The notes under the pieces were generated by a model that saw only the letters and a program-made list of their open reading frames with translations, did no database searches and was not told where the DNA came from. DNA of 64,000 bases, from positions 6,138,001 through 6,202,000 of the forward strand of contig NZ_CP065958.1 in NCBI RefSeq assembly GCF_041270065.1, written 5' to 3'. This document shows positions 1 to 64,000 of the stretch, piece after piece (positions within the stretch are counted from its first letter, which is position 1; every line of letters begins with the position of its first letter). The stretch comes from Streptomyces fradiae (GTDB taxonomy: Bacteria; Actinomycetota; Actinomycetes; Streptomycetales; Streptomycetaceae). A program made the position numbers and the translations under genes.

Positions 1-1
1 C

Positions 2-1477
2 GCCCGCCGCAGCCTCATCGGCCGGCTGCTGCGACTGCGGCTCTCGGCGGTGGACCGGACGCAGCCGGGCGATCTGATGTCACGGGTCACCTCCGACACC
101 ACGCTCCTGCGCGCCGTCAGCACCCAGGCGGTGGTCAACGCCGCGACCGGGGCGCTCACGCTGATCGCGGCAGTCGTGGTGATGGCCTTCCTGGACGCCG
201 TACTGCTCGGCGTCACCCTCGTCGTGGTCCTGGTCGTCGGCGCGGGCGCCGCCCTGGTGATGCCGAAGATCGGGCAGGCCGCCGAGCGCTCCCAGGCCGC
301 GGTCGGGGAGATGTCCACCGGCCTGGAGCGGGTCTTCGGCGCGTTCCGCACGGTGAAGGCGTCCGGTGCCGAGGAGCGGGAGACCGCCCGCGTCGAGGCG
401 TCGGCCCGACGGGCGTGGCGCCACGGCGTGCGCGGCGCGAAATGGGAGGCCCTGCTGGGAACGGCGGACAACCTCGCTGTCGAGTCGGCGTTCCTCGCGG
501 TGCTCGCCGTCGGCGGGGCGCGGGTGGCCGCCGGGGACATCCCCGTCTCCACGCTCATCGCCTTCCTGCTGTACCTGTTCTACCTGATGGAGCCGGTGTA
601 CAAGCTGGTCGAGGCCGCCTCCGCGTACCAGGAGGGCGCGGCCGCGATCTCCCGGATCAAGGAGGTGGACCGCCTGGCGGCGGAGCCGCCGGCCACGCAC
701 AAGCCGGTGCGGACCGAGGTGCGTCCGGCGTCGGTCCGCTTCGAGGACGTGTCCTTCCGCTACGGGCCCGGGCTGCCGTACATCCACCAGCGGGTGGACT
801 TCGAGGTGCCGGGCGCCGGGATGACCGCCTTCGTCGGCCCCTCGGGTGCGGGCAAGTCGACGGTCTTCTCGCTCATCGAACGGTTCTACGAGACGACCGG
901 CGGGCGCATCCTGGTCGACGGCACGGACATACGGCAGTGGCCGCTGTCCGAACTGCGGTCCGTCATCGGGTACGTGGAGCAGGATGCTCCGGTCCTGGCC
1001 GGCACGCTGCGGGAGAACCTGGTCCACAGCGCCCCCGGCGCGACGGACGAAGAGGTCCGCGACGTCCTCGCGCGGACCCGCCTCGACACCCTCGTCGACC
1101 GTCTCCCGCACGGCCTGGACACCCTGGTCGGGCACCGCGGCTCGACGCTGTCCGGCGGCGAACGCCAGCGCGTCGCGATTGCCCGCGCAGTGCTGCGCAG
1201 ACCTCGGCTGCTGCTCCTGGACGAGGCGACCTCGCAACTCGACGCCGTCAACGAGCTGGCACTACGGGACGTCATCGCCGAGACGGCACGCGAGACCACC
1301 GTCCTGGTGGTGGCACACCGCCTGTCCACGGTGACGGACGCCGACCGCATCGTCGTCATGGACGCCGGCCGGGTCCGCGCGATCGGTACCCACGAGGAAC
1401 TGGTGGACCGGGACGAGCTGTACGCACAGCTCGCCGCAACCCAGCTTCTGCTCCCGGCCGGGCCTTCCGGCAGGTGA
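2..1477 (+). CDS. ABC exporter, fused permease and ATPase (5' truncated)
   Basis: C-terminal 491 residues of a half-size ABC exporter that should pump a small molecule or lipid across the membrane. The reading frame is open back to the window edge, so the start and first membrane helices lie outside. The visible part has two or more hydrophobic helices (around codons 45-85 and 160-195), then a nucleotide-binding domain with Walker A (GPSGAGKST), signature (LSGGERQR), Walker B ([12 protein letters not shown]) and switch histidine (VVAHRLST). All ATPase motifs are intact. A strong hairpin follows the stop codon. The substrate cannot be read from the sequence; it is separated from the biosynthetic genes by regulators, so a link to them is only possible. 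Confidence 0.93.
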
Positions 1478-1483
1478 GTCCCC

Positions 1484-1519
1484 CAGGGCTGCCCCCGCCG
1501 CATGGCGGGGGCAGCCCTG
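1484..1519 (+). terminator. Intrinsic terminator after the ABC exporter
   Basis: Perfect inverted repeat with 16-bp arms starting CAGGGCTGCCCCC and a 4-nt loop, 7 bp after the stop codon of the exporter. There is no long T-run, which is usual for Streptomyces terminators. Confidence 0.8.
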
Positions 1520-1588
1520 CCGGGTGGCGGAGTGGCGCCGGACAGCCGTCGGGGTGTCGATGCGAGCAGGCCGCGAGGGCCGTCGGCG

Positions 1589-1621
1589 CCGGGGCGGGCC
1601 GTGAAGGACCGCCCGCCCCGG
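1589..1621 (-). terminator. Intrinsic terminator after the DUF418 gene
   Basis: Inverted repeat with 11-bp arms CCGGGGCGGGC / GCCCGCCCCGG and an 11-nt loop, located just after the stop codon of the leftward membrane-protein gene. It insulates that gene from the convergent ABC exporter. Confidence 0.6.
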
Positions 1622-1628
1622 TCCGGCG

Positions 1629-2888
1629 TCAACGGACGTACTTCGCCGGCTTGGTGGCGGCGTTGAGCAACGCCTCCAGTGGTCCGCGGCGGAAGAAGCG
1701 GGACCAGACCGCGGCGAACACGATCGCCCCGAAGATGAACGTGAGCACGGGGAGCCAGGACGTCTGGGTGCTCTCGCCGGCCGATACGCCGAGCATGGAC
1801 TGGGCGAGGAAGTGGCCCACGTACGCCGTCAGGGACATGGTGCCCACGGCGATGACGGGTTTCGCCAGGCTGCGCAGGCGAGGCAGGCGGTCCATGAGCA
1901 CCGTCGCACCGACGATCACGAGGATGGCGACGCCGACGCTGGCGATGATGTCGAAGGTGGTGCCGCTGTGCGGCCCGGCGGACAGCAGTTCCGAGGCCGC
2001 CCGCTGGGGGGCCTCGAAGGATCCGCTGCCGAACGACGACGCCTTCTCGAAGCCTGCGGACGACGACTTCCCGTCCTCCGCCATGCTGCGCAGCGCGTTC
2101 GGGCCCGCCAGCAGCAGGGACAGGCCGTACGCGCCGGCGGTCAGGGCGGCGCCGAGCGCGGCCAGGCGACGCTGGACGGAGGCGGCCGACAGGTCGAGGC
2201 GGGCCAGCGCCATGCCGGCGACGACGAACGACATCCAGGTGATCGTCGGGTAGAAGCCGGTGAGCAGCAGGTCGAGGACGCCGACCTCGCTGAGCTTCTT
2301 GAGCGGGTCGTAGGCGTTGATGGTCTGCTGGACGGACTCGCCGAGCTGCGAGCTCAGGACGAACGCCAGCTGCGGTGTGACGAGCGCGAGGCCGGCCGCG
2401 GTGATCGCCAGGGCTTTGGCCGACAGCCGCAGCAGGGGCAGCGCGAGGAGGAAGTAGACACCGTAGAAGCCGAGGATGATCACGCCCCCGTACTCCATCG
2501 CCAGCACCGTGCCCAGGGCCAGCAGGACCACGGCGCGGATCGCGATCCGGGCCTTCGCCTGGCGGCCGGCCAGGCCGGTCTTGGGCTCACGGCGGCCGGC
2601 GATCAGCATCAGTGAGAACCCGGCGAGGGTGGCGAACAGGACCGACGAATGCCCGTCGGCCAGATACCGGACCCAGGTGCCGACGCCGTGCGTGGACGAG
2701 AGCACCGGGCCGATGTGGACGATGTACATGCCGAACACCGCCAGCGCGCGGGCCAGGTCCACCCCGACCAGGCGTCCCATCGAAGGGCCGCCCGAGGGCC
2801 TCCCTGCGGCCTCGGACGAGGTACGGAGTCGTGGAGGCGAGTTCTCCTGCGGAGACGACGTCGCCTGCGGCGGCTGTATCTGTGTCAT
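1629..2888 (-). CDS. DUF418/DUF1624-type polytopic membrane protein
   Basis: 419-residue integral membrane protein. After a short polar N-terminus it has the family opening (RLVGVDLARALAVFGMYIVHIG) and about ten hydrophobic helices, with the C-terminal block (TAYVGHFLAQS) typical of DUF418 proteins, which are related to acyltransferase-3/HGSNAT membrane acyltransferases. The start is set at an ATG with GGGAG 8 nt upstream; the frame is open further upstream but without a better ribosome site. It is monocistronic, divergent from the response regulator. Function is unknown; many homologues are annotated as putative transporters or acyltransferases. Confidence 0.85.
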   Translation of the reverse strand: MTQIQPPQATSSPQENSPPRLRTSSEAAGRPSGGPSMGRLVGVDLARALAVFGMYIVHIGPVLSSTHGVGTWVRYLADGHSSVLFATLAGFSLMLIAGRREPKTGLAGRQAKARIAIRAVVLLALGTVLAMEYGGVIILGFYGVYFLLALPLLRLSAKALAITAAGLALVTPQLAFVLSSQLGESVQQTINAYDPLKKLSEVGVLDLLLTGFYPTITWMSFVVAGMALARLDLSAASVQRRLAALGAALTAGAYGLSLLLAGPNALRSMAEDGKSSSAGFEKASSFGSGSFEAPQRAASELLSAGPHSGTTFDIIASVGVAILVIVGATVLMDRLPRLRSLAKPVIAVGTMSLTAYVGHFLAQSMLGVSAGESTQTSWLPVLTFIFGAIVFAAVWSRFFRRGPLEALLNAATKPAKYVR

Positions 2889-3338
2889 ACGAGGAATCTC
2901 CCGGGGCGGTACGGACGCGGACCATCCGGCAGGCTTCGGTGGCACCCCCGCCGACCGGCCGGGACCACCCCGCCGACCGGCGGACAGGAGAGGTCCACCA
3001 GGCGGCAGTACGCGTACCTGGCAACGAGAGGTCGCACCCGCACTGGAGTGGATCAGCGGCCGGGTCGACGCAAGGTGAGACCGCGGGGGACCGAACGCGG
3101 CGGGCGCCATCCGCCGGGTCTCGCCCGCCGGGCTGCCGACCGGCCGGAGCGCACCCCCCGAACGGCTGGAGCCGACCCGCCGGGTGTCCACAGTCCGTGG
3201 GTGGTCACGTCACCACGTACCCTGCCCGGCGTACGGTCGACGCCAGGCGAACCCGTACGAGTGCGCGGGACCCCCGAATGCACGGGTCGGGCGCCGAGCA
3301 GCGGGACAGCGCGGACGAGAGTGTGAGGCGGGACGCCG
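2889..3338. promoter_or_regulatory. Divergent intergenic region, DUF418 gene / response regulator
   Basis: 450 bp between two divergent starts. Very GC-rich; I see no convincing gene, repeat or hairpin. It must hold the promoters of both neighbours but I cannot point to clear -10/-35 boxes. Confidence 0.5.
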
Positions 3339-4019
3339 GTGATCCGGGTAGTGGTGGTGGACGACGAGGCCCTGGTGCGGTCCGGTTTCCGGATGATCCT
3401 GAACGCCTCCGACGGCATCGAGGTCGTGGCGACCGCGGAAGGGGCGCAGGCCGCCGACGTGGTCCGGCGCGAGTCGCCGGACGTCGTGCTCCTCGACATC
3501 CGCATGCCGGACGTGGACGGCCTGACCGTGCTGCGGCAGATCCAGGAACTGCCGGCACCACCGCACGTGGCCATGCTGACCACCTTCGACACCGACGAGT
3601 ACATCCTGACCGCGCTGCGCTCGGGAGCCTCCGGCTTCCTCCTCAAGGACACCGAGCCCGAACAGCTCGCCCAGCTGGTCCGCACCCTGGCCGCGGGCGG
3701 CGTCGTGATGTCCCCGAAGGCATCACGCGCGCTGCTTCGCGGCCACCCGGGGGCCGGCGCACCCCAGGACGCGGACGTGGCACGCGTCGGCCTGCTCAGC
3801 GACCGGGAACGCGATGTCCTCGTCCTGGTCGCCGAAGGACTCTCCAACGCCGACATCGGCACCCGCATCCATCTGAGCGCGGGCACCGTCAAGGACCACG
3901 TCAGCTCGATCCTGACCAAACTGCGCGTCACCAGCCGCGTCCAGGCGGCACTGCTCGCCGAGCGGGCCGGACTGCTCGCTCACGACGACGGCAACACGGC
4001 ACGGGACAACGGACGATGA
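3339..4019 (+). CDS. NarL/LuxR-family response regulator
   Basis: 226 residues. Receiver domain (1-120) with the acidic pair D8/D9 and phospho-acceptor D53 (VLLDIRMPD), and Lys in the LLKD block; C-terminal LuxR-type helix-turn-helix (residues about 150-212, LSDRERDVLVLVAEGLSN). It is the transcriptional output of the kinase encoded directly downstream, whose ATG overlaps its stop codon (ATGA). GTG start. The target genes are not evident; similar pairs in Streptomyces often control a neighbouring transporter or lipid genes. Confidence 0.95.
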   Translation: MIRVVVVDDEALVRSGFRMILNASDGIEVVATAEGAQAADVVRRESPDVVLLDIRMPDVDGLTVLRQIQELPAPPHVAMLTTFDTDEYILTALRSGASGFLLKDTEPEQLAQLVRTLAAGGVVMSPKASRALLRGHPGAGAPQDADVARVGLLSDRERDVLVLVAEGLSNADIGTRIHLSAGTVKDHVSSILTKLRVTSRVQAALLAERAGLLAHDDGNTARDNGR

Positions 4020-5140
4020 GCACGGGCCGGGCACTGTGGCGGCGCCTTCCGCCCTGGGCGGTCGACACGGGCCTCGTCGCGCTCGCCCTGCTCGACGCAT
4101 GGATCAACCTCCTGGGCGAGGGCACCCCCGTGATGTGGGCCTGCGCCGCCGCGGGCTCCGCCGGCCTGTTCCTGCGCAGGCGTTTCCCGCTGGCCGTCTT
4201 CCTGCTGACGCTGCCCATGACCCTGTTCATGGACGTCGCGGTCGCGCCGATCGCCGCCCTGTACACACTCGCCGCGTCCACCCGCAACCGCCCGCTGCTG
4301 GCCGGCTGCGCCCTGCTGAACGCGGCGGCGGGCACGCTCGCCTGGCCGCTGTCCGACGGGTTCACCGGCGACGACCGGACCTGGACGCTCGTCCAGTTCG
4401 TCTACACGCTCGCCACGGCCTTCGCCCCCGTCCTGTTCGGCCAACTCGTGCAGGCCAGGCACGACGTGGCCCGCCGGCTCGTCGAGGTCAAGGAGGCACG
4501 GGAACACGAACGTGCCCTCTACGCCCAGACCGTCCTCGCCCGCGAACGCGCCCAGCTCGCCCGCGAGATGCACGACGTCGTCTCCCACCAGGTCAGCCTC
4601 ATCGCCGTCCAGGCCGGAGCCCTGCAGGTCGCCGCGAAGGACCCCGACGCCCGCGAGGCCGCCCGCACCATCCGCACCCTGAGCGCCGGCACCCTCGACG
4701 AACTCCGCCACATGGTCACGCTGCTCCGCGCCTCCGGCGGCAGGGCAACCGAACTCACCCCCCAGCCCACCCTCGCCGACCTCCGGCAGCTCATCGCCAA
4801 CAGCGGCATCGAGACCACCCTGACCGGACAGCTTCCGGCCGACATCAGCACCACCGCCCAGCGCACCGTCTACCGCACGGTCCAGGAAGCCCTCACCAAC
4901 GTGCGCAAACACGCCCCCGGGGCCCGTGCCGAGGTGCGCCTGTGGCACAACCCGCACCACTTCGTCGTCACCGTCACCAACACCGCCCCCACCCGCCCGA
5001 CCGTCGCCCTCCCCAGCGCCCGCCACGGCCTCATCGGCCTGAAGGAACGCGCCGAACTCCTCGACGGCACCCTCACCGCCGAACCCACCCCAGAAGGCGG
5101 CTACAAGATCGAACTACGAGCCCCCGCCCGGTCCGACTGA
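4016..5140 (+). CDS. HisKA_3-type sensor histidine kinase
   Basis: 374-residue membrane kinase. Four to five hydrophobic helices occupy residues 15-142 with almost no extracytoplasmic domain, followed by a coiled linker (150-180), the HisKA_3 dimerisation box with phospho-accepting His186 (AREMHDVVSHQ), and a C-terminal HATPase_c domain (N-box VQEALTNVRKHA, G-box HGLIGLKERAELL). Translationally coupled to the upstream response regulator by an ATGA overlap; the two form a standard NarL-type pair. Its 3' end overlaps the convergent FAD protein gene by 40 bp. Confidence 0.95.
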   Translation: MSTGRALWRRLPPWAVDTGLVALALLDAWINLLGEGTPVMWACAAAGSAGLFLRRRFPLAVFLLTLPMTLFMDVAVAPIAALYTLAASTRNRPLLAGCALLNAAAGTLAWPLSDGFTGDDRTWTLVQFVYTLATAFAPVLFGQLVQARHDVARRLVEVKEAREHERALYAQTVLARERAQLAREMHDVVSHQVSLIAVQAGALQVAAKDPDAREAARTIRTLSAGTLDELRHMVTLLRASGGRATELTPQPTLADLRQLIANSGIETTLTGQLPADISTTAQRTVYRTVQEALTNVRKHAPGARAEVRLWHNPHHFVVTVTNTAPTRPTVALPSARHGLIGLKERAELLDGTLTAEPTPEGGYKIELRAPARSD

Positions 5141-7395
5141 AGGCAATGCGTACGAGTGGCTTCAGGGCGGGGGGTTTCCAGGAGGTGCCAGAAGTCGGTC
5201 AGCCAGGTGACGGTGTCGCGCATCACGTAGTGGTCGGCGGTGGGGCGGAGGGCGGAGAGGAGGAAGGACTTCTGGCCCTCGGCCGGGGGGCCCAGGATGG
5301 TGAGGCGGGGGTCGGGGGTGCCGTCGGGGCGGAGGGGGTGGAAGCGGGGGGTGAGGTCGAGGCCGCCCGGTTCGAAGACGTCGCCGGTCGCGGAGACGTT
5401 GCGCCAGAGGCGGGCCAGGCCGTGGTCGAGCAGGTTGCGGAAGAGGGGCGAGGCGTCCCGGTGCGGGGCGAAGGGGTGGACCCGGGCGTCGGCCAGGGTG
5501 TCCACCTGGCAGGACGCGGCCGTGGCCGGGCCGTCCACGCGGAACCGTGACGTCGCCTCGTCGGGGTGCAGTTGGGCGCCGGGGCCGGTGCCGATGTCGA
5601 GCAGGCCGTGCCGGACGAGGGCGCGGATCCGCTCCATCACCTCGGGGGCGGCCCCGTTGGCGAGGCGGTTGTGCAGCCGGACGTAGCGGGCGAGGAAGAC
5701 GCGGTGGGAGGCCGGGGTCAGGCCGCCGTCGTCCACCGCACGGGAGATCACCGAGCGCAGGTCGCGCCATACGCCGTCGGCCGCGGCCTTGTGGGGGTTG
5801 TCCAGGTTTCCCTGCTCGGCCCACCGCAGGTCGCGGTCCATGAAGGCGAGCACCGCCTCCCGGTAGCGCTCGGGAGTGTCGAGGCCGGTGGCGTCCAGGG
5901 GCCTGGTGGTGCGCTGCCAGTCGAAGCGGTTTCCGGCCGGCCGTTCGTCGAGACACCACGGCGAGGTCCACGAGGACACGGCACGGCGCAGGGCGTCCGG
6001 GCCCTGCCGCCACGCCTTGCGTGCCAGGGCGCACGGTTCGGTGCCGAAGACGACCTCGATCCAGCGGAGCATCGCCTCCTCGGCCGACCAGCCGGATGTG
6101 CGCGCCTCCGTCCCCGTCCCCGTCCCCGTCGGCGGCCGGTCATGGCCGTCCAGGAGCGCTTCGAGCGCGTCGGTGATCTCGTCCACCGCCGCTTCGAGCG
6201 GGCCGAGGAGCCGAGTGGGATCGCCGGGCCGGTCGCCGTACGGCGCTCCGCCGACGAGGAAGGCCTGGTACGTCGCGCCCGCCCGGTCGCGCAGGAAGGC
6301 GGCGGCCTGCGGGCCGAACAGCGTGGCGTAATGGAGCCAGGCCATCTCCAGGACGACGAGGGGCAGTACGTCCCGTTCGAAGTCGAGCTGACCGGGCCCG
6401 CCGTCGCCGCGCGGGGTGCCGACGCTCGCCCGCAGCCGGTCGACCGCCTCGCCGGTGAGGAACACCCCGCGGTGCTCCAGGCGTTCGGGATCGGCGTCCT
6501 TGTGGTTGTCGGGGCGGGCGAAGGTGAACACGCCCGTCTCGCTGAAGGCCAGGAGCTTCGCCGGTTCGGCGCCGCTGGGCTCGTAGCGCAGCCCGCCGTC
6601 CGGTCCGGGTACGAAGGTCCCGCCCCGTCCCTCGGTCAGGTGGAGGATCTCGTCGATCGCCGTCAGCCCCATGCCGGCGATGCCGACGACCCGGCCGGGC
6701 CCGGTGATCCGCGGCGGCAGCGCCCGGTCCAGCGGGTAGGCGTACGGGACGTAGGCGCACCCGGCGCGGTCGGCGAAGTCCGCCAGGCCCCGCGTGCCCG
6801 CCGCGCGCCACGGGTCGTGGTGGGTGTGCCCCGTCACCAGAAGGACCTGGTCGGCGGGGAAGGCGCCGCCGTCGGCGGTGCGCACCGTGAGCCCGTCGGC
6901 GTGCGGCGCGATGTCGACGACCTCGGTGTGGTGCAGGTGTACGGAGACGCCGGGGTGGGCGCGCAGCTCGCGCACGAAGGTGCCGAACATGTCCTGCAAC
7001 GCCAGCCCGTGGACGTAACGCTTCGGCCAGTCCCCGGGGGCGAGGTCGAGGTCGGCGTCGCCGGTCTCGGCGAAGCGCCGCCGGCACCACGCGTGGAGGG
7101 TGGGCCGTTGCGGGGCGGGCCGCAGCGGCCCGGCGTCCCGCACGGACTCGTCCGCGGCGAAGGAGACCTGGCTGCTGATGCGGTTCAGATAACTGGTCCT
7201 GGGCTGCGTCGGGCTGTGGGCCTCGCCGGAGCCGAACTCCCCGGAGCGTTCGTAGATCCGTACCTCCAGACGCCGGTCGCGGCCCAGCCGGGCGATCTCC
7301 GCCGACAGGCGTTCCACCGCGTACGTGGCCCGGGGGCCGCCGCCCACGATCGCGAGCCGGTGGACGGCCGGCGCCATGCCGTTTGCCGGATTCAC
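5101..7395 (-). CDS. FAD/NAD(P)-binding protein of unknown reaction
   Basis: 764-residue flavoprotein of the NAD_binding_9 type. N-terminal Rossmann motif (LAIVGGGPRATYAVERL, about residues 13-30) and a second dinucleotide fold (VVGIAGMGLTAIDEI) near residue 230 argue for FAD plus NAD(P) binding. The last 350 residues have no motif I recognise. The GTG start overlaps the stop codon of the 2-AEP aminotransferase gene (GTGA); an in-frame ATG lies six codons downstream. It is the last gene of the phosphonate operon and therefore a candidate tailoring oxidase or N-oxygenase of a 2-AEP-derived product, but that is inference from position only. Confidence 0.75.
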   Translation of the reverse strand: MNPANGMAPAVHRLAIVGGGPRATYAVERLSAEIARLGRDRRLEVRIYERSGEFGSGEAHSPTQPRTSYLNRISSQVSFAADESVRDAGPLRPAPQRPTLHAWCRRRFAETGDADLDLAPGDWPKRYVHGLALQDMFGTFVRELRAHPGVSVHLHHTEVVDIAPHADGLTVRTADGGAFPADQVLLVTGHTHHDPWRAAGTRGLADFADRAGCAYVPYAYPLDRALPPRITGPGRVVGIAGMGLTAIDEILHLTEGRGGTFVPGPDGGLRYEPSGAEPAKLLAFSETGVFTFARPDNHKDADPERLEHRGVFLTGEAVDRLRASVGTPRGDGGPGQLDFERDVLPLVVLEMAWLHYATLFGPQAAAFLRDRAGATYQAFLVGGAPYGDRPGDPTRLLGPLEAAVDEITDALEALLDGHDRPPTGTGTGTEARTSGWSAEEAMLRWIEVVFGTEPCALARKAWRQGPDALRRAVSSWTSPWCLDERPAGNRFDWQRTTRPLDATGLDTPERYREAVLAFMDRDLRWAEQGNLDNPHKAAADGVWRDLRSVISRAVDDGGLTPASHRVFLARYVRLHNRLANGAAPEVMERIRALVRHGLLDIGTGPGAQLHPDEATSRFRVDGPATAASCQVDTLADARVHPFAPHRDASPLFRNLLDHGLARLWRNVSATGDVFEPGGLDLTPRFHPLRPDGTPDPRLTILGPPAEGQKSFLLSALRPTADHYVMRDTVTWLTDFWHLLETPRPEATRTHCLQSDRAGARSSIL

Positions 7396-8549
7396 GCGGC
7401 CTCCCCGCCGGCCGTGCGTTCCCGGAGCCCGGGCAGGATCCGGCCGAGGACGGAGAGGAACCGGTCGATGTCCCGCTCGTCCATGGTGCCCATGGTGGAG
7501 AGCCGGAAGAAGCTGGCCGACAGCTCCTCCTGGGCCGCGTAGACCACGAACCCCTCGTCCTTCAGGGCCCGGTGCAGCTCCGCGTAACGGACGCCCTCCG
7601 GGAGGCGGACCACCGTGAGGCTCACGGCCCGGTGCCGCGGGTCGAGCGGGATGTCCAGCCCGAGCTCGGCGAGACCGGCCCGCAGTCGGCCGGCGAGTGC
7701 GCCGTAGCGGCGGCCGCGCGCCGCCACGCCCTCGGCGAGGGCCAGGTCAAGCGCCGTCTCGAAGGCGTAGAAGAGGGGGACCGCCGGGGTGAAGGCGGGC
7801 GCCTGGGCCTTCTCCTGCGCGGCGTAGTGCCGGTGCAGATCGAGGTAGTAGCTCCGCCGGGGGTGAGCCGCCAGGTCCTCGAAGGCCTGCCGGGAGGCGC
7901 AGACGAACGCCAGGCCCGGCATGCCCTCCAGACACTTGTTGGCGGTGCCGACGAGCCAGTCGATGCCGTCGCGCGCGAGGTCGAGGGACTCCGCGCCCAC
8001 GCTGCTGACGGCGTCGACGATGATCCGGCGCCCGTGGGCGCGGGCCACCGAGGCGAGGGCCGCCACGTCGTTGAGCATGCCGGTGCTCGTCTCGTGGTGC
8101 ACCACCGCGAGGTGGGTGAGGCCCGGATCAGCGGCGAGCTCCCGGCCGACGCGGACCGCGTCGACCGGGGTGCCCCAGCCGAGTTCGAGGCGTACGCAGC
8201 GGATGCCGTGGGCCCGGGCGATGTCGTGGAGCCGCTGCCCGTAGTGGCCGTTGTCCACGACGAGCAGCGCGCCGCCGGCGGGCACGGCGGAGACGACGGC
8301 GGCTTCGAGCGCCGAGGTGCCCGAGCCGGTCAGGACGACCGAGGTGTGGTCGTCGCCGCCCCCGCACACGGCGGTGATCTTCCGGCGCACCCGGGTCATC
8401 AGCGCGCCGAACTCCGGCTCGCGATGGCACAGGTCGGGCCCGCCGAGCGCGGACCGGACGGTCTCGTCGGTGTTCACCGGTCCCGGGTTCATCAGGACGG
8501 TCCGGGCGGCGGCGGAGCCGCCCGGGCGGGTGGTGCTGCGGGCCGTCAT
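7392..8549 (-). CDS. phnW: 2-aminoethylphosphonate:pyruvate aminotransferase
   Basis: 385 residues, fold-type I PLP enzyme of the class V / AGXT group. It should interconvert phosphonoacetaldehyde and 2-aminoethylphosphonate. Characteristic features are the N-terminal substrate loop (LMNPGPVNTDETVR), PLP-binding Asp-Ala-Val-Ser-Ser (IIVDAVSSVGAE) and the Schiff-base lysine in TANKCLEGMPG, nearly the motif of characterised PhnW enzymes. Start ATG overlaps the stop of the decarboxylase gene. Located after pepM and ppd it must run in the biosynthetic direction, making 2-AEP, rather than in phosphonate catabolism; no phosphonatase (phnX) is present. Confidence 0.9.
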   Translation of the reverse strand: MTARSTTRPGGSAAARTVLMNPGPVNTDETVRSALGGPDLCHREPEFGALMTRVRRKITAVCGGGDDHTSVVLTGSGTSALEAAVVSAVPAGGALLVVDNGHYGQRLHDIARAHGIRCVRLELGWGTPVDAVRVGRELAADPGLTHLAVVHHETSTGMLNDVAALASVARAHGRRIIVDAVSSVGAESLDLARDGIDWLVGTANKCLEGMPGLAFVCASRQAFEDLAAHPRRSYYLDLHRHYAAQEKAQAPAFTPAVPLFYAFETALDLALAEGVAARGRRYGALAGRLRAGLAELGLDIPLDPRHRAVSLTVVRLPEGVRYAELHRALKDEGFVVYAAQEELSASFFRLSTMGTMDERDIDRFLSVLGRILPGLRERTAGGEAA

Positions 8550-9688
8550 GCGGTGACCTCCGCGGAGAAGCGCGCGGCCGAGGCCGGCGGGGGCAGGGCG
8601 GGCCGGCCGAGGCCCGGGTCGGAGTAGGCCGCGACGCGCACCCGCAGCAGCGACGGTCCGCCGCCGGCGGGCAGCCGCGACAGGGCCTCGCCAAGGCCCT
8701 CGGCGGTCGTCACGTCGGCGGTGTGGCGGTAGCCGCAGGCCGTGGCAACGCCGGCGAAGTCCACATGGGCCGAACCCGTCGGCTGGCCGCCCGTCGACTC
8801 GTAGGCGCCGTTGTCGAAGACGATGTGCAGCAGGTTCGGCGGGGCCGTCCGGCCGATCGTCGCCATCGCCTCCAGGCGCATCAGCGCCGCGCCGTCGCCG
8901 TCCAGGACCACGACGCGCTTCGACGGCGCGTGCAGCGCGACGCCGAGGGCCACGCTCGACGCGCAGCCCATCGAGCCGACGACGTACAGATTCCCGGCCC
9001 GGTCCCGGTCCCGCTCCAGCTCGCGGGCGGTCTTGCCGGTCGTGGCGACGACCAGCGCCCGGTCGCCGACGAGCCGCATGACGTGGCCGATCGCCTCGCT
9101 GCGCAGCAGCGGACCGCCGGCGCCGGACGGCTGCCGGGGCGTACGCGGGACGGGGGCGACGGCGCCCTTGGGGACGACGAAGGCGAAGGGCAGACCGGTG
9201 GCGTCCATGTGGGCGGCGGCGGCGCGCAGCCGCTCCGTCAGCAACTCACTGGTATTCGGAAGGAGTTCGTGCCGGATGCCCATGGCGGTGAGGATGCCGG
9301 GGGTGATCTGCCCCATGAGCTCGTGCTGGGGCTCGTCCGGACTGCCGGGTTCGCCCCGCCAGGTGACGAGGAGCAGGACGGGCAGCCGCAGCGTGTGACA
9401 GAGCGAGGTCAGCGGGTTGACGGCGTTGCCGAGGCCCGAGTTCTGCAGGATGACGACGGGGCGCCGTCCGGCCAGCCGGGCGCCGGCGGAGATGGCCACG
9501 GCCTCGCCCTCGTTGGCCGCGATGACGTAGTCGTCCGGGTGCCGGCGCTCCAGGCAGCTGATCACCGGGCCGAGGAAGGAGCAGGGGACGCCGGTGAACG
9601 GCCCGAACCCCGCCGTACGGAAGGCCGCGACGACCTCCTCGGCGTCGAGCGCCGTCGTGGAGGCGATCGTAGGGGCGGCGCTCGTCAT
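8546..9688 (-). CDS. ppd: Phosphonopyruvate decarboxylase
   Basis: 380-residue thiamine-diphosphate enzyme that decarboxylates phosphonopyruvate to phosphonoacetaldehyde, the irreversible step that drives C-P bond formation. Visible motifs: the cofactor-activating glutamate region (NEGEAVAISAGARLAG) and the ThDP/Mg motif (LDGDGAALMRLEAMATIG then FDNGAYESTGGQ). Length matches Ppd proteins of phosphonate clusters. Start ATG overlaps the pepM stop codon and its stop overlaps phnW, so the three enzymes are translationally coupled in pathway order. Confidence 0.93.
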   Translation of the reverse strand: MTSAAPTIASTTALDAEEVVAAFRTAGFGPFTGVPCSFLGPVISCLERRHPDDYVIAANEGEAVAISAGARLAGRRPVVILQNSGLGNAVNPLTSLCHTLRLPVLLLVTWRGEPGSPDEPQHELMGQITPGILTAMGIRHELLPNTSELLTERLRAAAAHMDATGLPFAFVVPKGAVAPVPRTPRQPSGAGGPLLRSEAIGHVMRLVGDRALVVATTGKTARELERDRDRAGNLYVVGSMGCASSVALGVALHAPSKRVVVLDGDGAALMRLEAMATIGRTAPPNLLHIVFDNGAYESTGGQPTGSAHVDFAGVATACGYRHTADVTTAEGLGEALSRLPAGGGPSLLRVRVAAYSDPGLGRPALPPPASAARFSAEVTA

Positions 9689-10614
9689 GACGCCACCTGC
9701 CCCGCGACGGGCACACCGCCGCGGACGAAGCGCTCCTCGTCCTGCTTCAGTTCGGCGAGACCCTGCAGGGAGAAGACCGTGGAGAGCGGGGCGATCCGCT
9801 CCTCGATCGCCGTGCTGCGGCCGTCGCGGAGGATCGCGTCGAAGGCCTGGGTGACCGCGCTGATCGCCGCCCGCAGGCCGTGGTTGGCGTAGATGACCAT
9901 CTTCGCGCCGGCCGCGCCCAGTTCGGCGGCGGTGATCGTGTGGTACGTGGTGGGCACCACGACCACCGGGACGTCCGGGCGCCAGTGGCGCAGGAATTCG
10001 AGGACGGGCCTGGGGGCGTCGCCCTTGGCGTGGATGAGGACGGCGTCCGCCCCGGCCTCCGCGTACGCCTCGCCCCGCGCCAGTGCCTCGTCCATGCCGC
10101 GGCCGGCGATGAGGGCCTCGATGCGGGCGATGACCATGAGGTCGCCGCTGTGCCGGGCGCTCCGCGCCGCTTCGATCTTCCCGCAGAACTCGTCCACCGG
10201 GGTGAGGTCCTGGCGTCCCGGGACGAAGCTGTTCACCTTGGGGAACACCTTGTCCTCGATGCTGACGGCGGCGATGCCCGCCCGCTCGTACCGCCGGACC
10301 ATGTGCATGACGTTGAGTGCGTTGCCGTATCCCGTGTCGCAGTCCGCGACCAGGGGGACGTCCACGGCGGCGGCCATCGCGCCGGCCACCGCGAGCAGTT
10401 CCGACATGGTGAGCAGATCGCAGTCGGGAAGCCCCTGCGAGGCCGAGATCTCCAGTCCGCTCGACCACACGCCGTCGAACCCCGCCCGCTCCGCCAGGCG
10501 CGCTCCGAGCGGATTGTGGGCGCCGGCCAGGCGGACGACCCCGGGGCGTGCGAAGAGCTCCCGCAGCCGGGCGGCCCCGGTGTGCGTGCGGCTGGTGGTG
10601 GTGTCGGGCGTCAT
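9685..10614 (-). CDS. pepM: Phosphoenolpyruvate phosphomutase
   Basis: 309-residue member of the isocitrate lyase/PEP mutase superfamily. It carries the diagnostic EDK-x5-NS signature (EDKVFPKVNS) that separates true PEP mutases from lyases, and the Mg-binding ADCDTGYGN segment. It converts phosphoenolpyruvate to phosphonopyruvate, the committing step of nearly all phosphonate biosynthesis. The start has a strong AGGGGGA ribosome site. An 88-bp gap separates it from the upstream membrane hydroxylase gene, so a second internal promoter is possible. Confidence 0.96.
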   Translation of the reverse strand: MTPDTTTSRTHTGAARLRELFARPGVVRLAGAHNPLGARLAERAGFDGVWSSGLEISASQGLPDCDLLTMSELLAVAGAMAAAVDVPLVADCDTGYGNALNVMHMVRRYERAGIAAVSIEDKVFPKVNSFVPGRQDLTPVDEFCGKIEAARSARHSGDLMVIARIEALIAGRGMDEALARGEAYAEAGADAVLIHAKGDAPRPVLEFLRHWRPDVPVVVVPTTYHTITAAELGAAGAKMVIYANHGLRAAISAVTQAFDAILRDGRSTAIEERIAPLSTVFSLQGLAELKQDEERFVRGGVPVAGQVAS

Positions 10615-10702
10615 GAAGTTCCCCCTGTCGTCGGAATTCTCGAAGTGCCGGATCCGGTCACGGCCGGAGCCCCGGGTGTCCTACGCCGGAGCCCCGGGTC
10701 TG

Positions 10703-11602
10703 TCACGCCGGGATGTGGTCCGTCGCCGGTGCCGGACCGGCGTTCCCGAGGTCCCGGGCGGGCCGCCAGCCGGGCGGACCGAAGACGTAGCCGGCCCGGT
10801 CGCGCCAGCTGCGTGCCCGGCGGATGTCCTGGATCATCCGGGCGAACTCGTGCCACTGGATGCGCCAGACGCTGTGGGTCTCCAGCTGCTTCGTCAGGCC
10901 GTAGGTGGGACGGTGGAGTTCGGGCTGGAAGGTGCCGAACATGCGGTCCCAGATGATGAGGATGCTGCCGTAGTTCTTGTCGAGGTACTCCGGGTCGCTG
11001 CCGTGGTGCACCCGGTGGTGGGAGGGCGTGACGAAGACGGCCTCGACGACCCGGGGCAGCTTGCCGATCTTCTCGGTGTGGGCGAAGAGCCCGTAGATGA
11101 GGTGGACCGAGTGCATCGTGAAGACGAGCACGGGCGGCACGCCCATCAGGGGGAGGGGCAGCCACATCAGCTTCTCGAACCACTGGGCCCATTTGCGGCG
11201 CAGGGCGACCGACACATTGAGGTACTGGCTGGAGTGATGGACCTGGTGGCCGGCCCAGAGGAGCCGGATCCGGTGCGTCATCCGGTGGTAGACGTAGATC
11301 GTGAGGTCGACCGCGAAGAACAGGACGACCCACGTGTACCAGGCGTCCGCGGGCAGTTGGAACGGGGCCACGGAGGTGTAGAGCCAGGCGTAGAACACCA
11401 GGGCCGCGGTGCGCAGCACGCTGGAGACGACCAGGGCGCCGAGTCCGGTGACGATGTTCGCCCGGGTGTCCCGATGGTCGAAGCGTTTCGTCTCGTCGCG
11501 GTCGAGGCGGATGGCCACGAACTCGACGAGGATGATCAGGGCGACCACGGGCAGCGCGTAGACCACCGGGTCGTGCAGTCGTTCCGAGAGCTGAGAGAAC
11601 AA
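10703..11602 (-). CDS. Fatty acid hydroxylase / sterol desaturase family membrane protein
   Basis: 299-residue non-haem di-iron membrane oxidase. Four to five hydrophobic segments surround the three histidine clusters of the family: HRMTH, HQVHH and HHRVHH. Such enzymes hydroxylate or desaturate lipids, including sterols, ceramides, fatty acids and alkylglycerols. The start is a TTG with GGGG about 9 nt upstream. It sits 27 bp after the PlsC gene and upstream of pepM on the same strand, which suggests that its substrate is a glycerolipid, perhaps one carrying a 2-AEP headgroup; this is inferred from context. Confidence 0.88.
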   Translation of the reverse strand: MFSQLSERLHDPVVYALPVVALIILVEFVAIRLDRDETKRFDHRDTRANIVTGLGALVVSSVLRTAALVFYAWLYTSVAPFQLPADAWYTWVVLFFAVDLTIYVYHRMTHRIRLLWAGHQVHHSSQYLNVSVALRRKWAQWFEKLMWLPLPLMGVPPVLVFTMHSVHLIYGLFAHTEKIGKLPRVVEAVFVTPSHHRVHHGSDPEYLDKNYGSILIIWDRMFGTFQPELHRPTYGLTKQLETHSVWRIQWHEFARMIQDIRRARSWRDRAGYVFGPPGWRPARDLGNAGPAPATDHIPA

Positions 11603-11629
11603 GGGATTCCCCGTGGAGCGTCGGGCCGC

Positions 11630-12316
11630 TCAGCGGCTGGTGTTCCCGGCCGGCGCCTTGTCCTTCGAGGCGAACCGGCCGACGTATTCGAGTCCCGACA
11701 GTTCCTGGATCTGCCGCATGATCTCGTCGGTGACAGAGCGGCGCAGCTTCGGGTCGCGCTCGGATCCGACGTGCTCGGGGAAGAGCATGGGCTTCCCGAA
11801 GTGCATGTCGAACCGGACCGGCCGGGGTACGAGGCTGCCGAGCGGCTGTACGTCCGCGGTGCCGGCCAGACCGCACGGCACCACCGGCGCGCCGGTCGCC
11901 ATGGCCAGCCAGCCCACCCCCGTCTTGCCCCGGTAGACGCGCCCGTCCGGGGAGCGGGTGCCTTCGGGGTGAATGCCGAAGACGCGTCCCTCCTCGATGA
12001 CTTCGCGCGCCTGCTCCAGCGCGGCGACGCCGCCCGGGCCGCCGTCCCGGTCCACCGGGACGATGCCCACGGCGCTGAAGAAGACCTTGCTGACGAGCCC
12101 CTTCGGACCGGTGCCGGTGAGCCGCTCGGCCTTTCCGATGAAGCAGACCGGCCGCTTGGTGGCCAGCGAGATGAAGACGTGGTCCGAGAACGACAGATGA
12201 TTCGCCGCGATGATGCACGGCCCGGATTCCGGAATGTTCTCGATTCCGGTGATGCGGGGCCGGAAGAATATGCGCATCATAACGGCCAGAATTGCCCTGA
12301 GTGATGACCGGAGCAT
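11630..12316 (-). CDS. 1-acyl-sn-glycerol-3-phosphate acyltransferase (PlsC family)
   Basis: 228 residues. Transfers an acyl chain to the sn-2 position of lysophosphatidate or a related acceptor at the inner membrane. It has the catalytic H-x4-D motif (NHLSFSDH), the phosphate-binding EGTRS block and the third and fourth family blocks (GAPVVPCGL). Start chosen at an ATG 17 codons inside a longer open frame, just before the hydrophobic N-terminal segment. First gene of the leftward run that ends in the phosphonate enzymes. As a second PlsC beside a di-iron lipid hydroxylase it points to a special lipid. Confidence 0.88.
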   Translation of the reverse strand: MLRSSLRAILAVMMRIFFRPRITGIENIPESGPCIIAANHLSFSDHVFISLATKRPVCFIGKAERLTGTGPKGLVSKVFFSAVGIVPVDRDGGPGGVAALEQAREVIEEGRVFGIHPEGTRSPDGRVYRGKTGVGWLAMATGAPVVPCGLAGTADVQPLGSLVPRPVRFDMHFGKPMLFPEHVGSERDPKLRRSVTDEIMRQIQELSGLEYVGRFASKDKAPAGNTSR

Positions 12317-12487
12317 GGTCCGCCTAGGTGTGTTGGCAGGTACGTGGGAATGCGGCGACTGTAGCAACGGGGGGCGGGAATTCCGCTAAAGGACGGCTAA
12401 CCGGTGGGGTAAGCGGGGCCGGGCACGGTGCCCGCTGAGGTGAATAATTCGGCCGCGGTGCCGTTTGCCGGCCAGGGGATTACCGGC
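12317..12487. promoter_or_regulatory. Divergent promoter region with 11-bp-spaced CTAA repeats
   Basis: Between the leftward plsC operon and the rightward P450. On the plus strand CTAA occurs at 12386 and again at 12397, exactly 11 bp apart, with GTAA 12 bp further on; read leftward these are TTAG and TTTAG repeats like those in the two promoters near 20150 and 39240. A possible leftward -10 box (TACAGT) lies at 12363-12358. The repeats may be SARP heptads, but they sit further from a -10 box than in the other two sites, so this is the weakest of the three. Confidence 0.4.
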
Positions 12488-13759
12488 ATGGTGGACCGCA
12501 TGACGAACCACGCCTTACGCCCGGTCGACGCATTGTTCACGTCCGGGGTCCGGGAGAACCCCGTCCCGGTCTACCGTGCCTTGCACGCGGGCGGGCCGGT
12601 GCACCGGCTGAACGACGAGTGGGTGGTCGTCTGCGGGTACGCGGAGGCGGACGAGGTGCTGCGCAGTCCCGTCTTCCAGGTCAAGGACAGCGCGTTCCGC
12701 GAGCGGACCCGGCCGGGGTGGATCGCCGCACACCCCTCGGCGGCCATGATCGGCGACTCGGTCATACGGGCCCGGGCACCGCACCACGAACGCGTCCGGC
12801 GGCTGCTGAGCCGGCCGCTGACCTCCCGCCGGGTGGCCGGACTGCGGGAGGCCGCGCTCGGTCACACCCGCCGCCTCCTGGACGGCCTGGCCGAACGGGC
12901 GGCCGGCGGTGGGCCGGTGGACTTCGTGGACGGCTTCGCCTATCCGCTGCCCATCGCGCTGATCTGCGAGCTGCTGGGCGTGCCCGCCGGGGACCGCGGC
13001 TGGTTCCGCGACCGGGCCACGGACCTCTCGTACGTGCTCGAACCCGCGGGCCGGGAACGCGACCTGAGCAGGGCCGACGCCGCGGCGAGCGGACTGATGG
13101 AGTACTTCGCGGGTCTTGTCGGCGAGCGGCGCGCGCGGCCGGAACAGGACCTGATCAGTTCCCTGGTCCAGGTGAGCGACGCCGACGCCGGCGCCGGCGC
13201 CGACGCCAACGCCGACGCCGACGGCGCACGGCTCGGCGAGCGCGAACTGGTGGTGAACCTGGTGCTGATGCTCGCCGCGGGCTTCGAGACCACCGCGAGC
13301 CTGCTGGCCAACGGGCTCGGCGTGCTCCTCGACCGGCCGGCCGACCGGGACCGGATCGCCCGGGACCCCGCGGCCGCGGCGGCCTGTGTGCAGGAGGTGC
13401 TGCGCCACGACCCGCCCGCGCAGGTCACCGACCGGTGGGCGACCGAGGACACGGCGCTCGGCGGCATGCGGATCGCCGAGGGCACCCAGGTGCTTGTCCT
13501 CCTCGGCGCGGCGAACCGGGATCCCCGCCGCTTCTCCGACCCCGACGTCTTCGACCCCGGCCGCCCCGCAGGTCCGTCGCTCTCCTTCGGCGCCGGACCG
13601 CATTTCTGCCTGGGCTCCGCGCTCGCCCGTATGGAGGCGGAAGTCGCTTTCCACGAGCTGTTCGCGCGATTTCCCGCGATGGCGCTCGCCGGGACGCCCT
13701 CGCGCACCGACCGGCTGGCTCTGCGGGGATATGCGTCCCTGCCGGTGACCCTCGGCTGA
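12488..13759 (+). CDS. Cytochrome P450 (bacterial class I)
   Basis: 423-residue soluble P450 with the oxygen-activation helix (AAGFETTAS), K-helix ExxR (EVLRHDPP) and haem-binding loop (FGAGPHFCLGSALARME). Low-complexity DADAGAGADANADAD between the F/G region and I-helix comes from GCCGAC-type DNA repeats at about 13180-13225. Start uncertain: ATG 12488 is used (AGGGG upstream), ATG 12500 or GTG 12428 are alternatives. A TTA leucine codon at 12515-12517 makes expression a candidate for bldA control. It lies between the phosphonate operon and the SARP gene; either pathway could use it. No ferredoxin gene is nearby. Confidence 0.93.
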   Translation: MVDRMTNHALRPVDALFTSGVRENPVPVYRALHAGGPVHRLNDEWVVVCGYAEADEVLRSPVFQVKDSAFRERTRPGWIAAHPSAAMIGDSVIRARAPHHERVRRLLSRPLTSRRVAGLREAALGHTRRLLDGLAERAAGGGPVDFVDGFAYPLPIALICELLGVPAGDRGWFRDRATDLSYVLEPAGRERDLSRADAAASGLMEYFAGLVGERRARPEQDLISSLVQVSDADAGAGADANADADGARLGERELVVNLVLMLAAGFETTASLLANGLGVLLDRPADRDRIARDPAAAAACVQEVLRHDPPAQVTDRWATEDTALGGMRIAEGTQVLVLLGAANRDPRRFSDPDVFDPGRPAGPSLSFGAGPHFCLGSALARMEAEVAFHELFARFPAMALAGTPSRTDRLALRGYASLPVTLG

Positions 13760-14257
13760 GACACGACCGGCGCGATGCGAACTCGCCCGGCGGTGTGTGC
13801 AAGATCACCTCGGCTTCCGCTCCGCTTCGCCTTTGCTCCGGCAGACACCGCGCAGGTCCAGGCCATGCCCGGGGGATGTGGCCCGGCTCCGGTTGTGCTC
13901 CGCTAAAGCGGCAGAAAAACCAGACCGCGCGGTACGGTTGAACTTGGCGAAGAGTTTACCCGGCTGGATCAGTGTGTCACTTTCCGCCGCTCCCGATCGG
14001 TGTCGCATGCGGGTGGAGAAGCGGTCCCTGCGAGGCGCGGAGAGCTGGGATCGGTAGTAAATGTCCTGATTGGTGCCTTGTGGCGCGGTCATTGTACGAG
14101 AATGGTGCCGCGTAAGGGCAATTTGCGTTCGCGGCCGAAACTTGACGGCCCCGGTTCCTTCTGCTGAAGATCAAACCGGCCGCGCGGTTCGTGCGGTCGG
14201 CGTCACGTGTGTGCACCGTTCAGTTGCGCAACTGTGCACACATGGCAAGTAGGGGGA
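13760..14257. promoter_or_regulatory. Intergenic region upstream of the SARP gene
   Basis: 498 bp without a supportable gene and with visibly lower GC than its surroundings. It holds a small palindrome CCGCTAAAGCGG at 13900-13911, a TTGACG hexamer at 14142-14147 that could be a -35 box, and the nested palindrome annotated separately at 14208-14242. No terminator hairpin is obvious after the P450. Confidence 0.5.
14208..14242. promoter_or_regulatory. Nested palindrome, probable operator of the SARP gene
   Basis: A perfect 14-bp palindrome CAGTTGCGCAACTG (14221-14234) is enclosed by a second inverted repeat TGTGTGCA (14208-14215) and TGCACACA (14235-14242); the two halves differ only by a 5-bp insert on the left. 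It ends 15 bp before the SARP ATG and just before its AGGGGG ribosome site. The position suits a repressor site or an mRNA hairpin over the leader. The nearby FadR-type regulator is one candidate ligand-responsive protein, but no consensus proves it. Confidence 0.55.
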
Positions 14258-15064
14258 ATGTTCGTGAAGATACAAATTCTTGGACCACTCGAAGTGAAGA
14301 ACGACGACGGAGAGGGGGTAACTCCTAGCCCCCTGAAGCTCCGTTCCCTTCTCGCGGCGCTGTGCGTCAGTTCCGACCGTCCGGTCACCGCACCGCACCT
14401 GATCGATGTGCTGTGGTCGGACGAGCCGCCGCGCACGGCGTCCACCGCCCTGCAGGTCTATGTCTCGAAATTGCGCAAGCATTTCCAGGGCGTCGGAATC
14501 GACCCGGGCGTGCTCGCGACCACGCCGTCCGGCTATGTGTTCCGCCCGGGCGCCCAGGTGATGGACTGCGACGGCTTCGACTCACTGGTGGCGAAGGCCC
14601 GTTCCGCGGCCGCGGCCGGCCGCGCGGAGGAAGCGGCGAGCGTGTTCTCGGAGGCCTTGGCCCTCTGGAACGGACCGGCGCTCGCCGACCTCCGGGACGT
14701 GCCGGCCCTGCGGGACTACGCCCAGCAGATGGACGAGCGGCGCAACGCGGTGTACGAGCAGTGGCTCGAGCTCGAGATCGGCCTTGGGCGCCACTCGATG
14801 CTGACCAGCGAGCTGTACGGGCTCATCGCCGAGAAGCCGATCTGGGAGAACCTCTACTTCTTCCTGATGATCGCCCTCTACCGCAGCGGCCGCATCTCCG
14901 AATGTCTGGACGTCTACAACCGCATCCGGCGCATTCTCATCGAGGAACTGGGCATGGAGCCCGGCCCGCGGCTGCAGAACCTGCATCACGCCGTGCTGTC
15001 CAGGGAGCCGTGGCTGGAGCCGTCCGCCGCGCCGCTGGCGGCCGTGGGCGCGCGGGCATCGTGA
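14258..15064 (+). CDS. SARP-family transcriptional activator
   Basis: 268 residues, the size of small SARPs such as ActII-ORF4. N-terminal OmpR-like winged helix (residues 1-95, IQILGPLEV through TTPSGYVFRPG) and C-terminal bacterial transcriptional activation domain (about 100-255). SARPs activate biosynthetic operons by binding direct heptads at 11-bp spacing next to the -10 box. ATG start with AGGGGG 5 nt upstream. Its likely targets here are the divergent promoters at about 20150 and 39240. It converges on the GntR gene, whose stop is 7 bp away. Confidence 0.95.
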   Translation: MFVKIQILGPLEVKNDDGEGVTPSPLKLRSLLAALCVSSDRPVTAPHLIDVLWSDEPPRTASTALQVYVSKLRKHFQGVGIDPGVLATTPSGYVFRPGAQVMDCDGFDSLVAKARSAAAAGRAEEAASVFSEALALWNGPALADLRDVPALRDYAQQMDERRNAVYEQWLELEIGLGRHSMLTSELYGLIAEKPIWENLYFFLMIALYRSGRISECLDVYNRIRRILIEELGMEPGPRLQNLHHAVLSREPWLEPSAAPLAAVGARAS

Positions 15065-15071
15065 CGGCCCG

Positions 15072-15758
15072 TCAACCCGCCGCCGCGGGGACCGTGTTCC
15101 GCTGTCGCAGCAGCGCGGACAGATGGGCGCCCGCCTCGGCCGCCGCCCGCTCGGCGTCGCCGGCCCGCACCGCTTCCAGAAGCCTGCGGTGGAAGGCGAG
15201 TCCGGGCTCGGCGCCGCACGGATCCACGCAGGTCAGCACGCTGGCCAGCACCGCCTCGTAGAAACCGCGGTACAGGCCGGCCAGGACGCTGTTCCCCGTG
15301 AACTCCACGAGCGCCATGTGGAACGCGGTGTCCAGCTGCGCCAGGGTCTCCCACCGGCCCGCCCGCGCCACCGCCTCGCACTCCGCGAGCCGGGCCTCAA
15401 GGGCCCGCAGACCGTCCTCGTTCCGCACGTCGGCCGCGAGCCGCGCCGCCTCGACCTCCAGGCCGCGCCGCACCTGGAGCACGTCGCGCAGCTCGGCCGT
15501 GCGCAGGCGGCGCAGGGCGCCGGACAGCTCGCTGGTGGCCCGTACATACGTGCCGCTGCCCTGCCGCACCTGGAGGAGACCGGAATGCGAGAGCGCCCGG
15601 ACCGCCTCGCGGACGGTGTTGCGGGCCACCTGGAGTTCGTCGGCGAGCACCGGTTCGGTGGGGATGCGGTGGCCCACCGGCCAGGCGCCGGCGGTGATCC
15701 GCTGCCGCATGTGCTCGATCACCTGGTCGACCAGGAGGGCGCGGCGGACCGCCGTCAC
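15072..15758 (-). CDS. GntR/FadR-family regulator
   Basis: 228 residues. N-terminal GntR winged helix (residues 10-75, with PTEPVLADELQVARNTVREAVRAL) and an all-helical FCD effector domain (about 85-215) whose metal-binding residues include the DTAFHMAL and FHRRLLEA histidines. FCD proteins usually sense small carboxylic acids, so an aryl acid or a pathway intermediate could be the ligand. GTG start overlapping the thioesterase stop codon, so both genes are co-translated. Confidence 0.92.
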   Translation of the reverse strand: MTAVRRALLVDQVIEHMRQRITAGAWPVGHRIPTEPVLADELQVARNTVREAVRALSHSGLLQVRQGSGTYVRATSELSGALRRLRTAELRDVLQVRRGLEVEAARLAADVRNEDGLRALEARLAECEAVARAGRWETLAQLDTAFHMALVEFTGNSVLAGLYRGFYEAVLASVLTCVDPCGAEPGLAFHRRLLEAVRAGDAERAAAEAGAHLSALLRQRNTVPAAAG

Positions 15759-16519
15759 GACGAGAGCCTCGCCTCGAGCTCGGAATTCAGCACGGAGAGG
15801 AACGTCTCCGCATTGTCCCGGAGGAAGAAATGTCCGCCCTCGATCTCATGACAGCGGAAGCCCGCCGTGGTCTGCTCGGCCCAGGCGCGCACGTGCTCGA
15901 TCGGCGCGAGCCGGTCGCCGGGGCTGGTGAAGGCCGTGATCGGGTACGGCAGCGGAGCCTCGTCGCGGTACCGGTAGGTGTCCACCACCGCCAGGTCGGC
16001 CCGCAGCGTCCGTACCACCATCGCGCGCAGCTGCTCGTCCTCGAAGACCCAAGCCGGCGTGCCGTGCATCTCCATCACCCGCTGGACGAACTCCTCCTCC
16101 GGGAGGTGGTGGATGGCGGGCCACGGCGGCGTGATCTGCGCCGCTCCGCGGCCCGACACGATGACGAACTCGGGCGCCGGGCAGCCCTCGGCGCGCAGCC
16201 ACCGCGCGGTCTCGAAGGCCAGCAGGCTGCCCATGCTGTGCCCGAAGAGGGCGTAGGGCCGGTCGGTGCGCCCGGCCAGTACGGTGCCGAGCCGGGCGAC
16301 CACGTCGTCGAGCCGCCGCGCCGGCTCCTCGCGGAACCGCTCCTCGCGGCCGGGCAGTTGTACGGCGTTGACCTCCACCCCGGCCGGCAGCCGGTGCGCC
16401 CAGCCGCGGTACATGGACGCGCCGCCGCCCGCGTACGGCACGCAGAAGAGCCGCAGCCGGGCATCGGTGTCGGGCCGGGGGGTGATCAGCCACGGGCTCG
16501 TGCGGTTCGTGGTTTCCAT
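15755..16519 (-). CDS. Type II (editing) thioesterase
   Basis: 254-residue alpha/beta hydrolase. Nucleophile serine in GHSMGS, the family start CVPYAGGGASMYRGW and the catalytic histidine in IEGGHFFL are all present. TEII enzymes clear stalled or wrong acyl groups from carrier proteins of NRPS/PKS lines. In this cluster it could also free the product of the one-module PKS, which has no thioesterase domain of its own. ATG with GGAG 8 nt upstream. Confidence 0.93.
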   Translation of the reverse strand: METTNRTSPWLITPRPDTDARLRLFCVPYAGGGASMYRGWAHRLPAGVEVNAVQLPGREERFREEPARRLDDVVARLGTVLAGRTDRPYALFGHSMGSLLAFETARWLRAEGCPAPEFVIVSGRGAAQITPPWPAIHHLPEEEFVQRVMEMHGTPAWVFEDEQLRAMVVRTLRADLAVVDTYRYRDEAPLPYPITAFTSPGDRLAPIEHVRAWAEQTTAGFRCHEIEGGHFFLRDNAETFLSVLNSELEARLSS

Positions 16520-16554
16520 GGTGTTCTCCGGGACCTTTCCGTGGGTGGGCGAGC

Positions 16555-17112
16555 TCAGCGCGTCGTGGCGGCGGGCAGCCGGCCGGCGCAGGTGTCCAGG
16601 GCGTCCGCGACGGTGCGCACCTGCCGTACCGCCGCCAGCGAGCGCTCCGTCACGAACCCGCGCGCCCGGGCGTCGGCGACCCAGCCGAGCAGGCCGCCGA
16701 AGTGGTCGTCGGGGTCGAGCAGGACGAGGGGTTTGGCGTGCGCCCCGACCATGCGTTCCGTCCAGGCCGTGAAGATCTCGTCGCAGGTGCCGAGGCCGCC
16801 CGGCAGCGCGAGCAGCGCGTCGGCCTCGTCGCACATCCGCTGCTTGCGGGCGCTCATGCCCCGGGCGACCACCAGCCGGTCGCTGTCCCGGTCGGCGCGG
16901 TGCAGCAGCGAGTCCGAGACGATCCCGACCGTCTGCCCGCCGGCCGCCCGCGCGGCGGCGGCCACCGCGCCCATCATCGAGACGTGCTCGCCGCCGGAGA
17001 CCAGCGTCCAGCCGCGGGCGGCGACCGCCGTGCCCACCTCTTCGGCCAGCCGGACGTACCGGGCGTCGACCGCGTCCGAGGAGCTGCAGAAGACACACAC
17101 CGAAAGAGCCAT
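16555..17112 (-). CDS. LOG/TIGR00730-family phosphoribohydrolase, possibly acting on nicotinate mononucleotide
   Basis: 185 residues, Rossmann-like. LOG enzymes cleave the N-glycosidic bond of nucleoside 5'-monophosphates, giving free base and ribose 5-phosphate. The catalytic/phosphate block PGGLGTCDE and the MSARKQRM arginine-lysine pair are conserved, but the usual SGGG-x-x-GLMG loop reads SGGEHVSMMG, which suggests a changed substrate. Next to private nadABC genes, cleavage of nicotinate mononucleotide to nicotinate would supply the aryl-AMP ligase. That role is inference; a plain nucleotide-salvage role is the alternative. It starts 54 bp from the divergent PPTase gene. Confidence 0.85.
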   Translation of the reverse strand: MALSVCVFCSSSDAVDARYVRLAEEVGTAVAARGWTLVSGGEHVSMMGAVAAAARAAGGQTVGIVSDSLLHRADRDSDRLVVARGMSARKQRMCDEADALLALPGGLGTCDEIFTAWTERMVGAHAKPLVLLDPDDHFGGLLGWVADARARGFVTERSLAAVRQVRTVADALDTCAGRLPAATTR

Positions 17113-17166
17113 GGAAACCGTCCCGTCCGATCCGTTGTGCACAGGAGTCAAAGGAGTGGTGCTCGC

Positions 17167-18045
17167 GTGAGGGCCGTCGTCGAGAAGAGTGCGGAACTGC
17201 CGCACGGGACCGTCCACGTGTGGTGGGGGACGGTGGGCGAGCTGCGCCCGCACCACCGCGACCTGCTCGGCGCGGAGGAGCGGGAGCGCCTCGCGCAGCT
17301 GGTCAGGCCCGATGCGGTGGCCCGGTTCGTGATGGGCTGCGCCCTGATCAGACGGGCCGTGGGCGGCTACACGGGCCTCGCGCCCCGTGACGTACCGGTC
17401 GTCCGGGCCTGCGACGGATGCGGCGGACCGCACGGCAAGCCCCGGGTGGCCCTGGACGAGTCCTTCGAACTGTCCCTGTCCCACTCGGGCGACCACATCG
17501 CCCTCGCCGTGGCCCGGGAGACACCCGTGGGCATCGACGTCGAGTGCGACGACGGAACCATCGACCTGCCGGGACTCGCGCCCCGCATGCTGGCGCCCGC
17601 GGAGACGGCCGCCTACCGGGAGCTCCCGGAAACCGCGCGCCGGCGCCGGCTGCTCTCGGTGTGGACGTGCAAGGAGGCGGCACTGAAGGCGACCGGTGAC
17701 GGACTGCGGTTCCCCATGAACCGGCTGGGCGTCGACGATCCGGAGGGCGCGCCGCGGCTCACGCACTGGGAGGGCCGGCCCGGGCTCGCCGAGGAGATGC
17801 GGCTGGCCCGGCTCGACGCGCCGCCCGGCTACGCCGCGGTGCTCGCCGTGCTCGGACCGCCCGGATTCGCCGTACGGCACGGGGAGTTCGCGGACCTGAC
17901 CGGGGCCGACGCGCCTCATGAGCGGGCGGCCCGGTCGGCCGCCACCAGCCGCGCGGCCTCGGCCCGCAGCGCCACCTTGTTCACCTTGCCGACGCCGGCC
18001 AGCGGCAGCGCCTCCACCGGTACGAGCCGCTCCGGCAGCTTGTAG
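17167..18045 (+). CDS. 4'-phosphopantetheinyl transferase (Sfp type)
   Basis: 292 residues. Transfers phosphopantetheine from CoA to the carrier serine of the PKS, NRPS and free carrier proteins. It has the Mg-binding GIDVE motif and the WTCKEAALK signature. The GTG start has AGGAG 10 nt upstream. Its last 130 bp overlap the convergent ligase 1 gene on the other strand; the terminal 40 residues are low-complexity Ala/Ser/Thr and probably dispensable. Confidence 0.94.
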   Translation: MRAVVEKSAELPHGTVHVWWGTVGELRPHHRDLLGAEERERLAQLVRPDAVARFVMGCALIRRAVGGYTGLAPRDVPVVRACDGCGGPHGKPRVALDESFELSLSHSGDHIALAVARETPVGIDVECDDGTIDLPGLAPRMLAPAETAAYRELPETARRRRLLSVWTCKEAALKATGDGLRFPMNRLGVDDPEGAPRLTHWEGRPGLAEEMRLARLDAPPGYAAVLAVLGPPGFAVRHGEFADLTGADAPHERAARSAATSRAASARSATLFTLPTPASGSASTGTSRSGSL

Positions 18046-19706
18046 CGGGCAAGCCCCTTGTCCTCCAGGTGGCGCCGCAGCACGCGCAGGGCCGGCAGGC
18101 CGTCCTCGGTGCCCACGGCGAACAGGCACACGGCTTCCCCGTACAGCGGATGCGGCATCGCGACCGCCGCGACGGCGCGGACGCCCGGATGGGTCAGGAC
18201 GACGGCCTCCAGCTCGTCCGCGGGGATCTTCTCGCCGCCCCGGTTGATGACGTCCTTCACCCGCCCCGCGACCACCAGATTGCCGCTGGGGTGCAGCCGC
18301 ACCAGGTCGCCGGTGCGGTAGTAGCCGTCCGCGGTGAACGCGCGGGCGTTGCCCTCGTCCTCGCCGTAGTAGCCGGCCAGCACGCTCGGGCCCCGGGTGA
18401 GGAGTTCGCCGGTCTCCCCGGGGCCGACCTCGCGGCCGGACTCGTCGACGACGAGGAGGTCGTCGCCGGGGGCGGAGGGGCGGCCCTGGGTCTCGTCGAC
18501 CACCGCGTCCGGGTCGTCGAGCCGGGTGAAGTTCAGCAGGCCCTCGCTCATGCCGTAGACCTGCTGGACCTGACAGCCCAGCCGCTCGCGGACCCGGCGG
18601 GCGGTGGTGGCGTCGAGGCGCGCGCCACCGATCTGCAGCACCTGAAGGCTCGTCAGATCGTAGGTGCCCTCCTCGGTGCCCTCCTCGGCGGCGGCGAGCC
18701 ACTGGAGCAGGACCGCGGGGGCGAGCGCGCAGTGCGTCACCCCTTCGCGCTCGACGAGCGCGAGGGTCCGTCGGGGGTCGTCGGGGGAGTCGAGGACGAT
18801 CCGGCCGCCGCGCGAGAGTGTGCCGAGGATCCCGGGGTGGCCCAGGACGAAGCTGTGCGAGGCCGGCATCACCGCCAGGTAGACGGACGACTCGGTGAGC
18901 CCGGACACCTCGGCCGCGGAGTCGATCACATGCCCGAACGCCTCGTGGGGGCGGGGTATCGCCTTCGGCGGGCCGGTGGTCCCGCTGGAGAGCAGGAACA
19001 GTGCGTTGTCCCGCGGAGAGGGCGGCTCCGGGGCGTCGCCCGCGGCTTCGTCCGCGGCGTTGCGCGGCCCGTGGTTCGGGGCCTCGACGCCGGGCAGTAC
19101 GCCGCCCAGGGCCAGCGCCGTGAGGTCGGCCAGGCCCGCCGGGGCCGGTGCGTCCGTCCGGGCCGGTGCGTCCGTCCGGGCCGGCGTGTCCGTACGGACC
19201 GGCACGTCCGGGTCCGCCGTGCTCCGGTCCTCGCGGGTCACGAGCAGGGTGCGGATGCCCGGGTGGCGCTCCCGCAGGCGCTCGGCCATGGCCAGATGGT
19301 CGAAGCGGCGCGAGCGGCGCGGCACGGCCAGCGCGACCGGCTTGGTGACGCTCAGGACGTGCTCGAGTTCGTGCTCGCGCAGCGCCGGCAGGGCCACCAC
19401 CGGAGGCGCGCCCAGCCGGATCAGGGCGAGCGTGGTGACCACGTACTCCAGGCCGTTGGGCAGCTGGACGAGCACATGGTCGCCGCGGCCGATGCCGAGG
19501 CCGCGCAGCCGGGCCGCCGCCGTGTCGACGGCCGTGGCGAGTTCGCCGTACGTGAGGCGGTCGCCGCCGTCGACGACGGCACAGCGGTCCGGGTGGGCCG
19601 CCGACGCGGCGAGTGCCACGTCGGTGACGAGCTCGGGTCGCCACCAGCCGCGCCGGCGGTACTCCTCGGCGCGCTCCGCGGGGACGCGCACGGTGCCGTC
19701 GGTCAT
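17916..19706 (-). CDS. Aryl-AMP ligase 1 (EntE/DhbE-like), proposed nicotinate ligase
   Basis: 596-residue stand-alone adenylation enzyme that should load an aryl carboxylate on the carrier encoded directly upstream. ATP motif SGTTGPPK at 241-248, YRTGDLV and the C-terminal GVGKVNK lysine are intact. At the position of DhbE Asn235, which contacts an ortho hydroxyl, it has Ser285 (ASHSF), and DhbE Ser240 corresponds to His290. That suits an acid without an ortho hydroxyl, such as nicotinate. An 18-bp DNA repeat (three units, 19143-19196) encodes a PARTDA linker near residues 173-188. The start overlaps the carrier gene stop. Confidence 0.93.
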
Positions 19707-19978
19707 CGGGCGCCCTCTCCGGCGGCCTCGGCCCCGGCTCCGGCCGCGTTCCCCGCCTCCCGGTCGATCGCCCCGGCCAGTTCGGCCAGGGAGTAGTCGT
19801 GCCGGTCCCAGAGGTCGACCCGCGCCCGCAGCCGCTCCTCGATCTCCAGCTCCAGCTGCGCGGTCTCGGTGGAGTCCAGGGCGAGACCGGACCGCAGCCG
19901 GCAGCCGGGCGTCAGCTCGTCCTCCGCCACGCCCAGCTCCATGAGAATGCTGCGCAGTTCATCGAGAGTCGCGTTCAC
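19703..19978 (-). CDS. Free-standing aryl carrier protein 1
   Basis: 91-residue acyl carrier with the phosphopantetheine serine in LALDSTETAQLEL. GTG start behind a perfect AGGAGG. Coupled (ATGA) to ligase 1, so the pair should form an aryl-S-carrier. In the proposed route it presents nicotinyl to the KS of the one-module PKS at 23984. The C-terminal 20 residues are an Ala/Gly/Glu tail. Confidence 0.9.
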   Translation of the reverse strand: MNATLDELRSILMELGVAEDELTPGCRLRSGLALDSTETAQLELEIEERLRARVDLWDRHDYSLAELAGAIDREAGNAAGAGAEAAGEGAR

Positions 19979-20240
19979 AGAACCTCCTGGAGAAGGGCTT
20001 TCTCCGCGCGGGCTTTTGACGGTAAACCGGATGCCGGGCGGCCTTAATTCACGTGATGTGCCGTCATGCTAGCGCCCCGCCTGTTGCGATATTTCTCCGC
20101 TGCGCGGGAGTTCCGCACTTCTTTAGCGTCCGATATCCGGCCGACTGGCGAACTTTAAGTTCGGTTTTAGGCGGCTCGATTACGTTGTTTCTCTCGGACA
20201 AATTGGATCGCCAGGCTTTCGGTTGGAAGGGCTTGAACAG
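19979..20240. promoter_or_regulatory. Divergent promoter region, carrier 1 / nadA, with SARP-like repeats
   Basis: 262 bp of lower GC. On the plus strand TTTAG-like elements end in G at 20126, 20159 and 20170 (spacing 33 and 11 bp) and are followed, with 10 bp between, by a TACGTT -10-like box at 20181-20186. The second element is half of the palindrome CGAACTTTAAGTTCG (20149-20163). On the minus strand TAGCAT at 20071-20066 can serve as the -10 box of the carrier 1 operon. The same arrangement occurs at 39199-39265. This is the expected geometry of SARP binding. Confidence 0.6.
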
Positions 20241-21287
20241 ATGACGGCGGAAGCGAATCCCGTGCCGGCCACGTCCGGAACGGAGCGCGCGGAGGATGAC
20301 CTGACCCCGTACGGCGGGGTGGTGGCCGATGCGGCCTGGCGCGATGAGGTGCTGCGGCTCGCCGAACAGCACAACGCGGTGATCCTCGCGCACAATTACC
20401 AACTCCCGGAGATCCAGGAGATCGCCCACCACGTGGGCGACTCCCTCGGACTGAGCCGGATCGCCGCCGAGTGCGACGCCGACACGATCGTGTTCTGCGG
20501 CGTCCACTTCATGGCGGAGACGGCGAAGATGCTGGCCCCCGAGAAGCGGGTCATCATTCCGGACGCCCGGGCCGGCTGCTCGCTGGCCGACTCCATCACC
20601 GCCGCGGAGCTGCGGGAGTGGAAAGCCGAGCACCCGGGCGCCGTGGTGGTCTCGTACGTGAACACCACCGCCGAGGTGAAAGCGGAGACCGATATCTGCT
20701 GCACCTCCTCCAACGCGGTCGAGGTGGTCGAGTCGATCCCGGCCGACCGCGAGGTCCTCTTCTGCCCGGACCAGTTCCTCGGCGCCCACGTCAAGCGCGA
20801 GACCGGCCGGCAGAACATGCACATCTGGGCCGGCGAATGCCATGTGCACGCCGGTATCAATGGGCCCGAGCTGGCCGACCAGGCGGCCGCCAACCCCGAC
20901 GCCGACCTCTTCGTCCACCCGGAGTGCGGCTGCGCCACCTCCGCGCTCTACCTCGCGGGCGAGGGCATCGTGCCCGAGGAGCGGGTGCGGATCCTCTCCA
21001 CCGGCGGGATGCTCGACGCGGCCCGCGAGACCGGGGCCCGCTCCGTGCTCGTCGCGACCGAGATCGGGATGCTGCACCAACTGCGCAAGGCCGCGCCGGA
21101 GATCGACTTCCGGGCCGTCAACGAGCGCGCCTCCTGCCGCTACATGAAGATGATCACGCCGGCCGCGCTGCTGCGCGCGCTGCGCGAGGGCGCCGACGAG
21201 GTGCACGTGGACCCGGAGGTCGCCGCGCGCGGCCGGGAGTCCGTGCGGCGGATGATCGCCATCGGCCGGCCGGGCGGTGGCGAATGA
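20241..21287 (+). CDS. nadA: Quinolinate synthase
   Basis: 348 residues, [4Fe-4S] enzyme that condenses iminoaspartate with dihydroxyacetone phosphate to quinolinate. The three cluster cysteines are present: Cys113 (AGCSLAD), Cys229 (PECGCATS) and Cys299 (ASCRYMKM). The ATG used has GGAAGGG 10 nt upstream; a TTG six codons earlier is less likely. It starts an operon nadA-nadB-nadC-PKS joined by ATGA overlaps, so the gene is dedicated to the cluster rather than to general NAD supply, which these bacteria cover elsewhere. Confidence 0.96.
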
Positions 21288-22909
21288 CCGATCCGCGCTG
21301 GGCGGCCCGCGCGGACCTCGTGGTGGTGGGGACCGGCGTCGCCGGCCTCACCGCCGCGCTCACCGCCGCCGAACTCGGGCTGCGGGTCCTGGTGGTGACC
21401 AAGGGCGGTCCCGGCGACGGCAACACCCGGCACGCCCAGGGCGGCGTGGCCGTCGTGCTGCCGGCCGCGCACGAGCCCGGGGACACGGTCGGGCGGCACG
21501 CCCGGGACACCCACGTGGCCGGAGCCGGACTCTGCGAGCAGGACGCCGTCGAACGGATCGTCACCTACGGTCCTGACGCGGTCGAGCGGCTGCGCCGGAC
21601 CGGCGCCCGGTTCGACACCGGCGACGACGGCGCGCTCGCCCGTACCCGCGAGGGCGGTCACAGCGCCTTCCGCATCCTCCGCGCCGGCGGCGACGCCACC
21701 GGCGCGGAGGTGGAGCGGGCCCTCCTCGCGGCCGCCCGTGACCGGCGCGTCGCCGTGCTGACCGGACACACCGCCCTGGACGTGCTGCGCACGCCCGGCG
21801 GCGCGGTGGCGGGCCTCGCGGTGCTCGACTCGGCCGCCGTGCCGGGCCTGATCAGCGCCCCGGCCGTGCTCCTCGCCACCGGCGGCCTCGGCCAGCTCTA
21901 CCGGGCGACGTCCAACGCGGAGGGCGCCACCGGCGACGGGCTCGCCCTCGCGCTGCGCGCCGGAGCGAGCCTGGCGGACCTTGAATTCGTCCAGTTCCAC
22001 CCGACCGTGCTGTTCACCGGCCCCGGCGCGCACGGCCGCCGGCCGCTCGTCACCGAAGCCGTACGGGGCGAGGGCGGCGTCCTGGTGGACACCCGCGGAG
22101 AGCGGGTGATGGCCGGCGTGCACCCGCTCGCCGACCTCGCCCCGCGCGACGTCGTGGCCGCCGCGATCACCCGCCGCATGGCGGAGACGGGCAGCGACCA
22201 CGTCCTCCTTGACGCCACCCACCTCGGGCCGGAGGCCTTCCGGCGCCGGTTCCCGACCGTCCACGCCATGTGCGCCGCCGCCGGCGTCGACCCGTCGCGT
22301 GAGCCCATCCCGGTCGCGCCCGCGGCCCACTTCGCCTGCGGCGGAGTCGTCGCGACCGTCGACGGCCGCACCGAGGTGCCCGGCCTGTACGCGGCCGGCG
22401 AGGTCGCCCGTACCGGACTCCACGGAGCCAACCGGCTCGCCTCCAACAGCCTGCTCGAAGGGCTCGTGGTGGGGGAGCGGGCGGCGCGGGCCGCCGCGGC
22501 CGATCTGCGCGACCGCGCCCCGGCGGATCCGGACGCCGCCGGATGGCCGGACCGCACCGCGCCCGCGGCGGTGGCGGACCGCGCCGTCCTGCAGCGGACG
22601 ATGACCCGCCACGCGGGCATCGGCCGCACCGCGGCCGGCCTGGCGGAGGCCGCCGGCACCGTCGCCGCCGTCTCCCACCGCCACCCGCTCGACTCGGCCC
22701 GCGCGGTCGAGGACGCGGCCCTCACCCTGGTGGCCGACGCCCTTCTCGCCGCCGCGGCCGAGCGCCGCGAGACCCGCGGCTGCCATGTCCGCACCGACTT
22801 CCCCGACACCGACGACACCGCCTGGGGCCGCTCGACGACCGTGCGCCTGGCCGAGTCCACCGGTCGGCCGGTCGTCAACCGTCCCGTTCCCGTGGGAGGA
22901 GCAGCATGA
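21284..22909 (+). CDS. nadB: L-aspartate oxidase
   Basis: 541-residue FAD enzyme of the succinate dehydrogenase/fumarate reductase flavoprotein group; oxidises L-aspartate to iminoaspartate for NadA. FAD motif [17 protein letters not shown], the HAQGG block, EFVQFHPT and [14 protein letters not shown] are intact. Start overlaps the nadA stop. Its last 17 codons are part of a 155-bp tandem duplication that separates it from nadC. Confidence 0.96.
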
Positions 22910-23165
22910 TCGCCGAGGTCTGGTCGCCCGCGACCGACGAGCGGCTGCGCGCCGCCGGCGTCGACGTCGAGAGCGCCTGGTGCGTGGTCGTCACCGCGCT
23001 GCTGGACGGGTCCACCGGTCGGCCGGTCGTCAACCGTCCCGTTCCCGTGGGAGGAGCAGCATGATCGCCGAGGTGTGGTCGCCCGCGACCGACGAGCGGC
23101 TGTGCGCCGCCGGCGTCGACGTCGAGGACGCGCGCCGCGTCGTCGTCACCGCGCTGGAGGAGGAC
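22855..23165 (+). repeat. 155-bp tandem duplication across the nadB/nadC junction
   Basis: Two adjacent copies (from 22855 and from 23010) carry the 3' end of nadB, the ribosome site GGGAGGAGC, and the first 30 or so codons of nadC. Nearly identical for about 125 bp, the copies then drift over the last 30 bp. The unit is 155 bp, not a multiple of three, yet it recreates the ATGA coupling at its own end. It looks like a fairly recent unequal duplication that was tolerated because nadC kept a full copy. Confidence 0.92.
22906..23064 (+). pseudogene. 52-codon hybrid mini-ORF created by the duplication
   Basis: Starts at the ATG overlapping the nadB stop with the NadC N-terminus ([14 protein letters not shown]), then runs out of the nadC frame into a second copy of the NadB tail ([17 protein letters not shown]) and ends in a TGA that overlaps the true nadC ATG at 23061. 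Probably non-functional as a protein, but translation through it could keep nadC coupled to nadB. Confidence 0.7.
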
Positions 23166-23987
23166 CTCCGTTACGGCGCCGACGCCACCACCGACGCCAC
23201 CGTGCCCGCCGAGGCCGTCACCGAGGCGGTCGTCGGCTCGCGGCAGTCCGGAGTGCTTGCCGGGCTGCCGGTGGCCCTTGCCGTGCTCGACCTCGTCACC
23301 GGCGGCCGGTACGAGGTCGCCGAGTGCCGGGCGGACGGGGACCGGCTCGGCCCCGGTGACGTGGCGCTCCGGGTGACCGCACCCACCCGCGAACTGCTGC
23401 TCGCCGAGCGCACCATGCTCAACCTGCTGTGCCATCTCTCCGGCATCGCCACCCTCACGGCCCGGTGGACCGACGAGCTGGCGGGCACGGGCTGCACGGT
23501 CCGGGACAGCCGCAAGACCCTGCCGGGCCTGCGCCTGCTCGAGAAGTACGCGGTGCGCCGCGGCGGCGGCGAGAACCACCGTCTCGGCCTCGGCGACTCG
23601 ATCCTGATCAAGGACAACCACATCGTCGCCGCCGGCTCGGCGGGCGCCGCGCTGCGCGCCGCCCGCGCCCACGCCGGGCAGCTGCCCTGCGAGATCGAGG
23701 TGACCACCCTCGACGAGCTCGACGAGGTGCTGGCCCTCGGCGCCGACGAGGTGATGCTGGACAACTTCACCGTCGAGCAGTGCGCCGAGGCGGTCCGCCG
23801 CCGCGACGCCGCGGGCACCCGCACCCGCCTGGAGGCCTCCGGCGGCCTCACCCTCGACGTGGCCGCCGGGTACGCCCGCACCGGCGTCGACCTGCTCGCC
23901 GTCGGCGCGCTGACCCACTCGGCGCCCGCCCTGGACCTGGGGCTGGACTTCGCCCCCCACACCGAAGGAGGAGAGGGGCAGCGATGA
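23061..23987 (+). CDS. nadC: Nicotinate-nucleotide pyrophosphorylase (quinolinate phosphoribosyltransferase)
   Basis: 308 residues. Converts quinolinate and PRPP to nicotinate mononucleotide with loss of CO2. The active-site segments DSRKTLPGLRLLEKYAVRRGG, ENHRLGL, LIKDNH and VMLDNF are all present, so the enzyme should be active. The start is the second copy of a duplicated ribosome site; its stop overlaps the PKS ATG (ATGA). Because NadC gives a nucleotide and not free nicotinate, the cluster needs a phosphoribohydrolase; the LOG-family gene at 16555 is the candidate. Confidence 0.95.
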   Translation: MIAEVWSPATDERLCAAGVDVEDARRVVVTALEEDLRYGADATTDATVPAEAVTEAVVGSRQSGVLAGLPVALAVLDLVTGGRYEVAECRADGDRLGPGDVALRVTAPTRELLLAERTMLNLLCHLSGIATLTARWTDELAGTGCTVRDSRKTLPGLRLLEKYAVRRGGGENHRLGLGDSILIKDNHIVAAGSAGAALRAARAHAGQLPCEIEVTTLDELDEVLALGADEVMLDNFTVEQCAEAVRRRDAAGTRTRLEASGGLTLDVAAGYARTGVDLLAVGALTHSAPALDLGLDFAPHTEGGEGQR

Positions 23988-26900
23988 GCCGACGAGAGAC
24001 GGCCACCGCCGACACCGCCACCGCCGACGTCCCCGACGACCGCATCGCGGTGGTCGGCATCGGCTGCCGGTTCCCCGGCGCCGACGGACCCGGGGCGTTC
24101 TGGCGCAATCTGCGGGACGGCACCGAGAGCGTCACCTTCTTCGACGACCGGCAACTGGCGGCCGCGGGCGTGCCGGAGGCGCTGCGCGCCGACCCCGCCT
24201 TCGTCGGCGCCCAGGCCGTGCTCGAGGACGAGTTCGGCTTCGACGCGGGCCTCTTCGGCATCAACCCCCGGGAGGCGGACATCATGGATCCGCAGCACCG
24301 GCTGATGCTGATGTGCGCGTGGGAGGCGCTCGAGGACAGCGGACGCCGTCCCGACCGGCTCGGCGGCAAGGTCGGCGTCTTCGCCGGCGGCTACCGCAGC
24401 GACTACCTCCGGCATGTGCGCACCGACGGCGACGCGGCCGCGGAGTTCGCCCGCGACGTCGCCAACGACAGCGACTACCTGGCGACCCGCGTCTCGTACA
24501 AACTCAATCTGACCGGCCCGTCGGTGACCGTGCAGACCGCCTGCTCCACCTCCCTGGTCGCCGTGCACCTCGCCTGCCAGAGCCTGCTCCTCGGCGAGTC
24601 CGACACGGCGCTCGCCGGCGGTGCCACGGTCCGCTCGGGCCACCAGCGCGGATACGTCTTCCAGCGCGGCGGCATCCTCTCCTCCGACGGGCACTGCCGC
24701 GCCTTCGACGCCGCCGCCGAGGGCACCGTCATCGGCGACGGCGTGGGCGTCGTCGTGCTGCGCCGGCTGGCCGACGCCCTCGCCGACGGCGACCCGATCC
24801 GGGCCGTGATCCTCGGCTCCGCCGTCGGCAACGACGGCGCCGACCGGGTCGGCTTCACCGCCCCGGGCGTACAGGGCCAGTCCGAGGTGATCCGCACCGC
24901 CCTGGAACGCGCCGGAGCACATCCCCACACCATCGGCTACGTCGAGACGCACGGCAGCGGCACGCCGCTCGGCGACCGCATCGAGGTCGACGCGCTCGAC
25001 CGCGCCTTCCGGGCCGCCGGCTGGCGCGAGGGCGACTGCGCCCTCGGCTCGGTCAAGACGAACATCGGGCACACGCACGCCGCCGCCGGCATCGCCGGTC
25101 TGATCAAGACGGTCCTCTCGCTCCAGCACCGGATGCTGCCGCCGACCCTGCACTTCGAGCGGCCCAACCCGCGCATCCGCTTCGCCCGCACCCCCTTCCG
25201 GGTCAACGCCGAACTCACCGCCTGGACGGCCGACTCCGGCCCGCTGCGGGCCGGGGTCAGCTCGTTCGGGCTGGGCGGTACGGGCGCGCACGTCGTCCTG
25301 GAGCAGGCACCGGAGCCGGTCCGTGCCCAGGAGGACGGGCCGGACCGGGCCGAGCCCCGTGCCGACTGGCAGCTGCTTCCGGTCTCCGCCCGCACCCCGG
25401 AGGGCGCCGAGCAGGCTGCCGAGCGGCTGGCCGCACACCTCGCGGACCGGCCCGGCCTGCGGCTCGCCGACGTGGCCCGGACCCTCCAGGACGGCCGGAG
25501 CCACTTCCCGCACCGGCGGATCGCCCTCGCCCGCGACCTGGACGGGGCCGTCGCCGCACTGCGCGGCGGGTCGGCCGACGCCCTCTTCGCCGGCCGGGCG
25601 GCGGACGACGCTCCGCCGGTCGCCTTCCTGCTGACCGGTCTCGGCGACCAGTACCCCCAGATGGGGCGTCAGCTCTACGAGACCGAACCGGTCTTCCGCG
25701 CCGAGGTGGACCGCTGCGCGGCCCTGCTGAAGGAGCGGTCCGGCATCGATCTGCCCGCCGCGCTCTACCCCGGGCCGGCCCCCGCCCCCGCCGCCGAGCC
25801 GGACCAGGGACCCGACCTGCGCAGGCTGCTCGGCCGCGGGACGGACCCGGTCGACGGTCTGAGCGAGACCGAACAGGCCCAGCCGGCCCTGTTCGTCGTG
25901 GAGTACGCGCTGGCCAGGCTGCTCGAACACTGGGGGGTCCGGCCGGACGCCCTCATCGGCTACAGCCTCGGCGAGTACGTCGCGGCCTGCCTGTCGGGCG
26001 TGCTCACCCTGGAGGACGCGCTGACCCTGGTGGCCGCGCGGGCCGAACTGATCGGCCGGCTCGCCCCCGGCCGGATGCTCGCGGTGCCGCTGCCCGAGTC
26101 GCGGGTCCGCCCGCTGCTCGGCGAACGGCTCTCCCTGGCCGCGGTCAACGGGCCTGAGCTGTGCGTCCTGTCCGGAGAGCCGGACGCGATCGCCGCCGTC
26201 GAGGCCGACCTGGCCGCCGAGGGCGTCGCCGCCCGCCGGCTCAACGCCACGCACGCCTTCCACTCCGTCATGATGGAACCGCTCGTCGAGGAGTTCACCC
26301 GGCTGGTCGCCGGCTTCGCGCTCAAGCCGCCGTCCGTCCCGTACCTCTCCAACGTGACGGGTGACTGGATCACGGACGAGCAGGCCACCGACCCCGGCTA
26401 CTGGGCCCGGCACCTGCGCGAGCCGGTCCGGTTCGCCGACGGCGTCCGCAAGCTGTGGGACGAGCCGGACCGGGTCCTCCTCGAAGTCGGCCCTGGCTCC
26501 ACGCTCGGCGGCATCGCCCTGCGCAACCGCCCCGCCGAGGACGCCGCGGCCCAGCTGGTGCTCGCCACGCTGCCCCCGTCCTTCGACCGGCGCCCGGCGG
26601 CCGCCTTCCTGCGCGGCACGCTCGGCAAGCTCTGGCTCGCCGGGGTCCCGGTGCGGTGGCCCGCCCTCGACGGCGGCCCGGTCCGGGTCGCCCTCCCGAC
26701 CACTCCGTTCGACCTGCGCGAGCACCGCGTCACGCCCCGCTGGGAGACCGAGCAGGCGCCGCCGGCGGCCCCCGCGCTGGTCCGCAAGGAGAACCTCGCC
26801 GAGTGGTTCTCCGTACCGGCCTGGGAACCGCTGCCGCCGCTGCTCGCCGGGGCCGGCGCCGCCGGAGAGCCCACCGACGAACCCGCCGACTGGCTGGTGT

Positions 26901-29656
26901 TCCTCGACGACCACGCGGTCGGCGACCACGTCGTCGCCCGGCTGACCGGGCGCGGACACCGGGTGGTGACGGTCCGGGCCGGCGACGCCTGGCACGAGCT
27001 TGGCGACGGGCGCTACACCGTACGGCCCGACCGCGCCGAGGACTACGCCGCCCTGCTGCGCGAGCTCGACCGGGCCGGCGCACTGCCGCGGCACATCGTG
27101 CACTGCTGGACCGTGACCGGCCCCGACGACGTCCCGGACCCCGGCGAGCTCCGCCGGCGGGCCTTCGACAGCCTGCTGTTCCTGGCCCAGGCGCTCGGCG
27201 CGACCGGCGCCGCCGGCGAGGTCGACGTCACGGTCGTCTCCAGCGACCTGCACCCGCTGCACGGCAGCGGCTCGCAGCCGGGCAAGGCCCTGCTGCTCGG
27301 CCCCACCCAGGTCTGGCCGCGCGAGTCGGCCGGCGTCGCCTGCCGCAGCGTGGACATCAGCCTCACCGCCCCCGCGAGCCGCCGTGACGTGCCCCGGGCC
27401 CTGGACGCCCTCGTGGCGCAGCTGCACCAGCCCGTCACCGACCACCAGATCGCGCTGCGCGGCACCGGCCGCTGGCGGCGGGTGTTCCTGCCCGCCCCGG
27501 TCGACCGCACCGAGCAGCCCCATCCCCGGCTGCGCCCGGGCGGCACCTACCTGATCACCGGCGGTCTGGGCGGCATGGCCCTGGAGCTGGCCGGGCACCT
27601 GGCCCGGACGGCCGGTGCCAACCTGGTGCTGGTCGGCCGGCACGGGCTGCCGCCCCGCGAGGAGTGGGACGCCCTGACCGCCGGGACGGGCACGGACGCC
27701 ACGCTCGTCCGGCGGATCGAGCGGGTACGGAGCCTCGAGGAGTCCGGCGCCCGCGTCGAGGTCGTCCGCGCCGACATCACCGACGGCCCGGCCGTGGCCG
27801 CGGCGATGCGGCACGCCGTGGAGCGCTTCGGGGCCGTGCATGGCGTCGTGCACGCCGCGGGAGTGCCCGGCGGCGGCCTGATGCAGCTCAAGGACCCGGC
27901 GGCGGCCGCCGAGGTGCTCGCCCCGAAGGTGGAGGGCACGCTCGCGCTCCTCGACGCCTGCCGCCAGGTCGCGGCGGACCTGGACTTCGTCGTCCTGTGC
28001 TCCTCCCTGCTCTCCGTCACCGGCGGGCTCGGGCAGGTGGACTACTGCGCGGCCAACGCCTTCCTGGACGCCGTCGCCCACCACCACGACGCCCTCGGCG
28101 ACCTGCCGGTCACGGCGATCGACTGGGACGCCTGGCGCGAGGTCGGCATGGCCGAGCGCACGGTCGGCGGGTCCGCCGGGGCGAACCCCGGCGCCGGCGC
28201 CGCCGCGGAGACCGGCCATCCGCTGCTCACGCGCCGGCTCACCGCCACCGAGCGGCACGCGGTCTACGCGGCCGACTTCAGCGCGGACCGCAGCTGGCTC
28301 GTCGACGAGCACCGCATGCTGGGCCACCCGGTCGTCCCCGGCACCGGTCACCTGGAGCTGGTCCGGGCTGCGGTGGCCGAGCACTCCGGCCGGGAGCCGC
28401 GGGAGCTGTCGGACATCACCTTCCTCTCCCCGATCGTGGTGGACGAGAACCGGCCCCGCGAGGTCCGGGTGGTGCTCGACCGCAGCGGAGACGCCTCTAC
28501 GTTCTCCGTGGTCAGCCGGTACGACGGCAAGGCCGCCTGGCAGCTCAACTCGACCGGCCGGGCGACCGTCGGCGACCGGGGGGACCGGCCGGACACCGAG
28601 CGCCGCCACGCCGAGCGCCTGGACATCGCGGCCCTGACCGGGCCGGACGGCCTGCGCCCGGTGGAACGTCCCGTGCACGAGGGCCCGATGGGCTTCGCGG
28701 GCCGCTCGCTGTGCCTGGAGCGGATGTACGCCGGCGACCGGGAGTACCTGGCCCTGCTCGCGCTCCCGGAGCGGTACGCCCACGAGGTCCCGGAGCTGGC
28801 CCTCCACCCGTCGCTGATGGACCTCGCGACCGCCTTCGTCGGGGTGCACGCGGCGAAGGAGTTCCGCATTCCCATCTCGTACGGCCGGGTCACCCAGTAC
28901 GCCCCGCTCACCGCCCGCGTCTACAGCCACCACCGCTATGCCGTGGCCGACGACCCGGCGCTCGAGACCCTCTCCGCCGACGTGACGATCACCGACGAGG
29001 ACGGGCGTGTGCTGGTCGTCGTCGAGGGATTCGTCCTGAAGCGGACCGGTGACCTCACCGAACGCCTCGCGGGCCTGCGCAGCGGTACGTCCGAGGAGAT
29101 CGTCGGCTACCGCTTCGCCGAGGCCGAGGCCGAGGCCGAGGACGAGGACGGGCCGGGGCGCGAGGCCCCGGGCGTCGCCTTCCTGCGGCAGCAGCTGGCG
29201 CAGGGCATCCGGCCGGACGAGGGCGTGGCCGCCTTCGACCGGATCCTGGCGGCGGCCCCGGGCCCCCAGGTCGCCGTGTGCACCCAGGACCTGGACGCGG
29301 TCATGGCCCAGGTGATCGCCGAGGGCGCGGGCGCGGGCCCGCGGGAGGACGCCGCCGGCGCCGCTCCGGCCGGCCCCGCCCACCCCCGGCCGCATCTGAT
29401 GACCCCGTACACCGCCCCGCGCGGGGACACCGAGAGCGCGCTGGCCGCGCTCTGGCAGGACCTGCTCGGCCTGGACCGGGTCGGCGCGCACGACGACTTC
29501 TTCGAGCTCGGCGGGCACTCCCTGCTCGGCATCCAGCTCGCGGCGCGGCTGCGCGCGGAGCTGGGCGTCGACGTGGCCGTCGGCACCGTCTTCAACGCGC
29601 TCACGGTGGCCGGTCTCGCCGCCGTCGTGGACCGGCTGAAGGAGGAGGCGCGGTGA
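23984..29656 (+). CDS. One-module type I polyketide synthase KS-AT-KR-DH-ACP
   Basis: 1890 residues. KS with Cys187, His323 and His363; AT with Ser661 in GYSLGEY and malonyl-type HAFH at 757-760; KR with an NADPH motif near 1193 and Tyr1354 (VDYCAANAF); DH with His1443 in HRMLGHPVVP and Asp1613 (SLMDLATAF, the usual Gln/His four residues later is Ala); ACP Ser1846 (GGHSLLG). The KR precedes the DH, the reverse of the common cis-AT order. There is no loading module and no thioesterase. It is co-transcribed with nadABC and followed by hydroxymalonyl-ACP genes. I infer that it extends nicotinyl-carrier 1 by one hydroxymalonyl unit to the enol of 3-pyridylpyruvate. Acidic linker EAEAEAEDED near 1710. 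Confidence 0.92.
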   Translation: MSRRETATADTATADVPDDRIAVVGIGCRFPGADGPGAFWRNLRDGTESVTFFDDRQLAAAGVPEALRADPAFVGAQAVLEDEFGFDAGLFGINPREADIMDPQHRLMLMCAWEALEDSGRRPDRLGGKVGVFAGGYRSDYLRHVRTDGDAAAEFARDVANDSDYLATRVSYKLNLTGPSVTVQTACSTSLVAVHLACQSLLLGESDTALAGGATVRSGHQRGYVFQRGGILSSDGHCRAFDAAAEGTVIGDGVGVVVLRRLADALADGDPIRAVILGSAVGNDGADRVGFTAPGVQGQSEVIRTALERAGAHPHTIGYVETHGSGTPLGDRIEVDALDRAFRAAGWREGDCALGSVKTNIGHTHAAAGIAGLIKTVLSLQHRMLPPTLHFERPNPRIRFARTPFRVNAELTAWTADSGPLRAGVSSFGLGGTGAHVVLEQAPEPVRAQEDGPDRAEPRADWQLLPVSARTPEGAEQAAERLAAHLADRPGLRLADVARTLQDGRSHFPHRRIALARDLDGAVAALRGGSADALFAGRAADDAPPVAFLLTGLGDQYPQMGRQLYETEPVFRAEVDRCAALLKERSGIDLPAALYPGPAPAPAAEPDQGPDLRRLLGRGTDPVDGLSETEQAQPALFVVEYALARLLEHWGVRPDALIGYSLGEYVAACLSGVLTLEDALTLVAARAELIGRLAPGRMLAVPLPESRVRPLLGERLSLAAVNGPELCVLSGEPDAIAAVEADLAAEGVAARRLNATHAFHSVMMEPLVEEFTRLVAGFALKPPSVPYLSNVTGDWITDEQATDPGYWARHLREPVRFADGVRKLWDEPDRVLLEVGPGSTLGGIALRNRPAEDAAAQLVLATLPPSFDRRPAAAFLRGTLGKLWLAGVPVRWPALDGGPVRVALPTTPFDLREHRVTPRWETEQAPPAAPALVRKENLAEWFSVPAWEPLPPLLAGAGAAGEPTDEPADWLVFLDDHAVGDHVVARLTGRGHRVVTVRAGDAWHELGDGRYTVRPDRAEDYAALLRELDRAGALPRHIVHCWTVTGPDDVPDPGELRRRAFDSLLFLAQALGATGAAGEVDVTVVSSDLHPLHGSGSQPGKALLLGPTQVWPRESAGVACRSVDISLTAPASRRDVPRALDALVAQLHQPVTDHQIALRGTGRWRRVFLPAPVDRTEQPHPRLRPGGTYLITGGLGGMALELAGHLARTAGANLVLVGRHGLPPREEWDALTAGTGTDATLVRRIERVRSLEESGARVEVVRADITDGPAVAAAMRHAVERFGAVHGVVHAAGVPGGGLMQLKDPAAAAEVLAPKVEGTLALLDACRQVAADLDFVVLCSSLLSVTGGLGQVDYCAANAFLDAVAHHHDALGDLPVTAIDWDAWREVGMAERTVGGSAGANPGAGAAAETGHPLLTRRLTATERHAVYAADFSADRSWLVDEHRMLGHPVVPGTGHLELVRAAVAEHSGREPRELSDITFLSPIVVDENRPREVRVVLDRSGDASTFSVVSRYDGKAAWQLNSTGRATVGDRGDRPDTERRHAERLDIAALTGPDGLRPVERPVHEGPMGFAGRSLCLERMYAGDREYLALLALPERYAHEVPELALHPSLMDLATAFVGVHAAKEFRIPISYGRVTQYAPLTARVYSHHRYAVADDPALETLSADVTITDEDGRVLVVVEGFVLKRTGDLTERLAGLRSGTSEEIVGYRFAEAEAEAEDEDGPGREAPGVAFLRQQLAQGIRPDEGVAAFDRILAAAPGPQVAVCTQDLDAVMAQVIAEGAGAGPREDAAGAAPAGPAHPRPHLMTPYTAPRGDTESALAALWQDLLGLDRVGAHDDFFELGGHSLLGIQLAARLRAELGVDVAVGTVFNALTVAGLAAVVDRLKEEAR

Positions 29657-29718
29657 CGGCCGCCCCGGCGAAAGCCCGCCCGGAGGACGAACGGAACGAC
29701 AACGGCATGGAGGAGAAC

Positions 29719-30591
29719 ATGGAAGCGCTGCGCGCGGTGGGTGTGGCCGGCGCCGGAGTGATGGGCCGCGAGGTGGCCCAGGTGCTGTCCCAGCACGGAC
29801 TGCGGGTCGTCCTCGTCGACGTCTCCGAGGAGGCGCTGGACGGGGCCCGCAGGGCCATCGAGCAGAAGGTCCGCTTCCAGCGGCTGCTGGGCGCCGGCGG
29901 ACCGGAGGTCCCCGTCGCCGAGGTGCTGGAGCGGATCACCTTCGCCACCGACTACAGCGGGTTCACCGAGGTCGACTTCGTCATCGAGAACGTCACCGAG
30001 GACTGGGAGACCAAGCGCCGGGTGTACGAGGAGATCGACCGGCTCTGCCCGGAGCACGCCGTCTTCGCGGTGAACACCTCCTGCATCCCGATCACCAAGG
30101 TGGGCGGCGCGGTGTCGCGCCCGGACCGGGTCATCGGCACCCACTTCATGAACCCGGTCACGCAGAAGCCGGTCGTCGAGGTCATCCGGGGGCACCACAC
30201 CTCCGAGGCGACCATCGCCACCACACAGCGGCTGCTCGCGGCCATGGGCAAGGAGGGCATCGTCGTCAACGACGCCCCCGGCTTCGTGTCCAACCGCGTG
30301 CTCATGCTGACCATCAACGAGGCGGCCTTCCTCCTCCAGGACGGCGTCAGCACCGTCGAGGACGTCGACCGGATCTTCAAGACCTGCTTCGGCCACACGA
30401 TGGGGCCGCTGGAGACGGCCGACCTCATCGGCCTCGACACCATCCTGCTCTCGATCGAGGGCCTGTACGAGAGCTTCGCCGACAGCAAGTACCGGCCCTG
30501 CCCGCTGCTGCAGCGCATGGTCCACGCCGGACTGCACGGCCGCAAGAGCGGCCACGGCTTCTACGACTACGGCGGGCGGCCCGCCGCCTGA
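29719..30591 (+). CDS. 3-hydroxyacyl-CoA dehydrogenase-like enzyme of hydroxymalonyl-ACP formation (FkbK type)
   Basis: 290 residues. NAD-binding GAGVMG at the N-terminus, then the HTHFMNPV-type catalytic histidine block (IGTHFMNP) and the C-terminal domain of the family. In the FkbH-K-J-I systems it oxidises the C3 hydroxyl of glyceryl-ACP. ATG 29719 has GGAGG 5 nt upstream; a GTG at 29653 overlapping the PKS stop would add 22 residues and cannot be excluded. Confidence 0.9.
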   Translation: MEALRAVGVAGAGVMGREVAQVLSQHGLRVVLVDVSEEALDGARRAIEQKVRFQRLLGAGGPEVPVAEVLERITFATDYSGFTEVDFVIENVTEDWETKRRVYEEIDRLCPEHAVFAVNTSCIPITKVGGAVSRPDRVIGTHFMNPVTQKPVVEVIRGHHTSEATIATTQRLLAAMGKEGIVVNDAPGFVSNRVLMLTINEAAFLLQDGVSTVEDVDRIFKTCFGHTMGPLETADLIGLDTILLSIEGLYESFADSKYRPCPLLQRMVHAGLHGRKSGHGFYDYGGRPAA

Positions 30592-30662
30592 CGCGGCCCC
30601 GCCCTCCACCCTCCCCCTCACCCGAACACCCTCACCCGCACACCCGCACAGAGAGGTCCCCG

Positions 30663-30917
30663 ATGGACGCCATCAAGTCCGCCACCAGGGAATTCATCGG
30701 CAAGTACGTACGCAACCGGGAACTCGGCGACAGCGACGACCTGTTCGCCTCCGGCTTCGTGAACTCGCTCTTCATCATGCAGCTGGTGATGTTCGTGGAG
30801 AGCGAGCTGGCGACCCCGGTCGCCGACGAGGACCTCCGGATGGACAACTTCCGCAGCGTGGACGCCGTGGCCGCCTTCGTGGCGCGCAAGGCCGCGGCCG
30901 CCACGCCGACCGCCTGA
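30663..30917 (+). CDS. Acyl carrier protein for the hydroxymalonyl extender unit (FkbJ type)
   Basis: 84 residues with the attachment serine in SGFVNSLFIMQLV. In characterised methoxy- and hydroxymalonyl systems this carrier receives the glyceryl group from 1,3-bisphosphoglycerate and carries it through both oxidations to the AT of a PKS. Flanked by the two dehydrogenase genes on the same strand. A pyrimidine-rich 71-bp leader precedes it. Confidence 0.92.
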   Translation: MDAIKSATREFIGKYVRNRELGDSDDLFASGFVNSLFIMQLVMFVESELATPVADEDLRMDNFRSVDAVAAFVARKAAAATPTA

Positions 30918-30935
30918 CGACCACGGGGTAGCACG

Positions 30936-32072
30936 ATGCAGTTGACGGCGCGGCAGGAGAGCCTGTTCGCGGAAGCCCGGTCCTACGCGGCGGCGGAGAT
31001 CGCCCCGTACGCCGGTGCGTGGGACGAGAACGAGGCCGTGCCCGAATCGGCCGTCGCCGGCTTCGCCGCGCGCGGCCACCTCGGTGCCCTGGTGCCTCGC
31101 GAGTACGGAGGCGCCGGGCTCGACGCGGTCTCCTTCGGACTGCTGAACGAGGCGGTCGGGCACGCCTGTTCGTCGATGCGCAGTCTGCTGACCGTGCACA
31201 GCATGGTGGTGCACGCGGTGACCCGCTGGGGGAGCGAGGAGCAGCGCGCCCACTGGCTGCCCCGCCTCGCCGCCGGCGAGAGCGTCGGCGCCTTCGGGCT
31301 CTCCGAGGCCGAGGCCGGCAGCGACGCCGGGCGGCTGAGCACCACCGCGGAACGCCTGCCGGACGGCGGCTACACCCTCACCGGCGCCAAGAAGTGGACC
31401 ACCTTCGGACAACGGGCCGACGTCTTCCTGGTGTTCGCCCGGCTCGACGGGCAGATCACCGCGTTCCTCGTCGGACGCGACGCACCCGGCCTGGAGGTCG
31501 TACCCGTCACCGGCATGCTCGGCACCCGGGCCTCGCTCCTGGCCGAACTGCGGATGGACGACTGCCGGGTGCCGGCCGACGCCCTCGTGGGGCGGCCGGG
31601 CTTCGGCCTGTCGGCGGTGGCCACCAGCGCGCTGGACATCGGCCGCTACAGCGTGGCGTGGGGGTGCGTCGGCCTGCTCGCCGCGTGCGCCGACGCCGCC
31701 ACGGCGCACGCGGACCGGCGCGTCCAGTTCGGCCGGCCGCTGGGCGAGCACCAGCTGGTACGCCGCATGATCGCCGACATGGTCACCGACGCGACCGCGG
31801 CCCGGCTGCTGTGCCTGCGGGCGGGGCGGCTGAAGGACGCGGGCGACCCGGCGACCGTGGACGCGACCTGGATGGCCAAGTACTTCGCCTCCGTCAAGGC
31901 GTTCCGTGCGGCGGCCGACACCGTACAGATCTTCGGGGCCGCGGGCTGCGCCGAGGGCCACCCGGCCCAGCGCATGCTCCGGGACGCCAAGATCATGGAA
32001 ATCATCGAGGGAAGCACCCAAGTGCAGCAGGACTACCTGGCGCAGGCCGCCCTGCGGGAGCGTGCCGCATGA
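30936..32072 (+). CDS. Acyl-CoA dehydrogenase-like oxidase of hydroxymalonyl-ACP formation (FkbI type)
   Basis: 378-residue flavoprotein with the acyl-CoA dehydrogenase signatures (FGLSEAEAGSDAG in the FAD/substrate region and EGSTQVQQ near the C-terminus). It completes oxidation of the carrier-bound glyceryl aldehyde to the carboxylate. Stop overlaps the fkbH-like start (ATGA). Confidence 0.92.
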   Translation: MQLTARQESLFAEARSYAAAEIAPYAGAWDENEAVPESAVAGFAARGHLGALVPREYGGAGLDAVSFGLLNEAVGHACSSMRSLLTVHSMVVHAVTRWGSEEQRAHWLPRLAAGESVGAFGLSEAEAGSDAGRLSTTAERLPDGGYTLTGAKKWTTFGQRADVFLVFARLDGQITAFLVGRDAPGLEVVPVTGMLGTRASLLAELRMDDCRVPADALVGRPGFGLSAVATSALDIGRYSVAWGCVGLLAACADAATAHADRRVQFGRPLGEHQLVRRMIADMVTDATAARLLCLRAGRLKDAGDPATVDATWMAKYFASVKAFRAAADTVQIFGAAGCAEGHPAQRMLRDAKIMEIIEGSTQVQQDYLAQAALRERAA

Positions 32073-33160
32073 GCGAGACCGGCACGACCGCGAAGACCGC
32101 CGAGACCGCCGAGACCGCCGAGACCGCCGACACCGGCAAGACCGTGAAGTGCGTGGTGTGGGACCTGGACCACACCGTCTGGGACGGAGTCCTCCTGGAG
32201 GACGGGCGGGTCACCGTGCGGCCCGGCGTCGCCGACGCCATCCGGACCCTGGACGAGCGCGGCATCCTCCACTCGATCGCCAGCCGCAACGACCACGCCG
32301 CCGCCATGGCCCGGCTCGAAGAGCTCGGCCTGGCTGAGTACTTCCTGCACCCGCAGATCAACTGGGGTGCCAAGTCGGCGTCCGTGCGGTCCGTGGCCGA
32401 GGCGCTGAACATCGGCCTGGACACGATCGCGTTCATCGACGACCAGCCCTTCGAGCGGGACGAGGTCTCCTTCGCGCTTCCGCAGGTGCGCTGCCTGGAC
32501 GCGGCCGAGCTGCCCGGACTGACCCGGCTGCCGGAGCTGATGCCGCGCTTCGCGACGGACGACTCCCGGCGCCGCCGCGAGATGTACCGGGCGGACCAGG
32601 TACGGAAGGACGCCGAGGAGCGGTTCGACGGAGCCCAGGACGAGTTCCTGGCCCGCCTCGGCATGCGGTTCGAGATCGCCCCCGCGGGCGAGCCGGACCT
32701 GCAGCGCGCCGAGGAACTGACCGTCCGCACCAATCAGTTGAACACGACCGGCGTCACCTACTCGTACGAGGAGCTCGACGCCTTCCGCACCTCGGACCGG
32801 CACCTGCTGCTCACCGCCTCGCTCACCGACCGGTACGGGCCGTACGGCACCATCGGGCTCGCCCTGGTGGAGAAGGGGGAGGAGGACTGGCACCTCCGGC
32901 TGCTGCTGATGTCCTGCCGGGTGATGTCGCGGGGCGTGGGAACCGTGCTGATCAACCACGTCAAGCGGCTGGCCCGGGACGCCGGGGCCCGGCTGATCGC
33001 GGACTTCGTGCCGACCGACCGCAACCGGATGATGTACGTCTCCTTCAAGTTCAACGGCTTCGAGGAGATCTCCCGCGAGGACGGGCGGGTGCGGTTCGCC
33101 GCCGACCTGTCGTCCATCCCGCCGGACCCGGCCTACCTCGACGTCCGGGCAGCCGGCTGA
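32069..33160 (+). CDS. FkbH-like glyceryl transferase/phosphatase
   Basis: 363 residues. HAD-type phosphatase motif DLDHTVWDG with the nucleophilic first aspartate, and the conserved SCRVMSRGV cysteine region that holds the glyceryl thioester in FkbH proteins. Loads D-1,3-bisphosphoglycerate on the carrier protein with dephosphorylation. The N-terminal TAETAETAETAD run is coded by a 9-bp ACCGCCGAG repeat and looks disordered. No O-methyltransferase (FkbG) is present anywhere in the window, so the unit made should be hydroxymalonyl, not methoxymalonyl. Confidence 0.94.
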   Translation: MSETGTTAKTAETAETAETADTGKTVKCVVWDLDHTVWDGVLLEDGRVTVRPGVADAIRTLDERGILHSIASRNDHAAAMARLEELGLAEYFLHPQINWGAKSASVRSVAEALNIGLDTIAFIDDQPFERDEVSFALPQVRCLDAAELPGLTRLPELMPRFATDDSRRRREMYRADQVRKDAEERFDGAQDEFLARLGMRFEIAPAGEPDLQRAEELTVRTNQLNTTGVTYSYEELDAFRTSDRHLLLTASLTDRYGPYGTIGLALVEKGEEDWHLRLLLMSCRVMSRGVGTVLINHVKRLARDAGARLIADFVPTDRNRMMYVSFKFNGFEEISREDGRVRFAADLSSIPPDPAYLDVRAAG

Positions 33161-33182
33161 CCGCCCGACCGCCCGACCGCTT

Positions 33183-33212
33183 GCGGGGGCCGGCCGCCGG
33201 GCCGGCCCCCGC
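33183..33212 (+). terminator. Intrinsic terminator after the hydroxymalonyl-ACP genes
   Basis: Perfect inverted repeat with 13-bp arms (GCGGGGGCCGGCC and its complement) and a 4-nt loop, 22 bp after the fkbH-like stop. It probably ends the nadA-to-fkbH transcript. Confidence 0.8.
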
Positions 33213-33291
33213 TTCGTCGTATCAGCTCCGTCGTATCCGTTTCCGCATGCCCGCTTCCGTATATCCGTTTTCCGCACACCGAGGACACATG

Positions 33292-34032
33292 ATGACTCTT
33301 TCCCAGAAGAAGGCCCTGGTCACCGGAGGCTCGCGCGGCATCGGCCGCGGGGTCGTCGAGCGGCTCGCCGCCGAGGGCGCCGACGTGGCCTTCACCTACC
33401 GCGAGCGCGAGGCCGAGGCCAAGGAGGTCGTGGCGGCGGTCGAGGCCGCCGGGCGCACCGCGTACGCCCTCCGCGTGGACCTCACCGAGGTCGCCGAGGT
33501 GCGCCGCACCATGGCGGAGGCGCACCGCCTGCTCGGCGGCCTCGACATCCTGGTGAACAACGCCGCCGCGGCGGCCACCGCGACGCGCATCGACGCCGTG
33601 ACGGAGGAGGAGTTCGACGGGGCGATGGCGGTCAACGCCCGGGCCGTGTTCTTCGCCCTCCAGGAGGCCTCGCGGCTGATGAACGACGGCGGCCGCATCA
33701 TCAACCTCTCGACCGCCAACACCGCGCTGCCGGTGCCCGGTGTGTCGCTGCACGCCGGCAGCAAGGCCGCCGTCGAGCAGTACACCCGCGTGGCGGCGCA
33801 GGAGTTCGGCCCGCGGGGCATCACCGTCAACGCGATCTCGCCGGGCGCCACCGACACCGAGCTGCTGCGGGCCAACATCACCCAGGAAGGCATGGAGCTG
33901 GCCGTCCGGATGACCCCGCTGGGCCGGATCGGCGAGCCCGCCGACATCGCCGGTGTGGTGGCCTTCCTCTGCGGCCCGGACGGCGGCTTCGTCAGCGGCC
34001 AGAATCTGCGCGTGACCGGCGGCATGGTCTGA
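33292..34032 (+). CDS. Short-chain dehydrogenase/reductase (FabG-like)
   Basis: 246 residues. NADP-binding TGGSRGIG, NNAA block, catalytic Ser in INLSTANTA. The position of the usual catalytic Tyr reads HAGSKAAV instead of YxxSK, so the family tyrosine appears replaced by His. Either of two adjacent ATGs (33289, 33292) could start it; the second has better spacing to GAGGA. The PKS at 48281 has no ketoreductase domain, so a trans-acting reductase is needed if its product keeps a beta hydroxyl; this gene is the only free SDR here, but the missing Tyr makes that uncertain. Confidence 0.9.
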   Translation: MTLSQKKALVTGGSRGIGRGVVERLAAEGADVAFTYREREAEAKEVVAAVEAAGRTAYALRVDLTEVAEVRRTMAEAHRLLGGLDILVNNAAAAATATRIDAVTEEEFDGAMAVNARAVFFALQEASRLMNDGGRIINLSTANTALPVPGVSLHAGSKAAVEQYTRVAAQEFGPRGITVNAISPGATDTELLRANITQEGMELAVRMTPLGRIGEPADIAGVVAFLCGPDGGFVSGQNLRVTGGMV

Positions 34033-34049
34033 CCGCCGCCCCGTACGAC

Positions 34050-34085
34050 AAGAGCCCGACCGGTCCGCGGACCGGTCGGGCTCTT
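34050..34085. terminator. Bidirectional terminator between convergent genes
   Basis: Perfect inverted repeat with 17-bp arms (AAGAGCCCGACCGGTCC and complement) and a minimal loop, between the SDR stop and the convergent HTTM gene. The A-run on one side and T-run on the other let it work in both directions. Confidence 0.85.
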
Positions 34086-34106
34086 CGCTGCCCCGGGGGC
34101 GCGGCC

Positions 34107-35141
34107 TCAGGCCGTGCTCAGCTCCTCGGCAGCGGGGTCCCCGGAGGCCGGTTCGCCGGAGTCCGGTTCCCCGGAGGCCGTCCTGCGTTCCTCGCGCCGG
34201 GCCGCCACCCGCTCCCGCAGCAGCCGCGCCCGGCGGAAGAGCGCCTGGTAGTCCGCGTCACGGACGAGCACGGCGTCGATGGCCATCATGGCGAAGCCGA
34301 ACGTCATCAGGCCCATGCCGGCCATGATGCCGATGTGCATCCCGGCGATGCCCAGGACGACCGCCTCGCGGAACCACCGGCGCGAGGTGAGCGCCGCCGG
34401 GAGGACGAGCAGCTGCACCACGATCGCGAAGTAGGTGACGAGGGTCGTCAGGACCAGACTGTCCATCAGCTGGGGGAAGGCGGAGCTGTAGGTGTACTGC
34501 CAGACATGGCTGATGTAGTAGAGCGCCGTACCCTCCTGCCACTGCGGCGCGGCCACCTTCCACAGGGCGGAGACGACATAGACCACGCACGCCTGGAAGA
34601 CGATCAGCACGGCCGCCGTGTTGTGCAGCGAGGTCCGCAGATGCGGCTCGCCGGCGCGCCGCTCAAGGCGTGCGCGGACGCCCTTGGCCAACGGGCTGAA
34701 GTGGGCGTTGACGGTGGCGCCCATCAGCAGGATCAGCACGATGCCGGTGAGCGCGTCGCCGCCCTCCCACATCGTGTAGTTGCGGTGGTAGATGGAGGTC
34801 ATGAACACCGCGTGGACCACCGTCAGGCTGCGCGAGCCGAGCACCGTCCAGGCGAGCGAGACCAGCAGCCCGGCGAAGTACACGAGGTCGAACCAGGTGC
34901 GGCCGTCGCTGAGCGCGTACAGCGAGAAGATGTGCTGGTCCCCGGTCAGCGCCTTGAAGGCGGCGAAGCCGGAATAGCTGTCCGGCCCCCACAGGAACGC
35001 GCGGTAGGGGATGTTGGAGACGTAGTACAGCGTGGTGCTCACGCCCAGCAGGACGCGGCAGAGCGAGAGTCCGACGAGGTACTTCGGGTGGCTGGACACA
35101 CCGCGCAGCGCACGCGCGGCGGAGGTCTTCAGTCGGTCCAT
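34107..35141 (-). CDS. HTTM-domain integral membrane protein
   Basis: 344 residues with about seven hydrophobic helices and the HTTM (horizontally transferred transmembrane helix) family features also found in vitamin K-dependent gamma-carboxylases: a short extramembrane start, SIYHRNYTMWEGGDAL, and ALWKVAAPQWQEGTALYY. The C-terminus is a polar repetitive tail (ASGEPDSGEPASGDPA). Its start overlaps the DUF5819 gene by 13 bp. HTTM/DUF5819 pairs recur together in actinomycetes, but their reaction is unknown to me. Confidence 0.85.
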   Translation of the reverse strand: MDRLKTSAARALRGVSSHPKYLVGLSLCRVLLGVSTTLYYVSNIPYRAFLWGPDSYSGFAAFKALTGDQHIFSLYALSDGRTWFDLVYFAGLLVSLAWTVLGSRSLTVVHAVFMTSIYHRNYTMWEGGDALTGIVLILLMGATVNAHFSPLAKGVRARLERRAGEPHLRTSLHNTAAVLIVFQACVVYVVSALWKVAAPQWQEGTALYYISHVWQYTYSSAFPQLMDSLVLTTLVTYFAIVVQLLVLPAALTSRRWFREAVVLGIAGMHIGIMAGMGLMTFGFAMMAIDAVLVRDADYQALFRRARLLRERVAARREERRTASGEPDSGEPASGDPAAEELSTA

Positions 35142-35806
35142 GGCTGGGCTCCAGGCCGGTAGTCGAACCAGCCGAGGTCGGTGAACACCTCGGAGCGGGG
35201 GTCCTCGGGCGAGTGGCGCACGTCGAAGCGCTTGACGGGCGTGTACGTGTAGTAGGCGCGCAGCCGGGTGACCCGGCCGTCCAGGTGGAGCTCGTCCACC
35301 AGCGGCGAAAGGACGGTGGCGGTGTCCGTCTTGGCCGCCTCCCGCAGGGCCGTCAGCTCGTTCTGCTGCCCGGAGAAGTCGGAGAGCGCCTTCTTCCGGG
35401 CCTCGTCGACGGCCGCCTCCTTGTCGTGCAGGCTGCCGAGTTCGACGCCGAGGTAGAGGCCGACCGCGCCCATGCGGTTCGGGGCGATGCGGATCTCCCG
35501 GGCGGTGCCGGCCATCTCGCGGGACAGCGACACCGGCTCGGTGGTGTGCCGGCCGCTCGCGTTCTCGTACTCGACCTGGTAGAAGACCTCGCCGTTGTAG
35601 TCCACCGAGTACGGGGCGAGGAGCATCCAGCTCTGCCGGAAGTAGGTGTCGGCGACCGGCGCGACCGCCTGGTACGCCTGGGTCCGCGCGGGCGAGACGG
35701 GCGCGTTGACGATGAGCGTCATGGCGACGAAGGCCAGGCCGAGCAGCGGCGGCAGCCCCATGCCGAGCAGTCTCCACCGGCCGGTGCCGGTGCGTGGTTC
35801 CGTCAT
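35129..35806 (-). CDS. DUF5819-family membrane-anchored protein
   Basis: 225 residues. One N-terminal hydrophobic helix (about residues 13-35, LLGMGLPPLLGLAFVAMTLIV) and an extracytoplasmic domain containing a coiled middle part (about 120-160). Family seen beside HTTM proteins. ATG overlaps the tautomerase stop codon and its stop overlaps the HTTM start, so the three are co-translated. No known activity. Confidence 0.82.
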   Translation of the reverse strand: MTEPRTGTGRWRLLGMGLPPLLGLAFVAMTLIVNAPVSPARTQAYQAVAPVADTYFRQSWMLLAPYSVDYNGEVFYQVEYENASGRHTTEPVSLSREMAGTAREIRIAPNRMGAVGLYLGVELGSLHDKEAAVDEARKKALSDFSGQQNELTALREAAKTDTATVLSPLVDELHLDGRVTRLRAYYTYTPVKRFDVRHSPEDPRSEVFTDLGWFDYRPGAQPWTD

Positions 35807-36033
35807 GACCGGGGCTCCTGCTCCTGGGCCTGCTCCTGGGTGGCGGGGCGCGGGCCGGTGCTGCCGGCGATGCCCCAGCGGTGGGCCGGGACGGGTGTGA
35901 GGACGATCCAGGTCTGGTCCCGGATCTCCTCGCCGAACACGTTCACCGTCGCCTGGGTGAGCTGTTCGACCAGCTCCCGCTCGGTCTGCTCGGTCAGACG
36001 CTGTTCGAAGATCTTGACCTCGATGAAGGGCAT
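35803..36033 (-). CDS. 4-oxalocrotonate tautomerase-family protein
   Basis: 76 residues with Pro next to the initiator Met (MPFIEVKIFE), the catalytic base after Met removal, and a body of the 4-OT/MIF fold followed by a polar tail. Members catalyse keto-enol tautomerisation, including that of phenylpyruvate. In this cluster it could act on an enol of 3-pyridylpyruvate or on piperideine-type intermediates on the way to picolinate. Good AGGA site; co-translated with DUF5819. Confidence 0.85.
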   Translation of the reverse strand: MPFIEVKIFEQRLTEQTERELVEQLTQATVNVFGEEIRDQTWIVLTPVPAHRWGIAGSTGPRPATQEQAQEQEPRS

Positions 36034-36048
36034 GGTGGTTCCTGTCTG

Positions 36049-37305
36049 TCAGACGGCGGCGGCCGTGCCGCCGCGGAGGTTCGCGGCCGCGCCGGTGACG
36101 GCGGTGAGGGCGGCGGTCAGGGCGTCGACGAGATGGTCGACCTGGGAGTCGGTCAGCCCCGGGTGGCAGGGCAGGTTCATGTGCTGCTCGAACCAGAGCC
36201 GTTCGGCGACGGGGCACTCGCCGGGGCCGTGCCCGCGGAACCGCCACTCCGGCGTCAGATGCAGCGGGAAGTAGCGCAGCTGGGCCTCCACACCCCGCGC
36301 GTCGAGCTCGCGCAGCAGGGCGTCGCGCGTGTCCCGGTCGCTTACGAGGAAGGTGTAGAGGTGGTAGGCGTGGCCGACGCCCTCCGGCGCGGCGACCGGC
36401 CGGGTGCCGGGGAAGGCCGCGAGGACCTCGTCGAGCCTGCGGGCGATCAGCCGGCGGCGGGCCACCAGCTCGTCGAGCCGGTCCAGTTGGGCCAGGCCCA
36501 CCGCGGCCGCCGCCTCGGACATCGTGGCGTTCGTGCCGGAGTTGCGGATGCCGGTGCAGGCGCGGTCGTAGATCTCGTCGGCGAACATCATCCAGGGCAG
36601 TGCGGCGGGCGCCTCCGCCGCGGCCGTACCGTGCTCGACGTAGACGCCGTCGACCGAGTTGTCCCGGTGGCGGCGCACCCGCTCCGCCCAGTCGTCGCGG
36701 TCCAGGGTGATCATGCCGCCCTCACCGAGGCTGGTGATGTTCTTGGTGGAGTGGAAGCTGAAGGTCGCGATGTCGGCCAGCGCACCGGGCCGGCGGCCGT
36801 GGTAGGTGGCGCCGAGCGCGTGGGCGCTGTCCTCGATCACCGTGATGCCGCGGGGCCGGGTGAGCGCCATGATGGCGTCCATGTCCGCCGGGCAGCCGCC
36901 GTAGTGGACCAGGATCACGGCCCGGGTCCGGTCGGTGATCAGCGGTTCGAGGGCGGCCGGGTCCATGTTCAGGGTGAGCGGGTCGATGTCGCAGAACCTG
37001 ACCGTGACGTCCAGGTCGAGCAGCGGCTGGATGCTGGCCTGGAAGGTCTGCGGCGTCACCACGACCTCGTCGCCCGGGGCCAGGTCGAGCAGCCGGATGG
37101 CGATCTCCAGGGCCACCGTCCCGCTGGTCACCGACAGGGCGTGCCGGGCGCCGACGTGGCGGGCGAAGGCCTGTTCGAACGCCTCCCGCCACCCCCCGGC
37201 GGAGAGCGGGGCGTCGGAGGAGACGAGCCGCCCCAGGACGTCCAGTTCGCGATCGCCGATGACGCTGCCTCGGCGGCCGCCCGGCACGACGTAGCGTTGC
37301 TGCAT
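36049..37305 (-). CDS. DegT/DnrJ/EryC1/StrS-family aminotransferase
   Basis: 418-residue PLP enzyme. SGTVALEIA phosphate loop, IEDSAHALGA with the PLP-binding aspartate, and Schiff-base lysine in FHSTKNITSLGEGG. Most family members aminate keto-sugars, but no sugar genes are present. Beside an aryl ligase and a NikD-like oxidase it may instead be the lysine 2-aminotransferase-like enzyme that starts picolinate formation (NikC/VisA role); this assignment rests on context and memory of those pathways. ATG 37305 used; the open frame continues 31 codons upstream without a ribosome site. Confidence 0.9.
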   Translation of the reverse strand: MQQRYVVPGGRRGSVIGDRELDVLGRLVSSDAPLSAGGWREAFEQAFARHVGARHALSVTSGTVALEIAIRLLDLAPGDEVVVTPQTFQASIQPLLDLDVTVRFCDIDPLTLNMDPAALEPLITDRTRAVILVHYGGCPADMDAIMALTRPRGITVIEDSAHALGATYHGRRPGALADIATFSFHSTKNITSLGEGGMITLDRDDWAERVRRHRDNSVDGVYVEHGTAAAEAPAALPWMMFADEIYDRACTGIRNSGTNATMSEAAAAVGLAQLDRLDELVARRRLIARRLDEVLAAFPGTRPVAAPEGVGHAYHLYTFLVSDRDTRDALLRELDARGVEAQLRYFPLHLTPEWRFRGHGPGECPVAERLWFEQHMNLPCHPGLTDSQVDHLVDALTAALTAVTGAAANLRGGTAAAV

Positions 37306-37366
37306 ACGGAGGTACCCCCATGACGGAAAGGCGTCCCGCGCCGTGCGGGACGTGGGCTGATGGGTG

Positions 37367-37403
37367 CCCGCGTGCCGGGCCCGGCGGAGCCGGGGCACGC
37401 GGG
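37367..37403. terminator. Strong hairpin between aryl ligase 2 and the aminotransferase
   Basis: Outer arms CCCGCGTGCC / GGCACGCGGG (37367-37376 and 37394-37403) enclose an inner CCCGGC/GCCGGG stem. A second perfect 8-bp stem (CCCCGGCG) follows directly. Likely terminator or attenuator of the leftward ligase 2 transcript, so the aminotransferase may have its own promoter in the 156-bp gap. Confidence 0.6.
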
Positions 37404-37461
37404 CGCGCCCCGGCGGCGTGGATCGCCGGGGCGGCGGTCCCGCCGGCCGGGGCGGACGCGG

Positions 37462-39096
37462 TCAGTCGGCGGCGGCCATGCGCTGCGCGAGTTCCGCGGA
37501 GAGGGCCTTCTTGTCGACCTTGCCGAGCCCGGTCAGCGGGAAGGCGTCGATGACTTCGAGGCGGTCCGGCAGCTTGTACTCGGCAAGGCCGCGGGCGCGC
37601 AGCAGACGCTTGAGCTCGGGGAGCCGGGGCGGCTCGCCGGCCGGTACGACGAAGGCGCAGACCCGTTCGCCCATGACCTCGTCGGGCATGGCGACCACGG
37701 CGGCCTGCTGGATCCCGTCGTGCACGGCGGTGACGTGCCGCTCCACCTCGGTGGCCGAGACCTTGTCGCCGCCGCGGATGACGACGTCCTTGACCCGGCC
37801 CTGGACGACCATGTCCCCGTCCTCGGTGAAGCGCACGAGGTCGCCGCTGCGGTAGAAGCCGTCCTCGGTGAACGCCCCGGCGTTGTGCTCCTCGGCGCGG
37901 TAGTAGCCGCGCAGGGTGTACGGGCCGCGGGTCAGCAGTTCACCGGTCTCGCCCGGGGCCACCGGCCGGTCCTCGAAGTCCACCACCCGGATCTCGTCGG
38001 CGGGGGAGATGGGCCGGCCCTGGGTGGTGAGCACCCGGTCGAGCGGGTCGTCGTAGCGGGTGAAGGTGAGGAGGCCCTCGGCCATGCCGAACACCTGCTG
38101 GAGCCGGCAGCCCAGGGCCGGGGTGACCCGGGCGGCCACCTCGGGGTGGAGCTTGGCGCTGCCGATCTGCAGCACCGAGAGGCTGCTCAGATCCCGCTCG
38201 GTCCACTCGGCCGCGTCCAGCCACATGTGGGCGATGGTCGGCACGCAGGAGGTCATGGTGACCCGCTCCCGCTCGATGAGCGCGAAGCACTCGTCGGGGT
38301 TCGGCGTCCTGGCGAGCACGACCGTGCCGCCCTTGCTCAGGGTGCCGAGCACGCCCGGGCAGCCCCAGGTGAAGTTGAACTCGATCGGAAGGACGGCCAA
38401 GTAGATGGTGTCGCCGTCGAGTTCGCAGATCTCCGAGGCGGCGCGGATCTGGTACGCGTAGTCCTCGTGGGTCCGCGGGATGAGCTTGGGCAGCGCGGTC
38501 GTGCCGCCGGACAGCAGGAAGAAGGCGGCGTCCGTCGGGTCCGCGCCGGCCGGCTCGTCCTGGGCCGGGACCGCGGCCGGAGTCGCCGACAGCTCCTCCA
38601 GGGAGCTGTGCGGGCCGGGGTCGCCGAGGACGAACACCTCGCGCAGGGACGGGACCGAGGCGAGCACCTCCGAGGCCAGTTCGCGGTGGTCGAAGCCCTG
38701 ATGGACGTCCGGCACCACATAGGCGACGGCACCGGAGTGCGCGCACAGATGGCTGATCTCGTGGCGCCGGTGCGCCGGCAGCGCGAAGACGGGCAGCGCG
38801 CCGAGCCGGAAGAGACCGAAGCAGACGGCCACGAACTCCGGGGTGTTGGGGAGCTGGACCACGACCCGGTCGCCCGGCCCGACGCCGCGCGCGGCGAAGC
38901 CCGCAGCCAGCCGGTCCGCCCAGGTGTCGAGTCCGGCGTACGTCACGCGCCGGTCACCGCCGACGAGGGCGGTCCGGTCGCCGTACGCGGCCGCCCAGCC
39001 GCGCAGCAGCCGCCCCAGCGTCTCCCCCCGCCAGTATCCGGCCTCCCGGTATGCCGCTGCGGTGGCCTCCGGCCAGGGAACGCATCCGTCCTGCAT
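37462..39096 (-). CDS. Aryl-AMP ligase 2 (EntE/DhbE-like), proposed 3-hydroxypicolinate ligase
   Basis: 544 residues. Activates an aryl acid as adenylate and loads a free carrier, the role of PyrA in pyridomycin formation. ATP motif GGTTALPK near 197-204, YRSGDLV, and C-terminal GLGKVDKK. DhbE Asn235, the ortho-hydroxyl contact, is kept as Asn241 (EFNF), while DhbE Ser240 corresponds to Cys246, as in salicylate-type ligases. This pattern fits an acid with one ortho hydroxyl, such as 3-hydroxypicolinate. Strong AGGAGAAAGGA ribosome site. Divergent from carrier 2. Confidence 0.93.
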   Translation of the reverse strand: MQDGCVPWPEATAAAYREAGYWRGETLGRLLRGWAAAYGDRTALVGGDRRVTYAGLDTWADRLAAGFAARGVGPGDRVVVQLPNTPEFVAVCFGLFRLGALPVFALPAHRRHEISHLCAHSGAVAYVVPDVHQGFDHRELASEVLASVPSLREVFVLGDPGPHSSLEELSATPAAVPAQDEPAGADPTDAAFFLLSGGTTALPKLIPRTHEDYAYQIRAASEICELDGDTIYLAVLPIEFNFTWGCPGVLGTLSKGGTVVLARTPNPDECFALIERERVTMTSCVPTIAHMWLDAAEWTERDLSSLSVLQIGSAKLHPEVAARVTPALGCRLQQVFGMAEGLLTFTRYDDPLDRVLTTQGRPISPADEIRVVDFEDRPVAPGETGELLTRGPYTLRGYYRAEEHNAGAFTEDGFYRSGDLVRFTEDGDMVVQGRVKDVVIRGGDKVSATEVERHVTAVHDGIQQAAVVAMPDEVMGERVCAFVVPAGEPPRLPELKRLLRARGLAEYKLPDRLEVIDAFPLTGLGKVDKKALSAELAQRMAAAD

Positions 39097-39275
39097 TTTC
39101 AGTCCTTTCTCCTGTCAACACAATCGATGGTTTCCGGGGCTGATATTTTGGTGATGCTAACCGAGCCGTCAGAGTTTCGGCACCGCCAATATCCGACGCT
39201 TTAGGATGCGGCACAACGCGTCAATAGCCCCTTTTAAGGGGCCTTTTAGGGGCGGCGGCTAGGGTTGATTCCCGG
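39097..39275. promoter_or_regulatory. Divergent promoter region, ligase 2 / carrier 2, with SARP-like repeats
   Basis: AT-richer than its surroundings. Plus-strand TTTAG-like elements end in G at 39204, 39238 and 39249 (spacing 34 and 11 bp); the last is followed, with 10 bp between, by TAGGGT at 39260-39265, a good -10 box. The middle element lies in the inverted repeat GCCCCTTTTAAGGGGC. Leftward, TAGCAT at 39159-39154 is a likely -10 box for ligase 2. Element order and spacing copy the region at 20121-20186. Confidence 0.6.
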
Positions 39276-39554
39276 TTGAGCCGTCAGACGGATCCGAATG
39301 GTGCGGTGTGGAAATTGAGTAACCAAGGTGTCATTCCGGAGGACAAGGCGGAGCTGCGGCGGGTGCTCGCCGACCGGCTCGGTGTCAGCGTCTCCGAGGT
39401 GACGGACGACGTGAATCTCCAGGACCTCGGACTCGACTCGATCGGTGTCATGGGCATCGTGTCGGGCTGGCAGCGAGGCGGCCTCCAGGGCGAGATCGCC
39501 GAATTCGCCGCGATGCCCACCCTCAAGGCCTGGTGGGAACTCATCTCCCGGTAA
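39276..39554 (+). CDS. Free-standing aryl carrier protein 2 (loading PCP)
   Basis: Up to 92 residues, with the phosphopantetheine serine in LGLDSIGVMGI and an ArCP-like C-terminal helix. It corresponds in role and setting to the discrete carrier PyrU that starts pyridomycin assembly. The start is unclear: TTG 39276, GTG 39306 and TTG 39315 are all in frame, none with a good ribosome site; homology can only begin around EDKAELRRVL. Divergent from ligase 2 and followed by the NRPS operon. Confidence 0.88.
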   Translation: MSRQTDPNGAVWKLSNQGVIPEDKAELRRVLADRLGVSVSEVTDDVNLQDLGLDSIGVMGIVSGWQRGGLQGEIAEFAAMPTLKAWWELISR

Positions 39555-39614
39555 GTCACGGGGCGGCCCGCCCGGCGGCGCCTGTCATTCCCTCAGCAAG
39601 CCATTGGAGTCACG

Positions 39615-40688
39615 ATGCAATTCGGCGTGAATTTCTTTCCCGTTGTCGACCCGGCGAAGAAGAGCGCGAGCGACTACTTCGACGAGGCGCTCCGCCTGGT
39701 GTGCCTGGCCGAGGAGCTCGGCTTCGAGCACGCCCAGTGCGTGGAGCACTACTTCTCCCCGTACGGCGGCTACATGCCCGACCCGGTCACCTTCCTCACC
39801 GCGGCCGCCGCGCGCACCAGCCGGATCCGCATCGGCACCGGAGCGGTCATCCCCGCCTTCACCCACCCGCTGAAGCTGGCCGGCAAGCTCGCGATGCTGG
39901 ACAACCTCTCCCACGGGCGGCTCGACGTCGGCTTCGGCCGCGCCTTCCTGCCGCAGGAGTTCGAGGCCTTCGGCATCGACATCGACGAGAGCCGGGCCCG
40001 CTTCGCCGAGGGCGTCGAGGTCTGCCGTCGCCTGTGGTCCGAGCAGGACGTGGTCTGGGAGGGCTCCTTCCACCGGTTCGGCCCCGTCACGATGCTCCCG
40101 GAGCCCGTCCAGAAGCCGCACCCGCCCATCTTCATCGCCTCCGCGATGAGCCCGGACTCGTGCGCCGCCGCCGGACGCGCCGGACACCACCTCCAGGTGG
40201 TGCCGTCGGTGACCTCCCGCGAGCAGCTCCAGTCGATGCTGGCGGGCTACCGCGAGGCCTGGCGGGAGGCCGGCCACCCGGGCAGCCCGCGCATCCAGAT
40301 CAAGTACACCTGCTACGTGGCCGAGGACCGCGCCAAGGCGCTCGACCTCGCCGAGACCTTCGAGGTCAACTACGTCGAGCACATGGCCGAGGCGGTGGCG
40401 AGCTGGGGCCGGACGCGCAGCGACGCGTACCGCGGCTACGAGCAGTTCGTCGAGAAGGTCAAGAAGTACGACTTCCGGCAGTCGCACGCCGACAACAAGG
40501 TGCTCGCCGGCACCCCGGACGAGGTGCGCGAGCAGATCGCCGTGCTCGTCGACTGGTTCGGCGCGGACCCCACGCTCAGCCTCCAGTTCAACCCCGGCCA
40601 CATGCCCTACGAGGACGCCGAGCGCGCCATGACGCTCTTCGCCGAGCACGTGATGCCCGCCTTCACCGGCCCGGAGCAGCCGGCATGA
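39615..40688 (+). CDS. LLM-class (luciferase-like) flavin-dependent monooxygenase
   Basis: 357 residues, TIM-barrel FMN/FMNH2-dependent oxidoreductase with the family histidine in VEHYFSPYGG and the FAFHFM-like VGFGRAFLPQEF segment. Such enzymes need reduced flavin from a partner reductase; the gene at 62519 can supply it. Candidate for ring hydroxylation of picolinate to 3-hydroxypicolinate, or oxidative decarboxylation of quinolinate, or a late oxidation. GGAG ribosome site; overlaps the next gene by ATGA. Confidence 0.9.
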   Translation: MQFGVNFFPVVDPAKKSASDYFDEALRLVCLAEELGFEHAQCVEHYFSPYGGYMPDPVTFLTAAAARTSRIRIGTGAVIPAFTHPLKLAGKLAMLDNLSHGRLDVGFGRAFLPQEFEAFGIDIDESRARFAEGVEVCRRLWSEQDVVWEGSFHRFGPVTMLPEPVQKPHPPIFIASAMSPDSCAAAGRAGHHLQVVPSVTSREQLQSMLAGYREAWREAGHPGSPRIQIKYTCYVAEDRAKALDLAETFEVNYVEHMAEAVASWGRTRSDAYRGYEQFVEKVKKYDFRQSHADNKVLAGTPDEVREQIAVLVDWFGADPTLSLQFNPGHMPYEDAERAMTLFAEHVMPAFTGPEQPA

Positions 40689-41830
40689 CCCGGACGCCCG
40701 ACGCGGACGTCGCGGTGGTGGGGCTCGGCGCCTGGGGGGCCTCGGCCCTGTGGCAGCTGGCCTCGCGCGGCGTGCGCGTGCTCGGCTTCGAGCGGTACGG
40801 GCTCGGCCACCCCTTCGGCGCGTCGCACGGCGGCACCCGGATGTTCCGCGTCACCTGCCTCGAACACCCCGGACTCGTACCGCTGGCCCAGCGGTCCCGG
40901 CAGCTGTGGCAGCAGCTGGAGACCCTCACCGGCCGCGCCCTCTTCGACCAGGTGGGCGCGGTCCTGATGGGCCCCGCGGACGGACACATCGCCGGCGGTT
41001 CGCTGCGGGCCGCCCGGGAGCACGACCTGCCCGTGGAGACCCTGACCGCCGGTGAGCTGAGCCGGTGGCTGCCGCAGCACGCGGCGTTCCAGGACGGCGA
41101 CATCGGCGTCCGCGAGCCGGAGGCCGGATTGATCCGGCCGGAGGCGGCGGTCCGCGCCGCCGTCGGCGCGGCGGCCGCGGCCGCCGCCCGGGTCCTCACC
41201 GACACCCGGGTCACCGCGATCGAACCGGCCGGCGACGGCGTGGTCGTCCGCACCCCCGCCCGTGACTTCCGGGTCGGGCAGGTCGTGGTGACGGCGGGCC
41301 CGTGGCTCGACACGCTGGTGCCCGGACTGCCCCTGGAGACCGTACGGGTCCCCCAGACCTGGTTCCGGCCGGCCGGCGACCCCGCACCGTTCACCCTCGA
41401 CCGGCTGCCGCCCTTCATGCGGGAGCTCGGCGGCCGCGGCGCCATCTGGGGCCACGGTTCCCACGACGGCCCGGACGTCAAACTCGGCCTGGAGGACGGC
41501 GGAAGCGCCTTCCGGGTCACCCCCGCTGACGACTGCGACCGCGGCGTCACCCCGGAGGACTGGACCGCCGTCTCCGGCCTGCTTGCCGAGGCGGTGCCCG
41601 GCATGGGCGCCGTGCCGTCGCGGACCGAGGTCGGCATGTTCAGCCGCACTCCCGACAAGCAGTTCCTCATCGGCCGCCCGCACGGCGACCCGCGACTGGT
41701 CGTCGCCGGCGGCTGCAACTTCCACGGCTTCAAGCACTCCACCGGCATCGGGGAGGCGCTGGCCGACATCGTCCTCGGCCGGCCGACCGGCTGTCCGCTG
41801 GACTTCGCCGATCCCAACCGATTCCTGTAA
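40685..41830 (+). CDS. NikD/sarcosine oxidase-like FAD amine oxidase
   Basis: 381 residues of the MSOX/MTOX family: N-terminal FAD motif [25 protein letters not shown] flavin loop, and C-terminal [16 protein letters not shown]. Relatives such as NikD turn piperideine-2-carboxylate into picolinate. Where covalent-flavin members have Cys in a CMY-TPD context this one has Gly317 ([10 protein letters not shown]), so FAD is probably not covalently bound through that residue. Co-translated with the LLM oxygenase and 26 bp upstream of the first NRPS gene. Confidence 0.9.
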
Positions 41831-41856
41831 GTCCTCGCCGGGAGAAAGTCTCAAGC

Positions 41857-48280
<6,424 letters not shown>

Positions 48281-48288
<8 letters not shown>

Positions 48289-51200
48289 CGACTCGCAGAC
48301 GGTGCGGGACCTCGACATCGCCATCGTCGCCATGGAGGGCCGCTTTCCGGGGGCCCGCGACGTGCCGGAGTTCTGGGCCGGCCTGGTGGCCGGCACGGAG
48401 TCCGTCCGGCCGGTCGGCGACGCCGACTTCCTCGCCGCGGGCGGCGACCCGGCCGCGCTCGGCGACCCGTACCTCGTCAGGGCGGCCGCGGCGATCGACG
48501 ACGCCGACCTCTTCGACGCGGACTTCTTCGGCCTGCGGGCCGAGGACGCCGAGCTGATGGACCCGCAGCAGCGGGTCTTCCTGGAGGTCTGCCACCACGC
48601 CCTCGAACAGTCGGGCCACGACCCCGAGCGCTTCGACGGGGTGATCGGCGTCTACGGCGGGGCCAGCCAGAGCCGGTACTACCTGAACCACGTGCGCCCC
48701 CGCATGGACGAGTCGGCCGAGCCGCTGCGGGCCTGGTCGGCGTCGATGGGCAACGACCCCGGCGTCTTCGCCACCCGCGTCGCCTACGCGCTCAACCTGA
48801 CCGGGCCCGCGCTGACCGTCCAGACGGCCTGCTCCACCTCCATGGCCGCGATCCACCTCGCCTGCCAGGACCTGCTGTCCTACCGCTGCGACGTCGCGCT
48901 CGCCGGCGGCTCGTCCATCAACCCGGCCGCCCGGCGGGGCTACCGCTACACGCCCGACGGCCCGTTCTCGCCCGACGGCCACGTCCGGGCCTTCGACGCA
49001 CGGGCCGAGGGCATGGTGCCCGGCGACGCCACGGCGGTGGTCGTCCTCAAGCGGCTCACCGACGCGGTGGCCGACGGCGACCGCGTCCGGGCCGTCATCA
49101 AGGGCACCGCGCTCAACAACGACGGCAGCCGCAAGGTCGGCTTCACCGCGCCCAGCCCGCTCGGCCAGGCCGAGGTGATCCTCGCAGCCCACGCGGCCGC
49201 CGAGGTAGACGCCGACACCATCGGCTACGTGGAGGCCCACGGCACGGGCACCCCGGTCGGCGACCCGATCGAAGTCACCGCGCTCACCCAGGCGTTCGCG
49301 GAGACCACCACGCGCACCGGGTTCTGCGCCCTCGGCTCGGTCAAGACCAACATCGGGCACACCGACGCCGCGGCCGGCGTCGTCGGCCTGATCAAGGCCG
49401 CCCTGGTGGTGGAGCACGGCCAGATCCCGCCCACGCTCCACTACACCGCCCCCAACCCGCTCATCGACCTCGGCTCCTCGCCCTTCCACGTCAACGACCG
49501 GCTCACCGAGTGGCCGGCCGGTCCGACGCCGCGCCGGGCCGGCGTGAGCTCCTTCGGCATCGGCGGGACGAACGTCCACGCCGTCCTCGAAGAGCCGCCC
49601 GCGCCCCCCGCCGCCCCGGCGGCGCGCGAGACCGGCGAGGGCTGGGTCCTGCTGCCCTGGTCGGCCCGGTCCGCCGAGGCCGCCGACCGCCTCGGCGCCC
49701 GGCTGGGCGACCACCTCGCCCGTACCCCCGGCCTCGACCTCGGCGACATGGCGCACACCCTGACCCAGGGCCGCCGGACCTTCCCGCACCGCCGCTTCGC
49801 CGTCTGCCGCGACCGGGACCAGGCGGTGGCGCTGCTCGGCACCCCCGGGCCCGCCGTACCGCCCGTCGACGGCCCGGCCGAGCGGCCCGTCGCCTTCCTG
49901 TTCCCGGGCGGCGGCGCGCAGTACGAGGGCATGGGCCGCGGCCTGTACGAGACCGAGCCGGTCTTCCGCGAGGCGCTCGACCGCTGCGCCGCCATCCTGG
50001 AGCCCGTCCTGGGCTTCGACGTACGAGCCGTCCTGCACCGCGGGGAGGAGGGCGCCCGGTCGAGCCTGCTGCCCGGGCTCGTCGCGACCGAGTACGCCCT
50101 CGCCACCCTGCTGATCTCCCGGGGCGTCAGGCCGCAGTCGCTCATCGGGCACTCGGCCGGCGAGTACACCGCCGCCTGCCTGGCCGGGGTGATGTCCCTG
50201 GAGGACATGCTGCCCCTGGTCGCCAAGCGGCAGTGGCTCCTGGAGCGGGCCGGCGGGGTCGCGGTCAGCGTCCAGCTGGGCGAGCGCGAGCTGGACGCGT
50301 ACCTCACCGACCGGCTCTCCCTGGCCACCGTCAACGCGCCCGCGCTGTGCACCGTGTCGGGGCCGGAGGAGGACATCCGGGAGCTCGAAGCCCGCTGGGA
50401 CGCCGACGGCGTCGAGTACCAGCGGGTCCACTTCCCCAGCGCCGTGCACTCCTGGCTGCTCGACTCCGTCCTGGACGACTTCGCGGCCGAGCTCGCCGAG
50501 GTCACCCTGCGTCCGCCCGCCATTCCCTTCGTCTCCAACGTCACCGGCACCTGGATCACCGACGCGGAGGCGACCAGCCCCGACTACTGGCTGCGGCACA
50601 CCCGCCGGACCGTGCGCTTCGCCGACGGCCTCGCGGCACTCCGCACGGGCACGGATCCAGTCCTCGTGGAGGTCGGACCGGGCCGGATCCTCACCCGGTG
50701 CGCCCAGCTGCAGTTCGGCGACGCCGTGCCCACCGTGGAGACCATGCGCCACCCGCGCGCCGACCAGCACGACCAGCAGATGCTGCTCACCGCGCTCGGC
50801 CGGATCTGGCAGCTCGGCGCCCGGCTGACGCGGGACGCGGAGAACCCGGCGACGGGGGAGGACGAGCGGGGCGGCGGCCGCCGGGTCCCGCTGCCCGGCT
50901 ACCCCTTCGAGCGCAAGCGGTACTGGCTGGACGAGGTCCGCCCCGCCGCCGCTGCCGCCGTTTCCGCCGCTTCCGTACGCGACCTCGCGGAGGCCGAACG
51001 CGAACTGTGGCGGAGCACCGGGGTGACCACGGTGCCGGCGCGGCTGCGCGAGGACTTCGACCGGCTCGCCGGTCTGCGGGCCGCCGCGTTCCTGCGCTCG
51101 GCGGGCGTGGACACCACGGCCGGCCGTACGTACGCCCCCGAGGACCTGGTCCGCCGGCTCCGGCCGGCCGGCCCGTACCGCAAGCTCGCGGACGCCCTGC

Positions 51201-52498
51201 TGCACCTGCTCCAGGAGTCGGGGGTGCTGGCCCGCGAGGGCGACCTGCTGCGGTTCACCGGCGGCGCCGACGCCGGCGCCGCGGAGGAGGAGCGGCTCAC
51301 GAGGTCCGTCACCGCGGCGCACCCGTCGCTCGCGAAGGACCTGGAGCTGCTCGACACCTGTCTGGCCGGCTGCGCGGACGTGGTGCGCGGCGACACGGAC
51401 GGCACCGCGGTGCTGATCCCCGACGGCCGTACGGACCTCACCGCCGCCGTGCTCGAACCGCACATGGACCAGGGCGACTTCGCCCTGTACCGCACGCTGC
51501 TGACCGAGCACGTCGTCGAGCTGGCGCGCGCGGCAGGCGGCCGCCCGTTCCGGATCCTGGAGACGGGCGCCGGGCGGGGCCGGCTGACCTGGACCGTGGC
51601 CGAGGCCCTGCGGGGCATCCCCGGAGTGCGCTACCACGTCACCGACCTGGGCCGGTCCTTCGTCCTGGAGGCCGAGCGCGAGGCCGCGCGGCGGGGCATC
51701 GACTTCATGTCCTTCGGCGTCCTGGACATCGGACAGGCCGTGGAACCCGAGGAGCTCGGCGGCGCCTTCGACGTGGTGCTCGCCTTCAACGTGCTGCACA
51801 TCCCCGCCGATCTGCGGGAGACCACCCGGCACGTCCGGCGGCTGCTGGCCCCCGGCGGCCGGCTGTGCGCCCTGGAGACCGTACGGATGCCCTGGGCGTC
51901 CCAGTTGGCCGTGGGGCTGCTCCCGCAGTGGTGGGCGTTCGAGGACGACCTGCGCCGGCACACGCCGATCCTGCCGGCCGGCCGGTGGCGCGAGCTGCTG
52001 GTCTCGGAGGACTTCGACGAGGTACGGGTCCTCAGCGACGAGCGGGACGCCCGGTCGCTGATCCCGCACGCCCTCGTCGTCGGCCGCCGCCCCGCCGCCG
52101 CCGACGACGACGGTGGTGGCGCCGGGGCCGGGGCCGCGCCGACGCCGGAGGAGACCGGCCCGGCACGGCAGCCGCGGCCCGCCCTCGGCGTCGCCCACCG
52201 TGCCCCGTCGACCGACACCGAACGCGTCGTCGCCCGCCACTGGGAGGAACTCCTGCGCGTCGACGGCATCGGGGCCGACGACAACTTCTTCGACCTCGGC
52301 GGCGAGTCCCTGCTCGCGCTGCGCCTCGTCAAGCGGCTGAGCGACGAACTGGGCGTCGAACTGCGGGTGAAGAAGCTCATGGAGCGGCTCACCGTCGCGA
52401 CGATGGCCGCCGAGGCCGACGCGCTGCGCGGCGGCGCGGACGCCGCCCCCGCCCCCCGGATCGCCCCCAGCGCGCGCCGAGGCCGGCGCACCGGCTGA
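48281..52498 (+). CDS. Polyketide synthase module KS-AT-cMT-ACP
   Basis: 1405 residues. KS Cys184 (TACSTS), VEAHGTGT and [10 protein letters not shown] intact; AT Ser625 in GHSAGEY with an unusual SAVH at 720-723 in place of HAFH or YASH; a C-methyltransferase domain with SAM motif E1094-TGAGRG; ACP Ser1343 in DLGGESLLA. No ketoreductase or dehydratase. It should add one malonyl unit to the dipeptidyl chain and C-methylate it, giving a propionate-like unit with a beta-keto group; reduction must come from another protein. Overlaps the NRPS gene upstream. Confidence 0.94.
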
Positions 52499-52584
52499 CC
52501 GCCCACCACCCCCACCCCTCACATCCCCACCTCGTCCTGATCCACCGGCGCAGAGCCGGGTGCTAGCCGCCAAGGAGTACACCG

Positions 52585-55500
52585 ATGCCGTCAGCTACGA
52601 CGAGCGAGACGCCGGAGCCGGCCGACGCCCTGGAGTTCCCGGCCACCTACGCCCAGCAGGGACTGTGGTTCTTCTACCGCCTCAACCCGCACAGCGCCTT
52701 CTACAACGTGTCGATGGTGCACCGGCTCACCGGTGAACTGGACACCGCCGTCCTCCGGCAGGCCCTGAACGACGTCGTACGGCGTCACGAGGCGCTCCGC
52801 ACGACCTTCCGCGAGCACGAGGGCGAGCTGCGCCAGGTCGTCGCCGAAGCGGTGGACATCGCGCTGCCCGTGCACGAGGCCGCCGGCTCCCCGGCCGACC
52901 GCACGGCCCCGCACGAGGACCCCGCGGTGCGCGAGCAGCTGACCGGGCTCATCCAGGCCCCCTTCGACCTGGAGAACGGCCCGCTGCTGCGCGCCGCCCT
53001 GGTGCGCACCGCGCCCGCCGATCACCTGCTCGTCCTGTCGATGCACCACATCGTCGTCGACGGCTGGTCCCTGGGCATCTTCCTGCGGGAGCTCGCCGAG
53101 GCCTACCGGGCCCGACGCGCGGGCGGGGCCCCGCAACTGCCGGAACTGGACATCCAGTACGGCGACTACGCGGAATGGCAGGCCGAGCAGCTGCGCGGCC
53201 CGGCTCTCGAGGACGGCCTCGCCTACTGGCGTACGCGACTGAGCGGCGATCTGCCCGAGCTGCGGCTCGCCACCGACCGGCCGCGCCCCGAGACCCGTTC
53301 GTTCGCCGGCGCCCGCTTCGACTTCGCCTTCGACGAGGAGCTCACCGCGCGGCTCAAGGAGATGTGCCGGGCCCAGGGCGTCACCCTGTACATGGCGCTG
53401 TTCGCCGGCGTCTCCACCCTGCTGCACCGCTACACCGGGCAGGACGACTTCGTCCTCGGCACCCCGATGGCCGGGCGCGACGACGCCCAGACCCAGCCGC
53501 TCATCGGCTCCTTCGTCAACACCCTGCCGATGCGCGCGGACCTCTCGGGCGATCCGTCCTTCACCCGACTCCTGGGCCGCGTGCGGGAGATGAGCCAGGG
53601 CGCGTACGCGCACGACGACATCCCCTTCGAGAAGATCGTGGAGGACGTCGCTCCGCAGCGCGGCATCGGCGCCAACCCGCTGTTCCAGGTCACCTTCGCG
53701 CTCCAGAACTACGAGCTCGGCGGATTCGAGCTCGACGGCGTACGCGCGGAGCGCATCGCCGTCGAGGAGGGCACCGCCCGCTTCGACCTGGAGGTGCACT
53801 GCTGGGACGACCCGCACCGGCTGCGCGGCTCCTTCGTCTACAGCACCGACCTGTTCGACCGCGTCACCATGGAGCGCATGGCGGCGCACCTCACCAAGGT
53901 GTTCGAGGGCGCGCTGGCGGACCCGTCCCGGACCGTCGGCGAGCTGTCCCTCCTCACGGAGGACGACCGCCGGGTCCTGGACGCGGTCGCCGGTGCCGAT
54001 GCCGGTCCCGGTGCCGGGTTCGACGCCGACGCCACCGTGCCGGGGCTCTTCGCCGCCCAGGCGGCGGCCCGCCCCGAGGCCATTGCGGTACGGGCCCCCG
54101 GCGCCGCCCTGTCCTACGCGGAACTCGCCGCGCGCGTCAGCGCCCTCGCGGCCCGGCTGCGCGACACCGGGCTCACCCCGGGCACCCGGACCGGCCTGCA
54201 CCTCGACGGCCCGGTCGACGAGCTGGTCGGCACCCTCGCGGTCCTGGCGGCGGGCGGCGTGTGCCTGCCCCTGAGCCCGTCCGACGACCCCGCGCTGCTG
54301 GGCCGCTCGGCCCGCCGCACGGGGCTCACCCTGTTGCTCACCCGAGGCGCGGCCATCGACTGGGCGGACGGCCTCGCCGCCGTGGACCTGGACGGCATGG
54401 ACCTTGACGCGGGTCCGGACGCGGCGCGGGCACCCGTACCGCCCGCGGGTTCCGCCCCCGCGCTCCTGCTCGACGTGCCGGGCGGCCCGTACGTCCTCGA
54501 CCACGCGGGGCTCGCCGACCGGCTGGCCCGGCTGGCCGGACTGGCCGAACTGACCACCGCGGACACCGTCGCGCGGCACGCCGCCTGGGGCCAGGAGCGC
54601 GCCGTGTGGGAAGCGCTGCTCCCGGTCTGCCACGGGGCGAGCCTGCTGGCCGGCGACGGGGCCACCGTGGCGATCGCCGCGGACTCCGACCTGGCCGGCC
54701 TGGCCGCCGTACAGACGCCGGCCGGCTCCCCCCGGACCCTGCTGTGCCTGGCCTCCGTCCCGTCGCCCGCGCTCCTCCGCCGCTGCCACGACCGCTTCGG
54801 CTCCTCGGCGCGCTGGGTGTACGCCACCCCACAGGCCGGCCCGGCCGGCGTCGCCGATGCGGCCCCGGCGGCCACGGCCCTGCTCTTCACACCCCTCCGG
54901 CCGCTCCAGGTCCTCGACGCGCACGGAGCCCCCGTCCCGGTCGGCGTCCCCGCGCAGGTACACGGCGCCGGCCCCGGCCTGGCCCGCCCCGTCGCCGGGA
55001 ACAGCCCGGTGGCCCGCCCCGCCGCCGGCGACTGCGGACGGATCGACGCCGACGGCAAGCTGGAGATACTCGGCCGCCGCCCCGGCACCGCCGTCGTGTC
55101 CGGCGTGTCCGTCGACCTCGCCGAGGTGACCGCGGCGATCCTGGCCGAGCCGGAGGTCGCCGAGGCCGCGGTCGTCGAGCGCCCCGCCGCCGCCGGGCAC
55201 ACCGAGCTGGTCGGCTACGCCGTCCGCCGTGGCCAGGTGACCGCGCAGCGCATCGCGCAGGCCGCGCGTGCCGCGCTGCCCGGCGGCGCCGCTCTGGCCG
55301 CGATCGTGTTCGTGACGGCCCTGCCGCGTACCCCCGGCGGCGGTGTGGACACCACCGCACTGACGGAACTCCCCGTCCTCGACGAGGAGCTGGCGGGCGC
55401 GTGGGAGCAGGCGCTGGCCGAGCGGGGTGCCCCCGCCGTCGTGGTGGTCGCGGAGCGCGAGCCGGCGCCGGCCGACGACGACTTCGTCGATCCGCGGGCC

Positions 55501-58500
55501 CTCGCCCGCGACACGGCCGCCGAGCCGTCCCAGGCCAGGCACTCGGACGTGCCGGCGATCAGCAGCGGCGGGCCCGCGCTCGACCCCGGCGCGGTGAACC
55601 TGGCCGAGGTGCTGCGCCGGGTGGCCGCCGACCCCGCCTCCGGCGACATCGTGTACGTCTCGCCCGACGGGGCGGAGGACCACCAGTCGTACGGCGAGCT
55701 GCGCGACGAGGCGTCCCGGGTCCTGGGCGGACTCCGCGCGCGCGGCGCGCGCCCCGGCGACAAGGTGATCCTCCAGCTCGCGGACAACCGCGACTTCGTG
55801 ACCGGCCTGTGGGCCTGCGTCCTCGGCGGGTTCGTCGCCGTGCCGCTCGCCGTGTCCCCCACGTACGCGGAGGACACGGCCGCCACCAACAAGCTCGCCG
55901 GCGCCTGGACGCTGCTCTCGGGTCCGCTGCTGCTCACGGACCGCACGCTCGCGGGCCCGCTGCGCGGTCTTGCCGACCGGCTCGGCTGGGCGGAGCTCCG
56001 GCTCGCCGTGCTCGACGAACTGCGGGACGGCCCGCGGGCCGACGACTGGCACGACGCCCAGGGGGACGACCTGGTCCTCCTGCTGCTGACCTCCGGCAGC
56101 ACGGGTCGCCCCAAGGCGGTCGAGCTGCGTCACCGCAACGTGCTGACCCGCACGGCGGCCGCGCAGCACGTCTACGAACTGACCTGCCAGGACGTCTCGT
56201 TCAACTGGATGCCGCTGGACCACGTCGGCGGCATCGTGATGTCCCACATCCGCGACGTCTTCGTCGGCTGCCGGCAGATCCAGGCCCCCACCCAGTGGGT
56301 GCTCGCCGATCCGCTGCGCTGGACGGCCAAGATGGCCGAGCACCGGGTGACGACCACCTGGGCCCCGAACTTCGCCTTCGGTCTGATCGCCGAGCGTGCC
56401 GAACTGCTCGCCGGGCAGGACTGGGACCTCAGCGCCCTGCGCGTGGTCATCAACGGCGGCGAGGCCATCGTCCCCCGGGTCACCCGGCGCTTCATGGAGG
56501 CGCTGGCCCCGCTCGGGCTGCCCGCCACCGCCATGCGTCCCGCCTGGGGCATGTCGGAGACGTCCTCGGGCGAGGTCGACGACCGCTTCGACCCGGCGGC
56601 CTCGTCCGACGACGCCCAGTTCGTCCAAGTCGGCGCCCCCTTCCCGGGGTTCACCATGCGGATCGTCGACGCTGACGGCACCGTCGTCCACGAAGGGATG
56701 CCCGGCCGGCTCCAGGTCAGGGGACCGGCGGTCACCTCCGGCTACCACCTGAACCCGGAGCAGAACGCGGAGTCGTTCACCGAGGACGGCTGGTTCGAGA
56801 CCGGCGACCTCGCCGTGCTGTGGGACGGCAGGCTGACGATCACCGGCCGGGCCAAGGACGCCATCATCATCAACGGCCACAACTTCCACTGCCACGAGCT
56901 GGAGGAGTGCGTCGAGGAGCTCGACGAGGTCGAACGGTCCTTCACCGCGGCCTGCGCGGTGCGCACCGCCGACAGCTCCACCGACGAACTGGCCCTGTTC
57001 TTCTGCCTCAAGGACGGGGCGGCCGACGCCGAGGCCATCGCCCGCATCCGCGCCAAGCTGCTGCGCGAGGCCGGGGTCAACGCCTCCTACCTGGTGCCCG
57101 TCACCCGGGACCGCATCCCCAAGACCGAGATCGGCAAGATCCAGCGCAGCCTGCTGCGCAAGGAGTTCGAGGCCGGCGCGTTCGCGGCCGCACTGCGGCG
57201 CACCGGAGCCGTGACGGACGACGGAACCGCCCTGCCCAACTGGTTCCACCGCCCCGTGTGGCGGCGTGCCGCGGCCGGCCCCCGGCCCCTCGCGCCGGCC
57301 ACCGGCCACACCCTGCTCGTCGCCGACGGGCACGGCCTCGCGGACGCCCTGGCCGGCCTGCTCCGTGCCCGGGGCGAGCGCTGCACCGTCCTCCCCGCCG
57401 ACACCGCCCGCACCACCGACACCGCACACGCCCGGGAGGCGTACGGCGCCGTGGACCGCGTCGTCCACCTCGCCGGCTGCGCCCCGTACCAGGAGCTGCC
57501 CGCCGGTACGGAGGAGTTCGCCACGGCCTACCGGCAGGGGCCGCTGGCCGTCGCCGAACTGGCCGGCGCCGTGGCCCGGGCCAACCCCGAAGGCCGCCCG
57601 GTGACCCTGGCCGTGGTCGCCACCCACAGCCAGTGGGTGCGCGAGGGCGACCGCGTGATGCCCGAGCGGGGCGCCGCGGCCGGCGTGGTGAAGTCCGCCG
57701 GCCAGGAGTACGACTGGCTGCGCGCCACCCACCTCGACGTGGAGCCGCAGCAGCCCGCCGACCTGGCGCACCGGATCCTGGAGCTCCTTGACGCCGCCGG
57801 CAACGAGCCCGAGCAGGCGCTGCGCGGCGGCGAGCGCTGGGTGCGCCGTATCGAGCGGCTGCCCGCCGCCCCGTCCGCGGCCGTCGGACTCACCCGGGGC
57901 GAACTCGTCGTCGTCAGCGGAGGCCTGGGCGGCCTCGCCGTCGAGACCGCCGCCCACCTGCTCTCCGCATATGGCGTACGGCTGCTGCTGCTCGGCCGTA
58001 CCGCCCTGCCCTCCGAGGACGGCTGGGACGAGGCGCTCGCCGCCGGCGGGCGGACCGCCGAGCGGATCGCCGCCCTGCGCCGGCTGCGCGCCCTGGGCGA
58101 GGTGCACTACGCGGCCGCCGACGTCACCGACGAGGCCGCCGTGCGCGCGGCCCTCCACGACGCCGAGCAGCGCTTCTCGGCGCGGGCGGCCACGGTCCTG
58201 CACCTCGCCGGCCACTTCCACGAGGCCCCGGTGACCGAGGCCTCGGAGGCAGACTGGGCGGAGGTCACCCGGGCCAAGGTGCTCGGCGCCGCCGTCCTGC
58301 ACCGGCTGATGAAGGACCGGCCGGGGGCGCGCTTCCTGTCGTACTCCTCGGTCAACGGCTTCTTCGGCGGCGCCAACGTCTCCGGATACGCCGCCGCCAA
58401 CGCCTTCCTGGACGCGCTGGCCGTCCACCAGTCCACCGCGCACGGCATGCGCGCCCAGAGCCTGGGCTGGACCATGTGGGACGAGCTGGGCCTCAGCCGC

Positions 58501-59910
58501 GGATATGCGCTGAAGGCCCTGACCGAGGCCCGCGGATACCGCGTCCTCGCCCCCGGACAGGGCGTCGCCTCCCTCGACGTCGCCCTGCGGCACGGCACCC
58601 CGCAGCTGCTGATCGGCCTTGACCACACAGCGCCCTGGGTGGCCGGCCGGCTGCTGACCGCGACCGCGCCCCTGCACCGGCTGGTCGGCTACCGCACCGC
58701 CGGGTCCGCCGGGTCCGCCGACGACGCCCGTGGTGCCCTCGGCCTGCCGGACCGCTACGGGACCCGTACGGACTGCGAGTTCGCCACGGTGGCCGAGCTG
58801 CCCGTCACCGAGAGCGGAGAGGTCGACCGCCGGCGGCTCGCCGAGGCGGGCGGCGCCGGTGCCGCGACCGCCGCGGCGGACGACCGCCCGCACACCGAGG
58901 CAGAGCAGCTCATCGCCGCCATCTGGTGCGATCTGCTCGGCCTGGCGGAGGTCGGCGTCCACGACAACTTCTTCGACATCGGCGGGCACTCGCTGCGCGC
59001 GGCCATGCTGCTCAGCCGGCTCCGCGCCGAGCTGGGCGTGGACCTGACCATCGCCTCGCTCTTCGAGAACCCCACCATCGCCGGACTGGCCCGGCAGCTC
59101 GACCCGATGACGGCCCAGGACCCGCTGGCCGTGGTGCTGCCGCTGCGCCGCGAGGGCGACGCCGCCCCGCTGTTCTGCCTGCACCCCGGCGGCGGCATCA
59201 GCTGGTGCTACTCCGGCCTGCTCGGCGGCCTGCCGGACCGGCACCCGGTCTACGGCATCCAGGCCCGCGGCCTGAACGGCACGGAGCCCCTGCCCACCAC
59301 CCTTGACGAGATGGTCGACGACTATCTGGCGCAGGTGCGCGAGATCCGGCCGACCGGCCCGTACCACTTCCTCGGCTGGTCCTTCGGCGGTGTCATCGCC
59401 CACGCCATGGCGACCCGGCTGACCGCCGAGGGCGAGCGGGTCGGCGTCCTCGCCATGATCGACGCCTGGCCGGCCGACCCGGAGCTCGACCCGGAGTTCG
59501 GCGACGACCTGAACGTCGAGAAGGAGATGCTCGGCGCGCTGCTCGCCGACGCCGGGTACGAGGGCCCCGTCGACGAGGAGCTCACCCGCACCCGGGCACT
59601 GGAGATCCTGCGCAGCGAGGGCAGCCCGCTCGGCAACCTCACGGAGGAGAGCATCAGCTCGCTCGTCGCCATCGCGGCGAACAACGTCACGCTGCGCGCC
59701 GGCGAGCTCCGGCCGTACGACGGCGATCTGCTCCTCTTCCACGCGGACGGGGACGACCGCGACGCGGACGCCGTGACGCGCAGCTGGCAGCGGTTCAGCA
59801 CCGGCCGGATCGACAACCGCCCGATGCCCTACGGCCACAACAGCATCATCCACCCCAAGCCGCTGGCCGAGATCGGCGCGGCGGTCGGAGAGCGGATGGC
59901 GAACGGATGA
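52585..59910 (+). CDS. NRPS C-pseudoA-acyl ligase-KR-T-TE
   Basis: 2441 residues. C domain with HHIVVDG at 154-160; a degenerate adenylation-like region (about 480-960) in which the P-loop is replaced by LLDVPGGPYVLDHAGL near 628; a second, complete acyl-AMP ligase domain (about 1005-1545, TSGSTGRPK from 1169) resembling PksJ-type acyl ligases rather than amino-acid A domains; a PKS-type KR with VSGGLGG near 1773 and Tyr1935; T Ser2136; TE Ser2266 in GWSFGG. The embedded KR matches what is reported for pyridomycin, where an alpha-keto acid is reduced to a hydroxy acid. The TE would close the depsipeptide ring onto Thr. Confidence 0.94.
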   Translation: MPSATTSETPEPADALEFPATYAQQGLWFFYRLNPHSAFYNVSMVHRLTGELDTAVLRQALNDVVRRHEALRTTFREHEGELRQVVAEAVDIALPVHEAAGSPADRTAPHEDPAVREQLTGLIQAPFDLENGPLLRAALVRTAPADHLLVLSMHHIVVDGWSLGIFLRELAEAYRARRAGGAPQLPELDIQYGDYAEWQAEQLRGPALEDGLAYWRTRLSGDLPELRLATDRPRPETRSFAGARFDFAFDEELTARLKEMCRAQGVTLYMALFAGVSTLLHRYTGQDDFVLGTPMAGRDDAQTQPLIGSFVNTLPMRADLSGDPSFTRLLGRVREMSQGAYAHDDIPFEKIVEDVAPQRGIGANPLFQVTFALQNYELGGFELDGVRAERIAVEEGTARFDLEVHCWDDPHRLRGSFVYSTDLFDRVTMERMAAHLTKVFEGALADPSRTVGELSLLTEDDRRVLDAVAGADAGPGAGFDADATVPGLFAAQAAARPEAIAVRAPGAALSYAELAARVSALAARLRDTGLTPGTRTGLHLDGPVDELVGTLAVLAAGGVCLPLSPSDDPALLGRSARRTGLTLLLTRGAAIDWADGLAAVDLDGMDLDAGPDAARAPVPPAGSAPALLLDVPGGPYVLDHAGLADRLARLAGLAELTTADTVARHAAWGQERAVWEALLPVCHGASLLAGDGATVAIAADSDLAGLAAVQTPAGSPRTLLCLASVPSPALLRRCHDRFGSSARWVYATPQAGPAGVADAAPAATALLFTPLRPLQVLDAHGAPVPVGVPAQVHGAGPGLARPVAGNSPVARPAAGDCGRIDADGKLEILGRRPGTAVVSGVSVDLAEVTAAILAEPEVAEAAVVERPAAAGHTELVGYAVRRGQVTAQRIAQAARAALPGGAALAAIVFVTALPRTPGGGVDTTALTELPVLDEELAGAWEQALAERGAPAVVVVAEREPAPADDDFVDPRALARDTAAEPSQARHSDVPAISSGGPALDPGAVNLAEVLRRVAADPASGDIVYVSPDGAEDHQSYGELRDEASRVLGGLRARGARPGDKVILQLADNRDFVTGLWACVLGGFVAVPLAVSPTYAEDTAATNKLAGAWTLLSGPLLLTDRTLAGPLRGLADRLGWAELRLAVLDELRDGPRADDWHDAQGDDLVLLLLTSGSTGRPKAVELRHRNVLTRTAAAQHVYELTCQDVSFNWMPLDHVGGIVMSHIRDVFVGCRQIQAPTQWVLADPLRWTAKMAEHRVTTTWAPNFAFGLIAERAELLAGQDWDLSALRVVINGGEAIVPRVTRRFMEALAPLGLPATAMRPAWGMSETSSGEVDDRFDPAASSDDAQFVQVGAPFPGFTMRIVDADGTVVHEGMPGRLQVRGPAVTSGYHLNPEQNAESFTEDGWFETGDLAVLWDGRLTITGRAKDAIIINGHNFHCHELEECVEELDEVERSFTAACAVRTADSSTDELALFFCLKDGAADAEAIARIRAKLLREAGVNASYLVPVTRDRIPKTEIGKIQRSLLRKEFEAGAFAAALRRTGAVTDDGTALPNWFHRPVWRRAAAGPRPLAPATGHTLLVADGHGLADALAGLLRARGERCTVLPADTARTTDTAHAREAYGAVDRVVHLAGCAPYQELPAGTEEFATAYRQGPLAVAELAGAVARANPEGRPVTLAVVATHSQWVREGDRVMPERGAAAGVVKSAGQEYDWLRATHLDVEPQQPADLAHRILELLDAAGNEPEQALRGGERWVRRIERLPAAPSAAVGLTRGELVVVSGGLGGLAVETAAHLLSAYGVRLLLLGRTALPSEDGWDEALAAGGRTAERIAALRRLRALGEVHYAAADVTDEAAVRAALHDAEQRFSARAATVLHLAGHFHEAPVTEASEADWAEVTRAKVLGAAVLHRLMKDRPGARFLSYSSVNGFFGGANVSGYAAANAFLDALAVHQSTAHGMRAQSLGWTMWDELGLSRGYALKALTEARGYRVLAPGQGVASLDVALRHGTPQLLIGLDHTAPWVAGRLLTATAPLHRLVGYRTAGSAGSADDARGALGLPDRYGTRTDCEFATVAELPVTESGEVDRRRLAEAGGAGAATAAADDRPHTEAEQLIAAIWCDLLGLAEVGVHDNFFDIGGHSLRAAMLLSRLRAELGVDLTIASLFENPTIAGLARQLDPMTAQDPLAVVLPLRREGDAAPLFCLHPGGGISWCYSGLLGGLPDRHPVYGIQARGLNGTEPLPTTLDEMVDDYLAQVREIRPTGPYHFLGWSFGGVIAHAMATRLTAEGERVGVLAMIDAWPADPELDPEFGDDLNVEKEMLGALLADAGYEGPVDEELTRTRALEILRSEGSPLGNLTEESISSLVAIAANNVTLRAGELRPYDGDLLLFHADGDDRDADAVTRSWQRFSTGRIDNRPMPYGHNSIIHPKPLAEIGAAVGERMANG

Positions 59911-59939
59911 CCCGCCCGGCAGCACCACAGGAGAAGACC

Positions 59940-60173
59940 ATGACCAATCCCTTCGACGACCCGGACGGTACCTACCGCGTGCTCGCCAACGACGAGGGGC
60001 AGCACTGCCTCTGGCCGGCGGCGCTGGACGTCCCCCGGGGCTGGCACACCCGGCGGGACGCGGGCACCCGGCAGGAATGCCTCGACTTCGTCACCGAGCA
60101 CTGGACGGACCTGCGCCCGGCCGGCCTGCTGCACGCGGCGGACGCGGCGGACGCGACGGGCGGCGCCCGGTGA
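59940..60173 (+). CDS. MbtH-like protein
   Basis: 77 residues with the family core NDEGQHCLWP...VPRGW and the third tryptophan in EHWTDLRP. Chaperone that binds NRPS adenylation domains. AGGAG ribosome site 6 nt before the ATG; an ATG at 59907 overlapping the NRPS stop has no such site. The C-terminal [12 protein letters not shown] tail is repetitive. Confidence 0.95.
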   Translation: MTNPFDDPDGTYRVLANDEGQHCLWPAALDVPRGWHTRRDAGTRQECLDFVTEHWTDLRPAGLLHAADAADATGGAR

Positions 60174-61378
60174 GCGACGCGAGGACGCCCGTCGGCGTCG
60201 ACCTGCTGAATCCCGACGTCTACGCGGTCGACAACCAGCCCCGGCTGTGGCGGCGGCTGCAGAACGACTGCCCGGTCGGCTGGCACGAACCCACGCCCGG
60301 CGTCCCCGGGTTCTGGGTGCTGTCCCGGTACGCGGACATCATGGAGGTGTTCAAGGACACCACCACCTTCAGCTCGGCCCGCGGCAACATCCTGGGCACC
60401 CTGCTCGCCGGCGGCGACCCCGCCGGCGGGCAGATGCTGGCCGTCACCGACCCGCCGCACCACCGCGACCTGCGCCGCATCCTCCAGGGCGGCTTCTCGG
60501 CACGCTCGATGCGGCGCATCGCCGACAGCGTCCGCGTGGTCGCGCGACGGCTGGTCGCCGAGGCCGTGGCCCGCGGCGGCTGCGACTTCGTGGCGGACAT
60601 TGCGGCGCGCATCCCGCTGGAGGCGATCTGCGAACTGCTCGCCGTCCCCGTCGAGGACCGCGCGCGCATGCTGGAGCTCACCTCGACGGCGCTCGACGCG
60701 GAGAGCACGCCGATGGAGGCCGCCAGGGCGCAGAGCGACATCATGAACTACTACGCGAAGCTGGTGCCCGAACGCCGGGCGGACCCGGGGGACGACGCCG
60801 TCAGCATGCTGGCGACCGGGGCGATCGACGGACGGCCGCTGAGCGAGGTCGAGGTCTTCCTCAACTGCTACAACCTCATCATCGGCGGCGACGAGACCAC
60901 CCGCTTCTCCGGCGCCGGCGGCCTGCTCGCGCTGATCGAGCACCCGGACCAGTGGCGGCTGCTCAAGGAGCGGCCCGACGTCATCGACAGCGCCGTGGAG
61001 GAGATCGTCCGCTGGACCTCGCCCGCGCTGCACATCGCGCGCGTCGCGACCGCCGACACCACCGTCCGGGGCGCCCGGATCGCCGCGGGCGACATCGTCA
61101 CGCTGTGGATCGGCGCGGCCAACCGGGACGAGGAGGTGTTCGAGGACCCGTACGCCTTCGACCTGGCGCGCACGCCCAACAAACACATGGCGTACGGCTT
61201 CGGACCCCACTTCTGCCTGGGCGGCGCGCTCGCCCGGATCGAGATGCGGATCCTCTTCGAGGAGATCCGCGACCAGGTGGGCACCGTCCGCCTGGCCGGT
61301 GACGTCGCCTACTCGCGGTCCAACTTCCTCACCGGCGTCAGCAGGCTCCCCGTCGCCTTCACCCCGAGCACCCGCTGA
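60170..61378 (+). CDS. Cytochrome P450 (CYP, class I)
   Basis: 402 residues. I-helix GGDETTR, K-helix EEIVRW, haem loop [19 protein letters not shown] start overlapping the MbtH stop codon. Placed with the assembly line, it may hydroxylate picolinate at C3 (the role reported for a P450 in nikkomycin formation) or introduce the C=C of the hydroxy-methylpentenoate unit after assembly. No ferredoxin is encoded here. Confidence 0.95.
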
Positions 61379-61400
61379 CGTCCCCGACCAAGGAAAAGGC

Positions 61401-62522
61401 ATGATGCCGAGCACCACCAGGCCCCGACTGCGTCCGGCCCTCGACGCCGTTCCCGGCTACACGCCGGCCCGCGTCCCCGCCGGCGAGGCACCGGTCCACC
61501 GGCTGGCCGCCAACGAGAGCCCCTACCCGCCGCTGCCCGGCGTCCTGGAGCGGCTCGCGGCCACCGCGGCCGACGCCCACCGCTACCCCGACTGGGGCTG
61601 CCGCGAGCTGACCGCCGAACTCGCCGCACGGCTCGACGTCCCCGCCGCGCACCTCGCGGTGGGCAACGGCTCGGTCGGCCTCACCCAGCAGCTGCTGCAG
61701 ATCACCACAGGACCGGGCGACGAGGTCCTCTTCGCCTGGCGCTCCTTCGAGGCGTACCCGGTGATGACCCGGCTGGCCGGCGCCGTACCGGTCCAGGTGC
61801 CGCTGACCGGCGACGAACGGCACGACCTCGAGGCCATGGCCCGGGCCGTGACCGGGCGGACCCGGCTGGTCATCGTCTGCAACCCCAACAACCCGACCGG
61901 CACCGTCGTCGGCCGCGCCGCCCTGGAGACCTTCCTGGACCGGGTGCCGGCGGACGTCCTGGTGGTCCTGGACGAGGCGTACATCGAGTTCGCCGACGAC
62001 CCGGACCACCCGGACGGCGTGGAGCTCTACCGGGACCGCCCCAACGTCTGCGTCCTGCGCACCTTCTCGAAGGCGCACGGCCTCGCGGGGGTACGGGTCG
62101 GGTACGCGGTCGCGCACGAGCCGGTGGCCGCGGCCCTGCGCAAGGCCGCGGTCCCCTTCGGCGTGAGCCAGTTCGCCCAGGACGCGGCGGTCGCCTCACT
62201 GCGCGCCGAGTCCGCGATGCGCGAACGCGTCGCCGCGCTGACGGCCGAGCGCACCCGGGTCGTCGCGGAGCTGACGGCCCGGGGCTTGACCGTCGCCGAG
62301 ACGCGGGCGAACTTCGTGTGGCTCCGGCTCGGCGCCCGTACCGAGGAGTTCGCCGACGCCTGCGCCGCGGCGGGCGTGTCCGTCATGGCGTTCCCGGGCG
62401 AGGGCGTACGGGTCACCATCGGGGAGGCCGCCGCCAACGACGCGTTCCTGGGCTGTGCGTCGCGCTTCCGCACCGGGCACGCGGCGGCCGGGCACACCGG
62501 TGAGCAGGGGAGCACCGCATGA
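61401..62522 (+). CDS. HisC-like aromatic/histidinol-phosphate aminotransferase
   Basis: 373 residues, fold-type I PLP enzyme. ANESPYPP N-terminal block, [15 protein letters not shown] and Schiff-base lysine in [15 protein letters not shown]. Actinobacterial HisC relatives often transaminate aromatic keto acids. With no histidine genes around, the fitting substrate is 3-pyridylpyruvate, giving 3-(3-pyridyl)-L-alanine for NRPS module 2. Two ATGs in tandem (61401, 61404) after AAGGAAAAGG. Co-translated with the flavin reductase. Confidence 0.92.
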
Positions 62523-63040
62523 CCGCCACCGTGGCGGAGACCCGGTTCAAGGACGTCATGGCCGGCGTGAGCGGCCCGGTGACCGTCGTGACCGCCTTCG
62601 ACCAGGGCGTGCCGCACGGCACCACGGTCACCGCGTTCGCCTCCCTCTCCCTCGACCCCCCGATGGTCACCGTCGCGCTGAGCGAGACCTCCACCCTGCT
62701 GCCCAGGATCATCCGGTCCGGACGGTTCGGGGTGAACGTGCTCGCCGCCTCCCAGGAGGAGCTGGCCGGCCGCTTCGCCCGGCGTGACGTGGACCGCTTC
62801 GCCGGCGCGGACTGGCACGCCGACAACGGGCTGCCGCGGCTCGCCGGCTGCCTCGGCTGGGTCACCTGCGACATCGCGGGGACGGTCCGGGGCGGCGACC
62901 ACGTCCTGCTGCTCGGTGCGGTGACGGGCGCCCGGCGGAGCTTCCGGGAAGCGCCTCTGATCTACGTCGATCGTGCCTTCGGTACGCTCGGACCCGGCTC
63001 CAAGATCATGCCCGCTGTCACGTCAAGGACTATTTCATGA
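62519..63040 (+). CDS. Flavin reductase (HpaC-like)
   Basis: 173 residues with the flavin-reductase domain blocks ([19 protein letters not shown] and [18 protein letters not shown]). Supplies reduced flavin to a separate oxygenase, most likely the LLM-class enzyme at 39615. Its start overlaps the HisC-like stop and its stop overlaps the FabV start, both ATGA, so the three are one translational unit. Confidence 0.92.
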
Positions 63041-64000
63041 GCGAACGCGTCATCACCCCGCGCAACCGCGGCTTCCTCTTTCTGGACGCGCACCCCGCCG
63101 GTTGCACCCGCCTGGTGAACGACATGTGGCGCTCGGCCGCCGCCCGGCCCGCCGAGGACCTCGGCGAGGACGCGCCCGTGGCCCTGGTCATCGGCTCCTC
63201 CTCCGGCTACGGCCTGGCCGCCGCGGTCGCCGGGCTCGCCCGCGCGGGCATCCGCGGCATCGGCGTCTCCTTCGAGAAGGCGCCGACCGCGCGCCGGACC
63301 GGAACCGCGGGCTGGTACCGCACCGCGGCCACCGCCGAACTGGCCCGGGAGGCCGGGCGCGAGATGTACTTCCTCAACGGCGACGCGTTCTCCGACGACA
63401 TGAAGGACCAGGTCGCCGACCTGATCGAGAAGCGTTTCGGCCGGCTCGACCACCTGATCTACTCGGTGGCGGCCCCGCGCCGCACCGACCCCGAGACGGG
63501 CGTCACCTACGCCTCGGCCCTCAAGCCGATCGGCGGCACGGCCCGTACCAAGACCCTCGTCTTCGACGAGGACGGGCAGCCGGACGTGCGGGAGGTGGCG
63601 ACCGAGCCCGCCGACGAGGACGAGATCGCGCAGACGGTCGCCGTGATGGGCGGCACCGACTGGGAGCGGTGGGTGTCCCACCTGGCCGGCCGGCGGCTGC
63701 TCGCCGACGGTTTCAGCACGGCGGCCCTGTCGTACATCGGCTCTCCGCTGACGGCCGACATCTACCGGCAGGGCACGATCGGCGCCGCCAAGGCCCATCT
63801 GGAGCAGACCGCCCGGACGCTCGACGCGCGGCTGCGCGAGCTCTGCGGGGGGCGCGCGGTGACCTCGGTCAACGGCGCCGCCGTCACGCAGTCGTCGACC
63901 GCCATTCCGGGCATCGCCCTGTACACGGGCCTGCTGCGGGGCGTCCTCGCGGACGGCATGGTGTCCCCGGTCGACCAGCTGGCGGAGCTGTGGGACCAGC
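63037..64000 (+). CDS. fabV: FabV-type enoyl-ACP (trans-2-enoyl-CoA) reductase (3' truncated)
   Basis: First 321 codons of about 400. NADH-binding VIGSSSGYGLAAAVAGLA near the N-terminus and the FabV-specific Y-x8-K active site, Tyr243 and Lys252 (IYRQGTIGAAK), in place of the Y-x6-K of FabI/InhA. FabV enzymes resist inhibitors of FabI. Pyridomycin is a known inhibitor of InhA, so a second, different enoyl reductase at the end of the biosynthetic operon is best read as self-resistance. A tailoring role as a trans enoyl reductase is the alternative. Confidence 0.93.
   Translation, partial: MSERVITPRNRGFLFLDAHPAGCTRLVNDMWRSAAARPAEDLGEDAPVALVIGSSSGYGLAAAVAGLARAGIRGIGVSFEKAPTARRTGTAGWYRTAATAELAREAGREMYFLNGDAFSDDMKDQVADLIEKRFGRLDHLIYSVAAPRRTDPETGVTYASALKPIGGTARTKTLVFDEDGQPDVREVATEPADEDEIAQTVAVMGGTDWERWVSHLAGRRLLADGFSTAALSYIGSPLTADIYRQGTIGAAKAHLEQTARTLDARLRELCGGRAVTSVNGAAVTQSSTAIPGIALYTGLLRGVLADGMVSPVDQLAELWDQ

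What the first reader, a model, noticed from the sequence alone, without database searches (positions are those of the whole stretch)
15755..33160. Proposed PKS-based route from nicotinate to 3-(3-pyridyl)-L-alanine
Seen: private nadA-nadB-nadC joined by overlaps to a single-module PKS (KS-AT-KR-DH-ACP), a ligase/carrier pair divergent from them, and hydroxymalonyl-ACP genes directly after. Inference: nicotinyl-carrier plus one hydroxymalonyl unit gives 3-oxo-2-hydroxy-3-pyridylpropionyl-ACP; KR makes the diol; DH removes the beta hydroxyl and leaves the enol of 3-pyridylpyruvate; TEII could release it, the 4-OT-like protein could tautomerise it, and the HisC-like enzyme (61401) would transaminate it. 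The nicotinate carboxyl carbon becomes C-beta. This would be a polyketide two-carbon homologation from aryl acid to alpha-amino acid, which I do not know from any described pathway. Every required activity has a gene in the window.
Basis: inference. Interest (0 to 1): 0.94.

Follow-up and report, generated by a model that had tools for sequence, protein, structure and literature searches.

The report
Polyketide route to pyridomycin's pyridyl-alanine
Beside the assembly line of a pyridomycin-type antibiotic cluster, a Streptomyces-like bacterium carries a second set of NAD-precursor genes, a one-module polyketide synthase and genes predicted to make a hydroxymalonyl building block, which together likely turn nicotinate (vitamin B3) into the antibiotic's rare amino acid 3-(3-pyridyl)-L-alanine by a route that would be new for amino acids.

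Summary
The genes are real and sit where stated. The window is a pyridomycin-type cluster (A-domain codes Thr and Phe-like, methylating PKS, NRPS with embedded KR, Ser-His-Lys SDR, FabV). The producer D. fulvum has the same assembly line and the whole cassette (70-88% identity), placed differently relative to the NRPS genes. The pyridomycin structure leaves no place but 3-(3-pyridyl)-L-alanine (3PA) for a second PKS and a hydroxymalonyl unit (inference). New here: a LOG-family gene (16555-17112, -) that would release nicotinate from NaMN; homologues lie in the cluster of a same-type ligase in three other genomes, once next to nadA. Ligase 1 has lost the Asn that lig2 and salicylate/DHB ligases keep. 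PKS plus hydroxymalonyl operon recurs in Streptomyces HPF1205 (49-63%). HisC-like 61299-62522 is nearest a phenylalanine aminotransferase. Against: AT motifs do not point to hydroxymalonyl; the DH second motif is unusual; the tautomerase belongs more likely to 3-hydroxypicolinate; the release step is unsure. Nothing was tested biochemically, and the two central pyridomycin papers were not readable, so priority is unknown. Verdict: likely right in outline; new pathway logic from known parts.

The parts
15755..16519 (-). type II thioesterase, possible release of pyridylpyruvate
   Evidence: Pfam PF00975 3.4e-45; 80-98% in L003-L006
16555..17112 (-). LOG-family phosphoribohydrolase, predicted to cut NaMN to nicotinate + ribose-5-P
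   Evidence: TIGR00730 163 bits over cut-off 96; best PDB 3qua, then 7w2i; next to the lig1 homologue in L008, one P450 away in L007, next to nadA and 14 kb from the ligase in G475
17167..18045 (+). reads like a 4'-phosphopantetheinyl transferase (not scanned); overlaps the end of lig1
   Evidence: 71-96% in L003-L005; only a 36-residue match, lying over the lig1 end, in L006 D. fulvum
17916..19706 (-). ligase 1, predicted nicotinate-AMP ligase
   Evidence: AMP-binding; pocket HSFVLGHPG, Asn of DHB/salicylate ligases replaced by Ser
19703..19978 (-). discrete carrier 1 (predicted nicotinyl carrier)
   Evidence: no Pfam hit; LALDSTE in the sequence; 70-92% in L003-L006
20241..21287 (+). NadA, quinolinate synthase
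   Evidence: PF02445 3.6e-110
21284..22909 (+). NadB, L-aspartate oxidase
   Evidence: PF00890/PF02910
23061..23987 (+). NadC, quinolinate phosphoribosyltransferase
   Evidence: PF01729/PF02749
23984..29656 (+). one-module PKS KS-AT-KR-DH-ACP
   Evidence: Pfam; motifs
29653..30591 (+). 3-hydroxyacyl dehydrogenase of the hydroxymalonyl-ACP operon
   Evidence: PF02737/PF00725
30663..30917 (+). predicted hydroxymalonyl carrier protein
   Evidence: PF00550
30936..32072 (+). acyl-CoA/ACP dehydrogenase of the operon
   Evidence: PF00441, PF02771, PF02770
32069..33160 (+). FkbH, predicted glyceryl loading
   Evidence: TIGR01686 296 bits over cut-off 147
33292..34032 (+). SDR with Ser-His-Lys in place of Ser-Tyr-Lys (Pyr2-like)
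   Evidence: PF13561; His is residue 154 if the start is Met at 33292; longest ORF starts 33181
35803..36033 (-). tautomerase, assigned here to the 3-hydroxypicolinate side
   Evidence: PF01361; beside DegT, lig2 and luc homologues in JHA26
36049..37398 (-). DegT-type aminotransferase, assigned here to the 3-hydroxypicolinate side
   Evidence: PF01041; linkage
37462..39096 (-). ligase 2 (PyrA-like, 3-hydroxypicolinate)
   Evidence: AMP-binding; keeps Asn in the pocket
39276..39554 (+). carrier 2 (PyrU-like)
   Evidence: PF00550
39615..40688 (+). luciferase-like monooxygenase
   Evidence: PF00296
41857..48288 (+). NRPS with two C, two A and two carrier domains; Thr, then predicted 3PA
   Evidence: Pfam; codes DFWNVGMVH and DAWTVASVS
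48281..52498 (+). PKS KS-AT-MT-ACP (PyrF-like)
   Evidence: Pfam
52585..59910 (+). NRPS with C, A, KR, carrier and TE domains (PyrG-like)
   Evidence: Pfam
61299..62522 (+). HisC-like aminotransferase, predicted pyridylpyruvate to 3PA
   Evidence: NF002878 500 bits over 374; best PDB 4r2n, putative phenylalanine aminotransferase; 78% in D. fulvum
63037..64000 (+). FabV-like enoyl reductase (cut by window end), likely self-resistance
   Evidence: PF12241/PF12242

Best explanation
In this pyridomycin-type gene cluster the cassette at 15.8-33.2 kb is predicted to make 3-(3-pyridyl)-L-alanine by extending nicotinate with one hydroxymalonyl unit on a one-module polyketide synthase, after which a HisC-like aminotransferase would finish the amino acid. 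Inferred steps: NadB/NadA make quinolinate from aspartate and DHAP; NadC makes NaMN; the LOG-family enzyme releases nicotinate; ligase 1 loads it on carrier 1; FkbH, HADH and ACAD build hydroxymalonyl-ACP from a glycolytic C3 unit; KS condenses; KR gives the diol; DH removes the beta hydroxyl, giving the enol of 3-pyridylpyruvoyl-ACP; hydrolysis (TEII or spontaneous) gives 3-pyridylpyruvate; HisC transaminates. 3PA would then be used by the second module of the NRPS at 41857. Shown: gene content, motifs, conservation and linkage. Not shown: any substrate or product.
For: Cluster identity: D. fulvum (pyridomycin producer, passages of PMC10683483) holds the cassette genes at 70-88% identity together with the same NRPS-PKS genes (77-80%), in a different block order. 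In three more Streptomyces loci (L003-L005) the cassette is present and DegT, tautomerase and part of lig2 lie near by; their NRPS genes were not fetched. The units of pyridomycin as described in PMC12862043 (passages) leave no other place for a second PKS or a hydroxymalonyl unit (inference). A-domain codes Thr and Phe-like. LOG homologue in the cluster of a lig1-type ligase in L007, L008 and G475, there next to nadA. Ligase pocket. PKS and HADH-ACP-ACAD-FkbH at 49-63% together in HPF1205. KS, KR and ACP motifs and the DH first motif and Asp are in place. The best AT match in 149 other genomes lies in an AT-ACP-methyltransferase protein right before a HADH-ACP-ACAD-FkbH operon (G462; hydroxy- or methoxymalonyl). 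HisC nearest 4r2n.
Against: The AT lid reads HAFH (malonyl-type; RAFH in 5 of 6 orthologue proteins) and its RXR site is A-A-R, not hydrophobic throughout; GYSxG is also seen in 169 of 197 ATs of the nearest non-orthologous homologues; the AT does not group with ZmaA-AT; several other close AT matches (G142, G437, G479, G415, G455) lie in genomes not among the 25 with an FkbH match. The DH second motif is DxxxA, not DxxxQ/H. No releasing domain on the PKS; TEII may only edit. HPF1205 shows no nad or HisC match in the 60 kb read, so it supports the PKS-hydroxymalonyl pairing but not the amino acid end.
Confidence: 0.72

Rival explanations
1. The PKS uses malonyl-CoA and makes 3-(3-pyridyl)acrylate or its beta-hydroxy acid, which another enzyme aminates; the hydroxymalonyl genes serve something else.
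For: HAFH lid and an AT clade shared with many PKSs not known to sit beside hydroxymalonyl genes.
Against: HADH overlaps the PKS by 4 nt; PKS and operon stay together in D. fulvum and HPF1205; no ammonia lyase or aminomutase among the 40 window ORFs scanned with Pfam; the pyridomycin units leave no other use for hydroxymalonyl-ACP (inference).
Confidence: 0.13
2. nadABC, LOG and ligase 1 supply the 3-hydroxypicolinate starter or a separate nicotinyl metabolite, and 3PA comes from elsewhere.
For: Nicotinate-type ligases with LOG occur in other PKS clusters with no hydroxymalonyl match in the stretches held (L007, L008, G475).
Against: 3-hydroxypicolinate has its own ligase/carrier pair, and lig2, car2, luc, DegT and tautomerase homologues occur in JHA26 with no nad match on that 27-kb contig. 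The cassette lies with the pyridomycin assembly line in the two loci where both were read (window, D. fulvum) and with its DegT/lig2 genes in three more.
Confidence: 0.1
3. A variant of the best explanation, not exclusive of its first part: route as proposed, but DegT (36049-37398) rather than HisC makes the final amino acid.
For: DegT lies beside the carrier-ligase-PKS-hydroxymalonyl cassette in HPF1205.
Against: In S. rimosus and JHA26 DegT stands with an aryl ligase and no hydroxymalonyl match in the stretches read; HisC is nearer to a phenylalanine aminotransferase.
Confidence: 0.15

Closest known systems
Pyridomycin gene cluster (S. pyridomyceticus NRRL B-2517; D. fulvum)
   Same: ligase/carrier, PyrE/F/G-like assembly line, Pyr2-like SDR, and in D. 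fulvum the nad-PKS-hydroxymalonyl cassette
   Different: the cluster papers could not be read, so whether they assign the cassette to 3PA is unknown; gene names Pyr are partly recalled
Zwittermicin hydroxymalonyl-ACP genes and ZmaA-AT (PMC4207774, passages); butyrolactol operon (PMC5355916, passages)
   Same: HADH, ACP, ACAD, FkbH set; glycolytic two-carbon unit; no O-methyltransferase near butyrolactol genes, as here
   Different: there the hydroxyl stays in a polyol; here DH would turn it into an enol, i.e. an alpha-keto acid; AT not in the ZmaA branch
Pyridinopyrone PKS with nicotinate starter (PMC10268602, passages)
   Same: nicotinate proposed as PKS starter
   Different: malonyl extension to a pyrone; A domain of an NRPS proposed to load it; no nad genes mentioned in the passages seen
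Cyclosporin Bmt, a PKS-derived amino acid (recalled)
   Same: PKS carbon chain becomes an alpha-amino acid
   Different: alpha oxygen comes from later oxidation, not from the extender unit
Nikkomycin pyridyl amino acid (recalled)
   Same: aryl acid with a pyridine ring becomes an amino acid
   Different: aldehyde plus aldol route

Membership tests
pyridomycin cluster | Thr-activating then aromatic A domain in a two-module NRPS | tested here: met
   DFWNVGMVH; DAWTVASVS, positions read by eye with PheA numbering recalled
pyridomycin cluster | methylating PKS followed by NRPS with embedded KR and TE | tested here: met
pyridomycin cluster | same genes in a known producer | tested here: met
   D. 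fulvum CP073720
pyridomycin cluster | pyridomycin made by this strain | not testable with these tools
   no metabolite data
hydroxymalonyl-ACP operon | FkbH, ACP, HADH, ACAD together, no O-methyltransferase between PKS and SDR | tested here: met
AT specific for ACP-bound hydroxymalonyl | hydrophobic RXR site and non-HAFH lid as in ZmaA-AT (PMC4207774, passages) | tested here: not met
   site A-A-R, lid HAFH here; RAFH in 5 of 6 orthologue proteins
AT specific for ACP-bound hydroxymalonyl | same AT type beside the operon in unrelated clusters | tested here: inconclusive
   GYSxG ATs beside it in HPF1205, G462, G507, G499, G505; only GHS ATs found by the pattern in the 40 kb or less read around it in G506, G496, G504, G501; G142 and others have the AT without an FkbH match
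LOG phosphoribohydrolase | TIGR00730 above cut-off and PGGxGT motif | tested here: met
   163.3 vs 96.35 bits; LPGGLGTCDE in the sequence
LOG phosphoribohydrolase | cytokinin-specific equivalog NF058542 | tested here: not met
   188.8 vs 300 bits
DHB-AMP ligase | TIGR02275 above cut-off | tested here: not met
   500.3 vs 723.55 bits
HisC/phenylalanine aminotransferase | NF002878 above cut-off | tested here: met
   500 vs 374 bits; TIGR01141 hisC also passed, 283.6 vs 276.55
functional PKS DH | HxxxGxxxxP and DxxxQ/H | tested here: inconclusive
   first met, Asp kept, Q/H replaced by Ala in window, 6 orthologues and HPF1205

The most novel reading that the evidence does not exclude
A polyketide synthase module performs a two-carbon homologation of an aryl acid to an aryl-alanine: hydroxymalonyl-ACP supplies C1, C2 and the alpha oxygen, and KR plus DH unmask the alpha-keto acid on the carrier. 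A private nicotinate supply (NadABC plus a LOG-type NaMN phosphoribohydrolase) feeds it. The same module type in HPF1205 would apply the trick to another acid.
Probability: 0.62. Interest if true: 0.86.

Novelty: new variant of a known kind. Interest (0 to 1): 0.74.

Why it matters
Pyridomycin is a direct InhA inhibitor active on M. tuberculosis (PMC12862043, passages), and none of the passages I saw explains where its 3-(3-pyridyl)-L-alanine comes from. If right, this is a new way to build alpha-amino acids, perhaps programmable through the starter ligase, and it gives a biosynthetic handle on pyridomycin analogues. It would also be the first role I know of for a LOG-type enzyme in nicotinate supply.

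Tried and rejected
AT fingerprint as proof of hydroxymalonyl use: first seemed good (in the first loci GYSxG ATs were seen only in the PKSs with the operon), then failed on wider samples. Tautomerase as pyridylpyruvate tautomerase: set aside after JHA26. DegT as the final transaminase: kept as a rival. Structure prediction was not run. Frequency of ligase 1: the genus search failed twice; the phylum draw gave 2 of 396 genomes at 1e-140 and relatives 2 of 150 at 1e-130, own genome included in both. Homologue search of the PKS: 7611 proteins passed among 7991 scored, 120 listed, of which 6 match the whole query at 79-98%. Literature: nine searches, of which I saw the listings; passages were read in five papers. 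No listing or passage stated this route. Huang 2011 and Huang 2022 are not held, so absence from print is not claimed.
Full report
The observation. All named genes are present in the stated order. Four of the junctions overlap by 4 nt; nadB and nadC are parted by 151 nt because of a 155-bp tandem repeat at 22847-23156 that SKN60 has once. The genome holds another nadA, nadB and nadC; the cluster NadA is only 31% identical to the other one, so this is a second, unlike set and not a recent copy.

What the cluster is. Pfam gives ligase 2 plus carrier 2, an NRPS with two C, A and carrier domains, a KS-AT-MT-ACP PKS and an NRPS with C, A, KR, carrier and TE, then MbtH, P450, HisC-like protein, flavin reductase and a FabV-like enoyl reductase. 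The A-domain codes are DFWNVGMVH (Thr) and DAWTVASVS (Phe-like) (positions read by eye with recalled PheA numbering). The SDR after FkbH has Ser-His-Lys in place of Ser-Tyr-Lys, with His at 154 if the gene starts at 33292, as I recall for Pyr2 of the pyridomycin pathway (abstract recalled; paper not held). Pyridomycin is built from 3-hydroxypicolinate, Thr, 3PA, propionate and a 2-hydroxy-3-methylpent-2-enoate unit (PMC12862043, passages). D. fulvum, a producer (PMC10683483, passages), has the same line and the same cassette.

Why the cassette belongs to 3PA. In D. fulvum the block TE-LOG-lig1-car1 / nadA-nadB-nadC-PKS-HADH-ACP-ACAD-FkbH-SDR lies on the other side of the NRPS genes than in the window, yet is intact: TE 80%, lig1 73%, car1 70%, LOG 78%, nadA 87%, nadB 85%, nadC 79%, PKS 79%, HADH 83%, ACP 77%, ACAD 86%, FkbH 84%, SDR 88%; only the gene at 17167-18045 is not there as such. 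Three more Streptomyces loci (L003-L005) have the cassette up to the start of HADH, where the stretch ends, with DegT, tautomerase and part of lig2 about 18 kb away as in the window; their NRPS genes were not fetched. No unit of pyridomycin other than 3PA is left for a second PKS and a hydroxymalonyl unit. This is inference from the structure, not a test.

Nicotinate supply. The ORF 16555-17112 (-) is a LOG-family protein (TIGR00730 163 bits, cut-off 96; cytokinin equivalog missed, 189 of 300; PDB 3qua, 7w2i). Homologues at 57-64% lie beside a lig1-type ligase in Saccharothrix (L008) and one P450 gene away from it in Lentzea (L007), with no nad match in the 21.6 kb held for each. Ligase 1 differs from DHB/salicylate ligases, which keep HN[FY] in the five alignments shown: it reads HSFVLGHPG, while lig2 reads FNFTWGCPG and keeps Asn. 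The HSF..GHPG pocket is found in 11 ligases (window, L003-L010, L012, G475); a LOG match lies in the same stretch in 8 of these 11, and in 3 of the 6 outside the pyridomycin type (L009, L010, L012 have none within 10 kb). L011 and L014 have HGF..NCPG, G260 HAFAFSAPG; none of these three has a LOG match in the stretch read.

PKS and hydroxymalonyl. KS Cys/His, KR Tyr/Lys, DH HxxxGxxxxP and Asp, and ACP Ser are in place. The DH second motif reads DLATA, in HPF1205 DLANA, where DxxxQ/H is usual. In Streptomyces HPF1205 a 49% identical KS-AT-KR-DH-ACP protein is followed by HADH 58%, ACP 51%, ACAD 59%, FkbH 63%, with a carrier (62%) and ligase (54%) upstream. No methyltransferase was found between PKS and SDR.

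AT specificity. ZmaA-AT, the solved hydroxymalonyl AT, is the second best PDB match and 5yda the first. But the GYSxG motif is shared by 169 of 197 ATs found by a regular expression in 114 non-orthologous homologues, the lid is HAFH or RAFH, the RXR site is A-A-R, and the tree of 57 ATs puts ZmaA with the other PKS of this cluster and 5yda instead. In 150 genomes (14 candidates or fewer scored in each) the best AT match outside the window is in G462 (57%), in an AT-ACP-methyltransferase protein whose ORF ends 15 bases before a HADH-ACP-ACAD-FkbH operon; with a methyltransferase there, the unit may be methoxymalonyl. Next come ATs from genomes not among the 25 with an FkbH match at 1e-70 (G142, G437, G479, G415, G455). 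So AT sequence does not decide; linkage and the product structure carry the argument.

End of the route. HisC-like 61299-62522 passes NF002878 (500 vs 374 bits; TIGR01141 is also passed, 283.6 vs 276.6) and its best PDB match by far is 4r2n, putative phenylalanine aminotransferase (340 bits, next 141). DegT, tautomerase and luciferase-like homologues occur with lig2 and carrier 2 homologues on one contig of JHA26, so I place them with 3-hydroxypicolinate. The TEII is a candidate for release, but a TE also sits beside FkbH in 8 of the 10 other FkbH stretches read and in butyrolactol (table in passages), so it may edit instead.

Novelty. The listings of nine paper searches and the passages read show no paper with this route; the two key pyridomycin papers are not in the library, and PMC10683483 announces a further manuscript on the D. 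fulvum cluster. All parts are known kinds; the combination as an amino acid pathway is what would be new.

Noticed in passing
window 63037-64000 (+): FabV-like enoyl reductase at the end of the pyridomycin-type cluster, kept in D. fulvum (81%); likely self-resistance to an InhA-type inhibitor.
   Followed up: partly
window 22847-23156: 155-bp tandem duplication (92% match) at the nadB/nadC junction, single copy in SKN60; both genes stay open.
   Followed up: yes
window 7392-12367: PEP mutase, TPP decarboxylase, class V aminotransferase, fatty-acid hydroxylase and acyltransferase: a possible phosphonate or phosphonolipid cluster next door; all five matched in L003-L005, none in L006.
   Followed up: no
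L081 10941-19610: JHA26: flavin reductase, DAO oxidase, luciferase-like, DegT, tautomerase, lig2 and carrier 2 homologues, with chorismate-binding and DAHP-synthase genes on L082: likely a 3-hydroxypicolinate-type starter cassette.
   Followed up: partly
L084 3966-17121: HPF1205: DegT, carrier, ligase, KS-AT-KR-DH-ACP PKS and hydroxymalonyl operon beside a different PKS/NRPS line; product unknown.
   Followed up: partly
L168-L169 (G475): Nicotinate-type ligase, NadA and LOG with modular PKS and no hydroxymalonyl match: likely a nicotinyl-starter polyketide.
   Followed up: partly
L009, L010, L012 around 5.7-11.6 kb: Small recurring group around a carrier and HSF..GHPG ligase: two similar upstream ORFs (the L010 copies have no Pfam hit) and, in L010, an alpha/beta hydrolase.
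   Followed up: no
L118 14072-16693: AT-ACP-FkbM-type methyltransferase protein directly before a HADH-ACP-ACAD-FkbH operon.
   Followed up: partly
L135, about 15387-19569 (own genome C1 6572387-6576571): A second HADH-ACP-ACAD-FkbH set in the same genome, beside NRPS/PKS genes.
   Followed up: no
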